Source: Lutispora saccharofermentans
GTDB lineage: Bacteria > Bacillota > Clostridia > Lutisporales > Lutisporaceae
Direction: 5' to 3'
Assembly (NCBI RefSeq): GCF_024363565.1
Contig: NZ_JAJEKE010000004.1
Coordinates: 1 to 64,000, forward strand
Length of the DNA stretch: 64,000 bases
How positions within the stretch are numbered: the stretch's first letter is position 1; each line of letters opens with the position of its first letter. The notes beneath the pieces are model-generated. The model was not told the DNA's origin and searched no databases. It worked only from the letters and a program-made list of their open reading frames with translations. The translations under genes were made by a program, and so were the position numbers. Shown one piece after another: positions 1-64,000 of this stretch.

Positions 1-3000
1 GCTTGAGCGGGGTTTCAATTCCTTATAGGTAATCTAGGTACGCTGTTTTCAAGCCCGGTGCAGTCCTTGCCGGTGTGTTTCAATTCCTTATAGGTAATCT
101 AGGTACGGCTTTTTCTAAAGTGCAACGACCAATATTCATGACCTGTTTCAATTCCTTATAGGTAATCTAGGTACCCTCCACTAATGGCAAGACGGCAGTG
201 TTAATAGGTAGTTTCAATTCCTTATAGGTAATCTAGGTACGTGATGGCTGGCAACTGATATAAGGAGGGGAAAAGTTTCAATTCCTTATAGGTAATCTAG
301 GTACCTAGAAGCTGAACAGCAAATTCAACTGGACAAGCCGTTTCAATTCCTTATAGGTAATCTAGGTACCCTTGTTGAATCAGGAGATGACAAGAGTGTT
401 ACGAAGTTTCAATTCCTTATAGGTAATCTAGGTACAAACCGTCAAGGAGCTCAGAGAATGCGGTATAAAAGGTTTCAATTCCTTATAGGTAATCTAGGTA
501 CCTTCAGCTTTTTCTTTCGCTCTTACTTCAGCAGGCTTGTTTCAATTCCTTATAGGTAATCTAGGTACGACAAGAGATTATGAGTATACCCAATTTTGAC
601 AAAAAGTTTCAATTCCTTATAGGTAATCTAGGTACCGCTCAAAAAACTTTGGCTTATCCCGACCTTGGAAGCGTTTCAATTCCTTATAGGTAATCTAGGT
701 ACTGTCAAGCAGTTTGATACAAGCGCAAGTAAAGCGAGTTTCAATTCCTTATAGGTAATCTAGGTACTTTTATCTGCTTGAAACTTTTGTATTAAATCTC
801 GGTTTCAATTCCTTATAGGTAATCTAGGTACTGTCTGTATAATAGATTAACTTGAGTACCATCCAAGTTTCAATTCCTTATAGGTAATCTAGGTACTATT
901 TTAAAGAGATGCAGGTCGACACTGTTGTTATGTTTCAATTCCTTATAGGTAATCTAGGTACACAACCCAAATCCCTTATATAGTTACCAATCATGCGTTT
1001 CAATTCCTTATAGGTAATCTAGGTACCTTTAATATCTATATCAAAGTCCCCACTATTTCAGGGGTTTCAATTCCTTATAGGTAATCTAGGTACCCTCCTT
1101 ATTCTTCAAACTGTTTTACTTTATCTATGTTTCAATTCCTTATAGGTAATCTAGGTACCAAGCAATGAACGTTCGGGCTTTCCGGCTATGCCGGTTTCAA
1201 TTCCTTATAGGTAATCTAGGTACTACTGTTGACGGGCTATGAATGCCTAAAAACCCTTGTTTCAATTCCTTATAGGTAATCTAGGTACATTGATAGTCTA
1301 TTGCACGATCGGAGGGTATCACAGTTTCAATTCCTTATAGGTAATCTAGGTACATCTTGCCTTGATCGATATATCTCTCGTCTGAGCGTTGTTTCAATTC
1401 CTTATAGGTAATCTAGGTACAATTGCCACCAGTCACAATCACTTGTTATTGACATGTTTCAATTCCTTATAGGTAATCTAGGTACCACTTCTCCGGTGTC
1501 CACTTCGACCATTTCTATGCCGTTTCAATTCCTTATAGGTAATCTAGGTACTGTTTTGCATTGAACGTTTTGGAGAAATTGTCTGAATGTTTCAATTCCT
1601 TATAGGTAATCTAGGTACCTGTCATTATGTTTTATTGTGTGCTTAATTATATATGTTTCAATTCCTTATAGGTAATCTAGGTACGCACTTACTCCGGAAG
1701 AATTGGAGCTGTTAAGAGAGTTTCAATTCCTTATAGGTAATCTAGGTACGACTTTGCTTATTATTGATGAATGTGCATCAATGTTGTTTCAATTCCTTAT
1801 AGGTAATCTAGGTACAGGCATATCGGATGGCACTAGGCCAAAAGAGCATAGTTTCAATTCCTTATAGGTAATCTAGGTACCAAAAGGGGCTTTTGCGATA
1901 TTTTCACCATTTATTTTGTTTCAATTCCTTATAGGTAATCTAGGTACGAGCAAAGAGCGAGGGAGAATGCAGAGGCTGCAGAGTTTCAATTCCTTATAGG
2001 TAATCTAGGTACTTGCTGTAAAGGCTGGGACCTCTCCCCCTTTCAGGTGTTTCAATTCCTTATAGGTAATCTAGGTACATACTTTGCTCGGCATTCATCA
2101 CAATATCGTTGACTGGTTTCAATTCCTTATAGGTAATCTAGGTACATAAAGCGGCTTACAACGCTGGAAATATGGCAGAGTTTCAATTCCTTATAGGTAA
2201 TCTAGGTACTCAAATTTACTTTGAGAATCCTCTTGAGCTTCAGTTTGTTTCAATTCCTTATAGGTAATCTAGGTACCGGCTGCATCGATTATATCATATT
2301 TTGTATCTAAATAGTTTCAATTCCTTATAGGTAATCTAGGTACCCCGGAAGAGGCTAGGGCCTATGTTGAAAAACATGGTTTCAATTCCTTATAGGTAAT
2401 CTAGGTACCTGAGGTAAAAAAAATTATGCTTCGTGTTTCATTTTGTTTCAATTCCTTATAGGTAATCTAGGTACGTAGAGCAGGGTTTCTCCGCTTTCTA
2501 CAAGAGCCAGTTTCAATTCCTTATAGGTAATCTAGGTACTTATGATATTTGTAATTTTTTAGACATAGAAATAGGTTTCAATTCCTTATAGGTAATCTAG
2601 GTACGCCTGTCAAAACCTAAATCCGGTCTTTTCGTACTACAGTTTCAATTCCTTATAGGTAATCTAGGTACCTTACAAATTTTCAAAAGCCCTGAATTTG
2701 GGCAAGGTTTCAATTCCTTATAGGTAATCTAGGTACTCGCTATCTTTTTCAATTTTCTCCGCCCCATTTACGTTTCAATTCCTTATAGGTAATCTAGGTA
2801 CGCTCAGTTCGCAGACTATTGCGGCGCCTGGCAGAGGTTTCAATTCCTTATAGGTAATCTAGGTACATGCCCAAATCAATAGCTTTCGTAATAACAGGGC
2901 CGTTTCAATTCCTTATAGGTAATCTAGGTACCCTCAATACTCTTTGGCAGGCCTTGTATGGTTTTGTCGTTTCAATTCCTTATAGGTAATCTAGGTACCT

Positions 3001-6000
3001 GCTACAGCTATCCCTACAGGGCTTGTGAGAAATGTGTTTCAATTCCTTATAGGTAATCTAGGTACTCTCCGCACCGCTCAAAGCCCGTAGACACAGAGTA
3101 GTTTCAATTCCTTATAGGTAATCTAGGTACTGGCTACCCTATAGCTCCCCCATGTTTTATAGTCGTAGTTTCAATTCCTTATAGGTAATCTAGGTACACA
3201 AATGATTGTATTAAATGCAAGAATAATCAAAGTTTCAATTCCTTATAGGTAATCTAGGTACTATCGTTTATTTTTACCCCATATTGGGTCTTGTTTAGTT
3301 TCAATTCCTTATAGGTAATCTAGGTACGACGGCAGGGGGGATATTGACCTCAAACAAACTAACGTTTCAATTCCTTATAGGTAATCTAGGTACGGGTAAA
3401 CCTTTTTTCTCATGAATCCAACTCCTTCGCAGTTTCAATTCCTTATAGGTAATCTAGGTACGTTTATGTACTATTGTGAGCTTGCCGGGCTCATTTTGTT
3501 TCAATTCCTTATAGGTAATCTAGGTACCAACTATTAGTTATATTATAACCAATAGTTATAAAGTTTCAATTCCTTATAGGTAATCTAGGTACTCAAAAAC
3601 GTAAAACATAAGGGGAGTGGTTGCATTGTTTCAATTCCTTATAGGTAATCTAGGTACTCTGCCTTGTGCTATGAAGCTTATTAATACCGGATGAGTTTCA
3701 ATTCCTTATAGGTAATCTAGGTACTCCAGGCTTCTCTTTTTTCTGTGTTGCTTTACTTCGTTTCAATTCCTTATAGGTAATCTAGGTACCCAGTAGCCGT
3801 TTTTGGTGCTTTCTCCGTGGTAGATATGTTTCAATTCCTTATAGGTAATCTAGGTACGTCAGCCTTACTGTTTGCGTATTCGCATATTAATTTGTTTCAA
3901 TTCCTTATAGGTAATCTAGGTACTTATGGCTGCAACCCAAGGTCGGCGCCTTCTACCCGAGTTTCAATTCCTTATAGGTAATCTAGGTACTCCCAGGCTT
4001 TCAATTCTTCACCCTGCTGAAGCTTAGTTTCAATTCCTTATAGGTAATCTAGGTACATTATTAAACTTCGGCAGCTTGTCCCTATACAAAAGGTTTCAAT
4101 TCCTTATAGGTAATCTAGGTACAAAGGCTAGTAGAACAAGCTAACGAATATATAAAATGTTTCAATTCCTTATAGGTAATCTAGGTACTGCTTCACTTCC
4201 ACCGCTAGAAGCTTCTTATTTTCAAGTTTCAATTCCTTATAGGTAATCTAGGTACTTAAATGCACAATGGAAGAAATTTTTTTGCCCTAGTTTCAATTCC
4301 TTATAGGTAATCTAGGTACGCCATGATTTTGTTTTCTGTTAGCCTTACGCTGTAGTTTCAATTCCTTATAGGTAATCTAGGTACAAGAAGCAGATCGCCA
4401 AGAAATATGATACAACGGGTTTCAATTCCTTATAGGTAATCTAGGTACTTTATTTCCTTCTCTAGCTTGCCCCATATTTCGGGTGTTTCAATTCCTTATA
4501 GGTAATCTAGGTACCAATCAATCTTGCAAAACTCACAAGGTAGTTGATGTTTCAATTCCTTATAGGTAATCTAGGTACAAACACCCTCCTATAGGCGCAT
4601 ATTTCCCTAGCTTGTTTCAATTCCTTATAGGTAATCTAGGTACTTTATGTTGTGTCCCATATCTGTTACTTTCTTTTGTTTCAATTCCTTATAGGTAATC
4701 TAGGTACGAATCGTTCAAAAAGCAAAGCCGAATTGGGTTATGTTTCAATTCCTTATAGGTAATCTAGGTACTTTGCAGGTAAGCCTCAATTGGAGGTTGC
4801 TACTGTGTTTCAATTCCTTATAGGTAATCTAGGTACCCTGGCGTTTCAGGGAGCTTACTAAGCAAAAAGGTGTTTCAATTCCTTATAGGTAATCTAGGTA
4901 CCATCCTTTTCATTTCCACTGCTTCTTCTTTTGTCATAGGTTTCAATTCCTTATAGGTAATCTAGGTACGGGGGATAGGCTATGGCGAATACGAGCGCAA
5001 AGAAGCGTTTCAATTCCTTATAGGTAATCTAGGTACATAAGGAAAGAATAGTTCCTGTCGGCTTGTATACGTTTCAATTCCTTATAGGTAATCTAGGTAC
5101 AAGGAATAAAGTTCTTCAACTATTTAAAGATATTGTTTCAATTCCTTATAGGTAATCTAGGTACGTTCTGAAATTTGTTTCATCAGGTTCTTTTTCATCA
5201 GGTTTCAATTCCTTATAGGTAATCTAGGTACTATGGCGCGGCACAGAAAACGATAGCGACAATTTTTGTTTCAATTCCTTATAGGTAATCTAGGTACGTA
5301 GCCGTTTTTGGTGCTTTCTCCGTGGTAGATATGTTTCAATTCCTTATAGGTAATCTAGGTACACCCGAGAACTGGCGAGAAGAACTGAATAAGATACGTT
5401 TCAATTCCTTATAGGTAATCTAGGTACTTGCTGAGATTGTAATTGCTGAGTTAACAAGTCAAGTTTCAATTCCTTATAGGTAATCTAGGTACATGATAGA
5501 ATAAAAATTTAACTTGCAGAAAAATAGGTTTCAATTCCTTATAGGTAATCTAGGTACACTAGTCAGCTTACGGTTAAATTTCTTGTTGATTATGCGTTTC
5601 AATTCCTTATAGGTAATCTAGGTACGATTGCGCCGGAATGAAGTTCTTAGCCTTGATTATGAGTTTCAATTCCTTATAGGTAATCTAGGTACTTTCTCAC
5701 TGGCCCAATAGGCATAGCAATAATCGCCAGTTTCAATTCCTTATAGGTAATCTAGGTACGGTTACACCTGATACAGACAAGGTTATTCTCACTAGTTTCA
5801 ATTCCTTATAGGTAATCTAGGTACCCGTTTCTACAGCGAGATGCTTCATGAGTTTGTCCAGTTTCAATTCCTTATAGGTAATCTAGGTACCTAGAAATAC
5901 AAACGCTTGGGTATGAAAAAGAAAGTTTCAATTCCTTATAGGTAATCTAGGTACCTTACGTCAGCTTCGTGTACCCATCCGGCAGCCTTGTTTCAATTCC

Positions 6001-9000
6001 TTATAGGTAATCTAGGTACAAAAGATTTTACGATTACATCCAGAGGCTGTCATAAGTTTCAATTCCTTATAGGTAATCTAGGTACCCAACGCTTTTATAT
6101 AGTGACAGCCTTTCGATGACGGTTTCAATTCCTTATAGGTAATCTAGGTACCAAATAATCAAACGCATAGAAGGATTGCAGAGCGTGTTTCAATTCCTTA
6201 TAGGTAATCTAGGTACCTTCTCCGCATTCTTCGTATACAGTCCTTTGCAGAGTTTCAATTCCTTATAGGTAATCTAGGTACCTTGGCTTGCCCTTTCGGC
6301 AGCCCTAATGCCGACAAGTTTCAATTCCTTATAGGTAATCTAGGTACTCATAAAATAAAATGTCCTTTTTGTTCATAAGTTTAAGGTTTCAATTCCTTAT
6401 AGGTAATCTAGGTACCTTATTTCCTCCACTTAGTGCTCCCCCTTTCTGGTGTTTCAATTCCTTATAGGTAATCTAGGTACAGGGTGACTATTGAGCCTTA
6501 TACGCAAGGCACATATGTTTCAATTCCTTATAGGTAATCTAGGTACCCCAATGTGGATGTTACAGATGCAGGAGTTGTTTAGTTTCAATTCCTTATAGGT
6601 AATCTAGGTACTTGCTACAGATATAACGTAATATGCTGCTATTGCCAGTTTCAATTCCTTATAGGTAATCTAGGTACTCCCTCCCTTTGATAAAACTAAG
6701 CAATTTTTTCCTGTTTCAATTCCTTATAGGTAATCTAGGTACTCTATATATCTCAGGCAAAACCAAGAAGCAGATCGCGTTTCAATTCCTTATAGGTAAT
6801 CTAGGTACAAAATAAATCGGCTTATGGCAGATATGATGCTTGCGTTTCAATTCCTTATAGGTAATCTAGGTACTATAGCCGATCCAAAAACAAATACAGA
6901 AAACATGGGTTTCAATTCCTTATAGGTAATCTAGGTACTTGAGAACTTCGGTATTGTTTAGGCCAGCGAGTTCTGCGTTTCAATTCCTTATAGGTAATCT
7001 AGGTACTATGGGTCATCTTCTACATATCCTGATTCTAGATAGTGTTTCAATTCCTTATAGGTAATCTAGGTACTTTCTCCCTGTGCTCTGTTTTTACCAT
7101 TTACAAGGTTTCAATTCCTTATAGGTAATCTAGGTACAAACTTTGATTTCTTAATTCCTGAGATCTGGAGAGGTTTCAATTCCTTATAGGTAATCTAGGT
7201 ACGATAAACTTATTCAAGAAGGATATGAGCCTAGCACTAGTTTCAATTCCTTATAGGTAATCTAGGTACCTCCTGCTGGGGGAGAAGCCTATGTTGTTCA
7301 TTTAGTTTCAATTCCTTATAGGTAATCTAGGTACCCTTATGCTTGCCCTTACAAGGTCTTTTACAATGTGTTTCAATTCCTTATAGGTAATCTAGGTACC
7401 TTCTCTTCCTCCTAAGTTCACGATTTCGTGATTTCTGTTTCAATTCCTTATAGGTAATCTAGGTACTCTTTTCATTTTTATTTTTCCTCCTTCATTTTTT
7501 CTCTGTTTCAATTCCTTATAGGTAATCTAGGTACGGGTATCTCTACCCTCTATCATTGTAAATCTTTTCAATGTTTCAATTCCTTATAGGTAATCTAGGT
7601 ACGGATGAAGGATTGCATGTCCAAGTTCATGCCGCAAAGTTTCAATTCCTTATAGGTAATCTAGGTACCTTCTGATCAAGTACAAGTCGGCGTAAACCTA
7701 GCTGAGTTTCAATTCCTTATAGGTAATCTAGGTACCTTGAATTTGCCAATGAAATGTTAGAACAAATGAAACGTTTCAATTCCTTATAGGTAATCTAGGT
7801 ACTTGAACTCTTTGATACCTCTACGGCTTCAGCGAAGTTTCAATTCCTTATAGGTAATCTAGGTACATCTTGCATATAATCAACCACAACTTCAGTGGCA
7901 GTGTTTCAATTCCTTATAGGTAATCTAGGTACCTCCGTTATCTCCATACACTGTTGCATTCCGCCCTTGTTTCAATTCCTTATAGGTAATCTAGGTACTG
8001 TTGAGGAAAATATGGGGCTGGTGAGGGCAAGCATGTTTCAATTCCTTATAGGTAATCTAGGTACACCTTTAAGCAACACCAAGCGCCATATCCAGAGGTT
8101 GTTTCAATTCCTTATAGGTAATCTAGGTACGCATCCAAAGTCGCTATCAGCAATATCAAACATAGTTTCAATTCCTTATAGGTAATCTAGGTACCCTCAT
8201 ACTGAAAGCCTCTGCATGTCCAATCCGGGTGTTTCAATTCCTTATAGGTAATCTAGGTACTTGAGGAGGAAGCAAGCTGTAATTGCAAATTTTCCTAGTT
8301 TCAATTCCTTATAGGTAATCTAGGTACGGAATATGTTTTTTCAGACTCATAGACATTTGGGGTAGTTTCAATTCCTTATAGGTAATCTAGGTACCGACCT
8401 CCAATTTGTAATATGTTGGTAATGTTAATGTTTCAATTCCTTATAGGTAATCTAGGTACCGGCAGTTCCAGCATCAACTACGATGATACAGTCGGTTTCA
8501 ATTCCTTATAGGTAATCTAGGTACTCAGCGGCTTCAAAATCTATGTTGCAGCCATCAGACAGTTTCAATTCCTTATAGGTAATCTAGGTACACTGACAGA
8601 AAATGGAGAGACTTGCGAGAGCATGGGTTGTTTCAATTCCTTATAGGTAATCTAGGTACTCCATCCCTTTCCTATTTTTATTGGCAAAAGTATAGTTTCA
8701 ATTCCTTATAGGTAATCTAGGTACGTTCTGTCCTCATTCTCAACATAGCTGGATTGAAGCAGTTTCAATTCCTTATAGGTAATCTAGGTACTAAAAACAT
8801 CCCGAAGGTGTATAATTTGTATCAAAAGTTTCAATTCCTTATAGGTAATCTAGGTACCCTCTCTCATCTCCACAATCATCGTAAATCGGAGCGTCGTTTC
8901 AATTCCTTATAGGTAATCTAGGTACATTTTGGCTTCAAGCCTATAGCTTCATATATCTTATGTTTCAATTCCTTATAGGTAATCTAGGTACTTTATGGTT

Positions 9001-9124
9001 AAAGAGTCTATATATAATGACTCAACAGTTTCAATTCCTTATAGGTAATCTAGGTACCTGTAATTGCTCTCAATGTTACATTTGTGAATACTTCGTTTCA
9101 ATTCCTTATAGGTAATCTAGGTAC
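1..9124 (-). CRISPR. CRISPR array 1 (type I-B), about 139 repeats, left end cut by the window edge
   Basis: Perfectly conserved 30-bp repeats occur from 12-41 to 9095-9124, about every 66 bp. I counted 139 repeats and 138 complete spacers of 34-38 nt. On the plus strand each repeat begins GTTTCAATTCCTTATAGG and ends ATCTAGGTAC. Read on the minus strand it ends ATTGAAAC, the usual I-B crRNA 5' handle, so the array is transcribed leftwards, with its leader at the 9125 side next to cas2. Even the distal repeats seen here are intact, so the old end lies outside the window. Several spacers translate into phage-like peptides. The one at 1750-1785 reads TLLIIDECASM, like a terminase or helicase Walker B. 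The reverse of 7603-7638 reads RHELGHAILH, like a zinc metallopeptidase. The spacer at 3790-3827 recurs at 5298-5332. Confidence 0.99.
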
Positions 9125-9269
9125 CCGTGCACATGGCACTGTTACTACATTTCCATTTTATCATATTAATGTACTTTGTTATCGTTAAAGTCCTAAACCA
9201 TTAATTTTGCTTATTTATAGGCTTTATCGATATCCTACATTTTTTACGCTATTATAGGTCGATAAAGTT
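9125..9269 (-). promoter_or_regulatory. Leader of CRISPR array 1
   Basis: This AT-rich, 145-bp gap lies between the cas2 stop codon and the first (leader-end) repeat. ACTACATTTC at 9144-9153 starts 20 nt from the repeat, exactly as in the array 2 leader. A TTATCGTTAAA block at 9179-9189 has a near copy in leader 2. A dyad element (listed separately) lies at 9222-9267. The array promoter and the integration signals are expected here. I could not pick a convincing -35/-10 pair. Confidence 0.8.
9222..9267 (-). ncRNA. Candidate structured leader element 1 (covarying hairpin)
   Basis: On the minus strand, outer arms CTTTATCGA and TCGATAAAG enclose an inner CCTA/TAGG stem and a loop beginning TAATAGCGTAAAAAA. 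Leader 2 has the same loop (with one extra T) in a hairpin whose outer and inner arms are different in sequence but still pair. That pattern suggests a selected RNA structure or protein-binding dyad. The element begins two bases past the cas2 stop codon. It lacks the U-run of a simple terminator. Function is unknown. Confidence 0.5.
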
Positions 9270-9533
9270 TTATAAAAAAATAGATTGAGGGTTTTTTTCT
9301 ACCCCAATTACCTCTCTAGTGGAATATTTCATATTGGCAAAGGTATATATTATCAAAGAATCCTCATCCTTATCCATCTTCATGGAAAGCTCATGCGTTA
9401 GTTTCTTATAATTTGCCTGAGTAATTTCTCCTTCAAAAACAGAATTTTGTACCCAAGTCAAATATTTTCTGCATATTTTTAGGGCTTTTGCAACTCTTCT
9501 TTCTCCAAAATCATAAAATAGAATAACAAACAT
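9270..9533 (-). CDS. cas2: CRISPR-associated endonuclease Cas2
   Basis: This 87-residue protein has normal Cas2 length and the ferredoxin-like start MFVILFYDFG, with the expected acidic residue at Asp8 after the first strand. In the family, a Cas2 dimer bridges two Cas1 dimers to form the spacer integrase. The ATG (9531-9533) is preceded by GGGGTGG and begins just past the cas1 stop codon, so translation is probably coupled. It is the last gene of the cas operon, and its stop codon borders the array 1 leader. The product ends ...EKNPQSIFL, short of some I-B relatives but complete. Confidence 0.95.
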   Translation of the reverse strand: MFVILFYDFGERRVAKALKICRKYLTWVQNSVFEGEITQANYKKLTHELSMKMDKDEDSLIIYTFANMKYSTREVIGVEKNPQSIFL

Positions 9534-9534
9534 G

Positions 9535-10530
9535 CTACCACCCCGCTACAAATCCTTCGTATTTTTCATTTTCAGTTATATGTTTTTGTATCTTGTAGAG
9601 CTCAAGTCTTATCAATCTTTTATAGCTTACACTTGCATTTAGCCTCGGATGTTTTATTACCGTATCCAGTTTCCCATTGTATTCTTCTATGAATTTTTTC
9701 TTTCCCTTTTCTGAAATCAATATACCGTTGAAATCTTTTTCAAAATCTTTTTTTGTTATAATGCCCTTGTTTAGAAGTGCAAAAATGGTTCTGTCCACAA
9801 TAATCGGCTTGAATATTTCAGCTATGTCCAAGTTTAAAGTAAATCGCCTTTCATTAGTTGAATGCAAATACCCTATTCTGGGATCTAGATGAGTTTGATA
9901 TATTTCGCCAAGTACTGTTGTATACATAATTGAGTTACCGAAACTGATGAGCGAATTAATGTTATCAAGAGGTGGCCTTTTGCTGCGGCCTGTAAATTTG
10001 AAATCAGTATTTTTTATAATTTCATTAAAGCAACTATAATATTCATCCCTGATGTTTCCTTCCAAAGCCATTAGCTGCTCAATCTTATTGACATCCTGCA
10101 TTTTGTTTAACTTATCTGTTATACTTACAATATTGCATTCTAAATCTGATCCTCTTCCATTATAGTATTTAATAATGACAATGATATTTTTTACTGCTGT
10201 TTCTATTATTCCTCGTGCTAATTCCATTCTTTTATTATAATCCAAGTAATGCTCTGCCTGTTTTAGTATTGCATATCCAGAATTCAAGTGTTCTCTTGGA
10301 TAAAAGCTTCCACTATAATATCCATAATAATTAAAAAAATGAAGACAGATTTCTTTTTGCGATACAAAATCAAGCAGCGATTTGTTTATAGTTACTTCAC
10401 CAAAAAACCATATATTGTTTATCTCCTCTATAGGAATATATTTTTTGCACTCTTCTGTTTCAAAAAGTATTGTGTTGTCTTTTCTTCTCATTTCCCCATT
10501 ATTAAATATATATATTTCTCTTTTCAACAC
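9535..10530 (-). CDS. cas1: CRISPR-associated endonuclease/integrase Cas1
   Basis: This 331-residue Cas1 of I-B type has an N-terminal beta domain and an alpha-helical catalytic domain. The metal-binding residues expected for the family are visible: Glu157 in MALEGNIRDEYY, His223 in GYLHSTNERR, and Glu238 in LDIAEIF. With Cas2 and Cas4 it selects, trims and inserts new spacers at the leader end of both arrays. The GTG start at 10530 follows GGGGG; an in-frame TTG one codon later is equally placed for the ribosome. It begins 9 nt past the cas4 stop codon. No degradation is seen, so adaptation is probably functional, in agreement with duplicate spacers of different length. Confidence 0.97.
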   Translation of the reverse strand: MLKREIYIFNNGEMRRKDNTILFETEECKKYIPIEEINNIWFFGEVTINKSLLDFVSQKEICLHFFNYYGYYSGSFYPREHLNSGYAILKQAEHYLDYNKRMELARGIIETAVKNIIVIIKYYNGRGSDLECNIVSITDKLNKMQDVNKIEQLMALEGNIRDEYYSCFNEIIKNTDFKFTGRSKRPPLDNINSLISFGNSIMYTTVLGEIYQTHLDPRIGYLHSTNERRFTLNLDIAEIFKPIIVDRTIFALLNKGIITKKDFEKDFNGILISEKGKKKFIEEYNGKLDTVIKHPRLNASVSYKRLIRLELYKIQKHITENEKYEGFVAGW

Positions 10531-10539
10531 ATAACCCCC

Positions 10540-11031
10540 TTAAGCATAGCAATACTCCCTGTATCCGCAACTTTTACAGTATTTATTCTTTATAATAGGC
10601 GGAGGCAGTATATTATTTATTATTGTTTCTATCTCTTTCTCTGTTTCTTCAAGAAGTAGGATCTTTTCTTCAGTTAATTTAACCTCAACTCGCTTCTTTT
10701 CCTCAGGATATAACAAAACACCCTTGGCATTGATCCCTGAATTTTTTAGTTCTCTCAAATAATACAGCAGTTGCATAGTTGAAGCTTCCTGAAATTTTGA
10801 TGTTTTCTTTGTTTCGCCAATTATCATTTCATCTTTAGTTTTAAGTAAAACATCAAACTTAACATTACCAAATTCTATTTCTTTCTTTGACCTCTCATAA
10901 GATGTTTCATGTATAAACTTTCCGATTTCAATATTTGTATCTTTTTGATCAGGAATAATATTTCTGCTCATAAGCCAGACTTCCCGACTGCAAATAGCAT
11001 AATACCACATTAATGTTCCATTGACTTCCAT
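10540..11031 (-). CDS. cas4: CRISPR-associated exonuclease Cas4
   Basis: This RecB-like nuclease of about 163 residues carries a 4Fe-4S cluster. One N-terminal Cys (in AICSREVW) and three C-terminal Cys (CKSCGYREYC) make up the cluster set. His in KFIHE, Asp in VKFDVLL, and the Glu and Lys in IIGETKK form the nuclease centre. In I-B systems Cas4 helps select PAM-flanked prespacers and sets their orientation. This fits the common PAM-side end seen in duplicated spacers here. I prefer the ATG at 11031, which has GAGGTG six bases upstream. An ATG at 11043 overlaps the cas3 stop (ATGA) and would add four residues. Confidence 0.93.
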   Translation of the reverse strand: MEVNGTLMWYYAICSREVWLMSRNIIPDQKDTNIEIGKFIHETSYERSKKEIEFGNVKFDVLLKTKDEMIIGETKKTSKFQEASTMQLLYYLRELKNSGINAKGVLLYPEEKKRVEVKLTEEKILLLEETEKEIETIINNILPPPIIKNKYCKSCGYREYCYA

Positions 11032-11039
11032 TTTACACC

Positions 11040-13274
11040 TCATAACATTTCCATGGTTTTATCGTTATACACCAAGCCCGTTGAGCTGCTATGTCCTATT
11101 GTATAGATAGGCAATTTATAATTGTTTTCACAATAATTTTTTCGAATATATTTATTAAATCTGCTTATCCCAACAGGAACCTCGAATAATGCTATCTTTG
11201 CATATTCTTTCTTAGCATATAATTCCTCAACTATTTCCTTAAACTCATATGGTATAATAGATACCTTGATATTATCCAAAAGCCTTGTTTTAAGCTTATC
11301 TTCATCATAATCCAAATCAAATATTATTTCCTCTTCAATTATTTGATTATATAGCTCTTGGCCTTTTTTATAATTTTCATCATATAAATCGAACCCTTCA
11401 TATACTTCATCTACCATATCTAAAATCTCTCTTTCTGATAAACGCCTCTGATTCTTTTTTACTACTTCCTTTGATTTTATCAATACTTCATGATGTTCCT
11501 TATATACATATTTCTCTGATACCTCGGAATAGTCAAACACTATAAACTCAGAGTCTTGGTACTCACCATGCCTATTGCACCTGCCTGCTCGTTGCACTAG
11601 GCTGTCCATGGGAGCGCATTCGGAAAACATAATATTAAAGCTAATATCAAGAGAGACCTCCATTACCTGTGTAGATACTACTATTTGATAGCTATTATCT
11701 TTTTCCAGCCTATCCTCTTTTTCAATCCTATCTTTCATGATGAATTCTGAGTGAAGGCATAATGTATTATATTTTTCAGATAACTCCTCATACAATCTTT
11801 TAGCTGTCTCAATATTGTTGACTATTACTGCAACTTTCTTCCCCTGATTTGCATAGTTTCTAATTTCATCTTTTACATCATCTATTTTATTATTTATAAA
11901 TCTCCATTTATTTTGCTTTCTATCCATGAATTCTGATGCAACTATGGGTGAGACTATACCCAATAACTCGCTAAAGTGAAGCAGCAGGAATTTTGGCATA
12001 GTTGCGCTCATTATCATGATGCGGCCTTGCAGCTTCTTTATTTTTTTTATCGTTTCCGTTATCAATGCCAGAGTAAATGTATCATACGCTTGAATCTCGT
12101 CAATAATTACAGAACTGCCCACGAGTGCATATTCCTTCAAAGACCAATATCTTGTATTAAATCCGCTTGTAAGCATTTGGTCAATTGTAGAAACCATAAC
12201 AGGGGGGATAAAAACCTTGTATTGAAGCAGCTCCAGCCTTTCTTTATCTTTAAACTCATCATTTATTGCAAAATAAACGTCAGCATTGGAATGTGTAAGT
12301 CCGCAGTATTCTTCACTGAAATAATGCTTTGCAAGCCTGTTAAAAATACTATTTGAGGTAACCATAGTAGGCATAAGAAACAGAACCTTGCTCTTTTCTG
12401 CCTTTAAAGCCCATAATAATGAAGCTTCTGTCTTTCCAGACCCAGTAGGTGCTATAGCTACAACATCATTTGTAGCTATAGCACATTCCTTATGGAACTT
12501 TCTTTCGATAAATTGCTTCCCATCAGCTTCTACTTTCTGTTTTATCTTAGCTTTAAGACCATCCTGGGTTAATACTTGCTGCATTGGTTTTTTATCTGAT
12601 GAGGAAATCCAGTCACAGTATTGTAATAATCCTTTACATATGGAATATAATGTTCTTATATTTTCTTTATTTAGGTTCAAATTAACAAAATATGATTCAA
12701 GAACATATTTTTCTAGCAATTTAAATACTGTTTCTTTTTTGATTTTGAATCTTTCAATATTCTTAACAAAGCCATATTCTTTTTTTGCATACTTCTGTGA
12801 GAGATTTAACCCATATTCATACTCTTCCTGTTTTAATAAAGGCCATGGCTGGTTGCTGTTCCATTCATTAGAGAAGCTGCTAAAGTTAATATCAAGACTC
12901 TTATGGTGGGACAGGACTGCAAAGTAATGAAATGGGAATTCTCTATAGTTTTTTTTAAAATAGTCCTGAGTGGCCAATATCATATAAACTACTGATAACA
13001 GCTCATGCCTGAAATTAATCGTCTTTAGCTTGCTGCCAAAGATTTTATTCTTCATCTCATTTTGAAAGTTTTCCGAAAGCTTACCGAAATCATGCAAGGA
13101 AACTGCTAAATATGCATTGCTTTCAAAAGCATCCATGCTATATTCTATATCACGCATTATATTGCTTAATGCTTCCTTATTTCTTTCAATCTCTTGATAA
13201 AATATATCTATGCATTTGCTTATGTGATAATCATAGCTGCCATTTTGCCCTTCAACAGATTTGGCATAGTACAT
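11040..13274 (-). CDS. cas3: CRISPR-associated nuclease-helicase Cas3 (HD plus DExH)
   Basis: This single-chain Cas3 has 744 residues from the ATG at 13274. The HD nuclease domain comes first (His-Asp in SLHDFGKLS near residue 61, then FRHE and LSHHKS). The superfamily 2 helicase follows: Walker A APTGSGKT near 276-282, DEIQ near 392, MSAT (motif III), STQVMEVSLD (motif V) and QRAGRCNRHG (motif VI). It is recruited by Cascade to nick and degrade target DNA processively. A TTG 27 nt further upstream (13301) would overlap cas5 by 8 nt. I prefer the ATG because of its GGGG-rich upstream site. All key residues are present, so interference should be functional. Confidence 0.96.
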   Translation of the reverse strand: MYYAKSVEGQNGSYDYHISKCIDIFYQEIERNKEALSNIMRDIEYSMDAFESNAYLAVSLHDFGKLSENFQNEMKNKIFGSKLKTINFRHELLSVVYMILATQDYFKKNYREFPFHYFAVLSHHKSLDINFSSFSNEWNSNQPWPLLKQEEYEYGLNLSQKYAKKEYGFVKNIERFKIKKETVFKLLEKYVLESYFVNLNLNKENIRTLYSICKGLLQYCDWISSSDKKPMQQVLTQDGLKAKIKQKVEADGKQFIERKFHKECAIATNDVVAIAPTGSGKTEASLLWALKAEKSKVLFLMPTMVTSNSIFNRLAKHYFSEEYCGLTHSNADVYFAINDEFKDKERLELLQYKVFIPPVMVSTIDQMLTSGFNTRYWSLKEYALVGSSVIIDEIQAYDTFTLALITETIKKIKKLQGRIMIMSATMPKFLLLHFSELLGIVSPIVASEFMDRKQNKWRFINNKIDDVKDEIRNYANQGKKVAVIVNNIETAKRLYEELSEKYNTLCLHSEFIMKDRIEKEDRLEKDNSYQIVVSTQVMEVSLDISFNIMFSECAPMDSLVQRAGRCNRHGEYQDSEFIVFDYSEVSEKYVYKEHHEVLIKSKEVVKKNQRRLSEREILDMVDEVYEGFDLYDENYKKGQELYNQIIEEEIIFDLDYDEDKLKTRLLDNIKVSIIPYEFKEIVEELYAKKEYAKIALFEVPVGISRFNKYIRKNYCENNYKLPIYTIGHSSSTGLVYNDKTMEML

Positions 13275-13293
13275 ATGAACACCCCGCTCAAAT

Positions 13294-14022
13294 TTAACCA
13301 AATGTAAACAACGGTACTTTGCTATCCTTAAAGTTGTAAACAGTAACAGGTTTTTTTAGAATATGAAACTCCCCCAAAAAAGTAAATTTTCTAAATTCTG
13401 TAGCTATCCTCTCATCTTTTTCATTAAAGCTGAAATCAATCGGAAGGTTTTTTACAACTGGAGGCTTAATAGTTAATTTGATAGGTAAAGCTTTTACCTT
13501 TTCCCAATCTAATTCAAAATTATTGATATAGTTTCCATCTATCCAAGTACTTCTAATCTCAACGTGCTCACTACTGCTTATGTTATCACATTTTTCAACA
13601 TTCTTTATCTTAACCAGTTCATCACTGTTTCCCAATGTCAGAGCATAGCGTGGGCATATAAATGCATTATACAGTTCATCTATCCTTTTTATATCATCAC
13701 ATGCAAAAAATATATATGCATCAATATCACATAGGAATTCTCTTAACAAGATTGCCTTAATAACTTCTTTACTCTTAATCTTTGAATAATTCCATAGATC
13801 TTTCCCTTTTCCCTGATTTTTCAATATGCATCCTACACTTACTCTGCAATCTTTAAAATATGCAAGTGCATCTTTAAAGCTTAGTCCTAAAGCCGCACCG
13901 GCAATACCTACTATGGTGCTAGGTGGCGGAACCAATATAGATTCTTGATAGAGGTGAGTATTCGGATCCCTGAAAGATGCTGTCATAGCATAGAGCGATA
14001 CAATTATTCCTTTCATTGACAT
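13294..14022 (-). CDS. cas5: Cascade subunit Cas5 (Tneap type)
   Basis: This 242-residue RAMP protein starts MSMKGIIVSLYAMTASFRDP and continues YQESILVPPPSTIVGIAGAALG, the N-terminal pattern of Cas5 where the P-P-S-T-I-V-G-x-x-G stretch is typical of Cas5t/Cst5. In Cascade, Cas5 caps the 5' handle of the crRNA and holds Cas8. Starts at 14022 and 14016 are both ATG and both near AGGAAGAGG. It lies 11 nt downstream of cas7. Its stop codon is about 20 nt before the preferred cas3 start. Identity is firm from the motif and gene order. Confidence 0.92.
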   Translation of the reverse strand: MSMKGIIVSLYAMTASFRDPNTHLYQESILVPPPSTIVGIAGAALGLSFKDALAYFKDCRVSVGCILKNQGKGKDLWNYSKIKSKEVIKAILLREFLCDIDAYIFFACDDIKRIDELYNAFICPRYALTLGNSDELVKIKNVEKCDNISSSEHVEIRSTWIDGNYINNFELDWEKVKALPIKLTIKPPVVKNLPIDFSFNEKDERIATEFRKFTFLGEFHILKKPVTVYNFKDSKVPLFTFG

Positions 14023-14033
14023 TCCTCTTCCTA

Positions 14034-14918
14034 TTACTTATTGGAATAGGTATCTCTTACCCAGCTGCGAATAATATCAAAGCATTCGCCCAGCGTTATG
14101 AATTCATCTGTATCTTTCCCAAAGAATCCCTTTCTTTCACCTATTACTGAATTGATAATCTGGTTCTTAAAGTCTGAAATCGTATTCCTTATAAGCTCTG
14201 CTTCCACATTGTCATTTTCGCCTATCCTGATGCTTTCCATAAAGATTGGGTTTTTAACACTCATTAAAGAAGCGCACACTAATTTAGGTGATATGTCTGT
14301 CAAAAATCTACTTTGCCTGCCTACAGTCCATAGACTCTGAATTGCATCGACTAACGCCAGCACTCTTTTTGCCTTTTCATCATTATCCAAGCTGAGTTCA
14401 TATTTATCACCTGTAGATTTTTCACCGATGCGATCTAGCTCTACCAGGATGGTACCGCAATAATATCCTGAATGTATTTCTGTTTCAAATATATTTGGGT
14501 TTCCACCAGAACTTACCGACATATAATTCGTTGCGAAATCAAGTTCTCCAAGATATGGAGTAAGAGCTACCAAAGGTGACACCCTCACTGGACTAGTCCT
14601 TTTGACAGTTTCTGCAGATGCATTCATAAATCCAAATAGATCATCATCAATATACTTCTGAGGATCACATTTAGTTGTTGCTGCACCTTTTTCCTTCTCC
14701 CCCGCAACTCCTTCAGATAATTTATGCCCCATTACTGACAATTGCTCTCTCAAAGCTCTTCTGACTGCTTGGGACGAGCAATAGGGATATTCCTTGCCGT
14801 CATACTTCCTGATTTTTTTGATGCTGGATATATTATCTACCTCTTTGTCCGACCCATTTAGTGAAGCATAAGTTGCCTTAGTCAAATAAGTAATTGTTAA
14901 TGCTTTTGCTTTATTCAT
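14034..14918 (-). CDS. cas7: Cascade backbone subunit Cas7 (Cst2/DevR family)
   Basis: This 294-residue protein begins MNKAKALTITYLTKATYASLNG and holds YPYCSSQAVRRALRE and FGFMNASAETVKRTSPVRVSPL, which match the Cst2/DevR type of Cas7. Several copies line the crRNA spacer as the Cascade backbone. It overlaps cas8 by 8 nt and has GGGGGA about 10 nt upstream of its ATG, as expected for an abundant, translationally coupled subunit. No truncation is seen. The family is clear from motifs and position. Confidence 0.93.
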   Translation of the reverse strand: MNKAKALTITYLTKATYASLNGSDKEVDNISSIKKIRKYDGKEYPYCSSQAVRRALREQLSVMGHKLSEGVAGEKEKGAATTKCDPQKYIDDDLFGFMNASAETVKRTSPVRVSPLVALTPYLGELDFATNYMSVSSGGNPNIFETEIHSGYYCGTILVELDRIGEKSTGDKYELSLDNDEKAKRVLALVDAIQSLWTVGRQSRFLTDISPKLVCASLMSVKNPIFMESIRIGENDNVEAELIRNTISDFKNQIINSVIGERKGFFGKDTDEFITLGECFDIIRSWVRDTYSNK

Positions 14919-16608
14919 CCTTCTTATCCCCCTTTTCTTTTAAACTTGAATTATAGAAATTATAGCTGTTTAACGCACCCATGATACAATATCCCTTGAA
15001 ATCTTCAAATGGTACTTCATTTAATACACCCTCAAGTATGGAATTTGATACTGATATACCATATCTAAACTGAAGAGTATTCAATTCTGTTATAAAATCC
15101 GTTACTGTACGGGTCTTTCTTAATGTAAATAAGTCGCCTTTAATTCTTTTCAGTATTTCCTTATTCTCACCTGAATCCTTATAAGCCTGATTAACGATTT
15201 GTTTGCCTAGTTTTACAGCAACATCAATCTGCTCTTTGTTCATGATATCCTCCTTTATTATCAAATAATACTCCAGCAAGAAATTGAGCATATTTGATAC
15301 ATTGATATACTTGCTTTCTTTCTCTTTGATTACTTTTCTGAATGTGATTGACTCAATATCCGTCAATATGCAATGTTTGCCAAGGATTTTTCTGAATATA
15401 TTGTTCCTTGATGGCAGTAGTTTTCCTTTACTGTCGGTTTCATATAAAGCATAAAATATATCCTTTATGTTTACACCCTTGTCCATAAATTGATGAATAA
15501 GCCTATATGCATAACTCACATCGTTATAAAAAATCAGTTCTTTTGTAGTAAATGTTTTATTAATTTTATCAACGCTTATGATGATTATTTCTATGGGAGA
15601 AGAAATAACATCCCCTAAAAATTCAGTAAAGATATCTTGCTCATCAGCATCATTATTTAAAGTATAGCTTTTCAATATTCTATAGGTATCTACGAAATAT
15701 GCCCAAAGCAGTTCGTAGGACATTTTTGATTTATCGATCAATCCGTCAGAATCAAACCCAATATTGCTATAGAAATAATCTTCATCTATTGACCTAAGTA
15801 CCGAACTGCAGCCTATCTTTCTTTGATTATTAATACTATGAGCTAAATCAGGTGAATTCAGTATAAGCATAGAAAGGGAAGTTCTATTTTTATTATCCTT
15901 ATAATTTATTTGCTTATAATTAACTGTTTCCATGGTAAACTTTGATACTAGTTCACATTCCCAGCATATCTTAGCGGGTTTTTTCCCTTGAGTATGAAAG
16001 GATGTGGTTGCATTGGTGCTTGCGAAAAGTAAAAAGGATGGTTGAGAAATATCATTAAGATTACTTGTTAACCTGCCGCATATGCTGCATGCACACTGCC
16101 GTTTAATATTCTCTTTGGGTAGTATTTTCAGCTTTTGATGTGATGTTGTTAGTGAATAAACTAATTTGTTTTGTTTACCAAAAAGTTTTCTCTTTGTATT
16201 CTTTAGATAATCATCCACTCTAGTCTTTAATATATCATCCATATCTTTATATTCAATACCATCTGCATCAAATTGTTTTACAAATAAAGATACAACAGGT
16301 GTTGCCTGTCTTTTTGGTGCTAGTGAGAACTCTTCTGTCTCAGGATTATACATTACTAATTCAAGTCTTTCTTTCTGAGATTTTGTAGATACATTCCAAT
16401 AGCATGAAGCAAGCTCTTTGTAGCAATCCTGCAAGAATGCCCTGATATCATCTTCACTATCTCCTTGAAAAATCAGGCTATCAGAATCAAAGTTGATTCT
16501 GATATTATTATAATTCTGAGCTTGTTTTGTCCTATTTGCAATAAAGTATAAACCTGCAATACCGGCATCAAACCACCAATGATTCCTAACATGCATTTTG
16601 TATTCCAA
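14911..16608 (-). CDS. cas8b: Cascade large subunit Cas8 (Cst1-like, CXXC-CXXC type)
   Basis: This 565-residue protein has two CxxC pairs (Cys174/Cys177 in CSICG and Cys215/Cys218 in ICWEC), the hallmark of the Cst1 group of Cas8 proteins in Tneap-type I-B systems. Cas8 reads the PAM and opens the DNA target. Overlapping spacers in this window suggest that the PAM is TTN. The TTG start at 16608 has AGGAGGG at ideal spacing. The gene begins about 15 nt beyond the cas6 stop codon. Outside the zinc-binding region the sequence is poorly conserved in this family, so the call rests on the CxxC pairs, length and operon order. Confidence 0.9.
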   Translation of the reverse strand: MEYKMHVRNHWWFDAGIAGLYFIANRTKQAQNYNNIRINFDSDSLIFQGDSEDDIRAFLQDCYKELASCYWNVSTKSQKERLELVMYNPETEEFSLAPKRQATPVVSLFVKQFDADGIEYKDMDDILKTRVDDYLKNTKRKLFGKQNKLVYSLTTSHQKLKILPKENIKRQCACSICGRLTSNLNDISQPSFLLFASTNATTSFHTQGKKPAKICWECELVSKFTMETVNYKQINYKDNKNRTSLSMLILNSPDLAHSINNQRKIGCSSVLRSIDEDYFYSNIGFDSDGLIDKSKMSYELLWAYFVDTYRILKSYTLNNDADEQDIFTEFLGDVISSPIEIIIISVDKINKTFTTKELIFYNDVSYAYRLIHQFMDKGVNIKDIFYALYETDSKGKLLPSRNNIFRKILGKHCILTDIESITFRKVIKEKESKYINVSNMLNFLLEYYLIIKEDIMNKEQIDVAVKLGKQIVNQAYKDSGENKEILKRIKGDLFTLRKTRTVTDFITELNTLQFRYGISVSNSILEGVLNEVPFEDFKGYCIMGALNSYNFYNSSLKEKGDKKDE

Positions 16609-16622
16609 AATATCCCTCCTCT

Positions 16623-17354
16623 CTATATTATTTTCACGCAGCCAAATCCCTGGCTATTTTTGCTCCCAAACCCCGCATCAACTCCTATTTGCAATAACTC
16701 TTTTCTGCCTTTTATTAAAAATCTACCTGAGGCTCCCTTTACTATTGTTTTCTTATAATAAGTAAGGTGTTGTCTTACCTTCCCTAATGGTATTACTTCA
16801 ACATTAGGCTCTCCTATCCCATTTGTTATTGTATTTACTGCATTACATTTTCGCACAAGGTTTTCCTTAACCAATCTGTTGAAATCAGGTTCTCTGGGCA
16901 TGAAATAGCAGGTATATTTGCTGTTATCAGGTTTTATAAATGTCGAATATACAACTATTGGAGATAATGTATCTATAATAATTTCATCTTTATCAACTAT
17001 TTGATTGTCTATTTGAATTCGCTCAGTTTGAATACTATTTTGACCGATAAAAAGATGGTTGCTTTGCAGCATACTATTTGCAACTGATTTGCAAAAATTA
17101 TCAAGAGGAGAAGATATTATCAACTTTGCCTTCTTTCCAAAATTAAATCTATCTTCTTCTGCTCTCCAGTCTCCAATAACACGAGAATAAGTGAACATCT
17201 TAAATGATCTGCCATTGGTAATATAACCTTTATCATGTAAAAATCTAGATAGTTTATTGTCAATATTATTATAAATAAAGGCTTGTATTATATTATTGTA
17301 ATGTATAGGTAAAACAATGTTCTTTTCACTTATAAAACTAATACTTATCTGCAC
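16623..17354 (-). CDS. cas6: CRISPR repeat endoribonuclease Cas6
   Basis: This 243-residue RAMP-fold nuclease ends with the glycine-rich loop GVDAGFGSKNSQGFG, diagnostic of Cas6. An N-terminal histidine (His18 in LPIHYNN) is a candidate catalytic residue. Cas6 cuts within the repeats to leave crRNAs with the eight-base AUUGAAAC handle. Both arrays keep that end of the repeat unchanged, so one Cas6 could serve both. The GTG start at 17354 follows GGGGGG by six bases. It is the first gene of the operon, and the fragment upstream is the tail of a deleted regulator. Confidence 0.95.
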   Translation of the reverse strand: MQISISFISEKNIVLPIHYNNIIQAFIYNNIDNKLSRFLHDKGYITNGRSFKMFTYSRVIGDWRAEEDRFNFGKKAKLIISSPLDNFCKSVANSMLQSNHLFIGQNSIQTERIQIDNQIVDKDEIIIDTLSPIVVYSTFIKPDNSKYTCYFMPREPDFNRLVKENLVRKCNAVNTITNGIGEPNVEVIPLGKVRQHLTYYKKTIVKGASGRFLIKGRKELLQIGVDAGFGSKNSQGFGCVKII

Positions 17355-17371
17355 ATAAGTCCCCCCATTTC

Positions 17372-17516
17372 TTACCTCTCCGGCATCCTCTTAGCCTGCT
17401 CAATGATCACTTTCTTTACTATCCCCGGCTCCAACACAGTCACGTCACTGCCAAATCCCAAAAACCCACTTGACTATTTCCAGTGTTCTAGTTGTGGCTT
17501 CTTTAAATAAATTTAC
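17372..17516 (-). pseudogene. C-terminal remnant of a WYL-domain regulator upstream of cas6
   Basis: On the minus strand this stretch reads LFKEATTRTLEIVKWVFG, then after a one-base shift GSDVTVLEPGIVKK...RMPER and a stop. This aligns end to end with the last 45 or so residues of the intact WYL regulator at 25182-26174 (LFQKTTTMTPEIIKWVLSFG, then SDVIVLEP). Only this tail and the promoter-side block at 17527-17568 survive, so roughly 0.9 kb of the gene was deleted. The scar now forms the region just ahead of cas6. Both the reading frame and the gene are broken. Confidence 0.85.
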
Positions 17517-17526
17517 ATATGATAAT

Positions 17527-17568
17527 TTTAATTATATTATTTGACATATTTCTGGATAATCCTTCAAA
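17527..17568 (-). promoter_or_regulatory. Conserved promoter/operator block of the deleted WYL gene
   Basis: This 42-base block matches 26255-26296, upstream of the intact WYL regulator, at about 35 of 42 positions. Shared parts include TATTATTTGACA and TAATCCTTCAAA. In the deleted copy it sits directly against the remaining C-terminal codons, about 170 bp ahead of cas6. It is a plausible autoregulatory site or promoter now driving cas6. No experimental support exists in the sequence itself. Confidence 0.6.
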
Positions 17569-17839
17569 TTTTTGAAAAGAACTTAATAATTTATGAGCCT
17601 TCAGAAATGCTTATAGGAAAGAGATAGATGTTTACAAAGCTTTTACCTAGGATATCCTCCACACTTCCACTCTGTTATGTCGTTTTGAAAATCAATAACT
17701 ACCCGTAAAACGGGTAGTTTGCTCTGAGGCTATAAGCCTCTGTTACCGGCCAGCGCCTAAAGACGCTGGCTTTCACTTTGTTCAAGCTACTACGCCATTG
17801 CCACTTTTGCCGCCCCTAAAGGGACGAACGTACTACTTG

Positions 17840-18295
17840 CTACCCCTTGAAGGGGTCTTCGTATTCTTTTACACTTAATTTGTCTACCATTATGTCATGT
17901 TTCTCCTGCTCTTGTATGTATTTCCTTATTGTTGCTTCATTTAGTCCTACTGTGCTCACATAATAACCTTCTGCCCAGAAGTGTCTATTCCCATACTTAT
18001 ATTTTAAGTTTGCATGTTTATCAAATATCATTAGGGCACTTTTTCCTTTTAGATACCCCATAAAGCTCGATATACTCATTTTCGGTGGTATACTCACTAA
18101 CATGTGTATATGATCTGGCATAAGGTGTCCTTCTATAATTTCTACTCCCTTATAATTGCATAGCTGCTTTAGAATATCCCGTATACTTTCTTTGTATTGA
18201 TTATATATTATTTTTCGTCTATACTTGGGAGTGAATACAATATGATATTTACACATCCACTTAGTATGGGCCAAACTATTTTCTTTGTTTGCCAT
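17840..18295 (-). CDS. tnpA: IS200-type HUH transposase TnpA
   Basis: This 151-residue protein begins MANKENSLAHTKWMCKYHIV. It has the HUH metal site in GHLMPDHIHMLVSIP (His62, His64) and the nucleophilic tyrosine in ATIRKYIQEQ (Tyr126). It cuts and rejoins single-stranded DNA at the element's hairpin ends. Length and motifs are complete. I chose the ATG at 18295, the family's usual start, preceded by AAAGGTGA. An upstream in-frame extension to 18436 runs through the element's 5' hairpin and is probably not translated. Confidence 0.93.
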   Translation of the reverse strand: MANKENSLAHTKWMCKYHIVFTPKYRRKIIYNQYKESIRDILKQLCNYKGVEIIEGHLMPDHIHMLVSIPPKMSISSFMGYLKGKSALMIFDKHANLKYKYGNRHFWAEGYYVSTVGLNEATIRKYIQEQEKHDIMVDKLSVKEYEDPFKG

Positions 18296-18296
18296 T

Positions 18297-18363
18297 AAAA
18301 TCACCTTTCCTTTCGTTATCATAGTAGCTTGAACAACTCTATTATAACGGAAAGGTGATTTTT
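18297..18363 (-). promoter_or_regulatory. Hairpin that hides the tnpA ribosome binding site
   Basis: AAAATCACCTTTCC (18297-18310) plus CGTTAT (18314-18319) pairs with ATAACG and GGAAAGGTGATTTT (18344-18363). On the tnpA transcript one arm contains the AAAGGTGA ribosome binding site. IS200 elements are known to limit transposase translation by such a 5' stem. That role is inferred here from position. Confidence 0.65.
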
Positions 18364-18458
18364 TTGTATAACTTCTGTCGCGCACCCGCATAGCGGGTGG
18401 TTTATTGTTTCGCAGGCTCAACAGACTAAAGTCCATAAGAAAAAAGAGCCTTTCGGCT

Positions 18459-18851
18459 CTATTTGCTCAATTTATACATTGCATATTGATTTAATGAGAC
18501 TCCTTCTTGCTGTGCTTCAATCGCTAATCTTTTATGCAAGCTCTTTGGAATTCTAAGAATAAATTTACCGCTGTAATCTTCATCTCCCGCAGGATCAGGA
18601 ATAGGATCTCCATATTCAATTTTTACTTCAAGCCAGCTTCTCATTGCCTCTCGTAAGCTTGCATAAGCTTCTTCAAAGGTTTCTCCTGTGCTTTGACAGC
18701 CATCTAATTCTAATACCCTGCCATAATAATAACTGCCGCTTTCATCTGTAACCGGCTGTATCAAATGATTGTATGGTAAACTCATGTAATAGTCAATATT
18801 CTTTTTATCCATTTCAGAAAGGTGGGAGTTAATTGTATCGTGAAGAATCAA
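18459..18851 (-). CDS. hicB: HicB-family antitoxin
   Basis: This antitoxin of up to 130 residues has an N-terminal HicB fold (YYYGRVLELDGCQSTGETFEEAYASLREAM) and a C-terminal ribbon-helix-helix segment (FILRIPKSLHKRLAIEAQQ) for DNA binding. It neutralises HicA and should repress the hicAB promoter. It lies 9 nt downstream of hicA. The listed start is a TTG with GGGAGA about 12 nt upstream. Many relatives begin nearer DYYMSLPY, so the ATG at 18812 is an alternative, though I see no ribosome site for it. The module lies between the cas operon and array 2, where it could stabilise the region against loss. Confidence 0.9.
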   Translation of the reverse strand: MILHDTINSHLSEMDKKNIDYYMSLPYNHLIQPVTDESGSYYYGRVLELDGCQSTGETFEEAYASLREAMRSWLEVKIEYGDPIPDPAGDEDYSGKFILRIPKSLHKRLAIEAQQEGVSLNQYAMYKLSK

Positions 18852-18860
18852 GGGAATTTT

Positions 18861-19082
18861 TTATCTCCCTATTCTCCTAAGTACATCTTTTATATATACA
18901 GCCTTCAGAGGATTCTCTTCTTTTATGGTTATAACTTCTCCTCGCTCATTCCTAAATTGTCTATGTGAACCTGCGCTTCTTACTAATTCATATCCATAAG
19001 CATTTAATACTTTAGCAATCTCATTGAATTTTATTCCGTTAGGCTGTTTCTTCATCTTACATATTATTTTGTCAACTCCCAC
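18861..19082 (-). CDS. hicA: HicA-family mRNA interferase toxin
   Basis: This 73-residue toxin has the double-stranded RNA-binding-like fold. The catalytic histidine is in RSAGSHRQFRN (His40), followed by the typical ITIKEENPLKAVYIKDVLRRIG ending split across two conserved stretches. HicA cleaves mRNA when HicB is lost. The GTG at 19082 has AAGGAGGTGA eight bases upstream. It is the promoter-proximal gene of the pair. Length and catalytic His are intact, so it is probably active. Confidence 0.92.
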   Translation of the reverse strand: MGVDKIICKMKKQPNGIKFNEIAKVLNAYGYELVRSAGSHRQFRNERGEVITIKEENPLKAVYIKDVLRRIGR

Positions 19083-19108
19083 CTTTTAGTCACCTCCTTC
19101 TTCATTTA

Positions 19109-19127
19109 TATAGTATCATATATAGTA
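19109..19127 (-). promoter_or_regulatory. Candidate hicA promoter/operator repeats
   Basis: TATAGTA occurs at 19109-19115 and 19121-19127, 12 bases apart, within an AT-rich stretch 27-45 nt upstream of the hicA start. It overlaps a plausible -10 on the minus strand and is a candidate HicB operator. This is inference from spacing and position. Confidence 0.4.
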
Positions 19128-19229
19128 CCGCAAATCAATTATATCTTAACCTTCTCTTTATAAAAATATTTTAATCATAATAAAGGCAGCATAACATGGG
19201 CAGCCGGTGAAGTTCTGATTTATATACAG

Positions 19230-19619
19230 GTTTCAATTTCTTATAGATACTCTAGTAGCGAGGATGGAGAGCCTTGTGTCGGCTGGTGGCTGGAGTAGTT
19301 TCAATTCCTTATAGGTACCCTAGTAACCGGACTGACTGGCCTATCAAACAGAGCTTGCATGGAGTTTCAATTCCTTATAGGTACTCTAGTAACTATCATA
19401 GTATTCTTGCTCTTCTTCCTTCACAGCATCGTTTCAATTCCTTATAGGTACTCTAGTAACCCTAGCAAAGGGGAGAAAGCAAAAATGGACGTCAAATGTT
19501 TCAATTCCTTATAGGTACTCTAGTAGCGCTGACGAGTGACGTCACAAGCGTTATCCCTCCGGGTTTCAATTCCTTATAGGTACTCTAGTAACCACCATCT
19601 TCACCAAATAAGAAATATA
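19230..19619 (-). CRISPR. CRISPR array 2, leader-distal segment (6 repeats)
   Basis: Repeats start at 19230, 19298, 19364, 19431, 19498 and 19563. The outermost copy has decayed (TTTCTTATAGATAC inside, ending GTAGC), the second carries one change, and the fifth ends GTAGC. The innermost is perfect. Decay at this end marks it as the old trailer, so the array reads leftwards from its leader near 24869. The last spacer (from 19593) is interrupted after 27 nt by the ISL3-type element. Confidence 0.97.
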
Positions 19620-19717
19620 GTAAGCGTACAATAGGTTCTTTCCCACTTTAGTTGAATAGTGATTGCATCTATATGGAACACTAAAATTAGCTAATAAAAC
19701 TAATGGGAGTGTAACAT

Positions 19718-20161
19718 ATGAATGAATTTGTGAAATCGTTAGACCCGTCACTCAACTATTTAACCCATGAAACATATGAACACAAGATAATTATTGTTGT
19801 GGAATCAAGCCGTAGCGAAATAAATTGCCCTTATTGTGGGAAAATAGCATCCAAAGTACACTCAATATACCAAAGAAAACTTCAAGATTTGCCATTACAA
19901 GATAAACAAGTTACTATCTTACTAAACAACAGAAAATATTTTTGTGATAACCGGGAGTGCAGCCACAAAACTTTTGCAGAAAGATATGATTTTATTGAAA
20001 GTAAATCTCGCAAAACCAAAAGGCTTATAGATAAAATTTTAAGGTTATCCACCACGGTTAGTTCAGTATCAGCATCACAAATATTAAAAGCAGATGCTAC
20101 TATTGTAAGCAAGAGTACTATCTGCAATCTACTTAAAAAAAATGCCTTGCATTATGGATAA
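19718..20161 (+). pseudogene. ISL3 transposase, N-terminal part (split by a frameshift)
   Basis: This 147-residue part has the zinc-binding start of ISL3 transposases (CPYCG at Cys37/Cys40, then CDNRECSHKTF). A helix-turn-helix-like segment follows, ending STICNLLKKNALHYG before a stop. The family protein continues without a break into the sequence now in the next frame. The switch falls at a run of eight A residues (20135-20142). It could be a disabling indel in the homopolymer or be bridged by transcriptional slippage. Confidence 0.85.
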
Positions 20162-21476
20162 AAGTAGCATTCGTAAAATTTGTATTGATGATTTTGCATT
20201 TAAGAAGCGGTATTCTTATGGAACAATTATGGTTGATCTTGATTCACATAAAATAATTGATATATTGGACTCCAGAGAAAAAGAACCAGTCATAGAATGG
20301 TTAAGAGACTATTCAAACCTTGAGATTGTATCCAGGGATGGATCACAAATTTATGCTTCTGCTATAGCAGAGACCCATCCAGGAGCTATACAAATTAGTG
20401 ACCGGTTTCATCTTCTTAAAAATTTATCGGAGGCAGTGGAAAAATATATGTTGCGATTATTTCCCGCCCGCCTTGAAATACCAGCTACAGCGGAATCAAG
20501 AACACCCCAGATGCAAACTTTACTGGATACAAGAAACCGAGCACAACGGATACGTTTTGCTAAAGCAAAATATGAAGAAGGTTTAACTGTAAATGAAATT
20601 GCTCTTTTAATGCATTCATCACTTTCTACAATTAGTAAATACTTAGCTATGAAAGACGAAGATATCCCTGAAGACATTAGCTCTGCTAGGGAACGCCAAC
20701 ATAAAGAGGCTATATTTACAAAAGAGCAGAAAGTTGCCTACGTTCGTAAATTGTTTGAACAGGGATGCTCATTTGAAGAAATTAGCCGAATTACAGGACA
20801 TGTATATAATACAATAAAAAGATATCTATCCGAAGATAATTCAAATATTAATGGACATTATGATTACCGACGCTCCGGAAAATTACAACCATATGAATCG
20901 GAAGTATTAGAATTACGTTCAAGGGGTATGACATATACCAGTATTGTAGAAATAATAAAGGAAAAGGGATATACGGGTACTGTTGCTGCGTTACGGGTTT
21001 TTATGCAAAAAGAGCGTGAACACCAAAAGCGATGTGAAACTGAAACTCCAGAATTAAAAGAGTATATACCTCGAAAGTGGATGGTTCAACTCATATACAA
21101 GACAATTGATGATGTAAAGGAAATCACACAGGAAAAATATGAAGCGATAATTGAAAAATACCCTATCCTAGGGAAAACATATCAAATGCTTAGAAGTTTT
21201 CATGAACTCATATTTTCTAAAAAGGTAGATAAATTAGAATCATGGATGGAAGAAACTCAAAAGCTTCAGATAACGGAAATAAATTCTTTTTTAGCTGGTT
21301 TACGAAAAGACCTTACTGCAGTAAAAAATTGCATCACTTATAGTTATAGTAATGGTCTTGCGGAAGGAAGTGTCAATAAGCTAAAAGTCATAAAGCGAAT
21401 TATGTATGGTAGAAGCAGCTTTGAGCTTTTGAAATCAAAACTGCTCCTATTGGAATTATTTCATCAGATCAACTAA
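20142..21476 (+). pseudogene. ISL3 transposase, catalytic part (split by a frameshift)
   Basis: This 444-codon stretch begins inside the A-run and holds the DDE catalytic core of ISL3 transposases: Asp in KICIDDFAFKKRYSYG, Asp in ISDRFHLLKNL, and Glu in NGLAEGSVNKLKVIKR. Joining it to the upstream part through the A-run gives KKMPCIMDKSSIRKICIDDF, a natural family sequence. The relative frame is +1 (or -2), unlike the usual -1 programmed shift of many IS elements. Apart from the break the protein appears full length, so the damage is recent or tolerated. Confidence 0.88.
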
Positions 21477-21540
21477 AGTGGGAAAGAACCTATTGTGCGC
21501 TTACAATACAACTCCAGATGTTACACATATTAAAAAATAG

Positions 21541-24500
21541 GTTTCAATTCCTTATAGGTACTCTAGTAACCGATTTAAACGCTATATTACCAACCAGCGT
21601 TACGAGGTTTCAATTCCTTATAGGTACTCTAGTAACTGATGGCATACAGTTCTATTGCCTTTATCTGTTATTATGTTTCAATTCCTTATAGGTACTCTAG
21701 TAACTCAAAGCATGTCAACGAGCTCGATAACCTGAATTAGTTTCAATTCCTTATAGGTACTCTAGTAACATAGCTCAAACGCTCGCCAGTTTTTCCACCA
21801 TCTGAGTTTCAATTCCTTATAGGTACTCTAGTAACTGATGTCGTATTCATCTATATCATCAATGATAGTTGCGGTTTCAATTCCTTATAGGTACTCTAGT
21901 AACTATATTCTTTCATATCCTTGGGCAGATTTTCGGCAATGTTTCAATTCCTTATAGGTACTCTAGTAACCAGTCTTAACAGCGTTTAAAGCTGTAGTCA
22001 TAGCGGGTTTCAATTCCTTATAGGTACTCTAGTAACGAGGAGGAAGCAAGCTGTAATTGCAAATTTTCCTAGTTTCAATTCCTTATAGGTACTCTAGTAA
22101 CTCACACCATTCTTGAAACTGTCTGTATAATAGATGTTTCAATTCCTTATAGGTACTCTAGTAACCCATGCAGCTTCCCCCTTTAAATTATATTTAGCTC
22201 GTTTCAATTCCTTATAGGTACTCTAGTAACTCTCAGGCATCTACAGCCCTCCTATCCAACACTAGTTTCAATTCCTTATAGGTACTCTAGTAACTCAAAT
22301 GGTGCAATCCCAAACATTTCATTGACTTCATGTTTCAATTCCTTATAGGTACTCTAGTAACGTATATCCATTTGCATATATTTCTTTAGCTATCTCGTTT
22401 CAATTCCTTATAGGTACTCTAGTAACTTTATTTCATCGGTAGCCATAATTTTGTTTTCCGTGTTTCAATTCCTTATAGGTACTCTAGTAACCATTTGCAA
22501 GGTTTTGCTGTATTGGTTTCTACGTCGTTTCAATTCCTTATAGGTACTCTAGTAACGGTCCGGTCTTTTTGTACTGCATAACGCTACTATGCGTTTCAAT
22601 TCCTTATAGGTACTCTAGTAACTTAGGTGCCTGTTGGCCGCCTGTTGGCTGGTCTGTTATGTTTCAATTCCTTATAGGTACTCTAGTAACTTACTGGGCT
22701 GCAAAATGTTATCAGCGGTTTTAGAGGTTTCAATTCCTTATAGGTACTCTAGTAACCCACTATATTTAATAGTTCTAAAAACAAGTTCATAAGTTTCAAT
22801 TCCTTATAGGTACTCTAGTAACGTACGTCTTAACAGCGTTTAAAGCTGTAGTCATAGCGGGTTTCAATTCCTTATAGGTACTCTAGTAACAGAGGTATAG
22901 AGGCATGTTTGTTAGTAACACGTTAGGTTTCAATTCCTTATAGGTACTCTAGTAACTTAAGTTTTACAGCGGCCACAATCACGCCGCCATAAGGTTTCAA
23001 TTCCTTATAGGTACTCTAGTAACTCGCAATAGCCGCAAGGCGCGCTTCGATTTCCTGGTTTCAATTCCTTATAGGTACTCTAGTAACCGTTTGGTTGCTT
23101 GCATATTGAAGCCTATTCGCCGGTTTCAATTCCTTATAGGTACTCTAGTAACGTGAAGCCGTCCGGAAGAATAGCAGGGGAAAGCACGTGTTTCAATTCC
23201 TTATAGGTACTCTAGTAACTCAAGTGCTTTTGTCATGGCTTCAACAACATTGTTTAGTTTCAATTCCTTATAGGTACTCTAGTAACTCTTTTCATGGCTG
23301 TACCTCCATTCCCAGATAATCAGGTTTCAATTCCTTATAGGTACTCTAGTAACGTCCACCCATGCGCGGCTATCAATTAGCTGTTGCAAGTTTCAATTCC
23401 TTATAGGTACTCTAGTAACGTCAAGCATCTATTCCACCCCTTCCGGCCAAGCTATGTTTCAATTCCTTATAGGTACTCTAGTAACGTTGTGTTTTAAGGC
23501 CACATTGAGGAAATGAGCTTGTTTCAATTCCTTATAGGTACTCTAGTAACCCATACTTTCTACGGCCCACATTGCATTACCTTGATAGTTTCAATTCCTT
23601 ATAGGTACTCTAGTAACTGACCATGCTCCAGTGCCTCCGCATAAATCCAAAAGTTTCAATTCCTTATAGGTACTCTAGTAACTTACTTCTCCGGCAAGGT
23701 CCCTGTCCAAACATATAGAGGTTTCAATTCCTTATAGGTACTCTAGTAACCCAGAGTTCTCAAGCCTTATACCCGATAAATCCCCGTTTCAATTCCTTAT
23801 AGGTACTCTAGTAACTTAGCGGGCTTTTGTCATCTGTTAGATATATGGTAGTTTCAATTCCTTATAGGTACTCTAGTAACGCTAAAGTAGTCTAAAGCTT
23901 CCACGCCTAATACAAGTTTCAATTCCTTATAGGTACTCTAGTAACTCAGGAGTACCATTGAAAACAACACCTGCATCAGGTTTCAATTCCTTATAGGTAC
24001 TCTAGTAACTTGTTGTATTCGTCTGCAGTGATTTCGTTTACCAGTTTCAATTCCTTATAGGTACTCTAGTAACCATCGGCAGAAGAACTGACCTCAACAT
24101 TTTTGCCTGGTTTCAATTCCTTATAGGTACTCTAGTAACTTAAATATAGTGGTACTTATCAGATAGGGCTTCAACGGTTTCAATTCCTTATAGGTACTCT
24201 AGTAACCTTATGGAGTGCTTGCATTCTCGCTCTATAAATTGTTTCAATTCCTTATAGGTACTCTAGTAACTCATTGCCGGAATACTATCTTCATAGGTCT
24301 TTTTTAGTTTCAATTCCTTATAGGTACTCTAGTAACCTCTGCTGTTCACAAATAATCCCTCCCCATGATTCGGTTTCAATTCCTTATAGGTACTCTAGTA
24401 ACCAATGTACTTCGCCCATGCAATCCATATCACCGTGTTTCAATTCCTTATAGGTACTCTAGTAACATTGAACTCTTTGATACCTCTACGGCTTCAGCGA

Positions 24501-24868
24501 AGTTTCAATTCCTTATAGGTACTCTAGTAACCAGGTCGAGAAAAGCCTGTGACGGAATTTGGTGAGAGGTTTCAATTCCTTATAGGTACTCTAGTAACTT
24601 TTGAGCTTATTTAGAGCACCAATCATATCGTTTAGTTTCAATTCCTTATAGGTACTCTAGTAACCTAGGTACGCAATAGGCTGTTTTGCACTGTCTACCA
24701 TCCCAAGTTTCAATTCCTTATAGGTACTCTAGTAACTTTAGAGAAAATAAGGCCATTTGAGCCGAATTTGGTGTTTCAATTCCTTATAGGTACTCTAGTA
24801 ACCCTGAATGTGTCGGTTCCTCAGTGCGACCCAAGAGAGTTTCAATTCCTTATAGGTACTCTAGTAAC
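21541..24868 (-). CRISPR. CRISPR array 2, leader-proximal segment (51 repeats)
   Basis: I counted 51 repeats of 30 bp, from 21541 to 24839-24868. Each starts GTTTCAATTCCTTATAGG and ends CTCTAGTAAC, so the first 20 bases match array 1 and three of the last ten differ. Spacers are 34-38 nt except one of apparent 42 nt at 24665-24706. Two spacers are shared with array 1 (24467-24501 with 7803-7836, and 22037-22071 with 8261-8297). One protospacer appears twice here (21971-22006 and 22823-22860). No adaptation or interference genes lie beside it other than the single cas operon. Confidence 0.99.
24665..24706 (-). repeat. Chimeric repeat-spacer junction in array 2
   Basis: The array 2 repeat at 24635-24664 is followed by CTAGGTAC, the last eight bases of the array 1 repeat, and then by a normal 34-nt spacer (24673-24706). 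The resulting 42-nt unit is the longest spacer in the array. It looks like the scar of a recombination or transfer from array 1. The remaining spacer was not found in array 1 as shown. Confidence 0.7.
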
Positions 24869-25060
24869 CATTTCACAGCCTCATACTACTACATTTCATA
24901 TTTCTTTGTCAAATCAATATATTTTTCTAGACAAAAGATAGATTATCGTAAATAGGTTGATATACCATAACTATAGCTAATTTCTACACAAAAATAAATT
25001 GTCGTCGATCTCCAGGTTTTTTAACGCTATTAGAGAGCGACGACAATTTATAAATACTTA
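24869..25060 (-). promoter_or_regulatory. Leader of CRISPR array 2
   Basis: This AT-rich DNA follows the youngest repeat. ACTACATTTC at 24888-24897 starts 20 nt from the repeat, as in leader 1. TTATCGTAAA at 24943-24952 matches the block at 9179-9189. A hairpin element lies at 24994-25051. The rest, up to the WYL stop at 25182, shows nothing else recognisable. Confidence 0.8.
24994..25051 (-). ncRNA. Candidate structured leader element 2 (covarying hairpin)
   Basis: Perfect 14-bp arms, ATAAATTGTCGTCG and CGACGACAATTTAT, enclose an inner TCTC/GAGA stem and a loop starting TAATAGCGTTAAAAAA on the minus strand. The loop is shared with element 1 at 9222-9267, while both stems differ in sequence yet still pair. 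The element lies upstream of the leader-side end of the array, in the direction of transcription. Role is unknown. An RNA, a protein-binding dyad or a DNA cruciform are all possible. Confidence 0.55.
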
Positions 25061-25181
25061 TGATTATAATATATAGCTCTATTGATAACTTTCTTTTGCT
25101 GAAATTGAAAATTGTGAGCAAATATATTTAAATTTTTGACATCAACCTTGCCCTTTATTTTCTTTTTTATCTCCCCCTATC

Positions 25182-26174
25182 CTACTCTACATACCTCTCC
25201 ATCATCCTTCTCACCCCATCTACGACCTCTTCCCTTAACTTCTCCGGTTCCAGCACTATTACGTCACTTCCGAAGCTCAGCACCCACTTGATGATTTCCG
25301 GCGTCATAGTAGTGGTTTTTTGAAATAAAATGCTGCCGTCTTGCTCTTCCACCAAAAGATCAGCTTTTGCACTTTCGTACTCCTTTACATATCTAGCCCC
25401 TTCTCCTCTAAATTTGAGCACCAATTTAATTTGCTCTTCTCCCGCAAGCTTTCCAAATCTGCCTTTTCTATAGTTCTCATAGAATTTCTTTGGTCTTTGA
25501 AAGGATTCGTCCAAAAGCTGGGCATCCTGTATTCGTGATATCCTCAGGTCTCTGATTGAATTCCTCAGATGGCAATACCCTACAAGGTGATAGCATCCCT
25601 CATATATTTCAATTATGTATGGATCAAATTGTCTCTCTGTGGTCTCATCGCTGTTGAAAGAATGATATCTTACCAGGAGTCTTTTGTTAAGCTCGATGCC
25701 TTTTCTCACAATGCTTACGATTTCCTCATTGAGATGCTTTTCCAGCCCAATATAGGATTCTCTCACCTTTAACAGTTCACTCAGTGTTTCTATATAGGCT
25801 TTATCCAGTTGTGGCAGATTGTTTATTATCCTGTCAATAAGATGCCTGGCTGTATTTCCGATATCCAGCATGGAATAGGATTTAAGCAGTTCTTTGATAA
25901 AGTGCAAAGATATGAGTTCGGATGCGGTAAAAGTTATATTCTCTATGCCAAATTTATTTGCTACATAATACGTACTCTTGCCTCTTTTTTCTTCCATGAC
26001 GAAAAAGCTGCCGGCAGATATAAAGTCAATGTCTCTTTCTACAGTTTTTTTGCTCACATCAATCCCCACCATATCAAGATTTTTATGAAGCTCATCCACT
26101 GTATAGCCTTTTTTACTATCAGAAAGCAGTGATAGTATGTATAGCTGTCTTTCGATTTGAGAAACATCGTTCAT
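25182..26174 (-). CDS. WYL-domain transcriptional regulator next to CRISPR array 2
   Basis: This 330-residue regulator has an N-terminal winged helix-turn-helix (QIERQLYILSLLSD, then KKTVERDIDFI) and a central WYL domain (DPYIIEIYEGCYHLVGYCHL, then RDLRISRI). A C-terminal extension ends near DVIVLEPEKLREEV. WYL proteins are often ligand- or nucleic-acid-responsive regulators of defence loci. I chose the ATG at 26174 because GGGAGGA lies just upstream. An extension to 26255 has no such site. It reads towards array 2. A deleted copy of the same gene precedes cas6, so this survivor may control cas or array transcription in trans. That control is inferred, not shown. Confidence 0.88.
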   Translation of the reverse strand: MNDVSQIERQLYILSLLSDSKKGYTVDELHKNLDMVGIDVSKKTVERDIDFISAGSFFVMEEKRGKSTYYVANKFGIENITFTASELISLHFIKELLKSYSMLDIGNTARHLIDRIINNLPQLDKAYIETLSELLKVRESYIGLEKHLNEEIVSIVRKGIELNKRLLVRYHSFNSDETTERQFDPYIIEIYEGCYHLVGYCHLRNSIRDLRISRIQDAQLLDESFQRPKKFYENYRKGRFGKLAGEEQIKLVLKFRGEGARYVKEYESAKADLLVEEQDGSILFQKTTTMTPEIIKWVLSFGSDVIVLEPEKLREEVVDGVRRMMERYVE

Positions 26175-26254
26175 AAGATTCCTCCCGCTTCTCTTGTTTT
26201 TAATATACCTCATAGTCCGGACAGAATATGGGCGTTTTATAAAATTTTCAAACA

Positions 26255-26296
26255 TTTAATTGTATTATTTGACACAAATATGGTTAATCCTTCAAA
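26255..26296 (-). promoter_or_regulatory. Promoter-side block of the WYL regulator
   Basis: This block lies about 80 nt upstream of the preferred WYL start and is conserved in the cas6-side scar (17527-17568). Shared stretches are TATTATTTGACA and TAATCCTTCAAA. Conservation between two non-coding copies suggests a binding site or promoter, perhaps for the WYL protein itself. The 26297-26445 stretch beyond it, ahead of the divergent araC gene, shows only AT-rich DNA. Confidence 0.55.
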
Positions 26297-26445
26297 AATA
26301 ATCAAAGCAGCGTTTTTTATAATACTGAATTATTAGAAAGTTTATACTTACTAACATAAAATACCTGATATAATATATATAAAGCCTAGACCGCGTTTTA
26401 AACTTCACCTTAGCCAAGATATTGTTAATTGGGGGAAATAAGCTT

Positions 26446-27330
26446 ATGTCAGTCGATATGGAAAAAGTCATGAACCTGGCAGGTCCTATTCCTTTCACCA
26501 ATATTGGGAACCCAAAGGTTGTCGTCGAAAATTTTTGCAGCAATGACATAGCTATAGTCAACACCAATAAGACTACAAATATCAGCCATGGAACTCATGC
26601 CCACAATAGCTATGAGTTTGATATCTGTCGTGCTCCTATGCCTTCGACCACCATAGATAATAAAGTGCATGATAAGCCTTCCAATTCCCTGTTTGCTATC
26701 AATCCCATACAGGAGCATGGATTGATGGCAGCTATAGAAGGCTTCAGCCTTTGTGGAATACATGTGGATAAATGCATGGTACAGCAAGTCGCTGATGCTA
26801 TATATGGTTCGCCCAATATAGTTTTTTTCAATGACTCCTTTATAGTGACCCATGATATAAACCTTCTTGTGAATCTGTTTTTAGAAGAGCTGAGATACAA
26901 ACAAGTCGGACATGAATTCCTGGTAGAAAATCTTTCTCTGCTTCTCGTCGGTAATTTTATAAGGCATATAAAGCATAATCTTCCGGCTAAGCCTCATAAT
27001 AAGCCCAATGTTCTTAAAGAAAGCATCAAAAAAGCAATAGATTATATGAATGAGAATTATGCTGCCGGTGTTTCATGCACCGAGTTGGCTCAGCTTATAA
27101 GAATGGACAAATACAGCTTTATAAGGATCTTTAAAAAACAGACAAATGAAACCCCCTATGAATATTTGATTGAACTTAAAATTGAAAAAGCAAAGAAGAT
27201 GCTGAGGTCAAACAAATACACTATCACCGAGATAAGCATGGCATGCGGTTTTTCCAGCCACAGTCATTTTACATCGACTTTTAAGAAAAGAACAGGCCTG
27301 TCTCCTACAGGGTATAGGTTAAACTTGTAG
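26446..27330 (+). CDS. AraC-family transcriptional regulator, copy 1
   Basis: This 294-residue protein has an N-terminal cupin-like sensing domain (NISHGTHAHNSYEFDI with the expected histidines). A C-terminal pair of helix-turn-helix motifs follows (CTELAQLIRMDKYSFIRIFK, then TITEISMACGFSSHSHFTST, ending FKKRTGLSPTGYR). The ATG at 26446 follows GGGGG at good spacing. It faces the large secreted-protein gene downstream in convergent orientation and is a close paralogue of the protein at 33821-34705. Its ligand is unknown. The histidine-rich cupin could bind a metal or small molecule. Confidence 0.92.
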   Translation: MSVDMEKVMNLAGPIPFTNIGNPKVVVENFCSNDIAIVNTNKTTNISHGTHAHNSYEFDICRAPMPSTTIDNKVHDKPSNSLFAINPIQEHGLMAAIEGFSLCGIHVDKCMVQQVADAIYGSPNIVFFNDSFIVTHDINLLVNLFLEELRYKQVGHEFLVENLSLLLVGNFIRHIKHNLPAKPHNKPNVLKESIKKAIDYMNENYAAGVSCTELAQLIRMDKYSFIRIFKKQTNETPYEYLIELKIEKAKKMLRSNKYTITEISMACGFSSHSHFTSTFKKRTGLSPTGYRLNL

Positions 27331-27349
27331 GAGAGGGCAAAGCAATATT

Positions 27350-27388
27350 TTACCCCCTTTAGCCATATATTAGGGCGAAAGGGGGTAA
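27350..27388. terminator. Terminator between araC copy 1 and the large secreted protein 1
   Basis: TTACCCCCTTT..GCC pairs with GGGCGAAAGGGGGTAA around a short AT loop. A T-run follows on the plus strand (to 27400). It sits between two convergent genes and can serve both. A related hairpin is found at the same place in the second unit. Confidence 0.8.
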
Positions 27389-27405
27389 GTTTCATTTTTT
27401 AAGGA

Positions 27406-30400
27406 TCACCGCTTTATAGCTTTCGTTCCATTCAGATTCTTTAACTTTACGCCGGCACCGATATTTTTAAAGTTGGCGCTCTTGCCGTCCGCATCCATAT
27501 CCATTTCAAAAGTTACTATATCTCCGAACATGCTGGTTTCTGAAGGCATCATTATGCTCCCTTTGAATACTCCGTTTAAGATCGTGCCTTCTACCATATA
27601 AGCCGTGCTTCCCTGAAGGATGCTGCCTGTTATCGATGTTCCCTTTTGAATCAGCTCCATTATGCCCATCTGGGTCATCCATGCTCCTTGCCATTGGTTC
27701 ATAACGTCTCCGGGATTCACTATCGAATCGATTTTTTCCTCTGTCACTAAGGTTACTGCTTCTTTCAGCGGTCCTATGAAATCTTCCATAGTTTGCTGAT
27801 TATTATTATAATGATATGAATATGGGTCATAGGTTTTGGTCAGTTTCAATCCCTCATGTTCTATTTCTATTACATAAGCCACAACATCAGGCTTATCAAA
27901 TTCAAATTGTGATGCTGATGTAGGTATTTGCTCTATTCTAAAACCTATAGGGCTGCTGGCATCTTTCACAGACTTTAACCACATTGCCTGCTGTGCTTGA
28001 ACTGTTGCAGTCCATGGCACCCAGTCTGATTTCGGTTTCGGCAGCCAGTTATCATGCGGTCCTTTCATATCCTCCAGCATAGCTTCCAAAGCGGATTGAA
28101 CTTGTATAGATGTAATTTTTATATTGCCGTTATAATGCTTTAAAGCAGAGCTGTTTGTGCCGGGCCTTACATATTCATCTCCCTGGTTTTGTATCCAACC
28201 CATATCTCCTTTATTGGTTATGCTGCCGAATACCTTTGTTGGTTTGATAAATTTGCTGCCTTCTATATCCTGCTCAGTCAAATCTTGACCTTGCAATTCA
28301 CCAAGTCTGTCCAGTCTGTCCTGAGCATTGGTTATGCTGCTCGGCAAAGATATATTGCTGTCAATAGATCTGCCTAATGTAATTTTTCTTTCTTGCATGC
28401 CAGCCGCTGCGTTAGATCCTTCCATAGGCTTAAAATCATTATAAATATTGATGGTTAGCGAGTCTATATTTCTGTTTCTGGTCACGCCCTGATTATCAGG
28501 GAATTTTGAGCCCTCAAAGTTTATCAATGCATTTACATTGTATATGTTTTCATCTATAGGATAAGCATAAGTGAATATACCGTTCACTGCATTAACATTG
28601 AGAACCGCCGATTGAAAATTATTATCCTGTATTGTCAGTCGAACAGGTCCTGTGTAGTTGCCGGAAACTCTGCCTGTAATTATATCGTTAAAGGAATCTA
28701 CATTAAAGTCCAGCTTGCTGAATGGAACTGTAGCTTGAATATCTTTACTGTTGCCAACAACTTTGTACTTTTTCTGATCTGCTTCAAATATGGGGCTGTT
28801 CTCAATCTTAACAATTACCTTGTCAGTGGGCACTATGCTATATCTTGAGGAATCTTGAATTTTAAAGTGGCCCTCTGCATCTGTCAGCCCGGGAATTGTA
28901 TATTTCAATCTGCCATATTCCCAGACTTCTACCTCATATCGTCCATTGGCATAGGGTCTTTTTGCAGATTCTATATCCGCATTATCACCTGCATATCCTG
29001 TTCTGGGTTGACTGGTAGTGTCAAAGAGTATTTTCCCTTCTATGGTGTTTGTATAGGCATCAGCCAATACAATCATATGCGGGGCGACCTCCCGTACCAT
29101 ATCTCCACCGCTTCCTGAGGCTTCCTCCCCAACGCTCCATTCACCTTTATAGAGAGGATAATCTATATAAAAGATTGAATACCTGTCACCCAGCAAATAT
29201 CCAACCAGCTCTCCAAAGGCATCCAAGGATATGGAGCCGCTGGCCTTGAAATCTTGAGCTCCGCCGGAACCTCCGCCTCCCGAGGCACTAAAGGTGGCTC
29301 TGGATTTAAAGCCTACCCATATTTGCAATGCACCTAATTCTTTTCCCCAGATTATTACTCCTACCTGCGGAACGCAAGCCAGGGTTGTATTTATCTCTCC
29401 GTTTACCGTAAAGCTCATATCAAAGCTGGCAGGTTTAAAGGCGGCATAGGGGCCTACAAAATATGGTATACTGCCATAGCCAAATGCTTTATATGCAAAG
29501 CCGGCTCTTGCATCGCCAGTGGTAATTGTTCTTACTTCTACATGTATCTTGCCTTCAACGCCGATTACCAGGAATATTCCTACGAAGGCTTTGTTTCCCT
29601 TTTCATCTCCCAGTACTTTCCCTAAATCTATATCATAGCCGTATACACATTTTTCTATGGTTTTATTGAAGGTCACATCTCCGTCAAGGGTCACATCTGC
29701 TGTTGCCTTTGCGTCAAAGTAAAAATCTGCCTCCACATGAGTGGTCAACGGATTGAGGTCAAAATAGGCGTGAAACTTAGGATCTTCAATAGTTATTGTG
29801 CCTCCCTTTACTTTTACATCGACACTTAGGGAGCTTTCATTCTCCACGCCTCTCAAATCACCATGCTGATCCTTTTCCCACCAGTCACCTTTAAATTTCT
29901 CTTTTCTTTCCTTTTCCTTAGCCTCTTTGTCTGCTTTTTGCTCTTCTTTCGACGGATATTCAAATATTGTTACTCCCGGTTTTAGTGTCAGAATATGCTT
30001 GTTTCCTTCTTGCCTGAAGCTTACATAATCACTTACTCCAGCCGCTGCAACGTAGTTCTTTGACATTCCGCTTTCAGAGCTCAGCTCAAATTCAGGAGCA
30101 ATATATGCAATATTGCCTGTGGTCAGATCTATGGTTTGCTCCGGAATAGCATAGGACTTAAATACATCTGTGAGCTCAGGGGTCTCCACTATATATTGAG
30201 GGTTCCCCACTGAATCTGTGTCCTGATTATCCAAAACCCTAAAGGCACTACCCATTTTTTCATCAACATATATGTCATTAACATTTGGTTTAAAGGATGA
30301 TGCGGCACTTTGAGGGATGGCCAATATTTTTGAGCCTGCCGGATATCTTATACCATTTATTTTGTCAATAGATAACTCGTTTTCACCTGCCGCTGGAGAA

Positions 30401-30744
30401 GCAGGCTCAGCAGTTGCTCCACCCGGTAAACTTATCGTAGGCGGAGTGATCCCCGTACCTATGGATGGTTCTGTTGGCTTCAAATCAAAGGATGCAAATT
30501 TGTCCAGGCTTAAGGGTTTAAAGTCATATTCCATTGAAGCAGGAATTCTCTTTACCTCATCCTTAAACTCATACTGAACTCCTTGAATTCTGGCAGGGGT
30601 TTCAAGTCTTCTTAAGGGAGCTGTTATTGTTGGTGTTTTTATCGCTGGTCCACTTGCATAAGCAGCAGAAAAAGGCGACAACATGATTGAAAAAATCAAT
30701 ACTAATGAAATTAACAATGCCGTATTTCTATTATGCTTGTACAT
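27406..30744 (-). CDS. Large secreted protein of unknown function, copy 1
   Basis: This protein of about 1,112 residues has a clear signal peptide (ALLISLVLIFSIMLSPF followed by AAYASG). I do not recognise a family. Visible parts, in order: a Pro-rich start; a mid region rich in beta strands with a Lys/Glu-rich helix (KEEQKADKEAKEKERKEK); a Gly-rich linker (SASGGGGSGGAQ); repeated strand-rich domains; and a C-terminal module with WQGAWMTQMGIMELIQKG, resembling lipocalin-like W-x-G-x-W repeats. The ATG at 30744 has GAGAGGAG upstream. It is convergent with AraC copy 1 and paralogous to the protein at 34805-38026. It is probably an exported surface or matrix protein. Confidence 0.85.
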   Translation of the reverse strand: MYKHNRNTALLISLVLIFSIMLSPFSAAYASGPAIKTPTITAPLRRLETPARIQGVQYEFKDEVKRIPASMEYDFKPLSLDKFASFDLKPTEPSIGTGITPPTISLPGGATAEPASPAAGENELSIDKINGIRYPAGSKILAIPQSAASSFKPNVNDIYVDEKMGSAFRVLDNQDTDSVGNPQYIVETPELTDVFKSYAIPEQTIDLTTGNIAYIAPEFELSSESGMSKNYVAAAGVSDYVSFRQEGNKHILTLKPGVTIFEYPSKEEQKADKEAKEKERKEKFKGDWWEKDQHGDLRGVENESSLSVDVKVKGGTITIEDPKFHAYFDLNPLTTHVEADFYFDAKATADVTLDGDVTFNKTIEKCVYGYDIDLGKVLGDEKGNKAFVGIFLVIGVEGKIHVEVRTITTGDARAGFAYKAFGYGSIPYFVGPYAAFKPASFDMSFTVNGEINTTLACVPQVGVIIWGKELGALQIWVGFKSRATFSASGGGGSGGAQDFKASGSISLDAFGELVGYLLGDRYSIFYIDYPLYKGEWSVGEEASGSGGDMVREVAPHMIVLADAYTNTIEGKILFDTTSQPRTGYAGDNADIESAKRPYANGRYEVEVWEYGRLKYTIPGLTDAEGHFKIQDSSRYSIVPTDKVIVKIENSPIFEADQKKYKVVGNSKDIQATVPFSKLDFNVDSFNDIITGRVSGNYTGPVRLTIQDNNFQSAVLNVNAVNGIFTYAYPIDENIYNVNALINFEGSKFPDNQGVTRNRNIDSLTINIYNDFKPMEGSNAAAGMQERKITLGRSIDSNISLPSSITNAQDRLDRLGELQGQDLTEQDIEGSKFIKPTKVFGSITNKGDMGWIQNQGDEYVRPGTNSSALKHYNGNIKITSIQVQSALEAMLEDMKGPHDNWLPKPKSDWVPWTATVQAQQAMWLKSVKDASSPIGFRIEQIPTSASQFEFDKPDVVAYVIEIEHEGLKLTKTYDPYSYHYNNNQQTMEDFIGPLKEAVTLVTEEKIDSIVNPGDVMNQWQGAWMTQMGIMELIQKGTSITGSILQGSTAYMVEGTILNGVFKGSIMMPSETSMFGDIVTFEMDMDADGKSANFKNIGAGVKLKNLNGTKAIKR

Positions 30745-30812
30745 TGCATCACTCCTCTCCATATATTTAAATAAAAATTATTATAAATTTCATTATATGA
30801 GTAATTTAAGAA

Positions 30813-30832
30813 AAAAGCTTTTAGTTTATTGC
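30813..30832 (-). promoter_or_regulatory. Conserved upstream block of large secreted protein 1
   Basis: On the minus strand this 20-base block has GCAATA followed by TAAAAGCTTTT. The second large gene has the same block at 38079-38098 with three changes. In both cases it lies roughly 50-90 nt ahead of the start. It is a candidate activator site for the AraC or LuxR regulators encoded nearby. Confidence 0.5.
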
Positions 30833-30998
30833 AAGGGCTTGTGAATAGTTGCATTACTCCCAGCCTCACTTCCTTTAAAAATAATGTTGGCATTCTGTTC
30901 CTATATACCATATTACTTCCTTATGATAATAAGTAAATTACACAAAGGTATAACAATTATAATTTTTGATGACAATCTACACTTTCTTGCACAATAAA

Positions 30999-31023
30999 AA
31001 AACAGCCTGATAATGGCTGTTTT
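30999..31023 (-). terminator. Terminator of the MalT-like regulator gene
   Basis: AAAACAGCC and GGCTGTTTT pair across a six- to seven-base loop just past the stop codon at 31027. On the minus strand the stem is followed by a run of T residues. This is a standard intrinsic terminator. Confidence 0.85.
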
Positions 31024-31026
31024 ATC

Positions 31027-33606
31027 TTAATCGGTCATCCTGTTATCTATAGCAAATTTTACTGCTCCAGATCTGGAGCTGACTCCTATCTTTCTATATA
31101 TTTTAGAGGTTATAACCTTTACATTATTGATAGTGACAAAAAGTTCCTTAGCTATATCTTCTCCGGTATAGCCCTTTGCTATGAGATATAGTATCTCTCT
31201 TTCTCTCTTTGTCAGTTTGACAGGCTTCTCTGCCCTGTCCGGATTCATAGCATTATACCCTGCCTTAAATTTTTGCAGAGCCTTTTGAAATTCCTTCTGT
31301 CTTTTTATTACTGCGTCAATCCATTCCTTTGGTAAGGCAAGCTCAAAGGAATCATAATTTTTTGAAAGCTGTTTGAATATAGGCAGCAAAAACTCTCCAT
31401 ACTCAAGATAAGGTATGATTATCCTGTCGGCATCGGTTATGTTATAGGCTGCATTTAAAGCTTCGATAGCTGTTTCTATCCCATAAAGATTAAAATTTAC
31501 AATGGCTTTCAAAATATAAGCTCTCATTATTCCATATTGATAAGTAAAAGGAGCAAAGGTTTCAAGCATTTTAGGTATTATGCTTTCTATTTTTAAATAA
31601 TTCCCCTTAAACAGCAGCACGGCAGTATAGACAAGGTATTCGAAGCCAAAGGCCGTCATAGATACGGAGCTTTTATCAAGTTCCCCGCTGTAAAGCCATT
31701 TGGGTATGCGCTCCAGATCTCCCGTTATGACGTTGAAAAAGCCTATGCACATATCCAGGGTTGTAGAGTAAACAAGGGCTTTCCTCAGGTTGACTATATT
31801 ACGAATATCTTGCAGTATCACAGCTGCTTTTCCATAGTTGCCTTCCACCATACACAGTTTGATGAGAAGCAGCTTAGCTGCAATAATAATGGAGTTTTGC
31901 TCCTTTTGCTCAGCTTTATATATAGTACGGTACGCATCCTGCTCCGCTTCTTCATATTCGCATCGTTCGAATTCCGCCTCCGCTTTTATGAGGATATCGG
32001 CGCCATAGCCGCAAGGAGTTATCTTTTCCCACCAAAAGAATTCCTCTGTAAAGCCCTTTACTATATTATCAAGGTTGCCTGCTTTGTTGTAATAAAGGTA
32101 CAGCATCGATGGGTTCCCAAAAGTAAATGAAATATATTTGCTCAAAAGCTCAGAGCCTTTGGGCAGAAATTTGCAGGCTTCCATGTGAAAAGGGAGCATG
32201 GCAAATACATCATTAAAGGCCATCATGGATTTTACTACTGCTGCTTCACCTAATAGTTTGTTTTTCACGACTTCAGGTATTTGAGGACTCTTGCATATAT
32301 GCTCCACTTTTTTTATGAGCTCAATTGCTTTTTCCGGATGCTTGCTCCTGGTCATCAAAAAAGCAGAAATAACCAAAAGCATCGGATATTTAATATAATA
32401 TTCCTGAGGAAGCTTCTGCAGATATGACACAATTGTTTCCAGCTGCTGCAAGCTGAAAGTATCTGAGAACTTATCTCTAAGCAGCATTTCCGCAATCCCT
32501 TCGTAATTGTTTGCCGCATCAAAATGTGACAGTGCGATTACGACATCGCCTTTAAAAGCATAATATTCGCCGGCTTGGGTATTAAGGGCATTAATATTGA
32601 GCTCTTTACTCGATTGGAGGCGTTCATGCAAAAAATCGCGAAAAATCCGGTGCATTTCATAATGCTGCCTATCTTCGCTTATCTTAATAAGTGAATTGTT
32701 GGTAAAAATATTTGATAGGAGTTTTTGAGTATGATTTGTTCCTAAAATGTAATTACAAATGTCTATGTCAAAACGTTCTAATATTGAGAGCTTTAACAAA
32801 AGTTCCTGAGTTTTTTTACTATAATTATTAAATATGGTAGTTTCGATAAGATTATTGATATCCAGTGCCGCAGCATCGAGATTCATATCAGCTATGCTGT
32901 CTTTTTTTATATATAGGCTTGATAGGAATATTGCACTTGCCCAGCCGTCTGTATAGCTTTCTATGTCTTGTGCAGAGGCTTTTTCAAGATCTATATCAAG
33001 CGTTTTATAATATTCCATAAGCTCATTTATGTCGAAACGAAGTTCTTCCTTGGTTATTTCCATAGCAATTCTTTTAATTTTCAAATCAAGCATGAAATTT
33101 TGGAGACATACCCTTGATAAAATGTAGATATGCAAATTTTTTATTCTAAGGCGTGCGATTTTTTCTAGAAGTTTATCAATTTCCGGATTTCCCAAAAGAT
33201 GATAATCATCAATGATCAAAAGCCTTTTATTTCGAGAGATCATATTTTGACTGACTATATCATATTGCTGTTCAAATTGGGCCGAGGAAAAAGGAAAACC
33301 GATTTGAGCCATAGCATCACCTATATCCTGATTTATCTTCTTATATAGATCGGATATATGTGCCCAAAAGCGTTGTGGATTTCTATCCAACTCACTTAAC
33401 GACATAAAAATAACTTCGTAATCCGTATTTTTGGCAAATTGCATAGCAGCAGTGGTCTTTCCGTATCCGGCAGGTGCCCAAACCAATGTCATAGGATATG
33501 ATAAACCTTTCTCAAGCAAAGCATTCACCCGCGGACGATAAAGCATTTTTTCCAGATCCAAATCAAAATCATAGGCAGATTTTGATTTGGAAATTTTAGC
33601 TGCCAT
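31027..33606 (-). CDS. MalT-like LuxR-family regulator (STAND ATPase)
   Basis: This 859-residue protein has an N-terminal NTPase (Walker A APAGYGKT at 44-51, Walker B LLIIDDYHLL near 130). A long helical, TPR-like middle follows. A C-terminal LuxR helix-turn-helix ends the protein (KLTKREREILYLIAKGYTGE, then IAKELFVTINNVK). This is the MalT/LAL architecture: ligand binding to the helical region and ATP drives oligomerisation and promoter activation. The ATG follows GGAGATGAG. It lies between the two AraC/large-protein units and reads towards copy 1. Its position suggests it controls these surface-protein genes, but the effector is unknown. Confidence 0.92.
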   Translation of the reverse strand: MAAKISKSKSAYDFDLDLEKMLYRPRVNALLEKGLSYPMTLVWAPAGYGKTTAAMQFAKNTDYEVIFMSLSELDRNPQRFWAHISDLYKKINQDIGDAMAQIGFPFSSAQFEQQYDIVSQNMISRNKRLLIIDDYHLLGNPEIDKLLEKIARLRIKNLHIYILSRVCLQNFMLDLKIKRIAMEITKEELRFDINELMEYYKTLDIDLEKASAQDIESYTDGWASAIFLSSLYIKKDSIADMNLDAAALDINNLIETTIFNNYSKKTQELLLKLSILERFDIDICNYILGTNHTQKLLSNIFTNNSLIKISEDRQHYEMHRIFRDFLHERLQSSKELNINALNTQAGEYYAFKGDVVIALSHFDAANNYEGIAEMLLRDKFSDTFSLQQLETIVSYLQKLPQEYYIKYPMLLVISAFLMTRSKHPEKAIELIKKVEHICKSPQIPEVVKNKLLGEAAVVKSMMAFNDVFAMLPFHMEACKFLPKGSELLSKYISFTFGNPSMLYLYYNKAGNLDNIVKGFTEEFFWWEKITPCGYGADILIKAEAEFERCEYEEAEQDAYRTIYKAEQKEQNSIIIAAKLLLIKLCMVEGNYGKAAVILQDIRNIVNLRKALVYSTTLDMCIGFFNVITGDLERIPKWLYSGELDKSSVSMTAFGFEYLVYTAVLLFKGNYLKIESIIPKMLETFAPFTYQYGIMRAYILKAIVNFNLYGIETAIEALNAAYNITDADRIIIPYLEYGEFLLPIFKQLSKNYDSFELALPKEWIDAVIKRQKEFQKALQKFKAGYNAMNPDRAEKPVKLTKREREILYLIAKGYTGEDIAKELFVTINNVKVITSKIYRKIGVSSRSGAVKFAIDNRMTD

Positions 33607-33820
33607 AATCTCATCTCCTATATTACTTAAATATTAATAAAAGATAAAGCATCTGTATCAAAACATTTTTATTTATATATTATATTAAGAATCCAGAATG
33701 AACAAGTTTTCCTATAGGAAAATTAATTTGCTTTTTATACTTTAGTGTAATTTATTTTGTGCTTAGATTTGATATCATTATAATATATTGTATAAGCAAA
33801 TAGAAACAGGAAGTGATCAT

Positions 33821-34705
33821 ATGTCCGTTGATCTGCATAGAGTAATTGATTTAACAGGTGCTATTCCTTTTGATAATATAGAGGATGCAAAAGTAGTGAT
33901 TGAGAACTTCTGTTGTAATAATATCGCTGTAATCGTAACCAATAAAGCCACGAATATTGCTCATGGCACTCATCATCACGACAGCTATGAGTTTGTCATA
34001 CCTTATGCAAAATTACCTTCTGCTGTCATAGACAATAAGGTTTATGACAGACGAAGCAATTCATTATTTGCCATCAATCCCATGCAGGAGCATGGTGTGT
34101 CAATAAATATAAAAGGCTTTACTCTTTGTGGAATACATATAGGTAAGAGCCTGATCCAAGAGATTTCCGAAGAAATATACGGCTCCGGAAACATTGTTTT
34201 CTCCAACGACTCAAATGCTTTGAATCATGATATAAGCATGCTTATTCGCCTTTTTTTAGAAGAATTGCGTTTTAAACAGACAGGCTATGAATTCATGACA
34301 AATAATCTTAGCTTGCTTATAGCAGGAAATCTTATCAGGCAATTGAGACATAACCTTCCTCCCAGGCCTCATAATGTACCCAAGGGCACCAAAGAAAACA
34401 TAAAAAAAGCAATAGACTATATGAATGAGAATTATGCTTTAGGTGTTTCATGCACCGAATTAGCTCAGCTTATGAAAATGGACCAATACAGCTTTATAAG
34501 AAGCTTTAAAGCACAAATAGGCAAGACCCCTTATGAATACCTTCTTGATATGAAGATTGAAAAAGCAAAAAAGATGCTGAATGCCAATGGATACTCCATC
34601 ACTGAAATAAGCATGATTTGTGGTTTTTCCAGCCACAGTCATTTTACATCGACTTTTAAGAAAAAAACAGGTATATCTCCAACAGATTACAGGCTAGGCC
34701 TCTAG
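33821..34705 (+). CDS. AraC-family transcriptional regulator, copy 2
   Basis: This 294-residue close paralogue of the regulator at 26446-27330 shares near-identical stretches such as AIDYMNENYALGVSCTELAQ and the C-terminal HFTSTFKKKTGISPTDYR. The N-terminal cupin-like part keeps the HGTHHHDSYEF histidines. The ATG at 33821 follows AGGAAGTGA. It is divergent from the LuxR gene across 214 bp of AT-rich DNA, in which I see no clear operator. It converges with large protein 2. The two regulators probably recognise related but not identical signals. Confidence 0.92.
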   Translation: MSVDLHRVIDLTGAIPFDNIEDAKVVIENFCCNNIAVIVTNKATNIAHGTHHHDSYEFVIPYAKLPSAVIDNKVYDRRSNSLFAINPMQEHGVSINIKGFTLCGIHIGKSLIQEISEEIYGSGNIVFSNDSNALNHDISMLIRLFLEELRFKQTGYEFMTNNLSLLIAGNLIRQLRHNLPPRPHNVPKGTKENIKKAIDYMNENYALGVSCTELAQLMKMDQYSFIRSFKAQIGKTPYEYLLDMKIEKAKKMLNANGYSITEISMICGFSSHSHFTSTFKKKTGISPTDYRLGL

Positions 34706-34744
34706 TCAAAGAAACTGTATGCATGCTCTTACTCAGCGAGATGA

Positions 34745-34786
34745 ACCGCCCCCTTTCGCCGTATATTGAAGCGAAAGAGGGTGGTT
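34745..34786. terminator. Terminator between araC copy 2 and large secreted protein 2
   Basis: CCCCCTTTCGC and GCGAAAGAGGG pair around a GTATATTGAA-type loop, with T residues after it. It matches the sequence and position of the hairpin at 27350-27388, so it is part of the duplicated unit. Confidence 0.8.
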
Positions 34787-34804
34787 TTTATTGCTTATTC
34801 ATTT

Positions 34805-37800
34805 TTACTGTTTTAAAGCCTTTGTTCCATTTAAGCCCTTTAGCTTTGTATTTGTACCGAAGTTTTTGAAGCTGATGCTGCCATCACCTGACATATTCAT
34901 CTCAAAGGAGGTTATGTCGCCGAATATACTTGATTCCGAAGGGATCAGTATGCTTCCTTTGAATACCCCGTTTGATATTGAGCCCTCTATGGCATATTCT
35001 TTGCCGTTTTGGATGATAGTCCCGCTTATGAAGTTGCCTTCCTGGTTCAATTGCATTGTTCCGATATTTGTAAGCCAAGATCCTTTCCATTTATTTTGTA
35101 AACTATCGACCGGATTAGTTATAGCATCCTTTTTCTCCTCTGTTTTGAGTATCACTTCTTTTTGAAGCGGCTGCTTAGCAAATTCCTGAACTTTCTGTAA
35201 TGTATTTGTATAGTGAAATACAAATGGGTCATATCTCACTTCTTTCTTCAATCCTTCATGCTCAATCTCCAGAACATAGCATAGGGCTTCAGGATTAACA
35301 AATTCAAAGGTAGAAGCCGAGGTTAACTCCCCGTCAAAGGTCACCCGCTGTGCATTTACCGTAGCTGTCCAGCCTTTTTGTCTTATCAGCGGGTCGGTAA
35401 GATTAGAGTGATCTCTTCTATTCAAAATTGCAAGCATTGAGTCCACCACAGGCAGGGAGGTTATCTTTACATTCCCCAGATATGGTTGAACCGGAATGCC
35501 ACTTACTTCTGAATTTCTTACGTAGTTTTCCCCTATGGTCTGGATTGGACCCATTTCTGCTTTATTCGTTATGCTTCCTATTATTTTTATGGGCCTTACA
35601 ACCTTGTTTCCTGCATCATCCACATTTTCTGTTATGCCTTTATCATCTTGATTTATTTTTATTTTGTCCCAATCAGCTTGCGTATTAATGCCAGGTATAT
35701 TTATATCGTCTCGTATCTGGATTTTTTCTTCTGATAATTTATTGCTAGTCTCGGGAGCAAATTCATTTATAAAGATTATTTCTAATGCATCCAGATTTCG
35801 TTCTCGCACTACCTCATAAAATTCCGGGAACTTGCTTCCTTCAAAGTTTATTTCTGCTTTTACATTATAGGTACTTTCATTTATAGGTACAGATAAAGTG
35901 AATATACCTTTTTGTGCATTGGTTCTATACTTTGTTACCTTAAACCCATTCCAATCTTTCACTTCAATATCAACAGGCCCGCTATATTGCCCCGATACTA
36001 CGCCGGTTATGATGTCATTGAAGGAGTCAACATTAAAATCCAAATCAGTAAAAGGCACATCAGGATATATTTTTTGACTGCTTCCTGTGACTTTATATTT
36101 TTTATTATCCCTCTCATATACATCGCCTTTTGGTATAGTGAGTATAATTCTATCAGAGGGCAGTAAATTATATCTACCTGTATTGAACTTGAAATTTCCT
36201 TCGCTATCTGTATAGGTGCTGAGGCTAATTTTTATGTCTTCAAAACCGTCATATATTTCCAGATCAAATTCTCTGTTGGCAAAGGGGATAAGCTTATCGG
36301 TAATGGCTATTTTGCCCTCCACTATATTGGTGAAAGCATCTGCCTTTGCCAAAAAGCTTGCATTTACCTCTCGTATTAGATCTCCCCCTCCGCCTGAAAC
36401 TTCCGTGCCTACATCCCATTCTCCATGATAGATCGGGAAATCAAGCCTAAAGATTGAGTACCTATTGCCAAAGAGATAGCCCACCATTTCTGCAAAGGCA
36501 CCCAAATCCAAAGAACCTTTGGATTTTATGGCTCCATCGGTGCCGGTACCGCCTCCCCCGCTGACACTGAACTTTGCATCACCTTTTAAGCCCAGCCAGA
36601 TTTGTAGTGCACCTATCTCTGTGCCCCAGATTATAACGCCTACCTGCGGGACGCAGGCCAGAACCGCATGAAGCTCGCCATCGGCGGCAAATGTAGCATC
36701 AAATCCCGTAGGCCTATAAGTCACATAAGGCCCTACGAAGTAGGGTATGAACCCATAGGCAATAGCCTTATAGGCAAAGCCTGCCCTGGCATTGCCTGTG
36801 GCTATTGTTCTTACTTCTACATGAACCTTACCGTTCACACCTAATACCAGGAATATTCCTACAAAGGCTCTGTTGCCTTTTTCCTTGCCCAGCACCGACC
36901 CTAAATCAATGTCATATCCAAATATACAGGTTTCTACAGTTTTGTTAAATTTCAGATCGCCTTCAAAGGTAACATCAGCTATTGTTTTGGATTCAAAATA
37001 AAAATCAGCCTTAGCTTGAGTGGTCAGCCAGTTGAGGTCAAAATCCGCGTGGAAGGTTGGGTCCTCAATGGTTATGGTCCCTTCTTTTATTTTTACTTCA
37101 ACTTTTAGTTCCGATTCTTCTTCAAAGCCTCTTAAATCTGAATATTGCTCTTTATTCCACCAGTCACCTTTAAACTTTTCTTTTTCAGCTTTTTTCTTTT
37201 CTTCCTCAGTTTTTTCCCTATCCTCCTTGGAAGGATATTGGAATATCATTTTGCCCGGTGTGAGTGTAAGAATATGCTTGTTTCCCTCATGCCTATAGCC
37301 TGATAAAAAGCCATTGTCCGCAGCCATATAATTTGGACTCATGCCGCTTCTAGGGTCTAATTGCACGCCGGGCGCCATATACGCTATATTTCCCGTAGTA
37401 AGCTTTATATCCTGCTTGGGTATTTTATAGGATTCAAAAATATCTGTTAAGGCGGGTGTTTCTACGACATATTGCTTATTTCCCTCTGCATCGGTCTTGC
37501 CATCCTGCAGAACTCTATAGGCTAATCCTTCTCCTTCATCGATATATATTTTATTTGCCTTTGGTGTAAATTTTGAGAGATCAGCCTTGGGTAGAACCAT
37601 AAATTTAGAGCCGGGATTATATCTGATACCTTTCAATTTATTGGGGTCGATGGTTTCCTTGCCGGTGACTTTGTCTGCTCCTTCATAGTTTACTAGATCA
37701 TCCAATCTTATCTGTTCCAAATCATAGCTCATGTCTGAGGGCAGCTTTTCTACCCCCGGCTTCAGCTTATAGGTTACACCCTTCACCCTGGCGGCTTCCT

Positions 37801-38026
37801 CAGCCCTTTTAAGTTTTCTGAGATGATCTCTTATACTGGAAGGGTCCTTTGTAATAGGGTTATTGATAACGGGTCTATCTATCGTTGGAATATTGATTCC
37901 CGGCTTTTCAACCGGCAGCTTTATATCCGGTGCGCTTGCATAGGCAGCGGAAAAAGGCATAACCACTATAGAGAAAATCATTGCCAAAAATATTATAATT
38001 GCCACAGCTTTATTTCGCTTATTCAT
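34805..38026 (-). CDS. Large secreted protein of unknown function, copy 2
   Basis: This 1,073-residue paralogue of the protein at 27406-30744 has a signal peptide (IIIFLAMIFSIVVMPFSAAYAS). The same middle region is present (FKGDWWNKEQYSDLRGFEEE; AGFAYKAIAYGFIPYFVGPY), as are the Gly-rich linker SVSGGGGTG and the C-terminal WKGSWLTNIGTMQLNQEG module. Differences concentrate in the N-terminal linker and some C-terminal strands. The ATG follows AAGGATGTG. No enzymatic motif is evident. Conserved aromatic and glycine positions suggest beta-rich extracellular modules. Together with copy 1 and the SLH protein downstream it suggests a cell-surface locus. Confidence 0.85.
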   Translation of the reverse strand: MNKRNKAVAIIIFLAMIFSIVVMPFSAAYASAPDIKLPVEKPGINIPTIDRPVINNPITKDPSSIRDHLRKLKRAEEAARVKGVTYKLKPGVEKLPSDMSYDLEQIRLDDLVNYEGADKVTGKETIDPNKLKGIRYNPGSKFMVLPKADLSKFTPKANKIYIDEGEGLAYRVLQDGKTDAEGNKQYVVETPALTDIFESYKIPKQDIKLTTGNIAYMAPGVQLDPRSGMSPNYMAADNGFLSGYRHEGNKHILTLTPGKMIFQYPSKEDREKTEEEKKKAEKEKFKGDWWNKEQYSDLRGFEEESELKVEVKIKEGTITIEDPTFHADFDLNWLTTQAKADFYFESKTIADVTFEGDLKFNKTVETCIFGYDIDLGSVLGKEKGNRAFVGIFLVLGVNGKVHVEVRTIATGNARAGFAYKAIAYGFIPYFVGPYVTYRPTGFDATFAADGELHAVLACVPQVGVIIWGTEIGALQIWLGLKGDAKFSVSGGGGTGTDGAIKSKGSLDLGAFAEMVGYLFGNRYSIFRLDFPIYHGEWDVGTEVSGGGGDLIREVNASFLAKADAFTNIVEGKIAITDKLIPFANREFDLEIYDGFEDIKISLSTYTDSEGNFKFNTGRYNLLPSDRIILTIPKGDVYERDNKKYKVTGSSQKIYPDVPFTDLDFNVDSFNDIITGVVSGQYSGPVDIEVKDWNGFKVTKYRTNAQKGIFTLSVPINESTYNVKAEINFEGSKFPEFYEVVRERNLDALEIIFINEFAPETSNKLSEEKIQIRDDINIPGINTQADWDKIKINQDDKGITENVDDAGNKVVRPIKIIGSITNKAEMGPIQTIGENYVRNSEVSGIPVQPYLGNVKITSLPVVDSMLAILNRRDHSNLTDPLIRQKGWTATVNAQRVTFDGELTSASTFEFVNPEALCYVLEIEHEGLKKEVRYDPFVFHYTNTLQKVQEFAKQPLQKEVILKTEEKKDAITNPVDSLQNKWKGSWLTNIGTMQLNQEGNFISGTIIQNGKEYAIEGSISNGVFKGSILIPSESSIFGDITSFEMNMSGDGSISFKNFGTNTKLKGLNGTKALKQ

Positions 38027-38078
38027 TTATTCACATCCTTTTCGAACATTATTATCTATAATAAACAAAATATAGCAG

Positions 38079-38098
38079 AAAAGCTTTTAAAATATTGC
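38079..38098 (-). promoter_or_regulatory. Conserved upstream block of large secreted protein 2
   Basis: This is the counterpart of 30813-30832: GCAATA then TAAAAGCTTTT on the minus strand. A second TTTTAAAAGCTTT copy follows about 21 bp further upstream (38100-38113), so the pair could form a direct-repeat operator. Confidence 0.5.
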
Positions 38099-38120
38099 TA
38101 AAGCTTTTAAAAAGTTGTGT

Positions 38121-38186
38121 AATTTTTCATCGACCTTCAAGAAAAAAACAGGTATAGCTCCGGCAGAGTATAGAATGAGGCCTTAG
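38121..38186 (+). pseudogene. C-terminal fragment of a third AraC-family regulator
   Basis: These 22 codons read NFSSTFKKKTGIAPAEYRMR and P before a stop, matching the end of the two AraC proteins (HFTSTFKKKTGISPTDYRLG). Everything upstream is missing. AGGCC/GGCCT with a T-run follows at 38178-38207, as an old terminator would. The fragment shows that the locus once held at least three AraC units. Confidence 0.8.
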
Positions 38187-38207
38187 AATATCTACGGCCT
38201 TTTTTTA
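38178..38207 (+). terminator. Terminator after the AraC fragment
   Basis: AGGCC and GGCCT pair around a 13-base loop and run into seven T residues. It would isolate the S-layer-homology gene from upstream reading. Confidence 0.55.
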
Positions 38208-38209
38208 TG

Positions 38210-38279
38210 CAATTTTTTGGAAGTATACAGCAACTTTTTGGAAGAATTCTTAAAGGCTTGGTGCTACAATGTTTATAAT
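38210..38279 (+). promoter_or_regulatory. Promoter region of the S-layer-homology gene
   Basis: CAATTTTTTGGAAG (38210-38223) and CAACTTTTTGGAAG (38231-38244) form a direct repeat with a 21-bp period (two DNA turns). TATAAT follows at 38274-38279 with only a weak -35 (TTAAAG near 38250). This arrangement fits an activator-dependent promoter. Confidence 0.5.
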
Positions 38280-38320
38280 TGTGTAATTGTAGTTTTTAAG
38301 ATAAATAGGAGGGAAATTTA

Positions 38321-39892
38321 ATGAAGAAAAGATCTTTAAGCATTATTTTGGTATTATGCTTAGTTATGTCAGCATTTTTTAGCGTACCTGTTTTTGCAGC
38401 GGGTACAATAACTCTGGACAAAACACAGTTTACAGCTGGTGAAAAAGGTGAAGCTACTATATCCGGATTAACTGATGAACAAATAGAGAACGATGCGGCC
38501 ATTTGGCTTGGTAAAAAAGGTGACAGGATTGGGAATTTTGATCTGAAAGAATATGTCATCAATCTGCCCGAATCAAATGTCTGGGAGTTCAATGCACCCA
38601 CTTCTCTAGGCACTTATGAAATAGCATTGATTGGCGGTGATGAGAATATAATAGATAAAGTAGAGTTCACAGTAGGCGCCCCTAAGGCTAAGGCAGGAGA
38701 TATAAAGCTGCCTAAAACTGAAGTAAAGCTCAATGAGCCTATGTCGGTTACTATTAATGGACTTACTGATGAAATGATTGAAAATGATGCATGGCTCGGA
38801 ATAGCGGAAGCAAATGAAAAGATCCAAAACACTGATCTCACAGACTATATATCGAATCTACCTGCTGACAACACATATCAGTTTAAGGCTCCCTACAAGT
38901 TCGGCAAATATGAAATCAGAGTATTCTCTGATGGTGTTACGGATAATAAAGAATCGGTATTGTTTGGGACAGTATCTTTCGATGTTGTATCCAGCAAAGC
39001 AAAACCCGGGGATATAGTATTATCTAAAACCAATGTCCAGCCTGAAGAAAAGATGAGCATTACGGTCAATGGACTTACTCCCGGCGAAATAGAAGAGGAT
39101 GCATTCTTTGCTATTGAACTGGCAAATGAGAAGATTGAAAATACTAATGTATATGCATATGTTAACGATTTCAAAGTAGGCAATGTGTATGAATTCAAGG
39201 CACCCTCTAATCCCGGCAATTATGAGGTAAGAGTCATTTGCTCAGGAACTGTAGATAAAGAGCTATATTCTTATGCTTTATTCGGCACAGTTCCATTTAC
39301 AGTTAGCGGAGCGCCTGTTGATGAAATAGCTGCAGGAACAGAAGGCCTGTCCACATGGGCTGCCGGAGAGGTAAATCAGGCAGTAGATGAAAAGCTAGTT
39401 ACAGATAAGGTTCTCTCTCAATTCCCTAAGAATATAACTCGTGAGGAATTCTGTGAATTAGCTGTTCTGTTATATGAAAAATTAACAGGACTTAAAGCAG
39501 AACCAGGAGTAGACAACTTTACAGACACTGATAATCCTGAAGTACTAAAAGCATTCAAACTTGGCATAGTTAATGGAACAAATCCGGAAAAGACCTTATT
39601 CTCGCCAAACTTAGAAATAACAAGAGAGCAAATATCTGCTATGCTGCTCAGGACACTTCAAGCCGCAATGCCTAACCTGCAGCCTACCGGCGAATTCAAA
39701 GCAAACTTCCTGGATGCCAACAGGATAGCACCTTGGGCATTATCAGCAGTTAAGTTTATGAACGCAAACGACATAATAAAGGGTAGTACAACGTCAGACG
39801 GTTCAGCATACTTCCTGCCACAGGGTAATACAACCAGAGAAATGGCTATAATGCTTGTTCTTCGTGCATTCAACCAATTCAGCAAATTCTAA
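38321..39892 (+). CDS. S-layer-homology surface protein with three Ig-like repeats
   Basis: This 523-residue exported protein has a signal peptide (SIILVLCLVMSAFFSVPVFA). Three repeats of about 100 residues follow (GEATISGLTDEQIENDA; SVTINGLTDEMIENDA; SITVNGLTPGEIEEDA), each starting with a strand like ITLDKTQF or IKLPKTEV. The C-terminal third has SLH domains (NFTDTDNPEVLKAFKLGIVNG, split at the T-D; NITREEFCELAVLL; NTTREMAIMLVLRAF), which bind secondary cell-wall polymer and anchor the protein. The ATG follows GGAGGG. It is monocistronic, with its own promoter and terminator. Confidence 0.92.
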   Translation: MKKRSLSIILVLCLVMSAFFSVPVFAAGTITLDKTQFTAGEKGEATISGLTDEQIENDAAIWLGKKGDRIGNFDLKEYVINLPESNVWEFNAPTSLGTYEIALIGGDENIIDKVEFTVGAPKAKAGDIKLPKTEVKLNEPMSVTINGLTDEMIENDAWLGIAEANEKIQNTDLTDYISNLPADNTYQFKAPYKFGKYEIRVFSDGVTDNKESVLFGTVSFDVVSSKAKPGDIVLSKTNVQPEEKMSITVNGLTPGEIEEDAFFAIELANEKIENTNVYAYVNDFKVGNVYEFKAPSNPGNYEVRVICSGTVDKELYSYALFGTVPFTVSGAPVDEIAAGTEGLSTWAAGEVNQAVDEKLVTDKVLSQFPKNITREEFCELAVLLYEKLTGLKAEPGVDNFTDTDNPEVLKAFKLGIVNGTNPEKTLFSPNLEITREQISAMLLRTLQAAMPNLQPTGEFKANFLDANRIAPWALSAVKFMNANDIIKGSTTSDGSAYFLPQGNTTREMAIMLVLRAFNQFSKF

Positions 39893-39897
39893 AGATG

Positions 39898-39928
39898 AAA
39901 AATCTCTCCCCTTATGGGAGAGATTTTT
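39898..39928. terminator. Bidirectional terminator after the S-layer-homology gene
   Basis: AATCTCTCCC (39901-39910) and GGGAGAGATT (39916-39925) form a perfect stem flanked by A and T runs. It lies between two convergent genes. Confidence 0.93.
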
Positions 39929-39936
39929 TTATCCCA

Positions 39937-40413
39937 TTATTCCATTTCTACCAACAGTTCGCCTTCTTTGCCATATATGCCTTCCTCATCTATCTGCACA
40001 TAGCCATCGGTGGCATCGGCTAGAAAATCCAGAAGCGTTTCAAGGAATTGCCAGCCTTCTTCCGTTATATCTTCATCTACATCCAGAGCATATATCTGCA
40101 CCATATTCTTTACGATATCAACCGCTTTTTTCTGCTCCTTGCTGTAAGGAAGCTCCTGGAGCACATCGAGGAATTCCTGCCTCTCCTCTTCAAATATCGG
40201 GTCTACCCCTTTTATGTTTCTTTCCAATCTTATGGGTTCATGGTTGGGATCATACTCCAGCATCAAGTATTTCCAATCTTTTTCGTCAAAATCCTCGTCA
40301 AATTTCCCGGGAAAAGTAGAAAATTCGTATTCTGCTTCCAAAAGCTCATCGCATATGGCAAATCTCGACGGATAATCCTCCGCCATTGAAAAAACCCGCG
40401 CATAAAAGCTCAT
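39937..40413 (-). CDS. Small acidic protein of unknown function
   Basis: This 158-residue protein is very rich in Glu and Asp (EDFDEKDWKYLMLEYDPNHE; QIDEEGIYGKEGELLVEME). It has no signal peptide or membrane segment. I do not recognise the family. The ATG at 40413 follows AGGAGGTG closely. An in-frame extension to 40497 runs through a repeat-like sequence and is probably untranslated. It lies downstream of, and on the same strand as, the lipoprotein gene, about 90 bp away. The role is unknown. Confidence 0.7.
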   Translation of the reverse strand: MSFYARVFSMAEDYPSRFAICDELLEAEYEFSTFPGKFDEDFDEKDWKYLMLEYDPNHEPIRLERNIKGVDPIFEEERQEFLDVLQELPYSKEQKKAVDIVKNMVQIYALDVDEDITEEGWQFLETLLDFLADATDGYVQIDEEGIYGKEGELLVEME

Positions 40414-40427
40414 CTTAGCACCTCCTA

Positions 40428-40481
40428 TTATTAACCACTGAAAGACACTGAATCTTTCACTAAATTTCACGGAAGGAAAGT
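40428..40481 (+). repeat. Dispersed intergenic repeat, copy 1
   Basis: AACCACTGAAAGACACTGAA, followed by a CTTTCACTAAATTTCACGG-type tail, resembles copies at 42192-42231 and (inverted) 47640-47668. The sequence has an 11-base-like rhythm of CACTNAA units. It overlaps the ribosome-site region of the small acidic protein gene. Confidence 0.55.
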
Positions 40482-40505
40482 TATTATAAACTACCATCCA
40501 TCCTT

Positions 40506-41993
40506 TTACTTCGTTACCGCTCCTTCTGAGTATCTATTTCCTGCATTCCACAGCAGAAACTCATCTATTCCGTTCTCTTCCAAAGCTTTGATCTGCTCTA
40601 TGACCTGTTTGTCGCCATATTTAATGTAACCTTTTACCCATGGAGCTGTAAAGTCCTGTATCCATGGTCTTATTATGGCAGGAGTCGGCATGTTTTTATT
40701 CCTTATAGAAGAATCTTTGGCAGAATTATATACTGTTTTGTATGGATCAGCATCAGGTATAGGCACGCCGTAGGTATTATTTGCATAATGGCTGGGATAC
40801 ATCATAGGGCATATATAGTCCACAATATTGCTCACTGCTTCCCAATATTGTCCTAAAGACATATCATCCTCTACAGAGCCTACGAGTCCATAAACATCGG
40901 CAGATATATATACTTTTTTGGGTGACAGCTGTTCTCTGGCATATTTTAAGTAATTTTGTATCGTTCCGGGCTTTGATTCACCTGTTGTATTTCTATAATC
41001 CAGCTGCTTGTCCAGCTTGCCCCCGTCAGAGGCCGGGAACCTCACATAGTCGAATTGGATCTCGTTGAAGCCTGCATCGGCGGCTTCCTTTGATACCTCC
41101 AGATTGTATTCCCAAAGAGTCCTGTCATGAGGAGAGGCCCATATAAGTCCGTCCTTATTCATAAAAGGCTTTCCGCTATCTTTATATATTATTGCTTTGT
41201 CGGGATTTTGGGTCGTATAAGTAGGATCCTTGAAGGACACTATTCTGGCAATGGCATATATATTATTATCCTTAAGCTTTTTCATCAAGGCTTGTATATC
41301 CTTTACCGTTGCCTTCTCGTTGGCTTTTGGACTGAACTTTTCCGCTGCCTTTGTAGGGAAGAGCATATAGCCCTTATCGTCCTTCACATCTATTACGAAT
41401 GCATTTATATTTGTTCTTTTAGCCATTTCAATCAAGGAATCGATCCTAGCGTTCGAAGCAGAATATATGGTCACATACAATCCTCGGACCTTTACTCTGG
41501 GGTTATTCTCATATTCCTTTATTTTCTTTTGAGGAGTATAGTCCATATCCTGAAATTTCTCCCCTATAAGGCCCGTCCATTCCCTGGCGGCGTTTTTAGA
41601 GCTTATCCAGCCGGTTGTTTCTTTCCCTGCTTCATCTTCGTAAGTAACTTTATACCATGTCTCTTCCTTTTCATCCTTCTTTTCTTCAAGGAAGACCACC
41701 TGACTCCCTTTGGAAAGGCTGCCCAGGATTTTAGCATCTTTCACAATGTCCTCTCTGACATTGATCTTTCTTCCTGTAATAAATAGAGTATTTTCTGCAA
41801 AGGTCATTGCGGGAATTTCTTCTTCAATAAATTCCGGTTCTTTGATTTCTTCGGGAGCTTGATTCGGGTTTTCCGAACCATTTTCTGATACGGCTGGCAG
41901 ATTTTCTGATTTTGTTCCTTCAGAGCAGCCGGTGATAGAGCCTACCAACAATAAAACAACGATTAGAAGAGATATTACTTTTTTCAATTCCAT
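40506..41993 (-). CDS. Lipoprotein with SH3 domain and putative glycoside hydrolase domain
   Basis: This 495-residue protein has a lipobox (VGSITGC, Cys23). A bacterial SH3 domain lies near 70-140 (GRKINVREDIVKDAKILGSL; GWISSKNA). A C-terminal TIM-barrel-like region follows (VRGLYVTIYSASNARIDSLI; FNEIQFDYVRFPASDGGK; CPMMYPSHYA; PWIQDFTAPWV), typical of the putative glycoside hydrolase family formerly DUF4015. It is probably anchored outside the membrane and acts on cell-wall or surface sugars. The listed ATG (41993) precedes the lysine-rich signal MELKK. Substrate is unknown. Confidence 0.88.
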   Translation of the reverse strand: MELKKVISLLIVVLLLVGSITGCSEGTKSENLPAVSENGSENPNQAPEEIKEPEFIEEEIPAMTFAENTLFITGRKINVREDIVKDAKILGSLSKGSQVVFLEEKKDEKEETWYKVTYEDEAGKETTGWISSKNAAREWTGLIGEKFQDMDYTPQKKIKEYENNPRVKVRGLYVTIYSASNARIDSLIEMAKRTNINAFVIDVKDDKGYMLFPTKAAEKFSPKANEKATVKDIQALMKKLKDNNIYAIARIVSFKDPTYTTQNPDKAIIYKDSGKPFMNKDGLIWASPHDRTLWEYNLEVSKEAADAGFNEIQFDYVRFPASDGGKLDKQLDYRNTTGESKPGTIQNYLKYAREQLSPKKVYISADVYGLVGSVEDDMSLGQYWEAVSNIVDYICPMMYPSHYANNTYGVPIPDADPYKTVYNSAKDSSIRNKNMPTPAIIRPWIQDFTAPWVKGYIKYGDKQVIEQIKALEENGIDEFLLWNAGNRYSEGAVTK

Positions 41994-42386
41994 AGGGCAC
42001 CTCTCATATTATATTATGCTAATTCATTATATCACATAATTCGACTGCTTTTGATGTTATTTTGTTTCAATTTATTTGTGAATTAATGACGGTAAAAAAT
42101 CATATATATATAATGCGCTATAGAGCTATTCTCTGTGGTCTTGGCTTGAGGCGCGAGGTTCGGGGATTTAGGTCTGAGTGTTGAAGCAAGGAATGGAAAC
42201 CACTAAAAGACACTAAACTTACACGAAATGACACAGAAAGATTTTTTATAGGCAATATTATTGCAGGGGTCACCATCTATTGGCTGTTTTACCACCCTTC
42301 AGTGTGAATCCGTAAAAGGTTCCGTGTAAATCCGTGTTCCCCCGTTTCCTGTCGCATTTTCTATAATTTGAGAAGGAGGTATCAAT
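41994..42386. repeat. Repeat-rich intergenic region
   Basis: This 393-bp gap holds three mosaic pieces. 42130-42185 has GTGGTCTTGG, GCGAGGTTCG and GAGTGTT, shared with 44770-44810. 42192-42231 is a copy of the CCACTGAAAGACAC-type repeat. 42296-42350 is a minus-strand relative (ACACGGATTTACACGGA when reversed). The rest is AT-rich. No gene is supported, and the short reading frame at 42270-42509 runs into the next gene on the other strand and is rejected. Confidence 0.6.
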
Positions 42387-43073
42387 ATGGCTTATTGCCC
42401 GCTGCGTCCATATATGGAATGCCCTATTACAGCAAAAAGCATGAGCTTGAATGAAGCTGAAGCTATAGAAGAAAGGCAGGGGGGATTTTCTTTCATAAGA
42501 TTCCTCCATGCGTCTCCAAACACGCCCGCTGTTGATATTTACATCGATGACAGGAAGGCAGTGTCAAACCTATCTTATGCAAGCATGGCAGGTTATTCAG
42601 CACTTCCTTCGACATATCATAAGATCAATGTCTATCCTATGGGGCAAAAAGGAGAGCCCCTGCTGCGATTTACTATCAGCCCTGTTAAGGGCAATTATCG
42701 TACTTTTGTGCTTTCAGGCTTATCTCCAAATATCCAGCATAGGACATACATTGATTCGGATGAGACAATACCTGACAATGAAAGCCTCTTGCGCTTCGTT
42801 CACATATCGCCCAATGCTCCTGCAGTGGATGTGACTCTGGAGACGGGAGAGGCATTATTCAGCGGGTTAACCTTTGGCAGGACAGAAGAGTATATAAGAA
42901 TGGAGCCCGGAATATACAGTTTAAGGCTGCGTGCTGCAGGAACACCCGGCGCAATATTGGGCGAGGCCAATATTGCCTTGTCAGGCGGCAGAGCATATAC
43001 AATGTATGCCATAGGCATACTGGGAGGCTCTCCGCCTATCTCAGCAATTATATTGTCGGATGGAAGAAGATAA
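42387..43073 (+). CDS. DUF4397-domain protein
   Basis: This 228-residue protein has two repeats of the DUF4397 fold: FLHASPNTPAVDIYIDDRKA, then FVHISPNAPAVDVTLETGEA. Each is followed by strand pairs such as YHKINVYPMG and IYSLRLRAAG. The family occurs on bacterial surfaces, but no signal peptide is visible here; the protein starts MAYCPLRPYMECPIT. The ATG follows GAAGGAGGT. It converges with sdpI across a shared terminator. The biochemical role of the domain is not established. Confidence 0.85.
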   Translation: MAYCPLRPYMECPITAKSMSLNEAEAIEERQGGFSFIRFLHASPNTPAVDIYIDDRKAVSNLSYASMAGYSALPSTYHKINVYPMGQKGEPLLRFTISPVKGNYRTFVLSGLSPNIQHRTYIDSDETIPDNESLLRFVHISPNAPAVDVTLETGEALFSGLTFGRTEEYIRMEPGIYSLRLRAAGTPGAILGEANIALSGGRAYTMYAIGILGGSPPISAIILSDGRR

Positions 43074-43106
43074 AAACAGGCAGCGTCGTCATGGCTGCCT
43101 GTTTTT
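43072..43106. terminator. Bidirectional terminator
   Basis: AAACAGGCAGC and GCTGCCTGTTT pair around a short loop with A and T runs on both sides. It serves the convergent DUF4397 and sdpI genes. Confidence 0.92.
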
Positions 43107-43748
43107 TAACCTGTTGAATATTATATAGGAATAAACCACCGGTATCAAAGAAGGGAGTATCAATATGATCAAAAATATCCATCCCACATTGAAATTCAGC
43201 ACTGCCAGTACAGCTCCGATAAGCCCTCCGGCCGTCCACAGCTTTGCTGCCAATCTATGAGTTTTCGTCCATACTTCTTCATTAGCCAGTGTCCATGGGG
43301 TCTTTACTCCTACAAAGTAGTTATGCTTAAGCCTTCCCATGACATTCCCCATAAGCATGAACAATAACGATACGCCTAGCATTACCATCCTTCCTGTATC
43401 AACCACATATCCTAATGCAGCTGCAATTATCATTATATGCATACAAATAAAGAAGATATGAAAAAGATATCTGAAATATATATAGGTGCTTTCAAATAGC
43501 TTATAATTCTCTTTTTTCGGGTCCAGTGCGGGAAGAAAAAGAAACATCACATACATGACCAAGTTCATAATAGGCATTATAAGACTGCCTGAGAGTTTGT
43601 TCGAATAACCGTCGATCTCCCCTCTGAAGTTCCAGTGCGTTGGTATCCTTTCAGGCAATTGGGGATAAAAGTAAAAGCTTATGGCAAAAACCATTATGAT
43701 CATTATTAGAAGCGGAAGCTCTCTTTTGATATTAAATTTATTCTTCAT
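43089..43748 (-). CDS. sdpI: SdpI-family membrane (immunity) protein
   Basis: This 219-residue membrane protein has about six hydrophobic segments. The N-terminal DUF1648 motif is present (YPQLPERIPTHWNFRGEIDG), with the SdpI part (GNVMGRLKHNYFVGVKTPWT). In Bacillus, SdpI protects against the SdpC toxin and sequesters the repressor SdpR at the membrane. The ATG at 43748 has GGGAGG upstream and overlaps sdpR by about 11 nt. No toxin gene like sdpC lies nearby, so the pair may defend against foreign toxin or act in envelope stress. Confidence 0.9.
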   Translation of the reverse strand: MKNKFNIKRELPLLIMIIMVFAISFYFYPQLPERIPTHWNFRGEIDGYSNKLSGSLIMPIMNLVMYVMFLFLPALDPKKENYKLFESTYIYFRYLFHIFFICMHIMIIAAALGYVVDTGRMVMLGVSLLFMLMGNVMGRLKHNYFVGVKTPWTLANEEVWTKTHRLAAKLWTAGGLIGAVLAVLNFNVGWIFLIILILPSLIPVVYSYIIFNRLKNRQP

Positions 43749-44028
43749 CTTTAAAACCTCCCTTTGCATCGGCTATATTAAAAAACCAATTAATAACCTC
43801 CTGAAAAACAGTGGTATTAAGGGAATAATATATATTTTGCCCCTTTCTTTCGTCTATCACAAGATCAGCTTGCTTTAAGATATTCAGGTGATGTGATATG
43901 CTGGGTTTTGTCATATCAAAATGATCGGCTATCTCACCTGCAGTCATATCCCTTTCTTTGAGCATCTGTATTATCTTGCGCCTCGTCGGATCAGACAAGG
44001 CCTTAAAAGGCATATTGAGCAAAGACAT
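43738..44028 (-). CDS. sdpR: SdpR-like ArsR-family autorepressor
   Basis: This 96-residue winged-helix protein begins MSLLNMPFKALSDPTRRKII. It has the recognition segment EIADHFDMTKPSISHHLNIL and the wing IDERKGQNIYYSLNTTV. It lacks the metal-binding Cys pairs of ArsR sensors, as SdpR does. It is the first gene of the sdpRI operon and should bind the dyad at 44052-44071. Release from DNA is thought to follow capture by SdpI. Confidence 0.92.
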   Translation of the reverse strand: MSLLNMPFKALSDPTRRKIIQMLKERDMTAGEIADHFDMTKPSISHHLNILKQADLVIDERKGQNIYYSLNTTVFQEVINWFFNIADAKGGFKDEE

Positions 44029-44051
44029 TGAAAACGCCTCCTCAAAGGGTT

Positions 44052-44071
44052 ATTTAGATATTTATCTAAAT
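44052..44071 (-). promoter_or_regulatory. Candidate SdpR operator
   Basis: ATTTAGATA and TATCTAAAT form a perfect inverted repeat with a two-base centre, about 24 nt upstream of the sdpR ATG. A further TATCTAA follows. AT-rich dyads of this kind are common ArsR-family sites. Confidence 0.65.
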
Positions 44072-44158
44072 ATCTAATATAATTATATGCTTTAATTGCC
44101 GGAAATGCAATAAAAACATGGGGTTTATTTCCGGGCTCACACAATGCGTTTCATATGC

Positions 44159-44689
44159 TTAATCATAGACTGCTTTGCAGTGATGAGCATCTATGCTGTC
44201 CAGTATTCTTTCCTTAAGCTCTTCCCCATTCTCAACCATGGATACAGGCACCTTTACAGCTCTATTGAAATTTACCTTGAGATCCTGCACCCGTCCTCCC
44301 CTTGATAATGCGTCCATTACCTCCTCATAAGACATCTTGGACCTTATTCCTCCTATCCTATGTCCGCCTCCCCACCTTTGTCTTATAAATACAAAGAGCA
44401 GGGACTTGCCTTCTCCTATATCATGGACTGCACAGAAAGCAGCTTGCGCAAGCCTGATCGTCTTTTGATTCAATGGCCTTCTGACAACCACTTTTTCATC
44501 ATCTATTGATATACTTAGAATCATGCCCTGATAGGTCGGTACGCACATAAGAAATAAACTTACCATAAAGAACCAGGATAGAAATCCTCTGCTTGTAAAA
44601 AAGTATATTATTAAAATAAGTCCTATGAAGCTAAGCAGCGTTATTCCGGCCCATTTTAAAGTGCTTTTATATCCTTTGTATACTGTCAT
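44159..44689 (-). CDS. Membrane protein of unknown function
   Basis: This 176-residue protein has two N-terminal membrane segments (WAGITLLSFIGLILIIYFF; WFFMVSLFLMCVPTY). A cytoplasmic domain follows (ISIDDEKVVVRRPLNQKTIR; LLFVFIRQRWGGGHRIGG) whose strand pattern recalls PH-like domains. I do not recognise a family with confidence. The ATG follows AGGTGG. It is monocistronic and reads away from the modE side. Confidence 0.75.
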   Translation of the reverse strand: MTVYKGYKSTLKWAGITLLSFIGLILIIYFFTSRGFLSWFFMVSLFLMCVPTYQGMILSISIDDEKVVVRRPLNQKTIRLAQAAFCAVHDIGEGKSLLFVFIRQRWGGGHRIGGIRSKMSYEEVMDALSRGGRVQDLKVNFNRAVKVPVSMVENGEELKERILDSIDAHHCKAVYD

Positions 44690-44734
44690 CCCAATCCACC
44701 TTTCACTCGTTTATGTAAGAAATTGCGAAGCAAT

Positions 44735-44890
44735 TTTTTTCGGGTACGAGGTGCGTAGCCTAGGGACACTTCTATGTGGTCTTGGTACGAGGTTCGAGTG
44801 TTATAGCAGAGCTCTGGGGTCTGACCCAAAAGGAATACCCTAACCCTCGTACCCCTTACCCCGTGCCTCGCAGCCATAAAAAATACTGCG
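44735..44890. repeat. Intergenic mosaic of short repeated motifs
   Basis: This part of a 348-bp gap is rich in GTACGAGGT-like units on both strands. It shares TGTGGTCTTGG, GAGGTTCG and GAGTGTT with 42130-42185. GGGGTCTGACCC at 44818-44829 is a near-palindrome seen in many intergenic repeats. No reading frame is credible. 44891-45037 is AT-rich with the likely modE promoter, but no clear -10/-35. Confidence 0.5.
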
Positions 44891-45037
44891 TATTTTTTAT
44901 TATACATGTATTAACAGAATTTTAACACTACTTTTATCCTATGTATAGAATTTTCATATTGATGGCCTTTTATCATGATATTTGCTATAATAATAAAGAT
45001 TCTATTGAAAAATATACCTATGGTTTGGAGATTTTTT

Positions 45038-45367
45038 ATGTATAATTTGAGATATAAGATATGGCTGGACAATGATGGAAAGGTTTTTGGCCAAGGTCCT
45101 TACGAGCTTCTTGTAAAGGTAAAGGAAAAGGGCTCCTTGTCCGAAGCTGCAAAATCGATGGGCATGTCCTATAACAAAGCCTTTAATCTGGTAAAGGATA
45201 TTGAAGGCCGGCTGGGCTTCTCATTGATCAAAAGCAAAACAGGAGGCGTCGGAGGGGGTTTTTCCCTGCTGACGGATGATGCCGAAAACCTTCTCCAGAC
45301 CTATGCAAAATTTTATAAAGAATGCGAAGAAGCCTTGAATAATATTTTTAATAAATACTTCACTTAA
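45038..45367 (+). CDS. ModE-like DNA-binding protein (N-terminal domain only)
   Basis: This 109-residue protein has the winged helix-turn-helix of ModE (YELLVKVKEKGSLSEAAKSM, then GMSYNKAFNLVKDIEGRLGF and GGVGGGFSLLTDDAENLL). It lacks the C-terminal molybdate-binding Mop domains, so it is a short form common in Gram-positive bacteria. It probably controls the modABC genes that follow. The ATG at 45038 has GGAG at 9-10 nt. An extension to 44975 has no ribosome site. How it senses molybdate without Mop domains is unclear. Confidence 0.88.
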   Translation: MYNLRYKIWLDNDGKVFGQGPYELLVKVKEKGSLSEAAKSMGMSYNKAFNLVKDIEGRLGFSLIKSKTGGVGGGFSLLTDDAENLLQTYAKFYKECEEALNNIFNKYFT

Positions 45368-45406
45368 CATCGAGTAAATCTAAAGCTTTACTTTTTTCTT
45401 CATCTT

Positions 45407-45430
45407 CGTTATACTCGAATTAGTATTACG
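45407..45430 (+). promoter_or_regulatory. Candidate ModE operator upstream of modA
   Basis: CGTTATAC and GTATTACG form an inverted repeat with one mismatch and an eight-base centre, 22 nt upstream of the modA start. It resembles the CGNTATA...TATANCG pattern of known ModE sites and lies between the modE-like gene and modA. Confidence 0.6.
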
Positions 45431-45452
45431 GTTAGTAAAGGAGCTGATCTTT

Positions 45453-46247
45453 ATGAAAAAAGCTATTGTTTGGATTTTGACTATTATCTCTTTATTCAGT
45501 TTTACTGCTTGCAGCAAGCCTGCCGAACCTGCCGAGCCTGTGAAGCCCGCCGAGCCGATAGAGCTTAATATTTCTGCCGCAGCAAGCCTTAAGGATGCAC
45601 TGATGGAAATGCAGCCTGAATATGAAAAAAGCAATAATGTTAAGCTTATATTGAATTTTGCGGCTTCGGGAACTCTTCAAAAGCAGATAGAGGAAGGCGC
45701 TCCTTCGGATGTATTCATATCTGCCGGTAAAAAACAAGTGGATGCTTTGGAGGAAAAGGGACTCATAGTAAAAGAAAGCCGGAAGGATCTTCTCGGCAAT
45801 AGTCTGGTTCTCATCGTCGCTGAAGAAGCAAAGGATAAAATACTTAAAATCGAGGATATTGGTAAAGCAGAGACAGGCAAGATAAGTATAGGCGCCCCGG
45901 AAAGCGTGCCTGCAGGAAGCTATGCCAAAGAAAGCCTGGAGAGCCTAAACATGTGGAAAGACATTGAACCCAAGCTTGTGCTTGCAAAGGATGTAAGACA
46001 GGTGCTTACATATGTTGAAACCGGTGAAGTCGATGCTGGCATCGTTTATTCTTCTGATGCTGCATTGTTAAAAAAGGGAGCTATCGTTGGAGCATTCCCT
46101 GCTGATTCCCATAAGCCCATCGTATATCCCGCAGCATTGATAAACGAAAGCAAGCAAAAAGAAGCCGCAAAGAATTTTCTAGATTTTTTATCCAGCGACA
46201 AAGCTGCTGAGACCTTCAGCAAATACGGCTTCGAAGTTTTAAAATGA
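45453..46247 (+). CDS. modA: Molybdate-binding lipoprotein ModA
   Basis: This 264-residue ABC binding protein has a lipobox (LFSFTACS). The ModA pattern is present: ISAAASLKDALMEM, then NFAASGTLQKQIEEGAPSDVF and GAPESVPAGSYAKESL, in which Ser, Ala and Tyr positions bind the oxyanion. It delivers molybdate (or tungstate) to ModB. The ATG follows GGAG. A Pro-Ala-Glu-rich linker (PAEPAEPVKPAEP) separates the lipid anchor from the domain. Specificity for Mo over W cannot be set from sequence alone. Confidence 0.95.
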   Translation: MKKAIVWILTIISLFSFTACSKPAEPAEPVKPAEPIELNISAAASLKDALMEMQPEYEKSNNVKLILNFAASGTLQKQIEEGAPSDVFISAGKKQVDALEEKGLIVKESRKDLLGNSLVLIVAEEAKDKILKIEDIGKAETGKISIGAPESVPAGSYAKESLESLNMWKDIEPKLVLAKDVRQVLTYVETGEVDAGIVYSSDAALLKKGAIVGAFPADSHKPIVYPAALINESKQKEAAKNFLDFLSSDKAAETFSKYGFEVLK

Positions 46248-46259
46248 TAAGGTGAAGAT

Positions 46260-46928
46260 ATGATACTAAAGCCTATGCTTCTTTCTCTCAAAATAGCATC
46301 AATAGCGACAATATTCTCTCTGATTATAGGAGTATATCTGGCAAAGGTTATGACGAAGAAGGACTTTCCCGGCAAGAATGCGGCGGAAGTCCTCATAACT
46401 CTTCCTATGGTCTTGCCTCCCTCTGTCACAGGATATATACTTCTCATTTTGTTTGGCCGCAGGGGCATAATAGGAAGCTGGCTCTACTCTATGGGCATCT
46501 CTCTGGTTTTTTCATGGACAGGGGCTGTCATGGCTGCCTGTATAGTATCTCTGCCTCTCATGTATCAAAGCGTCAAGGCCTCCTTTATCAATGTTGATCC
46601 CGTCTTTCAAAAAGCAGCGAGAACTTTGGGAGCTTCCGAGAGCAGGATATTTTGGACTGTCACCCTGCCTCTTGCCTGGCCTGGAATCGTCAGCGGCGTA
46701 GCCTTGACTTTTGCCCGCTCTCTTGGTGAGTTTGGGGCCACTCTTATGATAGCAGGCAATATACCGGGCAAGACCCAAACCATACCTCTGGCCATATATT
46801 TTGCCTCAGACTCAGGAGATATGGTCACTGCCAATATATTGGTGGGAATAATGACAGCTTTCAGCTTTATTTTGATTTACTCCCTGAATAGCTGGCTGAA
46901 GAAGAAAAACTTTCATAGCATAGGGTGA
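46260..46928 (+). CDS. modB: Molybdate ABC transporter permease ModB
   Basis: This 222-residue permease has five hydrophobic segments. The EAA loop that docks with the ATPase is visible (AARTLGASESRIFWTVTLPL), as is the ModB motif LPMVLPPSVTGYILLILFG. It follows modA by 12 nt and overlaps modC by a few bases, so the three are one operon. Length matches the family. Confidence 0.95.
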   Translation: MILKPMLLSLKIASIATIFSLIIGVYLAKVMTKKDFPGKNAAEVLITLPMVLPPSVTGYILLILFGRRGIIGSWLYSMGISLVFSWTGAVMAACIVSLPLMYQSVKASFINVDPVFQKAARTLGASESRIFWTVTLPLAWPGIVSGVALTFARSLGEFGATLMIAGNIPGKTQTIPLAIYFASDSGDMVTANILVGIMTAFSFILIYSLNSWLKKKNFHSIG

Positions 46929-47566
46929 TGGATATGGTCGATATTAAAATTTATAAGAAAATGGATTATTTCACTATTGATATAGATATAAGCTTTGAAG
47001 GAGGCATTTTAGTCATTCAAGGCGAATCCGGAGCAGGGAAAACCACTTTGCTGGATTGCATCGCAGGACTCAAAAACCCCGATAGAGGGAGCATATCTAT
47101 AGAAGACAGGTTTTTATATTCATCAGAGAAGAACATAAACCTTCCGGTCAAGGATAGAAATATAGGTTATCTATTTCAAAGCTATGCGCTCTTTCCTCAT
47201 ATGAGCGTAATGGATAATGTGCTCTACGGCTTAAAAAGCAGAAAAATCAAAGATTTTTCTTACGCTGAAAAAGTCCTTGATTCATTCGGAATACATCATA
47301 TCAAGGACAAACTTCCCTCTAACATCTCAGGAGGGGAAAAGCAAAGGACTGCCTTAGCCAGGGCCATAGCAACCAGACCTGCACTTTTGCTCCTGGATGA
47401 GCCGTTTTCAGCTTTGGACAGGGATACAAAAGCTTCGGTCTATGAGGAATTTGTGAACTTCAAAGAAAACTTCCATATGGATACCATATTGATAACCCAC
47501 GATGAAAAGGAAGCAAAGCTCTTAGGGGACAGGATAATCCATCTCAAAGACGGTAAAGTAATATAA
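46928..47566 (+). CDS. modC: Molybdate ABC transporter ATPase ModC (short form)
   Basis: This ATPase of about 212 residues has Walker A GESGAGKTT, signature ISGGEKQR, Walker B LLLLDEPFSALD and the switch His in ILITHDEKEA. It lacks the C-terminal Mop/TOBE domain of the roughly 350-residue ModC of Proteobacteria. A GTG three bases upstream (46925) and an ATG at 46934 are alternative starts. With modA and modB it forms a complete importer. Confidence 0.93.
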   Translation: MDMVDIKIYKKMDYFTIDIDISFEGGILVIQGESGAGKTTLLDCIAGLKNPDRGSISIEDRFLYSSEKNINLPVKDRNIGYLFQSYALFPHMSVMDNVLYGLKSRKIKDFSYAEKVLDSFGIHHIKDKLPSNISGGEKQRTALARAIATRPALLLLDEPFSALDRDTKASVYEEFVNFKENFHMDTILITHDEKEAKLLGDRIIHLKDGKVI

Positions 47567-47591
47567 AATACTACGTATTGCGTGGAACACG

Positions 47592-47636
47592 AAAAAAACA
47601 GGTCAGGTATTGATAATTTCCCCTGACCTGTTTTTT
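47592..47636. terminator. Terminator after modC
   Basis: A run of A, then ACAGGTCAGG, pairs with CCTGACCTGT and a T-run around a 14-base loop. It works in both directions and separates modC from the convergent catabolic operon. Confidence 0.92.
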
Positions 47637-47639
47637 CGT

Positions 47640-47668
47640 GAAAAATTCCGTGCCTTTCAGTGGTTTCC
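47640..47668 (-). repeat. Dispersed intergenic repeat, inverted copy
   Basis: On the minus strand this reads GGAAACCACTGAAAGGCACG, a relative of copies at 40428-40481 and 42192-42231. It lies directly beyond the modC terminator. The repeat family seems confined to intergenic DNA. Confidence 0.5.
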
Positions 47669-47683
47669 GTCTCTTCTTTTGTA

Positions 47684-48964
47684 TTATTTTACTTCTCTAT
47701 CAATTATCGCCTTACACATCACAATATCAGTATCAACCATACCTTCTCTTGCAATCTTACCAAGCAGCTTAAGAGTATCATCCGCAGAATCTGATACAAT
47801 CCCATCTCTTTTAGGTATACTAATCCCTTCAACAGCCAGGTATGCTGACTCTATTGCGACCCCCACAGCTGTTGACAGCTTCATTGCGCATCCAAGCTTG
47901 GCGCCGTCACATAATACTCCGCCCAGACTTCCCACAATATTATTTATGGCCATCTCTACCGTCTCATAACTGCCGCCCAATAAATATGCAGATCCTGCAG
48001 CTACGCCTACCCCGGCAGCTATTGCGCAGGCACACATAGCTGACAATCTCCCAATATGGCTTTTTATATATATGGTCAAAAGAAAGCTCAAGCATATAGC
48101 GCGTATCATTTCCTCTTCACTCTTCCCATATTCCTCACACAAAGGCAAAAGCGGTACAGAGGCAGTGATTCCGACATTACCGCTGCTGGCGCAGCTCATG
48201 GCAGGTATATTATCCCCTGCCATCCTTGCATCCGAAGCTGCAGCTGCTAAGCTCTTGGCTTTTATGTAAGCTCTGTCACCTTTAAAATTGTTGAAACCGA
48301 CTCCGAATCCTCCTCCAACATTATTCTTAAGTCCTGCTTTGCTAAGATTTACATTCATATCTAAAGCATCTTTTATAAACATGATCGACCTTAGATCGAT
48401 ACTCTTTGAAAAATTATAAAAATCTTTAACTTTGAACTTTCTTATTGGTGCGTCGACTTGATTATCTGGTGCTTCACTGCCTATATCCTCTTTACTATAT
48501 ACTGACTCACCATTTACTTCTATAAGAACCACATTAGTATGAGTTCTTTTTACTATGGCTCGTCCAGCACCATTTTCTGTCTCGACATAGGCTTCAATAA
48601 ATAGGCCTACTTCTTTTAATTCCCAGCATATATCTACTTCTACAAAGTCTTTGGCAAATTCCTGAGCATATCCCTCCTGTTCGGGCGTAACATTTTTTAA
48701 TACTTCCAATCCAAGCTTTGAATCACCGCAAACCGCTCCCAGCGCAGCCGCAATAATTAAGCCCATCTTTGAAGTTCCGGGAATACCTACAGATATAGAG
48801 TTTTTATAAGTATCCCTATCCACCTTGACTTTTACTGACTTTACCTTCCCCCCGACAGCGTCTTTTGCAACGCTTACAGCATAGGATACAGAAGTGGGCC
48901 CTGTACAACCCAAAGCCGGTTTTACCTCTGATTTTAAAATTGATAAGATTTCATTGTTAATCAA
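47684..48964 (-). CDS. UPF0597/L-cysteine desulfidase-like protein
   Basis: This 426-residue protein of the UPF0597 family (L-cysteine desulfidase, CyuA/YhaM type) is distantly related to the serine dehydratase alpha chain. Candidate Fe-S ligands lie in KPALGCTGPTSV, MSCASSGNVGI and LCDGAKLGCAMK. The family releases pyruvate, ammonia and sulfide from cysteine. Here it is the last gene of a nine-gene operon, so its substrate may be a serine- or cysteine-like product of the upstream dehydrogenases. The TTG start at 48964 follows GGGAGGA. The exact substrate is not proven. Confidence 0.85.
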   Translation of the reverse strand: MINNEILSILKSEVKPALGCTGPTSVSYAVSVAKDAVGGKVKSVKVKVDRDTYKNSISVGIPGTSKMGLIIAAALGAVCGDSKLGLEVLKNVTPEQEGYAQEFAKDFVEVDICWELKEVGLFIEAYVETENGAGRAIVKRTHTNVVLIEVNGESVYSKEDIGSEAPDNQVDAPIRKFKVKDFYNFSKSIDLRSIMFIKDALDMNVNLSKAGLKNNVGGGFGVGFNNFKGDRAYIKAKSLAAAASDARMAGDNIPAMSCASSGNVGITASVPLLPLCEEYGKSEEEMIRAICLSFLLTIYIKSHIGRLSAMCACAIAAGVGVAAGSAYLLGGSYETVEMAINNIVGSLGGVLCDGAKLGCAMKLSTAVGVAIESAYLAVEGISIPKRDGIVSDSADDTLKLLGKIAREGMVDTDIVMCKAIIDREVK

Positions 48965-48995
48965 GCTTTTATCCTCCCTAAGTTTTTAATATAAT

Positions 48996-49019
48996 ATAGG
49001 CTGCATATATGCAGCCTAT
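48996..49019 (-). promoter_or_regulatory. Perfect hairpin between dctP and the desulfidase-like gene
   Basis: ATAGGCTGCATA and TATGCAGCCTAT form a 24-base perfect palindrome in the only sizeable gap of the distal operon. No T-run follows on the minus strand, so it is more likely an mRNA processing or stability site than a terminator. Confidence 0.55.
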
Positions 49020-49064
49020 TGCTTTTTGCCCCATGTTTAATGAAGGAAACACTCTGACATATGT

Positions 49065-50099
49065 TTATTTGAGAAGATTATATTTTTCTACTATGCTATC
49101 AAAAAACTCTTCGTTAAAATCTGCCTTAGTAGCAGGCCAAACTTTTTCTCTTATTACTTTAGCAAAATTTGATAATTCTTCATCAGTGAAATTAATTATT
49201 TCCACTCCGGCTTCGACAAGCTTATCCTCATATTCCTTTTCTTGTTTTTCAGCCTCAACAAATCTCTTTGTTTCCATTTCTTTTGCAGCGGCAGTAATGG
49301 CTTCTTGCTGTGAAAGGCTCATCTTTTTCCAGGTTTCAGCGCTTATACATACATACCATAGCTCAAAATGGTCATTTATAGGCAAATAGTATTTTACCAG
49401 GTCTCTGTAGTTGGAATAGTAACCCTCAGCACCAAGACCTATAGCACCTTCTACCATACCCGTCTGCATCGCAGTAAAGGTATCGGCTGCCGGTAGTGGA
49501 GTAGAAAGATAACCAAGCTCCTGCGAAGCAAGGTCAAAGGCTTTCATATTTGGAACACGAATTTTAATACCGTCCTTACTATTTACATTCGTCGGATCTG
49601 AAGGTTTTTTTGTTAATGCAATGCCTCCAAAGTATAATGGATAAGTACCGATAAGCTTTATATCATTTTTTTCGCAGATAGCAGCCATATTATTAACCAA
49701 ATCGCCGCCGCTCTTGTATACTTCTTTTGCCTCATCCCAATTCTGTACCAGATATGGACAATATGAGATACCAAAAGCTTTATCCAGATTTGTGCCAATA
49801 GGAGCGATCTGCATATCAACATCACCTATGCTCACTCTTTCAAGAACAGTGGTATAATCCCCCAATTGAGATGCAGGATATATCTCAAACTTAATAGTTC
49901 CATTGGTTTTCTTCTCAACTTCAGCGGCAAAATTGCGGATATCGTTATCTGCGACGGAGCCCTGAGGTCTGATATGTGAAAGCTTTAGAGTCAAATTTTG
50001 TTCCTTTGCAAATGCTTCACTGTTTTCTCCTTTGGGGCCGCACGCCACTAGAGAAGCAGAAAGTATTATGACCATAATTAAAGAAATGGCTCTTTTCAA
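49065..50099 (-). CDS. dctP: TRAP transporter solute-binding protein DctP
   Basis: This lipoprotein of about 344 residues has a lipobox (ILSASLVACG). The DctP-family fold is visible: LSHIRPQGSVADNDIRNFAA, NGTIKFEIYPASQLGDY, and the ligand-binding Arg in DGIKIRVPNMKAFDL. It captures the substrate outside the cell for DctQ/DctM. I chose the TTG at 50099 because GAGGAGG lies seven bases upstream and the signal peptide starts there. An ATG at 50204 would overlap the preceding gene by 68 nt. Ligand is unknown; an organic acid or amino-acid derivative is likely. Confidence 0.92.
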   Translation of the reverse strand: MKRAISLIMVIILSASLVACGPKGENSEAFAKEQNLTLKLSHIRPQGSVADNDIRNFAAEVEKKTNGTIKFEIYPASQLGDYTTVLERVSIGDVDMQIAPIGTNLDKAFGISYCPYLVQNWDEAKEVYKSGGDLVNNMAAICEKNDIKLIGTYPLYFGGIALTKKPSDPTNVNSKDGIKIRVPNMKAFDLASQELGYLSTPLPAADTFTAMQTGMVEGAIGLGAEGYYSNYRDLVKYYLPINDHFELWYVCISAETWKKMSLSQQEAITAAAKEMETKRFVEAEKQEKEYEDKLVEAGVEIINFTDEELSNFAKVIREKVWPATKADFNEEFFDSIVEKYNLLK

Positions 50100-50136
50100 A
50101 CTAATAACCTCCTCATATTTAAAAGTAATTGACATC

Positions 50137-51135
50137 TTATATATCAAATGCAAATTCATCCCCCATGCTAAGGGATACGGCTTTTTTGTATACAGTAGCT
50201 GCAACTGCTACATCCATGGCTCCCGTTCCTATGGGTACACACAAAACTCTCTCATTTTTAAAATTATCCGCTGTGTTCCTTCCAACAGCCAAGTCGCCTA
50301 TTGTGCAGTAAATGTTATCCCTTCCGATTTTGCCTTGATCAGCAAGCTCTTTTAAAGCTCCTCTATGGAGACATTGATCAACATGATCTACAATTATCTT
50401 GTCCGCCTGCAATATAGTTTCATAATCACATTCCTGATAAGAACCCATCGGAAAATAGACAGTTCCTTTTTCTATCCATTCGCTTTTTATAAAGCCGTCC
50501 TTTGCCAAAGTAACAGAGACAACTACATCGCCTTTGGCAGCCTCCTGTGCCTTATCGCATACAATTATATTTCCTTTCACATAGCTTTCCATATCACTCT
50601 TAAACTTTTCAGCAGATGATTTCACAATATCATATACCCTTAGTTCTTCTATATCAAATGCTTCTGATATAGCCATTGTCTGGGTACGTCCCTGGGCACC
50701 TGCGCCAAATAATCCCAGTTTAATACTCTTCTTGTCTTTCAAAATATATTTTAGAGCTGCAGCTGTTTGACCGCCTGTCCTCATGTTAGTAATATAAGTA
50801 CCATCCATAGCAGCAACAAAATTACCCATGCTGGGATCACACAGCAAAATAAGAGCATTGATGAATGGAAGACCTATTTTAAGGCGTTGGCCTCCAAAGC
50901 CTCCGGCCCATTTCAAACCGGCTATATCCTGCCAGCCTATATATGCCGGCATCGCATTCATTGAAGCATTATAAGGAGGAAATGGTGCTGAATCTCCTAA
51001 ATTCAAATTTACTTTTGGAGGATTTATAGTTGTACAATCACCAAATCCTTGAAAAGTTTTATCACAGATATCTATGACTTCTTTCATTGAAATTAATTTT
51101 TTAATGTCCGATTTGCTCAGCAATAATGTGTTCAT
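50137..51135 (-). CDS. Ornithine cyclodeaminase/mu-crystallin family dehydrogenase, copy 1
   Basis: This 332-residue NAD(P)-binding protein belongs to the OCD/mu-crystallin family. The Rossmann motif is KLGLFGAGAQGRTQT. Family residues are in GLKWAGGFGGQR and MDGTYITNMRTGGQTAAAL. Members act as ornithine cyclodeaminases, alanine or ketimine reductases, and opine-like dehydrogenases, so no single activity can be assigned. The ATG at 51135 follows GGAGGTG. It lies 33 nt downstream of its paralogue (51169-52176) in the same operon. Confidence 0.9.
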   Translation of the reverse strand: MNTLLLSKSDIKKLISMKEVIDICDKTFQGFGDCTTINPPKVNLNLGDSAPFPPYNASMNAMPAYIGWQDIAGLKWAGGFGGQRLKIGLPFINALILLCDPSMGNFVAAMDGTYITNMRTGGQTAAALKYILKDKKSIKLGLFGAGAQGRTQTMAISEAFDIEELRVYDIVKSSAEKFKSDMESYVKGNIIVCDKAQEAAKGDVVVSVTLAKDGFIKSEWIEKGTVYFPMGSYQECDYETILQADKIIVDHVDQCLHRGALKELADQGKIGRDNIYCTIGDLAVGRNTADNFKNERVLCVPIGTGAMDVAVAATVYKKAVSLSMGDEFAFDI

Positions 51136-51168
51136 AAAAAGCACCTCCAATACTATCCAATACTACAA

Positions 51169-52176
51169 TTAAACAAATGAATATGTTCCTCCAATGCCCT
51201 TTTCTTTTGCTTTCTTGTATGCAATGCTCGCAACAGCAATATCCATAGCGCCTGTACCTATTGGAATGCAAACTATCTTTCCATCAGAGTAATCTCCGAC
51301 AGACAATTTGCCTGCCGCAAGCTCGCCTATAGTTCCAAATATGTCATCCTCGGTTATTTTTCCTTGTTCGCTCAATTCGGCCAGTGCCCCTCTATGCAGG
51401 CATTGCCCTATATGATCGACTATTATCTTGTCAGCATTCATAAGCATAGCATCATCACACTCTTGATAAGAGCCCATTGGGAATATGACTGTTCCGGGTT
51501 TAACCCACTTATCGAGAAGGAACTTATCCTTGGATTGAGTTACGCAGACTATTGCATCACCCTTAGCCGCTTCCTTTGGAGTGTCACATACAACGATTTC
51601 TCCTTTAACAACATCCTTCATATCTTTCTTGTATTTTTCTGCAGCGGCTTTCATTACGTCATATACCCTTACTTCTTCAATATCAAATAACTCTGAAATA
51701 GCCAATGTCTGTGTGTGTCCCTGCATCCCTGCACCATAAAGCCCCAGCTTAATAGGTTTTTTCTCAGAGCTGCCGTTGTTGAATATATATTTCAGCGCAA
51801 CTGCAGTCTGTGCTCCAGTCCTCATGTTGGTAATAAAGGCTCCATCCATAACAGCGATGAAATTCCCGACTTTGGGATCGATAAGCATAATCAGAGAGGT
51901 CACATATGGTAGACCCAATCTCTTCCTTTCGCCCAAGTTGCCGCCTGCCCATTTGATACCCGCAATATCAGTCCAGCCGATATATGCAGGCATAGCATTC
52001 ATAAAACCTTTATAAGGCGGAAATGCTGCTGTTTCACCTAAGTCGAGATTTACTTTTGTAGGATTGATTACAGTACCCTCACCAAATCCTTGAAATGTCT
52101 TTTCGCAAATTTCCACGATGTCCTTCATTGTAAATAATTCTTTAACCTGGTCTTGACTTAATAATAAAGTGCTCAT
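51169..52176 (-). CDS. Ornithine cyclodeaminase/mu-crystallin family dehydrogenase, copy 2
   Basis: This 335-residue tandem paralogue shares long identical stretches with copy 1 (NAMPAYIGW; GSYQECD; ADKIIVDH; QCLHRGAL; VPIGTGAMD). Its Rossmann site is KLGLYGAGMQGHTQT. The ATG at 52176 follows GGAGGTAA. Two copies may form a heteromer, or they may have split roles, for example one acting on each enantiomer or each nitrogen substituent. It is preceded by dctM in the operon. Confidence 0.9.
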   Translation of the reverse strand: MSTLLLSQDQVKELFTMKDIVEICEKTFQGFGEGTVINPTKVNLDLGETAAFPPYKGFMNAMPAYIGWTDIAGIKWAGGNLGERKRLGLPYVTSLIMLIDPKVGNFIAVMDGAFITNMRTGAQTAVALKYIFNNGSSEKKPIKLGLYGAGMQGHTQTLAISELFDIEEVRVYDVMKAAAEKYKKDMKDVVKGEIVVCDTPKEAAKGDAIVCVTQSKDKFLLDKWVKPGTVIFPMGSYQECDDAMLMNADKIIVDHIGQCLHRGALAELSEQGKITEDDIFGTIGELAAGKLSVGDYSDGKIVCIPIGTGAMDIAVASIAYKKAKEKGIGGTYSFV

Positions 52177-52259
52177 ACAAATTACCTCCATTTATTTAAA
52201 TAATTATTATTGTGTTGTTAAGTGCCGGATAAGTTAAATCCTAAAGCACTTGACTGCTA

Positions 52260-53561
52260 TTATAGAAGCCCGAACAAGCCTGGCAGCCACAATGATAGTG
52301 CAGGCCAGAAAGTAGTTAAAAACACAACCGGTATGTATCCGAAAACAAGTAAAATCATTGTAGGGCCAAATATTTCATTAAATTCACACTTGCCGATCCT
52401 CATACCTAAGTACAGTATGCTTGCATAAGGAGGTGTTACCCCGCCCATGGCAAGGTTTACGCCCATTATAGCCGCAAATTGAACAGGGCTGATGCCCAAT
52501 TTTAAAACCAATGGCAGCAAAATAGGAGCGCATAGAATCATCCCCGTAGCATCATTAACTATCATACCTACAACAAAAAGGAATAAGTTTATTAAGATCA
52601 GCATCAGTATGCGGCTGTTAGTCAAGCTGAAAAATATATCTATGATCGCTTGAGGGACTTGCAATAATACAAATGTCTGACTTAACATCAAACAGAATAT
52701 TATCATGCTCATAATAGCGCCTATAGAGGCTACCGAATCCAGCGTTAACTCATAAAAATCTTTAAGGTTCATAGTGCGATATACAAAAAAACCTATTGGT
52801 ATTGAATATATTGCTGCTACCGCCGCCGCTTCAGTCGGGGTAAAAATTCCGCCATAGATTCCTCCAAGTATTATTACGGGCATAAGAAGGGCAGGAAGCG
52901 CAATTGCACCTCTTCGGCCTGCAATCCTTATTTTTTCTTTAAAGGGTCTGGGCTCGTCCAACACAAGGTCAAACTTTCTCGATATTATCATGTTGATTAT
53001 ACAGAACAATAATGTTATCAAGAGCCCCGGGCCCACTGTAGACAAGAAGCAAGCCAGTATTGAAGTTTCGGTGACCCAGCCATATATGATCAATATCCCG
53101 CTAGGAGGTATCAAAAGTCCTAAAACAGAAGACACTGTAACCAAAGCAGTCGAATAGCCTCTGGGATAACCCTGCTCCACCATGCGCGGTATTATTACGG
53201 GACCTGTCGCTGCCACACCGGTAAAACCGCTGCCGGATATGGCGCCAATAACGGCACAGGTAAGAACGGATACGACTCCAAGCCCGCCTTTTATCCTACC
53301 GATAAAAGAATCCACAAAATCAAGCAGCTTCGTTGCTATACCGCTTCCGCCCATATAAGAGCCTGCAAGTATAAACATAGGGCTTGCGAGAAGCACCGGA
53401 CTTATGGTTTGGCTGAACACCCACAGCATCATGCTTTTCATAGATACGCCTGCAAAAATACACATAAACAGGAGTGCTCCGCCAAAACAATAGGGCAAAG
53501 GAATTTTTAACATCAAAAGGAGAATCAAAAGAATAACACAAATACCTACTATTGTTAACAT
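52260..53561 (-). CDS. dctM: TRAP transporter large permease DctM
   Basis: This 433-residue protein is mostly membrane segments of the DctM family, with conserved parts MFILAGSYMGGSGIA, AVIGAISGSGFTGVAATGP, LLIPPSGILIIYG and AAIMGVNLAMGGVTPP. It carries out sodium- or proton-driven uptake with DctQ. The ATG overlaps the dctQ stop codon by one base (TAATG), with GGAGG upstream. Length is usual for a separate DctM. Confidence 0.95.
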   Translation of the reverse strand: MLTIVGICVILLILLLMLKIPLPYCFGGALLFMCIFAGVSMKSMMLWVFSQTISPVLLASPMFILAGSYMGGSGIATKLLDFVDSFIGRIKGGLGVVSVLTCAVIGAISGSGFTGVAATGPVIIPRMVEQGYPRGYSTALVTVSSVLGLLIPPSGILIIYGWVTETSILACFLSTVGPGLLITLLFCIINMIISRKFDLVLDEPRPFKEKIRIAGRRGAIALPALLMPVIILGGIYGGIFTPTEAAAVAAIYSIPIGFFVYRTMNLKDFYELTLDSVASIGAIMSMIIFCLMLSQTFVLLQVPQAIIDIFFSLTNSRILMLILINLFLFVVGMIVNDATGMILCAPILLPLVLKLGISPVQFAAIMGVNLAMGGVTPPYASILYLGMRIGKCEFNEIFGPTMILLVFGYIPVVFLTTFWPALSLWLPGLFGLL

Positions 53562-54088
53562 TAGTTATTACCTCCTTCTGCTTTTGATTTAAAATAATGT
53601 ATAAATGCCCTGCCATCCATATAAAAGTCGATGATGGCATATATACTCATAAAAACCAGGCCGATAAAAAGTGCGCTTTCGCCATAGAACATAGGGATAT
53701 ATAGGATATCACTAAGCTTCCATTTGCTATAAGAATATATAAAAAACCAATATGCCCAGTATGTAAGCCATAATGAAACAATCATTGAGAACAGAGATTT
53801 ACAAGCATTAAATAGCTTGATTGTCCCCTCCCTTTTCATATATAAAGTAAGAATACCGCACTCGATATGATTTCTTTGCTGTGAGGCATTAGCTCCGCCA
53901 ATCATATAAAGCCAAATAGTAGGAAATATTAAAAGCTCTTCAATACCCATTAAAGGCGCCTTGAACACATAACGAAGAATAACCTGATACACAACTAATG
54001 ATGCGGCTACAAAAGCGAGCAGCACACCAATGAAACGCTGAGCGGAAACTAATGCATTTCCTGCTTTTTTAAAGACCGAGATGTTCAT
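53561..54088 (-). CDS. dctQ: TRAP transporter small permease DctQ
   Basis: This 175-residue protein has four membrane segments (FIGVLLAFVAASLVVYQVIL; EELLIFPTIWLYMIGGANAS; and two more) and the family motif R-x-H/N-I near SQQRNHIECGILTLY. It pairs with DctM. I chose the ATG at 54088 because AGGAG lies eight bases upstream. A start nine bases earlier is a GTG overlapping that site. Confidence 0.92.
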   Translation of the reverse strand: MNISVFKKAGNALVSAQRFIGVLLAFVAASLVVYQVILRYVFKAPLMGIEELLIFPTIWLYMIGGANASQQRNHIECGILTLYMKREGTIKLFNACKSLFSMIVSLWLTYWAYWFFIYSYSKWKLSDILYIPMFYGESALFIGLVFMSIYAIIDFYMDGRAFIHYFKSKAEGGNN

Positions 54089-54197
54089 TTTACTCACTCC
54101 TATCGCGAAATATTGTTGAACGAGACTTCAAAAATTTAACTATCAACTCATCTCCCTTCATATAAATGTGCTTAGCAAAAGTACAGCAGCTTATAAC

Positions 54198-54872
54198 TTA
54201 AAACCCTGCAAACAAATTTTTCATACAGGTTAGGTCCTCTGTTATATAATGAATCGTTGTTTCTGCATCCAGCTCTATCAATGATTTAATGAATTTGCTG
54301 TGAATGCTTAGGATATTGCCTAGAAGTGACTTTTCAATTGCTTTTCTATCTTCATTATTAAGCATGTCAAAGGATTTTTGCAGATAATATACATATCCTC
54401 TTTGGCTCCTATCTCTCAACATCTTAATAAGCGAAAATATGGTTTCATTGTTTGATAAGCGTGCTATATGCAAATGTATATCCATTCCCGCTTTAAAAAC
54501 CACAGATGCGTCTTTTTTATTAAAGTAATCATTCAGATTATTATCCAATTGAACCAGATATTTAATATCATCCTGTTTAATATATTTTATGGCTTGCTGT
54601 ACAGCCAAAGGCTCAATAAGGATTCTTATATCATAGATTTCTTTAATATTTTTTATTGATAAAGGTGCAACCTGCAATCCTTTTTTGGGAATAATTTTTA
54701 ATAAACCTTCTCCGTTTAAAATATTGATTGCTTCTCTTATAGGGGTTCTGCTTAAATCCAATTGCTCTACGATTTCCTTTTCTGACACAAACTGATCAGG
54801 TTCATATTCACAAGACAGAATTTTTTGTTTTATCATTTCATAGGCTTCTTTTGTGCTTGTCTTAATTGCCAT
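54198..54872 (-). CDS. GntR-family regulator with FCD domain, copy 1
   Basis: This 224-residue protein has an N-terminal GntR winged helix (SEKEIVEQLDLSRTPIREAI, then GLLKIIPKKGLQV). A C-terminal all-helical FCD ligand domain follows (IYDIRILIEPLAVQQAI; AGMDIHLHIARLSNNETI), with the His/Asp set that binds metal and small carboxylates. It lies inside the operon, between dctQ and the opine-type dehydrogenase. It is paralogous to the protein at 58100-58762. It probably responds to the imported substrate or a breakdown product. Confidence 0.93.
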   Translation of the reverse strand: MAIKTSTKEAYEMIKQKILSCEYEPDQFVSEKEIVEQLDLSRTPIREAINILNGEGLLKIIPKKGLQVAPLSIKNIKEIYDIRILIEPLAVQQAIKYIKQDDIKYLVQLDNNLNDYFNKKDASVVFKAGMDIHLHIARLSNNETIFSLIKMLRDRSQRGYVYYLQKSFDMLNNEDRKAIEKSLLGNILSIHSKFIKSLIELDAETTIHYITEDLTCMKNLFAGF

Positions 54873-54934
54873 ACCTCAATTCCCCTTATCTAGAATTTGA
54901 TTTTAAAAGTTTGCTCCGCAACAGAAGTCTTTGT

Positions 54935-56017
54935 TTACTTTATATAGTTTAATAAGCTTTCTTTATCCATCCCTTCAATACCTAGCTTATCTAATGTCCG
55001 GCCAGTCGCCCTGAAATCTATTCCAAGAAGTATGGAAGCTAATTCTATTGTTATATTCATCATCGGAGTTTTAACTCCAACCAATTTTGCCAATTCAGCC
55101 ATCGGCACAAGACCCATTGGCACATCCTCTGCTATAAGCCTGGTTTCAATCTTACTGGGAGCACTAACAATCTTATATGCATCCACTTTTCTTACCATCT
55201 CACCTATACTGTCACCTTGAGCTCCATAGTAGAAGTACATGCTTTCTTTGAAGCTTTTGACTTCAATGCCCAGAGCTTTGCATATTTCTATCCTTTCTGC
55301 ATCAAGCTTTTCTACCATTTTCCCTATTGAAGGGGTAATGCTGTCATAGTAAAATTTAAAATTCCCTTTTGTTGCTTCTATCCAACCTGTATTTAAAAGC
55401 ACAGGCAAAGGATGTATCACCGCATTCATATTGCTCATATCAGATACTAAAACGTTTTCCTCTTCTATCAATTGTGGATAAGGCTCTTTAAGCAATTCAA
55501 TAATTTCTTTAGCATCTGATGAAGGAAGAGCTGCAAGAGGAAGCTCCTTTTTTATTCCGCCAATGATCGCTACTCCTGGTGCCTCAGTTCTGCAGGCATA
55601 AAACAAGCTGCTAGTTTCAGCGATCTTAATGTGAGCACTGCAATTTTTTTCTCTTAGGACCCGCTTAAACTCAAGCACACCCCCTGTTGATCCGGGGCAA
55701 AGTACAACAGCTTGTCCGCTTTTTAATATTGGACTCAGCATGTCAGCAATATATTCGTGAGCATAAGCCGGCACCACTACTAATATGATGTCTTTCCCAT
55801 CAACTGCTTCCTCAATATCTGTTGTTATGCAATCTATTTGTGCAATACCATTTAATGAAACGCCTTTTAATTCAATATTTCCTCTTTCTTTTAATGGGTT
55901 AATAATATTTTTAAATCTGTCATATAAACTAACCTCATATCCTTTAAGACTAAGATATGCAGATATACACTGGCCTCCATTGCCGGCACCAAGCACTGCA
56001 TATTTACTTTTATCCAT
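54935..56017 (-). CDS. NAD/NADP octopine (opine) dehydrogenase-family protein
   Basis: This 360-residue protein has an N-terminal Rossmann fold (YAVLGAGNGGQCISAYLSLK). The C-terminal helical domain is that of opine dehydrogenases (NMNAVIHPLPVLLNTGWIEA, where the His-Pro is typical; YYDSITPSIGKMVEKLDAE). The family joins or splits an amino acid and a 2-oxo acid at a secondary amine. In a catabolic operon the splitting direction is likely. The ATG follows GAGGAGG. It is the second gene after serine dehydratase. Confidence 0.9.
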   Translation of the reverse strand: MDKSKYAVLGAGNGGQCISAYLSLKGYEVSLYDRFKNIINPLKERGNIELKGVSLNGIAQIDCITTDIEEAVDGKDIILVVVPAYAHEYIADMLSPILKSGQAVVLCPGSTGGVLEFKRVLREKNCSAHIKIAETSSLFYACRTEAPGVAIIGGIKKELPLAALPSSDAKEIIELLKEPYPQLIEEENVLVSDMSNMNAVIHPLPVLLNTGWIEATKGNFKFYYDSITPSIGKMVEKLDAERIEICKALGIEVKSFKESMYFYYGAQGDSIGEMVRKVDAYKIVSAPSKIETRLIAEDVPMGLVPMAELAKLVGVKTPMMNITIELASILLGIDFRATGRTLDKLGIEGMDKESLLNYIK

Positions 56018-56047
56018 TGTTAATCCTCCTCAAAATAATTTTTAAGA

Positions 56048-57616
56048 TCATTTTGTACCGAATGTTTCCTGCTCGATTTTTCTGGCTGTTGGTGTATTTG
56101 AAATTCCTGCGCCCAAAGTATCCTTTAATCTTTCATCCATCAGCTCTCCTACTTCATTTAAGGCTCCTATCATTTCATCTGCAGGTATTACACTATCTAC
56201 TCCTGCCAAGGCCATTTCCGCAGATAATATTGCATTGACTGCCGATATGGCATTTCTCTGTATGCAAGGTATTTCTACCATTCCAGCCACCGGGTCACAA
56301 ACCATTCCTAATACATTCCCTAAACTCAGAGATACCGAGCTCAGTATCTGATCATAGTCTCCTCCAAAGAGTTCTGTTATAATTGCTGCTGCCATGGCAG
56401 ATGCGGCCCCGCACTCTCCCTGACATCCACATACGGAGCCGGAAATGCTTGCATTCTCTGCTATAATAATTCCAATGCCTGCCCCTGTGAATAAAGCTTT
56501 AATTACATCCTCATCCTTTAAATTGTTCTCTTCAGCGACTGTAAATACTGCAGCAGGGACAGTGCCGGCAGATCCTGCCGTAGGGCATGCAACAACCTTT
56601 CCCATCGACCCATTTACCTCCATTACAGCCAATGCATTTCTTATTACTTTAGATAAACTTATACCGCATATACTCTTGTTTCTTTTTATATAATTGTCCA
56701 TTTTGGCTGCATTGCCCCTAAAAATATTGCCAAGAAGTTCATTTTCTTTTTCAAGCCCTTTTTCTATTGATTGTTTCATTGCCGAATATGCTTCTTTCAT
56801 TTCTTGTAAAACCTGATTTTCGCTTCTCATTGATCTGGCAGCTTCAAATTTGACTACGGTTTCACTTATTGAGCAATTATTCTTTTCAGACTCTTCTACC
56901 AGCTCACGGCAAGAGTTATAGAACCTTTTGCCTTTTAAGCCTTTTGACACTACTGCTTTAATAAAGTGAATTTCTTTAATATATTTTTGATTTCTTATCA
57001 GCTTTAATGATTCCGAATCAATAGCTTTTCCATTCTCTAATTTAAAAGAACACATATTTTTAAAAGGCTCATATATAACAAGCGCCATATCTTGGCCTAA
57101 TAATATCTTTATGTCATCCTCAAACTGCTTTTTATTGCATTCTTCGGTCAATCCTACCAAGCAATCCTGTTTGCCATCTATATCCACCTTATATCCGTTT
57201 ATTTCTTCTATATGTATATTTCCCCCACCTATCGTGGCTGATTTGACAACATGCTTGTTACCGCTATGGTCAACCATTTCTATCAAAATGCTGCTGGGAT
57301 GAGCTCCTTCTAAGCGGATCTTGTCAAACCTTACTCTGATACCTTTTTGCTGAGCCATATTAATTGAATCTTTTATTCTTTCATCATCTGCCCTTATCCC
57401 CATGACTCCTGCGACAACTGCTACATCTGTTTTATGAAAAGAGTAAGTACGTGCAAGAGAACCATGAAAAAATACAGCTAACTCCGTTGGCTCATGATTG
57501 CATAATTGGCCTGCCAGTAATCCAATCCGCACGGCGCCGGCAGTATGCGAGCTTGATGGGCCTATCATTATCGGCCCTACTATGTCAAACACATCAAAAG
57601 CATTTGAACCCCTCAT
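56048..57616 (-). CDS. Single-chain L-serine dehydratase (Fe-S type)
   Basis: This 522-residue protein is a fusion of the beta (N-terminal) and alpha (C-terminal) chains of the Fe-S L-serine dehydratase. N-terminal part: GPIMIGPSSSHTAGAVRIGLL. C-terminal part: VACPTAGSAGTVPAA, GSVCGCQGECGAASAMAAA and MVCDPVAGMVEIPCIQRNA, whose cysteines hold the 4Fe-4S cluster. It makes pyruvate and ammonia from L-serine. I chose the ATG at 57616 with AAGGTG upstream. A GTG at 57625 is possible. As first operon gene it is consistent with serine, or a serine-like compound, being a key intermediate. Confidence 0.92.
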   Translation of the reverse strand: MRGSNAFDVFDIVGPIMIGPSSSHTAGAVRIGLLAGQLCNHEPTELAVFFHGSLARTYSFHKTDVAVVAGVMGIRADDERIKDSINMAQQKGIRVRFDKIRLEGAHPSSILIEMVDHSGNKHVVKSATIGGGNIHIEEINGYKVDIDGKQDCLVGLTEECNKKQFEDDIKILLGQDMALVIYEPFKNMCSFKLENGKAIDSESLKLIRNQKYIKEIHFIKAVVSKGLKGKRFYNSCRELVEESEKNNCSISETVVKFEAARSMRSENQVLQEMKEAYSAMKQSIEKGLEKENELLGNIFRGNAAKMDNYIKRNKSICGISLSKVIRNALAVMEVNGSMGKVVACPTAGSAGTVPAAVFTVAEENNLKDEDVIKALFTGAGIGIIIAENASISGSVCGCQGECGAASAMAAAIITELFGGDYDQILSSVSLSLGNVLGMVCDPVAGMVEIPCIQRNAISAVNAILSAEMALAGVDSVIPADEMIGALNEVGELMDERLKDTLGAGISNTPTARKIEQETFGTK

Positions 57617-57805
57617 AATTTTCACCTTACCTATACATATTTCTTGGTGTTTCGTAACTTATGTTTTTCACTAATAATTAATTACATGGTATATTATCAT
57701 CTCCTATAATCACGCTATCCTAGATTCTAAGCATTATGCCGTTATTTGACATTCTAATGCACTTCTTATGATTATGTCTTGCAGACATGAACAAGTTCTT
57801 AAATT

Positions 57806-57926
57806 CGTATACTTTAAGTATTCTTTATATATACCTCAAGTATACATAGCAATCGTAAAAAAATTATTAATACTATATAGTATTAATTAAGAATTCTTTA
57901 TCTTCGTATACTTCATGTATACATAG
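57806..57926. promoter_or_regulatory. Operator-like repeats upstream of the catabolic operon
   Basis: Two similar imperfect palindromes, ATATACCTCAAGTATAC (57829-57845) and GTATACTTCATGTATAC (57906-57922), each continue with ATAG. A half site GTATAC is at 57807-57812. A perfect 22-base palindrome (ATTAATACTAT and its mirror) lies between them at 57866-57887. FCD/GntR regulators bind GTATAC-like dyads, so these are candidate sites for the two paralogous regulators. They lie within a 483-bp gap (57617-58099), with no other recognisable content apart from the terminator at 58006-58081. Confidence 0.55.
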
Positions 57927-58005
57927 ATTTAAATATATGTTCTACATAAGATTCAATATTCCTTCTTTATTTTTCAAAAATTTAAAAAATTCTAAAGCGT
58001 CAAAT

Positions 58006-58081
58006 ATAAATGCAAACTTAAAGCACCAACCGGCATGCATTTATTTTACCTGCCTGTTTGGTGCTTTAAGTTTGCATTTAT
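58006..58081 (-). terminator. Long hairpin after GntR copy 2
   Basis: Perfect 24-base arms (58006-58029 and 58058-58081), containing GCAAACTTAAAGCACCAA and its complement, flank a 28-base centre that can extend pairing. The hairpin directly follows the GntR stop codon and lies ahead of the operon promoter region. The arms are unusually long for a terminator, so it may be a remnant of a small palindromic element. Confidence 0.6.
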
Positions 58082-58099
58082 TTCATATTTATTTATATA

Positions 58100-58762
58100 T
58101 TAATAATCGCTTATAAATTGAATAAAAATATTTAAATCCTCTACGACATGTTTAATGGCCCTTTGTTCATCGCCTTCTTTTAAAGCTTCTACTATCTTAC
58201 TATGATTATTAATTGTTTTTTCTTCAACTATCTTTCTTTCATCATCCGTGCATCTATCCATATATTGCTTTAAATAGTATACATAACCTCTATAGCTTTC
58301 TTCCCTCAGCCACTTAAGTATGCTGACGAGGACTTCGTTGCCGGATAAATCGGCAATATATAAATGAATGTCCATTCCGTATTTAAAAATATCCGTAACA
58401 TCACTTCTGTCAAAGCCGGTTCTCAAAGTTTTATCAAGATTGGTCAAATATTCAATATGACTTGGCTTTATATTCCTAATAGCCTGACTTACCGATACCG
58501 GCTCTAATATTTTTCTGATTTCATAAATTTGCTTCATTTTTTTGACTGACAATGATGTTATCTGTATCCCTTTTTTGGGTATTATGTGCAGCAAGCCCTC
58601 GCCGTTTAAAATGTTTAATGCTTCTCTTACGGGAGTCCTGCTTACTCCAAGCTCATCGACAATTTCTTTTTCAAATATTAATTGTCCAGGCTTATATTCA
58701 CAGGTCAATATTCGACTTTTTAAAATATTGTAAACTTCATCAATGGTAGATCTCTTTGACAC
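58100..58762 (-). CDS. GntR-family regulator with FCD domain, copy 2
   Basis: This 220-residue paralogue of 54198-54872 shares SEKEIV-like and SRTPVREALNILNGEGLL stretches and HIIPKKGIQITSLSVKKM. The FCD domain is present (YGMDIHLYIADLSGNEVL). The GTG start at 58762 follows GGGG. It stands upstream of the operon as a separate gene, ending in the long hairpin. The two paralogues could form a nested control of the catabolic genes. Confidence 0.92.
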   Translation of the reverse strand: MSKRSTIDEVYNILKSRILTCEYKPGQLIFEKEIVDELGVSRTPVREALNILNGEGLLHIIPKKGIQITSLSVKKMKQIYEIRKILEPVSVSQAIRNIKPSHIEYLTNLDKTLRTGFDRSDVTDIFKYGMDIHLYIADLSGNEVLVSILKWLREESYRGYVYYLKQYMDRCTDDERKIVEEKTINNHSKIVEALKEGDEQRAIKHVVEDLNIFIQFISDY

Positions 58763-58898
58763 TATCTATAACCCCTTTTATTTAATACTATTTTTATCAT
58801 AAGTAGCTATTACATAATAATTATATCATAATGCCAATGATTAGTAACAATTTTTTACAAGAAAATATTGACAAGCTTTTTAAATATCCGAATATATT

Positions 58899-60107
58899 TT
58901 ATTCATATCTTAGTGCTTCTATGGGATCAAGTTTTGCTGCTTTTTTCGCCGGATATATTCCAAAGAATATTCCCACTGCTGAGGAAAATCCGAAGGCAGC
59001 AAGTATCACCGACGGTGAAACACCTATAGCTACATTTATAAGCTTGCCGGCACCTATTCCGGCAGCGATGCCGAGGCTCATTCCCAGGGTGCCTCCGATC
59101 AGGCATAATATGAGGGACTCGGTGAGAAACTGAAGCATGATATCTTTATTTTTAGCGCCTAAGGCTTTCCTTATCCCTATCTCCCTGGTCCTTTCCGTTA
59201 CCGATACAAGCATGATGTTCATAACCCCTATGCCTCCTACCAGCAGAGATATTCCTGCTATAGCCCCTATTACACCGGTAAATATATTCATTACATTGTT
59301 CACCATGTCAATCTCCTTGAAGCCCTCTTCTGCCATATATTTATCTTTATTGCGATGGATCTGCTCCAGGAGTCTTATGATTTTTGCAGATATTTCCTTG
59401 GATTTTGACATATCTGTCACCATTGCCGCCAGCATTGTTATATCCGTGTTTGTGAATATCTTATCGGCAATAGTGACCGGTAAGTATCCTATGCCCGGAT
59501 AGTTGTCGCCGAACATGGTAGCCAGATTGCCTGCAGGATTCTTGCACACTCCTATTATCACAGGGCTTATATCCTTGTCCATGTTTGTTATCCTCAGCTT
59601 TTCTCCGACGGCATCCAGCTTTCCAAAGAATTTTATGGCGGTAAGGTCATCGATGACTATTACGCTTCTATTGGTCTCTACATCCCTCTCGTTAATAAAG
59701 CGGCCTTCCAGCATTTCCAGGTTTGCGAGCTTGATATAGCTTTCGTCTACTGCTCCCAGGCCGGCTTCCTTTTTTATCTTATCTGTTCTGAAGTATCCAA
59801 AGCCTTCTATGCCCACTATGACATCGGTTACTTCAGGTATCTTTTCCTCTAAGGCCTTTTTGTCTTTCAGGGTAAAGTAGTCTCTGCTTTCAACATCGTT
59901 GTCTTTAGGCTTTATCTTTATGTTTATCATATTCATACCGATTTTCTCGAATTGCCCGGTTATGGCCTTTTTCCCTCCTTCGCCCAGGGAAACAATCGTG
60001 ATTACAGAGGATATGCCTATTATTATACCGAGCATGGTCAGGAAGGATCTCATCTTATTGGCCTTGACGCTATATAGAGCTGATTTGAAGCTTTCCATAA
60101 AATTCAT
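58899..60107 (-). CDS. MacB/FtsX-type ABC transporter permease
   Basis: This permease of about 402 residues has one N-terminal membrane segment (KMRSFLTMLGIIIGISSVIT) and a large periplasm-facing domain (MacB_PCD, RDYFTLKDKKALEEKI). Three C-terminal segments follow (IAGISLLVGGIGVMNIMLVS; ILCLIGGTLGMSLGIA; SPSVILAAFGFSSAVGIFFG). Family residues RTREIGIRKALGAKN lie in the coupling loop. The ATG at 60107 follows AAAGGAGT. No MacB ATPase or adaptor gene lies beside it in this window. The partner is presumably elsewhere, or upstream genes were lost. Substrate is unknown. Confidence 0.9.
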   Translation of the reverse strand: MNFMESFKSALYSVKANKMRSFLTMLGIIIGISSVITIVSLGEGGKKAITGQFEKIGMNMINIKIKPKDNDVESRDYFTLKDKKALEEKIPEVTDVIVGIEGFGYFRTDKIKKEAGLGAVDESYIKLANLEMLEGRFINERDVETNRSVIVIDDLTAIKFFGKLDAVGEKLRITNMDKDISPVIIGVCKNPAGNLATMFGDNYPGIGYLPVTIADKIFTNTDITMLAAMVTDMSKSKEISAKIIRLLEQIHRNKDKYMAEEGFKEIDMVNNVMNIFTGVIGAIAGISLLVGGIGVMNIMLVSVTERTREIGIRKALGAKNKDIMLQFLTESLILCLIGGTLGMSLGIAAGIGAGKLINVAIGVSPSVILAAFGFSSAVGIFFGIYPAKKAAKLDPIEALRYE

Positions 60108-60183
60108 ATTACTGCACTCCTTTATGCTATATATAAAATGCGACAATGTCGCATTATCCTCATATTATTATACTCTATATAGT

Positions 60184-60807
60184 TTATAAAGTCTGATCCT
60201 TCTTCTTTTTTACCACCTTCAGCCGGAAAAATTCTTCTCTTTCCTTTTCTTCCAGCACCTCGGATATCACCTTTACTATTTCCTTGTATTTAGGTATCTG
60301 GATGTTCTGAAGGGCATTGGCCCTTTTGGTAGTTCGCTTTACTTCCATAGCCAGCTTATATACGGAGTCCTCCACCTCAGAAAGCTCATATATGAGGTAT
60401 TTCAACTCCTGGAACTTCTTTAATGCCACATCCAGGGCGGAGTTGGTGTGATAAAAGCTGTAGAAATGATTCAAGCTTTTTCTTTCAAATTTTACTTCCG
60501 GTATTTCAACGCCCATTATGCTCCTGGTTATGATATCAAAGCCTGCTGTCTCAGGTATGGATTGGGCGATTTCCCCTATGCTGCTTATACCCATGGTTAT
60601 ATTGGCAACCTGCAATGCTTCGTAGGCTTCCTTAAATATCTCGCCCATCTTTTGCTGAATCTCCTCAGCCCTGTCTATGAAGCCCATCATGTTCATAACC
60701 AGAACATTTCTCTTTTTATCCAGCAGCTCGAACCCCTTTAAAGATAATTCAAGGGAGTATTGGGCTGCCATCAGGTTACTCTTGGTAAAAGCAATATTAC
60801 TTTCCAT
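60184..60807 (-). CDS. atpD: V/A-type ATPase subunit D
   Basis: This 207-residue coiled-coil subunit forms the central rotor stalk ([21 protein letters not shown]-terminal helix, then C-terminal helix [20 protein letters not shown]). It links catalytic rotation in A3B3 to the membrane ring. It overlaps atpB by 11 nt with GGAGG inside the upstream gene. It is the last ATPase gene here, matching the A-B-D order of bacterial V/A-ATPases. Confidence 0.94.
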
Positions 60808-62179
60808 CCTTGGCCTCCATATATTTATCTATATACTCAGGCTTTACTCTGTTGAGCTCAGATTTGGGAAGTATCTTCAAAAGCTCCCACATGAGATCCA
60901 GAGTTCTTTCAAGATTTCTGTTTTCGTCATAGCCTTGTTTTACAAATTGCCTTTCAAACTGTTTGCCGAATTCCAGATATTTTTTGTCCGTATCTGAGAG
61001 CTCTTCTTCTCCTATTACCTGAGCCAGAGACCTTATATCCTGCACTCTGGAATAGGCCGAAAATACCTGGTTCGCCACGTCAGGGTGGTCCTCTCTGGTG
61101 TAGCCTTCGCCTATGCCGTCCTTCATAAGCCTAGATAAACTGGGAAGTACGTTTACAGGAGGATAGATATCTCTCTGGTACAAGTCTCTTGATAGTATTA
61201 TCTGCCCTTCTGTGATATAGCCTGTCAGATCCGGTACAGGATGGGTTATATCATCATTGGGCATGGTAAGGATGGGTATCTGTGTTATGCTGCCTTTTTT
61301 GCCCTTCATCATGCCTGCCCGTTCATAAAGTGTAGCCAGATCCGAATAAAGATAGCCGGGATAACCCTTTCTGGAAGGGACCTCCTCCCTCGATGCGGAT
61401 ATTTCCCTCAAAGCTTCGCAGTAGCTCGTGATATTGGTCATTATGACCAAAACATGCATATTTTCTTCAAATGCCAGGTACTCTGCCGCGGTCAAAGCGC
61501 ATCTGGGCGTAGTGATCCTTTCTATTATAGGGTCGTCTGCCAGGTTTGCATACATGACCACTTTTTTAAGAACCCCCGACTGCTGAAAGCTTTTTCTGAA
61601 AAATTCCGCTTCCCCATGCTTGATGCCCATAGCGGCAAATACTACTGCAAAATTATCCTCCTGGCTTTCAGTTATCTTTGCCTGCCTTACGATCTGTGCC
61701 GCCAGTTCGTTGTGGGGCAAGCCATCCCCTGAAAATATAGGCAGCTTCTGGCCTCTTATCAGAGTTGTCAGTCCGTCTATCGTCGATATCCCGGTTTGAA
61801 TAAAGTTTCTGGGATAGAATCGGGCAACGGGATTCATGGGGCGTCCGTGTATATCATATTTCTTCCCCAAGTACAGGGGGGCACCGTCCGTGGGCTCTCC
61901 GATCCCATTGAATACTCTCCCCAATACCTCTTTGGACAGGGATATCTCAAGGGGCTTGCCTGCAAAGGATACCCTGGCATTGTTCAATGATACGCCCGTG
62001 GTTCCTTCAAATACCTGGATTATTACTTTATCTCTGTTTATTTGAACCACTTTGCCCTTCTTAGGGCTTTGTCCTTCTACTTCTATTTCCACCATTTCAT
62101 CATATGCCGCATCCTTAACCCCTTCTAAAATTATGAGAGGGCCTTCCACTTTGCTTATCTTAAGATATTTCATTTTCAT
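60797..62179 (-). CDS. atpB: V/A-type ATPase subunit B
   Basis: This 460-residue non-catalytic nucleotide-binding subunit has the changed P-loop region seen in B subunits ([20 protein letters not shown]). Other family stretches are [17 protein letters not shown] and [20 protein letters not shown]. With A it forms the hexameric head. The ATG at 62179 follows GGGAGGG. A start at 62200 is in frame but less well placed. It overlaps atpA by 20 nt. Confidence 0.96.
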
Positions 62180-63956
62180 GTTTTTTCCCTCCCTTGTCAT
62201 ACTGGGAAATCAGCGGATTGAAATAGGAGTCTATCTGCTTCATATAATTATCAAATACTTTCTCATCACCTTCAGGAGTATTGTATTTCATGGATACTAT
62301 ATCATAAAAAAGCTTTTCGTCTTTGACCTTGCTTATAGGGATGCCTGCTTTCACTGCTGCCAGAGCTTTTTCATAGAGGCGGTCTATGACCTTAAGCATA
62401 TCGTATTGCTTTTTCAAGGATACATTGGCATCTTCCTTGTGATATGCATTTTGCTGCAGATATCCTGTCTTGATGACCTTGGAGATTTCCAGTATCAGCC
62501 TCTGGTCATCGGGAAGTATGTCTTCCCCTACCAGCTTTACTATTTCCATCAGCTTATGCTCCTCCCTGAGCAAGCCCAGCATCTTCGCCCTGAGCTCCAG
62601 CATTTCATCAGATACATTATCCCTGTACCAATCCCGGAGGTCTGCAATATAACCTGTGTAGGAATTTATCCAGTTAATGGCAGGATAATGCCTTGAATAA
62701 GCCAATGCTTTATCCAAAGCCAAAAAGGTCCCTACCACTCTCTTGGTGTTTTGAGTGACCGGCTCGGAAAAGTCTCCCCCTGCAGGCGATACTGCTCCTA
62801 TTATGGTTATGGAGCCCTCCTGCCCGGATAAGGCTTTCACATCTCCGGCCCTTTCATAAAACTGGGCAAGCCTGGATGGAAGGTATGCCGGGTAGCCTTC
62901 CTCTGCAGGCATTTCCTCGAGCCTTCCCGATATTTCTCTCAGGGCCTCCGCCCACCTGGAGGTAGAATCCGCCATGATGGCTATATTATAGCCCATGTCC
63001 CTGTAATATTCTGCAATGGTTATGCCCGTATATATGGAAGCCTCTCGGGCCGCCACAGGCATGTTGGAGGTATTGGCTATAAGCACCGTCCTGTTCATCA
63101 AGGGCTCGCCGCTGCGGGGGTCGCTGAGCTTGGGGAAGTCCTCCAAAACCTCTGTCATCTCATTTCCTCTTTCACCGCAGCCGATGTATACGATGATATC
63201 CGCATCGCTCCATTTTGCCAGCTGATGCTGAGTTATGGTCTTCCCTGTGCCGAAGCCGCCCGGTATGGCTGCCGTACCGCCCTTGGCAAGAGGGAAAAAT
63301 GTATCGATGACCCTCTGCCCCGTCACCAGCAGCTTCTCTATGGGATTCCTTTTGAATACCGGCCTTGGCTCTCTTACCGGCCATTCCTGGTACATTTTCA
63401 CTTCATGCTTATTGGCGCCGTCGTCCAGCACCAAAAGCACATGCTCCAGATTATATTCGCCGTCCTTTTCAACAAAGGCTGCTGTTCCCTCCATATTCGG
63501 AGGCACCATAAGCTTATGGGTCACAGTAGTGCTTTCCTGCACCTCTCCAAATATAGCTCCCGGCTTCAACTTGTCTCCGGCAGCCACGGCCATTTTTACC
63601 TTCCATATCTTATCCAGGCTGATGGAGGACAATCCCAAGCCTTCGGGGATGTAGCTCGTTCCTTTGTCATAGATGTCCAGCAGAGGCCTTTCTATGCCGT
63701 CAAAAATATTGCCGATTATACCCGGTCCCAGCTTTACCGAGAGAGGCTTCCCTGTAGGATATACAGCTTCTCCTGCCTTCAATCCGGCGGTCTCCTCATA
63801 AACCTGTATAGTGGCATTTCCGCTGTCTATGGATATGATCTCCCCTATAAGCTTTTTCTCTCCTACCAGGACCATTTCTCTCATCTTGAAGCTTTCCATA
63901 TTCTCTGCCTTGACCACGGGTCCGTTGACTAATGTGATATTCCCCATGCTGCTCAT
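62160..63956 (-). CDS. atpA: V/A-type ATPase subunit A (catalytic)
   Basis: This 598-residue catalytic subunit has Walker [18 protein letters not shown]. The A-subunit non-homologous region follows the first barrel ([20 protein letters not shown]). The catalytic Glu is in [17 protein letters not shown]. It hydrolyses or makes ATP coupled to proton or sodium movement. The ATG (63954-63956) overlaps the stop of the upstream gene (ATGA) and has GAGGTG eight bases ahead. Length is normal. Confidence 0.97.
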
Positions 63957-64000
63957 GCTTTCAACACCTCATCCAGTTTTTCATAGAGCATCCTGCCCAT
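63953..64000 (-). CDS. C-terminal end of the gene upstream of atpA (partial)
   Basis: The last 15 codons read [15 protein letters not shown] before the TGA that overlaps the atpA start. The rest lies outside the window. By operon convention it could be the F or another stalk subunit of the same ATPase, but the piece is too short to name. Confidence 0.55.
   Translation of the reverse strand: MGRMLYEKLDEVLKA

Follow-up and report, generated by a model that had tools for sequence, protein, structure and literature searches.

A covarying hairpin in the leaders of type I-B CRISPR arrays, set at quantised distances from the first repeat

Introduction

In C. difficile 630, two conserved inverted-repeat motifs lie upstream of every CRISPR array, according to the passage of PMC8406132 (2021) that deals with these leaders, and the same passage describes spacer uptake in only two of the arrays even though the motifs stand ahead of all of them. 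In type I-F systems, Cas2 contacts inverted-repeat motifs of the IHF-folded leader, as stated in the part of PMC12259127 concerned with that complex. Cas1 binding to leader stem-loops in vitro is reported for S. islandicus type I-A, P. furiosus and Synechocystis in the section of PMC9456107 on this subject.

We analysed a window of 64,000 nucleotides from Lutispora saccharofermentans (contig NZ_JAJEKE010000004.1, positions 1 to 64,000), in which an initial annotation had pointed out a minus-strand hairpin at the leader of each of two CRISPR arrays and had stated that it knew of no described element with this loop at I-B leaders. The literature was searched for the loop, the spacing rule and the breadth of the element reported here, and no description of them was found; the statement has to be qualified by the published C. 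difficile 630 inverted-repeat motifs, as given in the cited passage of PMC8406132.

Results

Both hairpins are present on the minus strand at the positions first proposed. The hairpin of array 1 (9222..9267; aligned 54-column core 9218-9271) has a 9-bp outer stem, a 4-bp inner stem and a 17-nt loop, TAATAGCGTAAAAAATG. That of array 2 (24994..25051; aligned core 24996-25049) has a 14-bp outer stem, a 4-bp inner stem and the loop TAATAGCGTTAAAAAACCTG. The shared loop, searched as the pattern TAATAGCGTNAAAA with 0 mismatches, occurred at these two sites only in the 4.32-Mb genome. As the initial annotation had noted, the stems are unlike in sequence yet paired in both hairpins (outer arms CTTTATCGA/TCGATAAAG in hairpin 1 and ATAAATTGTCGTCG/CGACGACAATTTAT in hairpin 2), and the register of the inner stem differs slightly, with a 3-nt ATA bulge in hairpin 1 and a 1x1 mismatch in hairpin 2. 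Folded as RNA and compared with shuffled sequences, the minus strand gave z = -3.9 (9215-9275) and z = -5.8 (24988-25058), and the plus strand folded roughly as well (z = -3.2 and -6.4 for the same two segments).

Hairpin 1 adjoins a type I-B operon on the minus strand. The cas2 gene (9270..9533; Pfam PF09827, TIGR01573) ends with its stop codon 2 bases ahead of the hairpin 1 stem, exactly as claimed, and is accompanied by a type I-B cas1 (Cas1b, 9535..10530; TIGR03641, 459.7 bits) and by the remaining genes cas4, cas3, cas5, cas7 (Cst2/DevR), an ORF in the cas8b position and cas6 (10540..17354). The ORF in the cas8b position had no family match, and cas8b is assigned by position only. Upstream of leader 2 is the gene of a WYL-domain regulator (25182..26255, minus strand; Pfam WYL and WCX). 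From the hairpin core to the first repeat, leader 1 (9125..9217, minus strand) measures 93 bp and leader 2 (24869..24995, minus strand) 127 bp, which correspond to 92 + 1 and 128 - 1 in the spacing series given below. The first, leader-end repeats on the same strand are GTACCTAGATTACCTATAAGGAATTGAAAC (9095..9124, array 1) and GTTACTAGAGTACCTATAAGGAATTGAAAC (24839..24868, array 2), and leader 2 contains TTGACA-N18-TAGTAT immediately ahead of its repeat. The hairpin had been placed upstream of the leader; it is better read as the leader's conserved distal end.

A covariance-model search from the two hairpins, proposed at the outset as a check, recovered the same element upstream of many other I-B arrays. 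With this model the hairpin was found at 61 of 80 named Cas1 loci, and at least three contigs among the 19 loci without it stop less than 460 bp from cas1. At most of the 80 loci the hairpin lay 260-460 bp past cas1, just after the presumed cas2, and for this reason the WYL regulator beside array 2 was set aside as a universal binder of the element. In a phylum-wide sample of 398 genomes, 120 carried the hairpin. Hairpin and Cas1b occurred together in 92 genomes, the hairpin only in 28, Cas1b only in 30 and neither in 248 (odds ratio 27), the figure of 30 among 122 Cas1b genomes being that obtained at a cut-off of E 1e-3. We collected 273 distinct copies, 210 of which stood ahead of an array and 26 ahead of a single repeat. 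The element is on the leader side of arrays and is conserved among them. No array was detected at either expected position for 15 copies, some of which are near a contig end and at least one of which adjoins an apparent insertion-sequence end.

Fifteen of the 28 hairpin-only genomes were examined, and 10 of these had no Cas1 match. In one single-contig genome (G540), 10 hairpins were counted while Cas1 and Cas3 both went undetected at the thresholds applied; another genome (G682) carried 5 hairpins and a Cas3 with no Cas1 match. Such hairpins could be relics, or the element could serve expression; their occurrence in genomes without Cas1 is evidence against a role in adaptation only.

The stem covaried among copies and the loop, AATAGYGYAAAAA, was conserved. 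The initial annotation had let its case depend on compensatory changes in further copies, and these were found, stem pairing being kept through double changes. The covariation score of 83 aligned copies was 0.319, compared with 0.181 after shuffling and at most 0.144 with slid partners, and 100 cells were doubly changed; since these seed copies were drawn by a structured model of two sequences, their pairing counts are biased towards structure. Mismatches in the outer stem were strand-symmetric (47 G-U and 36 A-C among 2421 stem cells). In the outer stem of copies taken from a sequence-only model we counted 2 G-U versus 8 A-C, these 106 copies still descending from the seed alignment derived from the two sequences. 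In the inner stem, T-G was found 125 times versus 17 for C-A (three pairs, 186 copies), an excess that could be read as RNA wobble, though the G of these pairs is conserved by sequence. The pair between the two stems showed the opposite trend (C-A 81, T-G 5).

A further idea was that the loop pairs with the CRISPR repeat, as repeat starts of the GGTTTTTA type look complementary to TAAAAACC. It was rejected by inspection, without a count, because the loop is nearly constant while repeats start with GTACCTAG, GTTACTAG, GTTTAGAT and others.

Gaps between the hairpin and the first repeat clustered near 92, 104, 116, 128 and 140 bp. For 205 arrays in 107 leader clusters the period was 11.9 bp (95% 11.7-12.1), with R = 0.62 over the clusters, a value reached by 0 of 2000 jittered nulls, and 87 of the 107 clusters lay within 2 bp of 92 + 12n. 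Copies entered these distance counts only if an array could be detected and the expected repeat end was present; gaps of 40-250 bp were used in the first spacing count and gaps of 60-200 bp the 107-cluster period estimate. Clustering the leaders at 66, 70 and 75% identity gave periods of 11.8, 11.9 and 11.9 bp, respectively, while clustering at 60% lumped nearly all leaders and was set aside. For held-out arrays, part of which come from genomes of the first set, the prediction was written beforehand: 41 of 51 were within 2 bp, against 21 expected, with R(12) = 0.56 and the same phase of 8.0, outliers at 71 and 198 bp being retained. As a control, the distance from the stop of the upstream ORF to the hairpin gave R(12) = 0.07 and a top R of 0.19 at 9.1 bp (n = 160), the upstream neighbours here being bare ORFs, not annotated genes. 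The element is phased relative to the leader-repeat junction.

The helical repeat of relaxed DNA is 10.5 bp. Helical phasing at this period was rejected, as R was 0.20 at 10.5 bp versus 0.62 at 11.9 bp (cluster cut-off 0.70). In the lac loop in vivo the helical repeat is about 10.9-11.0 bp (PMC1831498); the 12-bp step exceeds both values, and simple looping therefore leaves the number unexplained. A/T tracts in the leaders recurred at about 10 and about 19 bp, which fits the expectation for curved DNA.

Fourteen copies were inverted, and 12 of these were at 47-50 bp from other repeat types. Some inverted copies belonged to type IV-like loci near which no cas1 was found; the type IV-like call is based on weak Csf2/Csf3 matches, and the cas1 matches of the same genome are located elsewhere.

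Discussion

The initial annotation had offered RNA, a cruciform or a dyad as the form of a selected structure. That a covarying structure is selected at I-B leaders stood up, and among these options a DNA element is favoured over RNA, because the spacing to the repeat is quantised, the outer-stem mismatches show no RNA-strand bias and inverted copies occur at arrays. From sequence comparison we give a probability of roughly 0.55 to the reading that the hairpin is a leader landmark by which DNA looping draws either the Cas4-Cas1-Cas2 integrase or some helper protein to the junction of leader and repeat. The protein bound to the element would be Cas1-Cas2, Cas4 or a helper, HU for example, and the bound form either a cruciform or a double-stranded dyad; a loop of 18-20 nt is large for spontaneous cruciform extrusion, which counts against the cruciform. 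The DNA from the hairpin to the first repeat would be bent or looped with both ends facing one complex, and this looped complex would mark the leader end of the array as the insertion site. Several arrays might then share one adaptation machine, among them those of systems that have no cas1 of their own. More tentatively, and with the odds somewhat against it, the hairpin may be a shared address tag, which the I-B Cas4-Cas1-Cas2 and a bending protein would read through a loop growing only by 12-bp steps, arrays of cas1-less type IV-like systems, in which the tag is inverted, being marked for filling by the host I-B machine. Adaptation in trans between types has a precedent in the portion of PMC8092290 that treats it.

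The main rival, which we hold to be unlikely while taking it seriously, is control of array transcription, with the hairpin as a DNA operator or activator site. Phased looping would then bring a regulator seated on the dyad into contact with RNA polymerase or the leader promoter, and spacer insertion would not be the role of the element. Phasing and inversion also fit a DNA-bound activator, and hairpins are kept in Cas1-less genomes, one of which has a Cas3. By reading, several leaders have a good sigma-70-type promoter between the hairpin and the first repeat, and a promoter-like site was found in 66 of 148 leaders against 36 expected. These sites vary in position, however, from about -20 to -80 relative to the repeat, whereas the hairpin keeps phase with the repeat; the presence of the hairpin also tracks I-B Cas1.

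An RNA element is improbable. It would be part of a transcript of the cas operon or of a gene upstream, with the function of a 3' UTR, a leader RNA or an antitermination signal. A covarying stem with a conserved loop is typical of structured RNA, and both hairpins of the window give strong RNA folds, but the opposite strand folds about equally well. Likewise, the T-G excess of the inner stem would suit RNA, while G-U is not in excess over A-C in the outer stem (47 versus 36). Of 202 arrays, 151 are preceded by a co-directional ORF (bare ORFs) that stops no more than 250 bp upstream, and promoter-like sites upstream of the hairpin are mildly in excess (51 of 194 versus 33 expected); against this, a promoter-like site follows the hairpin in many leaders. 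The quantised spacing and the inverted copies also oppose an RNA, and the element had no Rfam family match: at gathering level the window returned CRISPR-DR2 repeats only, and a related copy (L147) gave sub-threshold eukaryotic-type chance matches only, with E 0.3 or worse. Antitermination-type RNA elements are known (boxA, EAR and LoaP RNA), and such an element was appealing since arrays are long and untranslated. It was dropped because of the promoter-like site downstream of the hairpin in many leaders and the quantised repeat spacing.

A transcription terminator or insulator, halting upstream transcription ahead of the array, is very unlikely, although the hairpin often comes directly after a stop codon and its stem is GC-rich within AT-rich surroundings. 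Of 272 copies, 33 have a run of 5 T after the stem and 27 have one on the mirror side, and the intrinsic terminator was dropped since T runs are not in excess; furthermore, hairpin 1 has no T run, and the long conserved loop and the quantised spacing would be left unexplained. A MITE-like mobile repeat or a chance dyad beside arrays, to which the 15 array-less copies, at least one of them beside an apparent insertion-sequence end, might point, is most unlikely given the 210 of 273 copies ahead of an array and 26 ahead of a single repeat, the spacing rule and the conservation of the element across many families.

As a leader landmark, the hairpin would provide a concrete, sequence-defined site and a spacing rule for leader-end recognition in the I-B systems of these bacteria, for which we know of no counterpart to IHF leader folding. 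The tag would let sequence suggest which of a genome's arrays draw on one adaptation machine, those of cas1-less systems included, and the element also marks the leader side of an array.

Integron attC sites resemble the hairpin in that the sequence of the stem drifts while the structure is kept, beside the target of an integrase. An attC is the recombined site itself, whereas the hairpin keeps most of its stem sequence and lies about 100 bp away from where spacers are inserted. The C. difficile 630 motifs are, as here, inverted repeats in clostridial I-B leaders and may be the same element; the loop consensus, covariation, spacing rule and breadth are given here for the present element and are absent from the cited passage of PMC8406132. 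If they are the same, their presence at all arrays with uptake in two indicates that the element is not sufficient. The preference of Cas1 for leader stem-loop DNA, as set out in the relevant section of PMC9456107, offers an analogy to the role proposed for the hairpin. According to that section, the S. islandicus stem-loop is leader-proximal and its binding by Cas1 is not sequence-specific, whereas the present hairpin is distant and has a conserved sequence. The type I-F leader, in the part of PMC12259127 cited above, shares with the hairpin inverted-repeat DNA upstream of the array that has links with both the integrase and the folding of the leader. In contrast to that leader, the present element is a single long hairpin whose conserved loop measures 17-20 nt, set 92-140 bp off in 12-bp steps, and it belongs to type I-B and type IV-like systems, for the most part in Bacillota.

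Hairpins of the window

Each of the two CRISPR arrays of the window is preceded by a hairpin on the minus strand (9222-9267 at array 1, 24994-25051 at array 2). As the initial annotation had described, their stems differ and their loops begin alike (TAATAGCGTNAAAAA). An exact match to the loop pattern occurs in the 4.32-Mb genome at these two hairpins and nowhere else. Relative to dinucleotide shuffles, the folding energies of hairpins 1 and 2 gave z = -3.9 and -5.8 as minus-strand RNA and z = -3.2 and -6.4 for the plus strand. Array 1 is preceded by cas2 of an I-B operon that also carries cas1 (TIGR03641, Cas1b), cas7 (Cst2), cas6, cas5, cas4 and cas3, and array 2 by a WYL regulator gene.

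Array 1 (12-9124) is very long (~9.1 kb, by estimate rather than count roughly 138 units at 66-bp spacing) and starts at the window edge; its repeats differ from those of array 2 at several positions. Array 2 is split by an ISL3-family insertion (19597-21526) with a zinc-ribbon ORF (19718-20161) and a DDE transposase ORF (20142-21476), and no separate hairpin was matched for the distal part, whose repeats run to about 19592. ORFs for an IS200-type Y1 transposase (17840-18436) and a HicB-family antitoxin (18459-18851) are situated between that part and the cas operon. Upstream of the cas operon, two stretches within 17464-17568 resemble parts of array 2's WYL gene (25282-25329 and 26255-26296; 79% and 86%), as if a second, degraded WYL gene lay there.

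Distribution, pairing and association with arrays

A covariance model built from the two window hairpins matched 12 of 99 genomes at E 0.05, the window's own genome counted. A CRISPR array was present at 19 of the 20 loci from that search (two of them the window's own); the twentieth holds one repeat and its sequence stops 159 nt past the hairpin. The model also matched many of 80 named loci found through Cas1, on the cas strand and about 260-460 bp past cas1, right after the presumed cas2. Further searches used a sequence-only model or an HMM from A6, an 83-copy alignment almost without gaps over 54 columns. Copies were found on the cas strand in 61 of the 80 Cas1 loci (E 1e-3), in 120/398 genomes of a phylum-wide sample and in 45/391 genomes of a class sample. 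The consensus is TGTCGTCGAYCnnnAATAGYGYAAAAAnCCCnGGnGATCGACGACA. Host organisms include Lutispora, Clostridium, Paenibacillus, Anoxybacillus and Pelotomaculum, as well as records labelled Nitrospirae and Desulfonauticus. Five of 47 pattern matches on viral contigs are this element (two ahead of an array, two inverted, one with no array seen).

The covariance-model search proposed in the initial annotation, together with the searches built on it, yielded many more copies beside arrays, and their stems covary. In A6, 85.9% of stem cells pair and 100 are doubly changed; the covariation score of 0.319 exceeds both shuffles (0.181 ± 0.010) and slid partners (≤0.144). Throughout the phylum most outer arms read GTCGTCGA/TCGACGAC; departures from this covary, even between the two arrays of the window genome. 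At position 8-47, 272 copies include C-G 203, T-A 41, T-G 10 and C-A 11, with each of the two mismatches expected 41-42 times. The inner stem is less regular, and its pairing is weaker evidence because its G are conserved by sequence.

For 210 of 273 distinct copies, the 700 bp that follow on the same strand contain an array. The others have a single repeat (26), run into a contig end (8) or have nothing downstream (29). Fourteen of these 29 have an array on the opposite side; 15 lack an array on both sides where one would be expected. Some of these 15 sit close to a contig end and at least one adjoins an apparent insertion-sequence end, suggesting that arrays were lost there. One array-less copy (L382:8108-8156) adjoins a HepT/nucleotidyltransferase toxin-antitoxin pair, with a weak second copy 1.2 kb away. 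Across the 398 genomes, 92 carry hairpin and Cas1b, 28 the hairpin only, 30 Cas1b only and 248 neither; one of four examined Cas1b genomes without a detectable hairpin has a weak match (E 0.0016).

Phased spacing

The gap between hairpin core and first repeat falls in clusters of 91-95, 101-106, 112-120, 127-129 and 137-141 bp, with few values between them (109, 110, 122, 124-126 and 131 bp) and one at 151 bp. In 148 arrays the periodicity strength R was 0.70 at 12.0 bp vs 0.27 at 10.5 bp, and it was again 0.70 when each of 85 family labels (every named locus being its own) contributed a single array. The prediction 92+12n, which the window gaps of 93 bp (array 1) and 127 bp (array 2) fit, was written down before more arrays were fetched. 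Among these held-out arrays 41 of 51 fell within 2 bp of it vs 21 expected, with the phase unchanged, R(12.0) = 0.56 and a peak of 0.58 at 11.75. When the leaders of 205 arrays were clustered at 70% identity, the resulting 107 clusters gave a period of 11.9 bp (bootstrap 11.7-12.1, R = 0.62), which none of 2000 jittered nulls matched in R; 87 clusters lay within 2 bp of the rule, and cut-offs of 66% and 75% gave 11.8 and 11.9. The distance from upstream ORF stop to hairpin had no 12-bp signal (n=160, R = 0.07), vs R 0.66 from hairpin to repeat in 202 arrays by the same analysis.

The intervening leader is mostly poorly conserved, except for A-x-G-G just ahead of the repeat, a T tract around position -18 and AA around -28. 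A/T tracts in the leader repeat with spacings of about 10 and 19 bp (z about 4), which do not match the 12-bp steps in total leader length.

Inverted copies

In fourteen copies the hairpin points the opposite way to its array. The distance is 47-50 bp for 12 of them, 60 bp for another and 119 bp for the last, which has a diverged repeat copy in the gap, about 49 bp from the hairpin. The arrays of these inverted copies use other repeat families. The L374 group belongs to a second I-B system (Cas8b1/Cst1 and Cas1b). Loci L376, L379 and L380 adjoin Csf2- or Csf3-like genes (32-48 bits, under NCBI cut-offs), two of them also a RecD2-like helicase, gene content that suggests type IV-like loci. Their genomes have cas1 matches only away from these arrays: at 0.70 and 0.97 Mb in G659 (array at 2.97 Mb), at 2.33 Mb in G057 (array at 2.67 Mb) and on three other contigs in G506. 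An IscB-matching protein (L376:6764-8071, 353 bits) adjoins the Csf2-like and RecD2-like genes at one such array.

Proposed role

Most likely the hairpin serves spacer insertion as a landmark in the leader. A predicted protein, bound to the hairpin or dyad, would be brought together with the integrase at the leader-repeat junction by looping or wrapping of the DNA, which would limit variation of the gap to whole turns. The analysis demonstrates the element itself, its pairing, its phasing, its inversion and its association with arrays; the binder, the loop and the part played in adaptation are inferred. The in vivo lac-loop repeat is about 10.9-11.0 bp (PMC1831498); as 11.9 bp exceeds it, either underwound DNA or a protein lattice may set the step. 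A role in adaptation only is argued against by hairpin-only genomes lacking Cas1: 10 of 15 tested (of 28) have no Cas1 match. Two such genomes are single contigs: G540 carries 10 hairpins but, at the thresholds applied, neither Cas1 nor Cas3, and G682 carries five hairpins with Cas3 and no Cas1. At least seven of the G540 hairpins lie within about 23 kb (C1:717681-740002). The main rival to a landmark for insertion is control of array transcription, which would fit the promoter-like site in 66 of 148 leaders vs 36 expected by shuffling.

We favour action of the element as DNA over action as RNA, since RNA function offers no reason for phased distances. RNA read from the modelled strand should also favour G-U, and outer-stem mismatches are G-U 47 and A-C 36 (2 and 8 in copies found by the sequence-only model). 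The wobble evidence is mixed: three inner-stem pairs in 186 copies show T-G 125 vs C-A 17, as RNA would predict, a surplus we attribute to the G conserved by sequence, and the pair between the stems leans the opposite way (C-A 81, T-G 5). Of the "RNA, cruciform or dyad" first suggested, a selected structure stands, and RNA is disfavoured by phasing, balanced outer-stem mismatches and the inverted copies.

Comparison with known systems

The initial annotation knew of no described element with this loop. The available text of the open-licence literature likewise yielded no description of loop, spacing rule or range, which is weak evidence of absence; however, the two conserved inverted-repeat motifs reported upstream of every array in C. 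difficile 630 (PMC8406132) are possibly this element. Spacer uptake there was seen only at arrays 8 and 9, which the motifs did not explain (PMC8406132). C. difficile array start sites have been mapped, with 'leader' used for the stretch between start and first repeat and no distances in the accessible text (PMC3649979). In-trans adaptation between types has been shown in Flavobacterium (PMC8092290). Cas1 binds leader stem-loops in vitro (PMC9456107), and in type I-F systems the leader is folded by IHF and its inverted-repeat motifs are contacted by Cas2 residues (PMC12259127).
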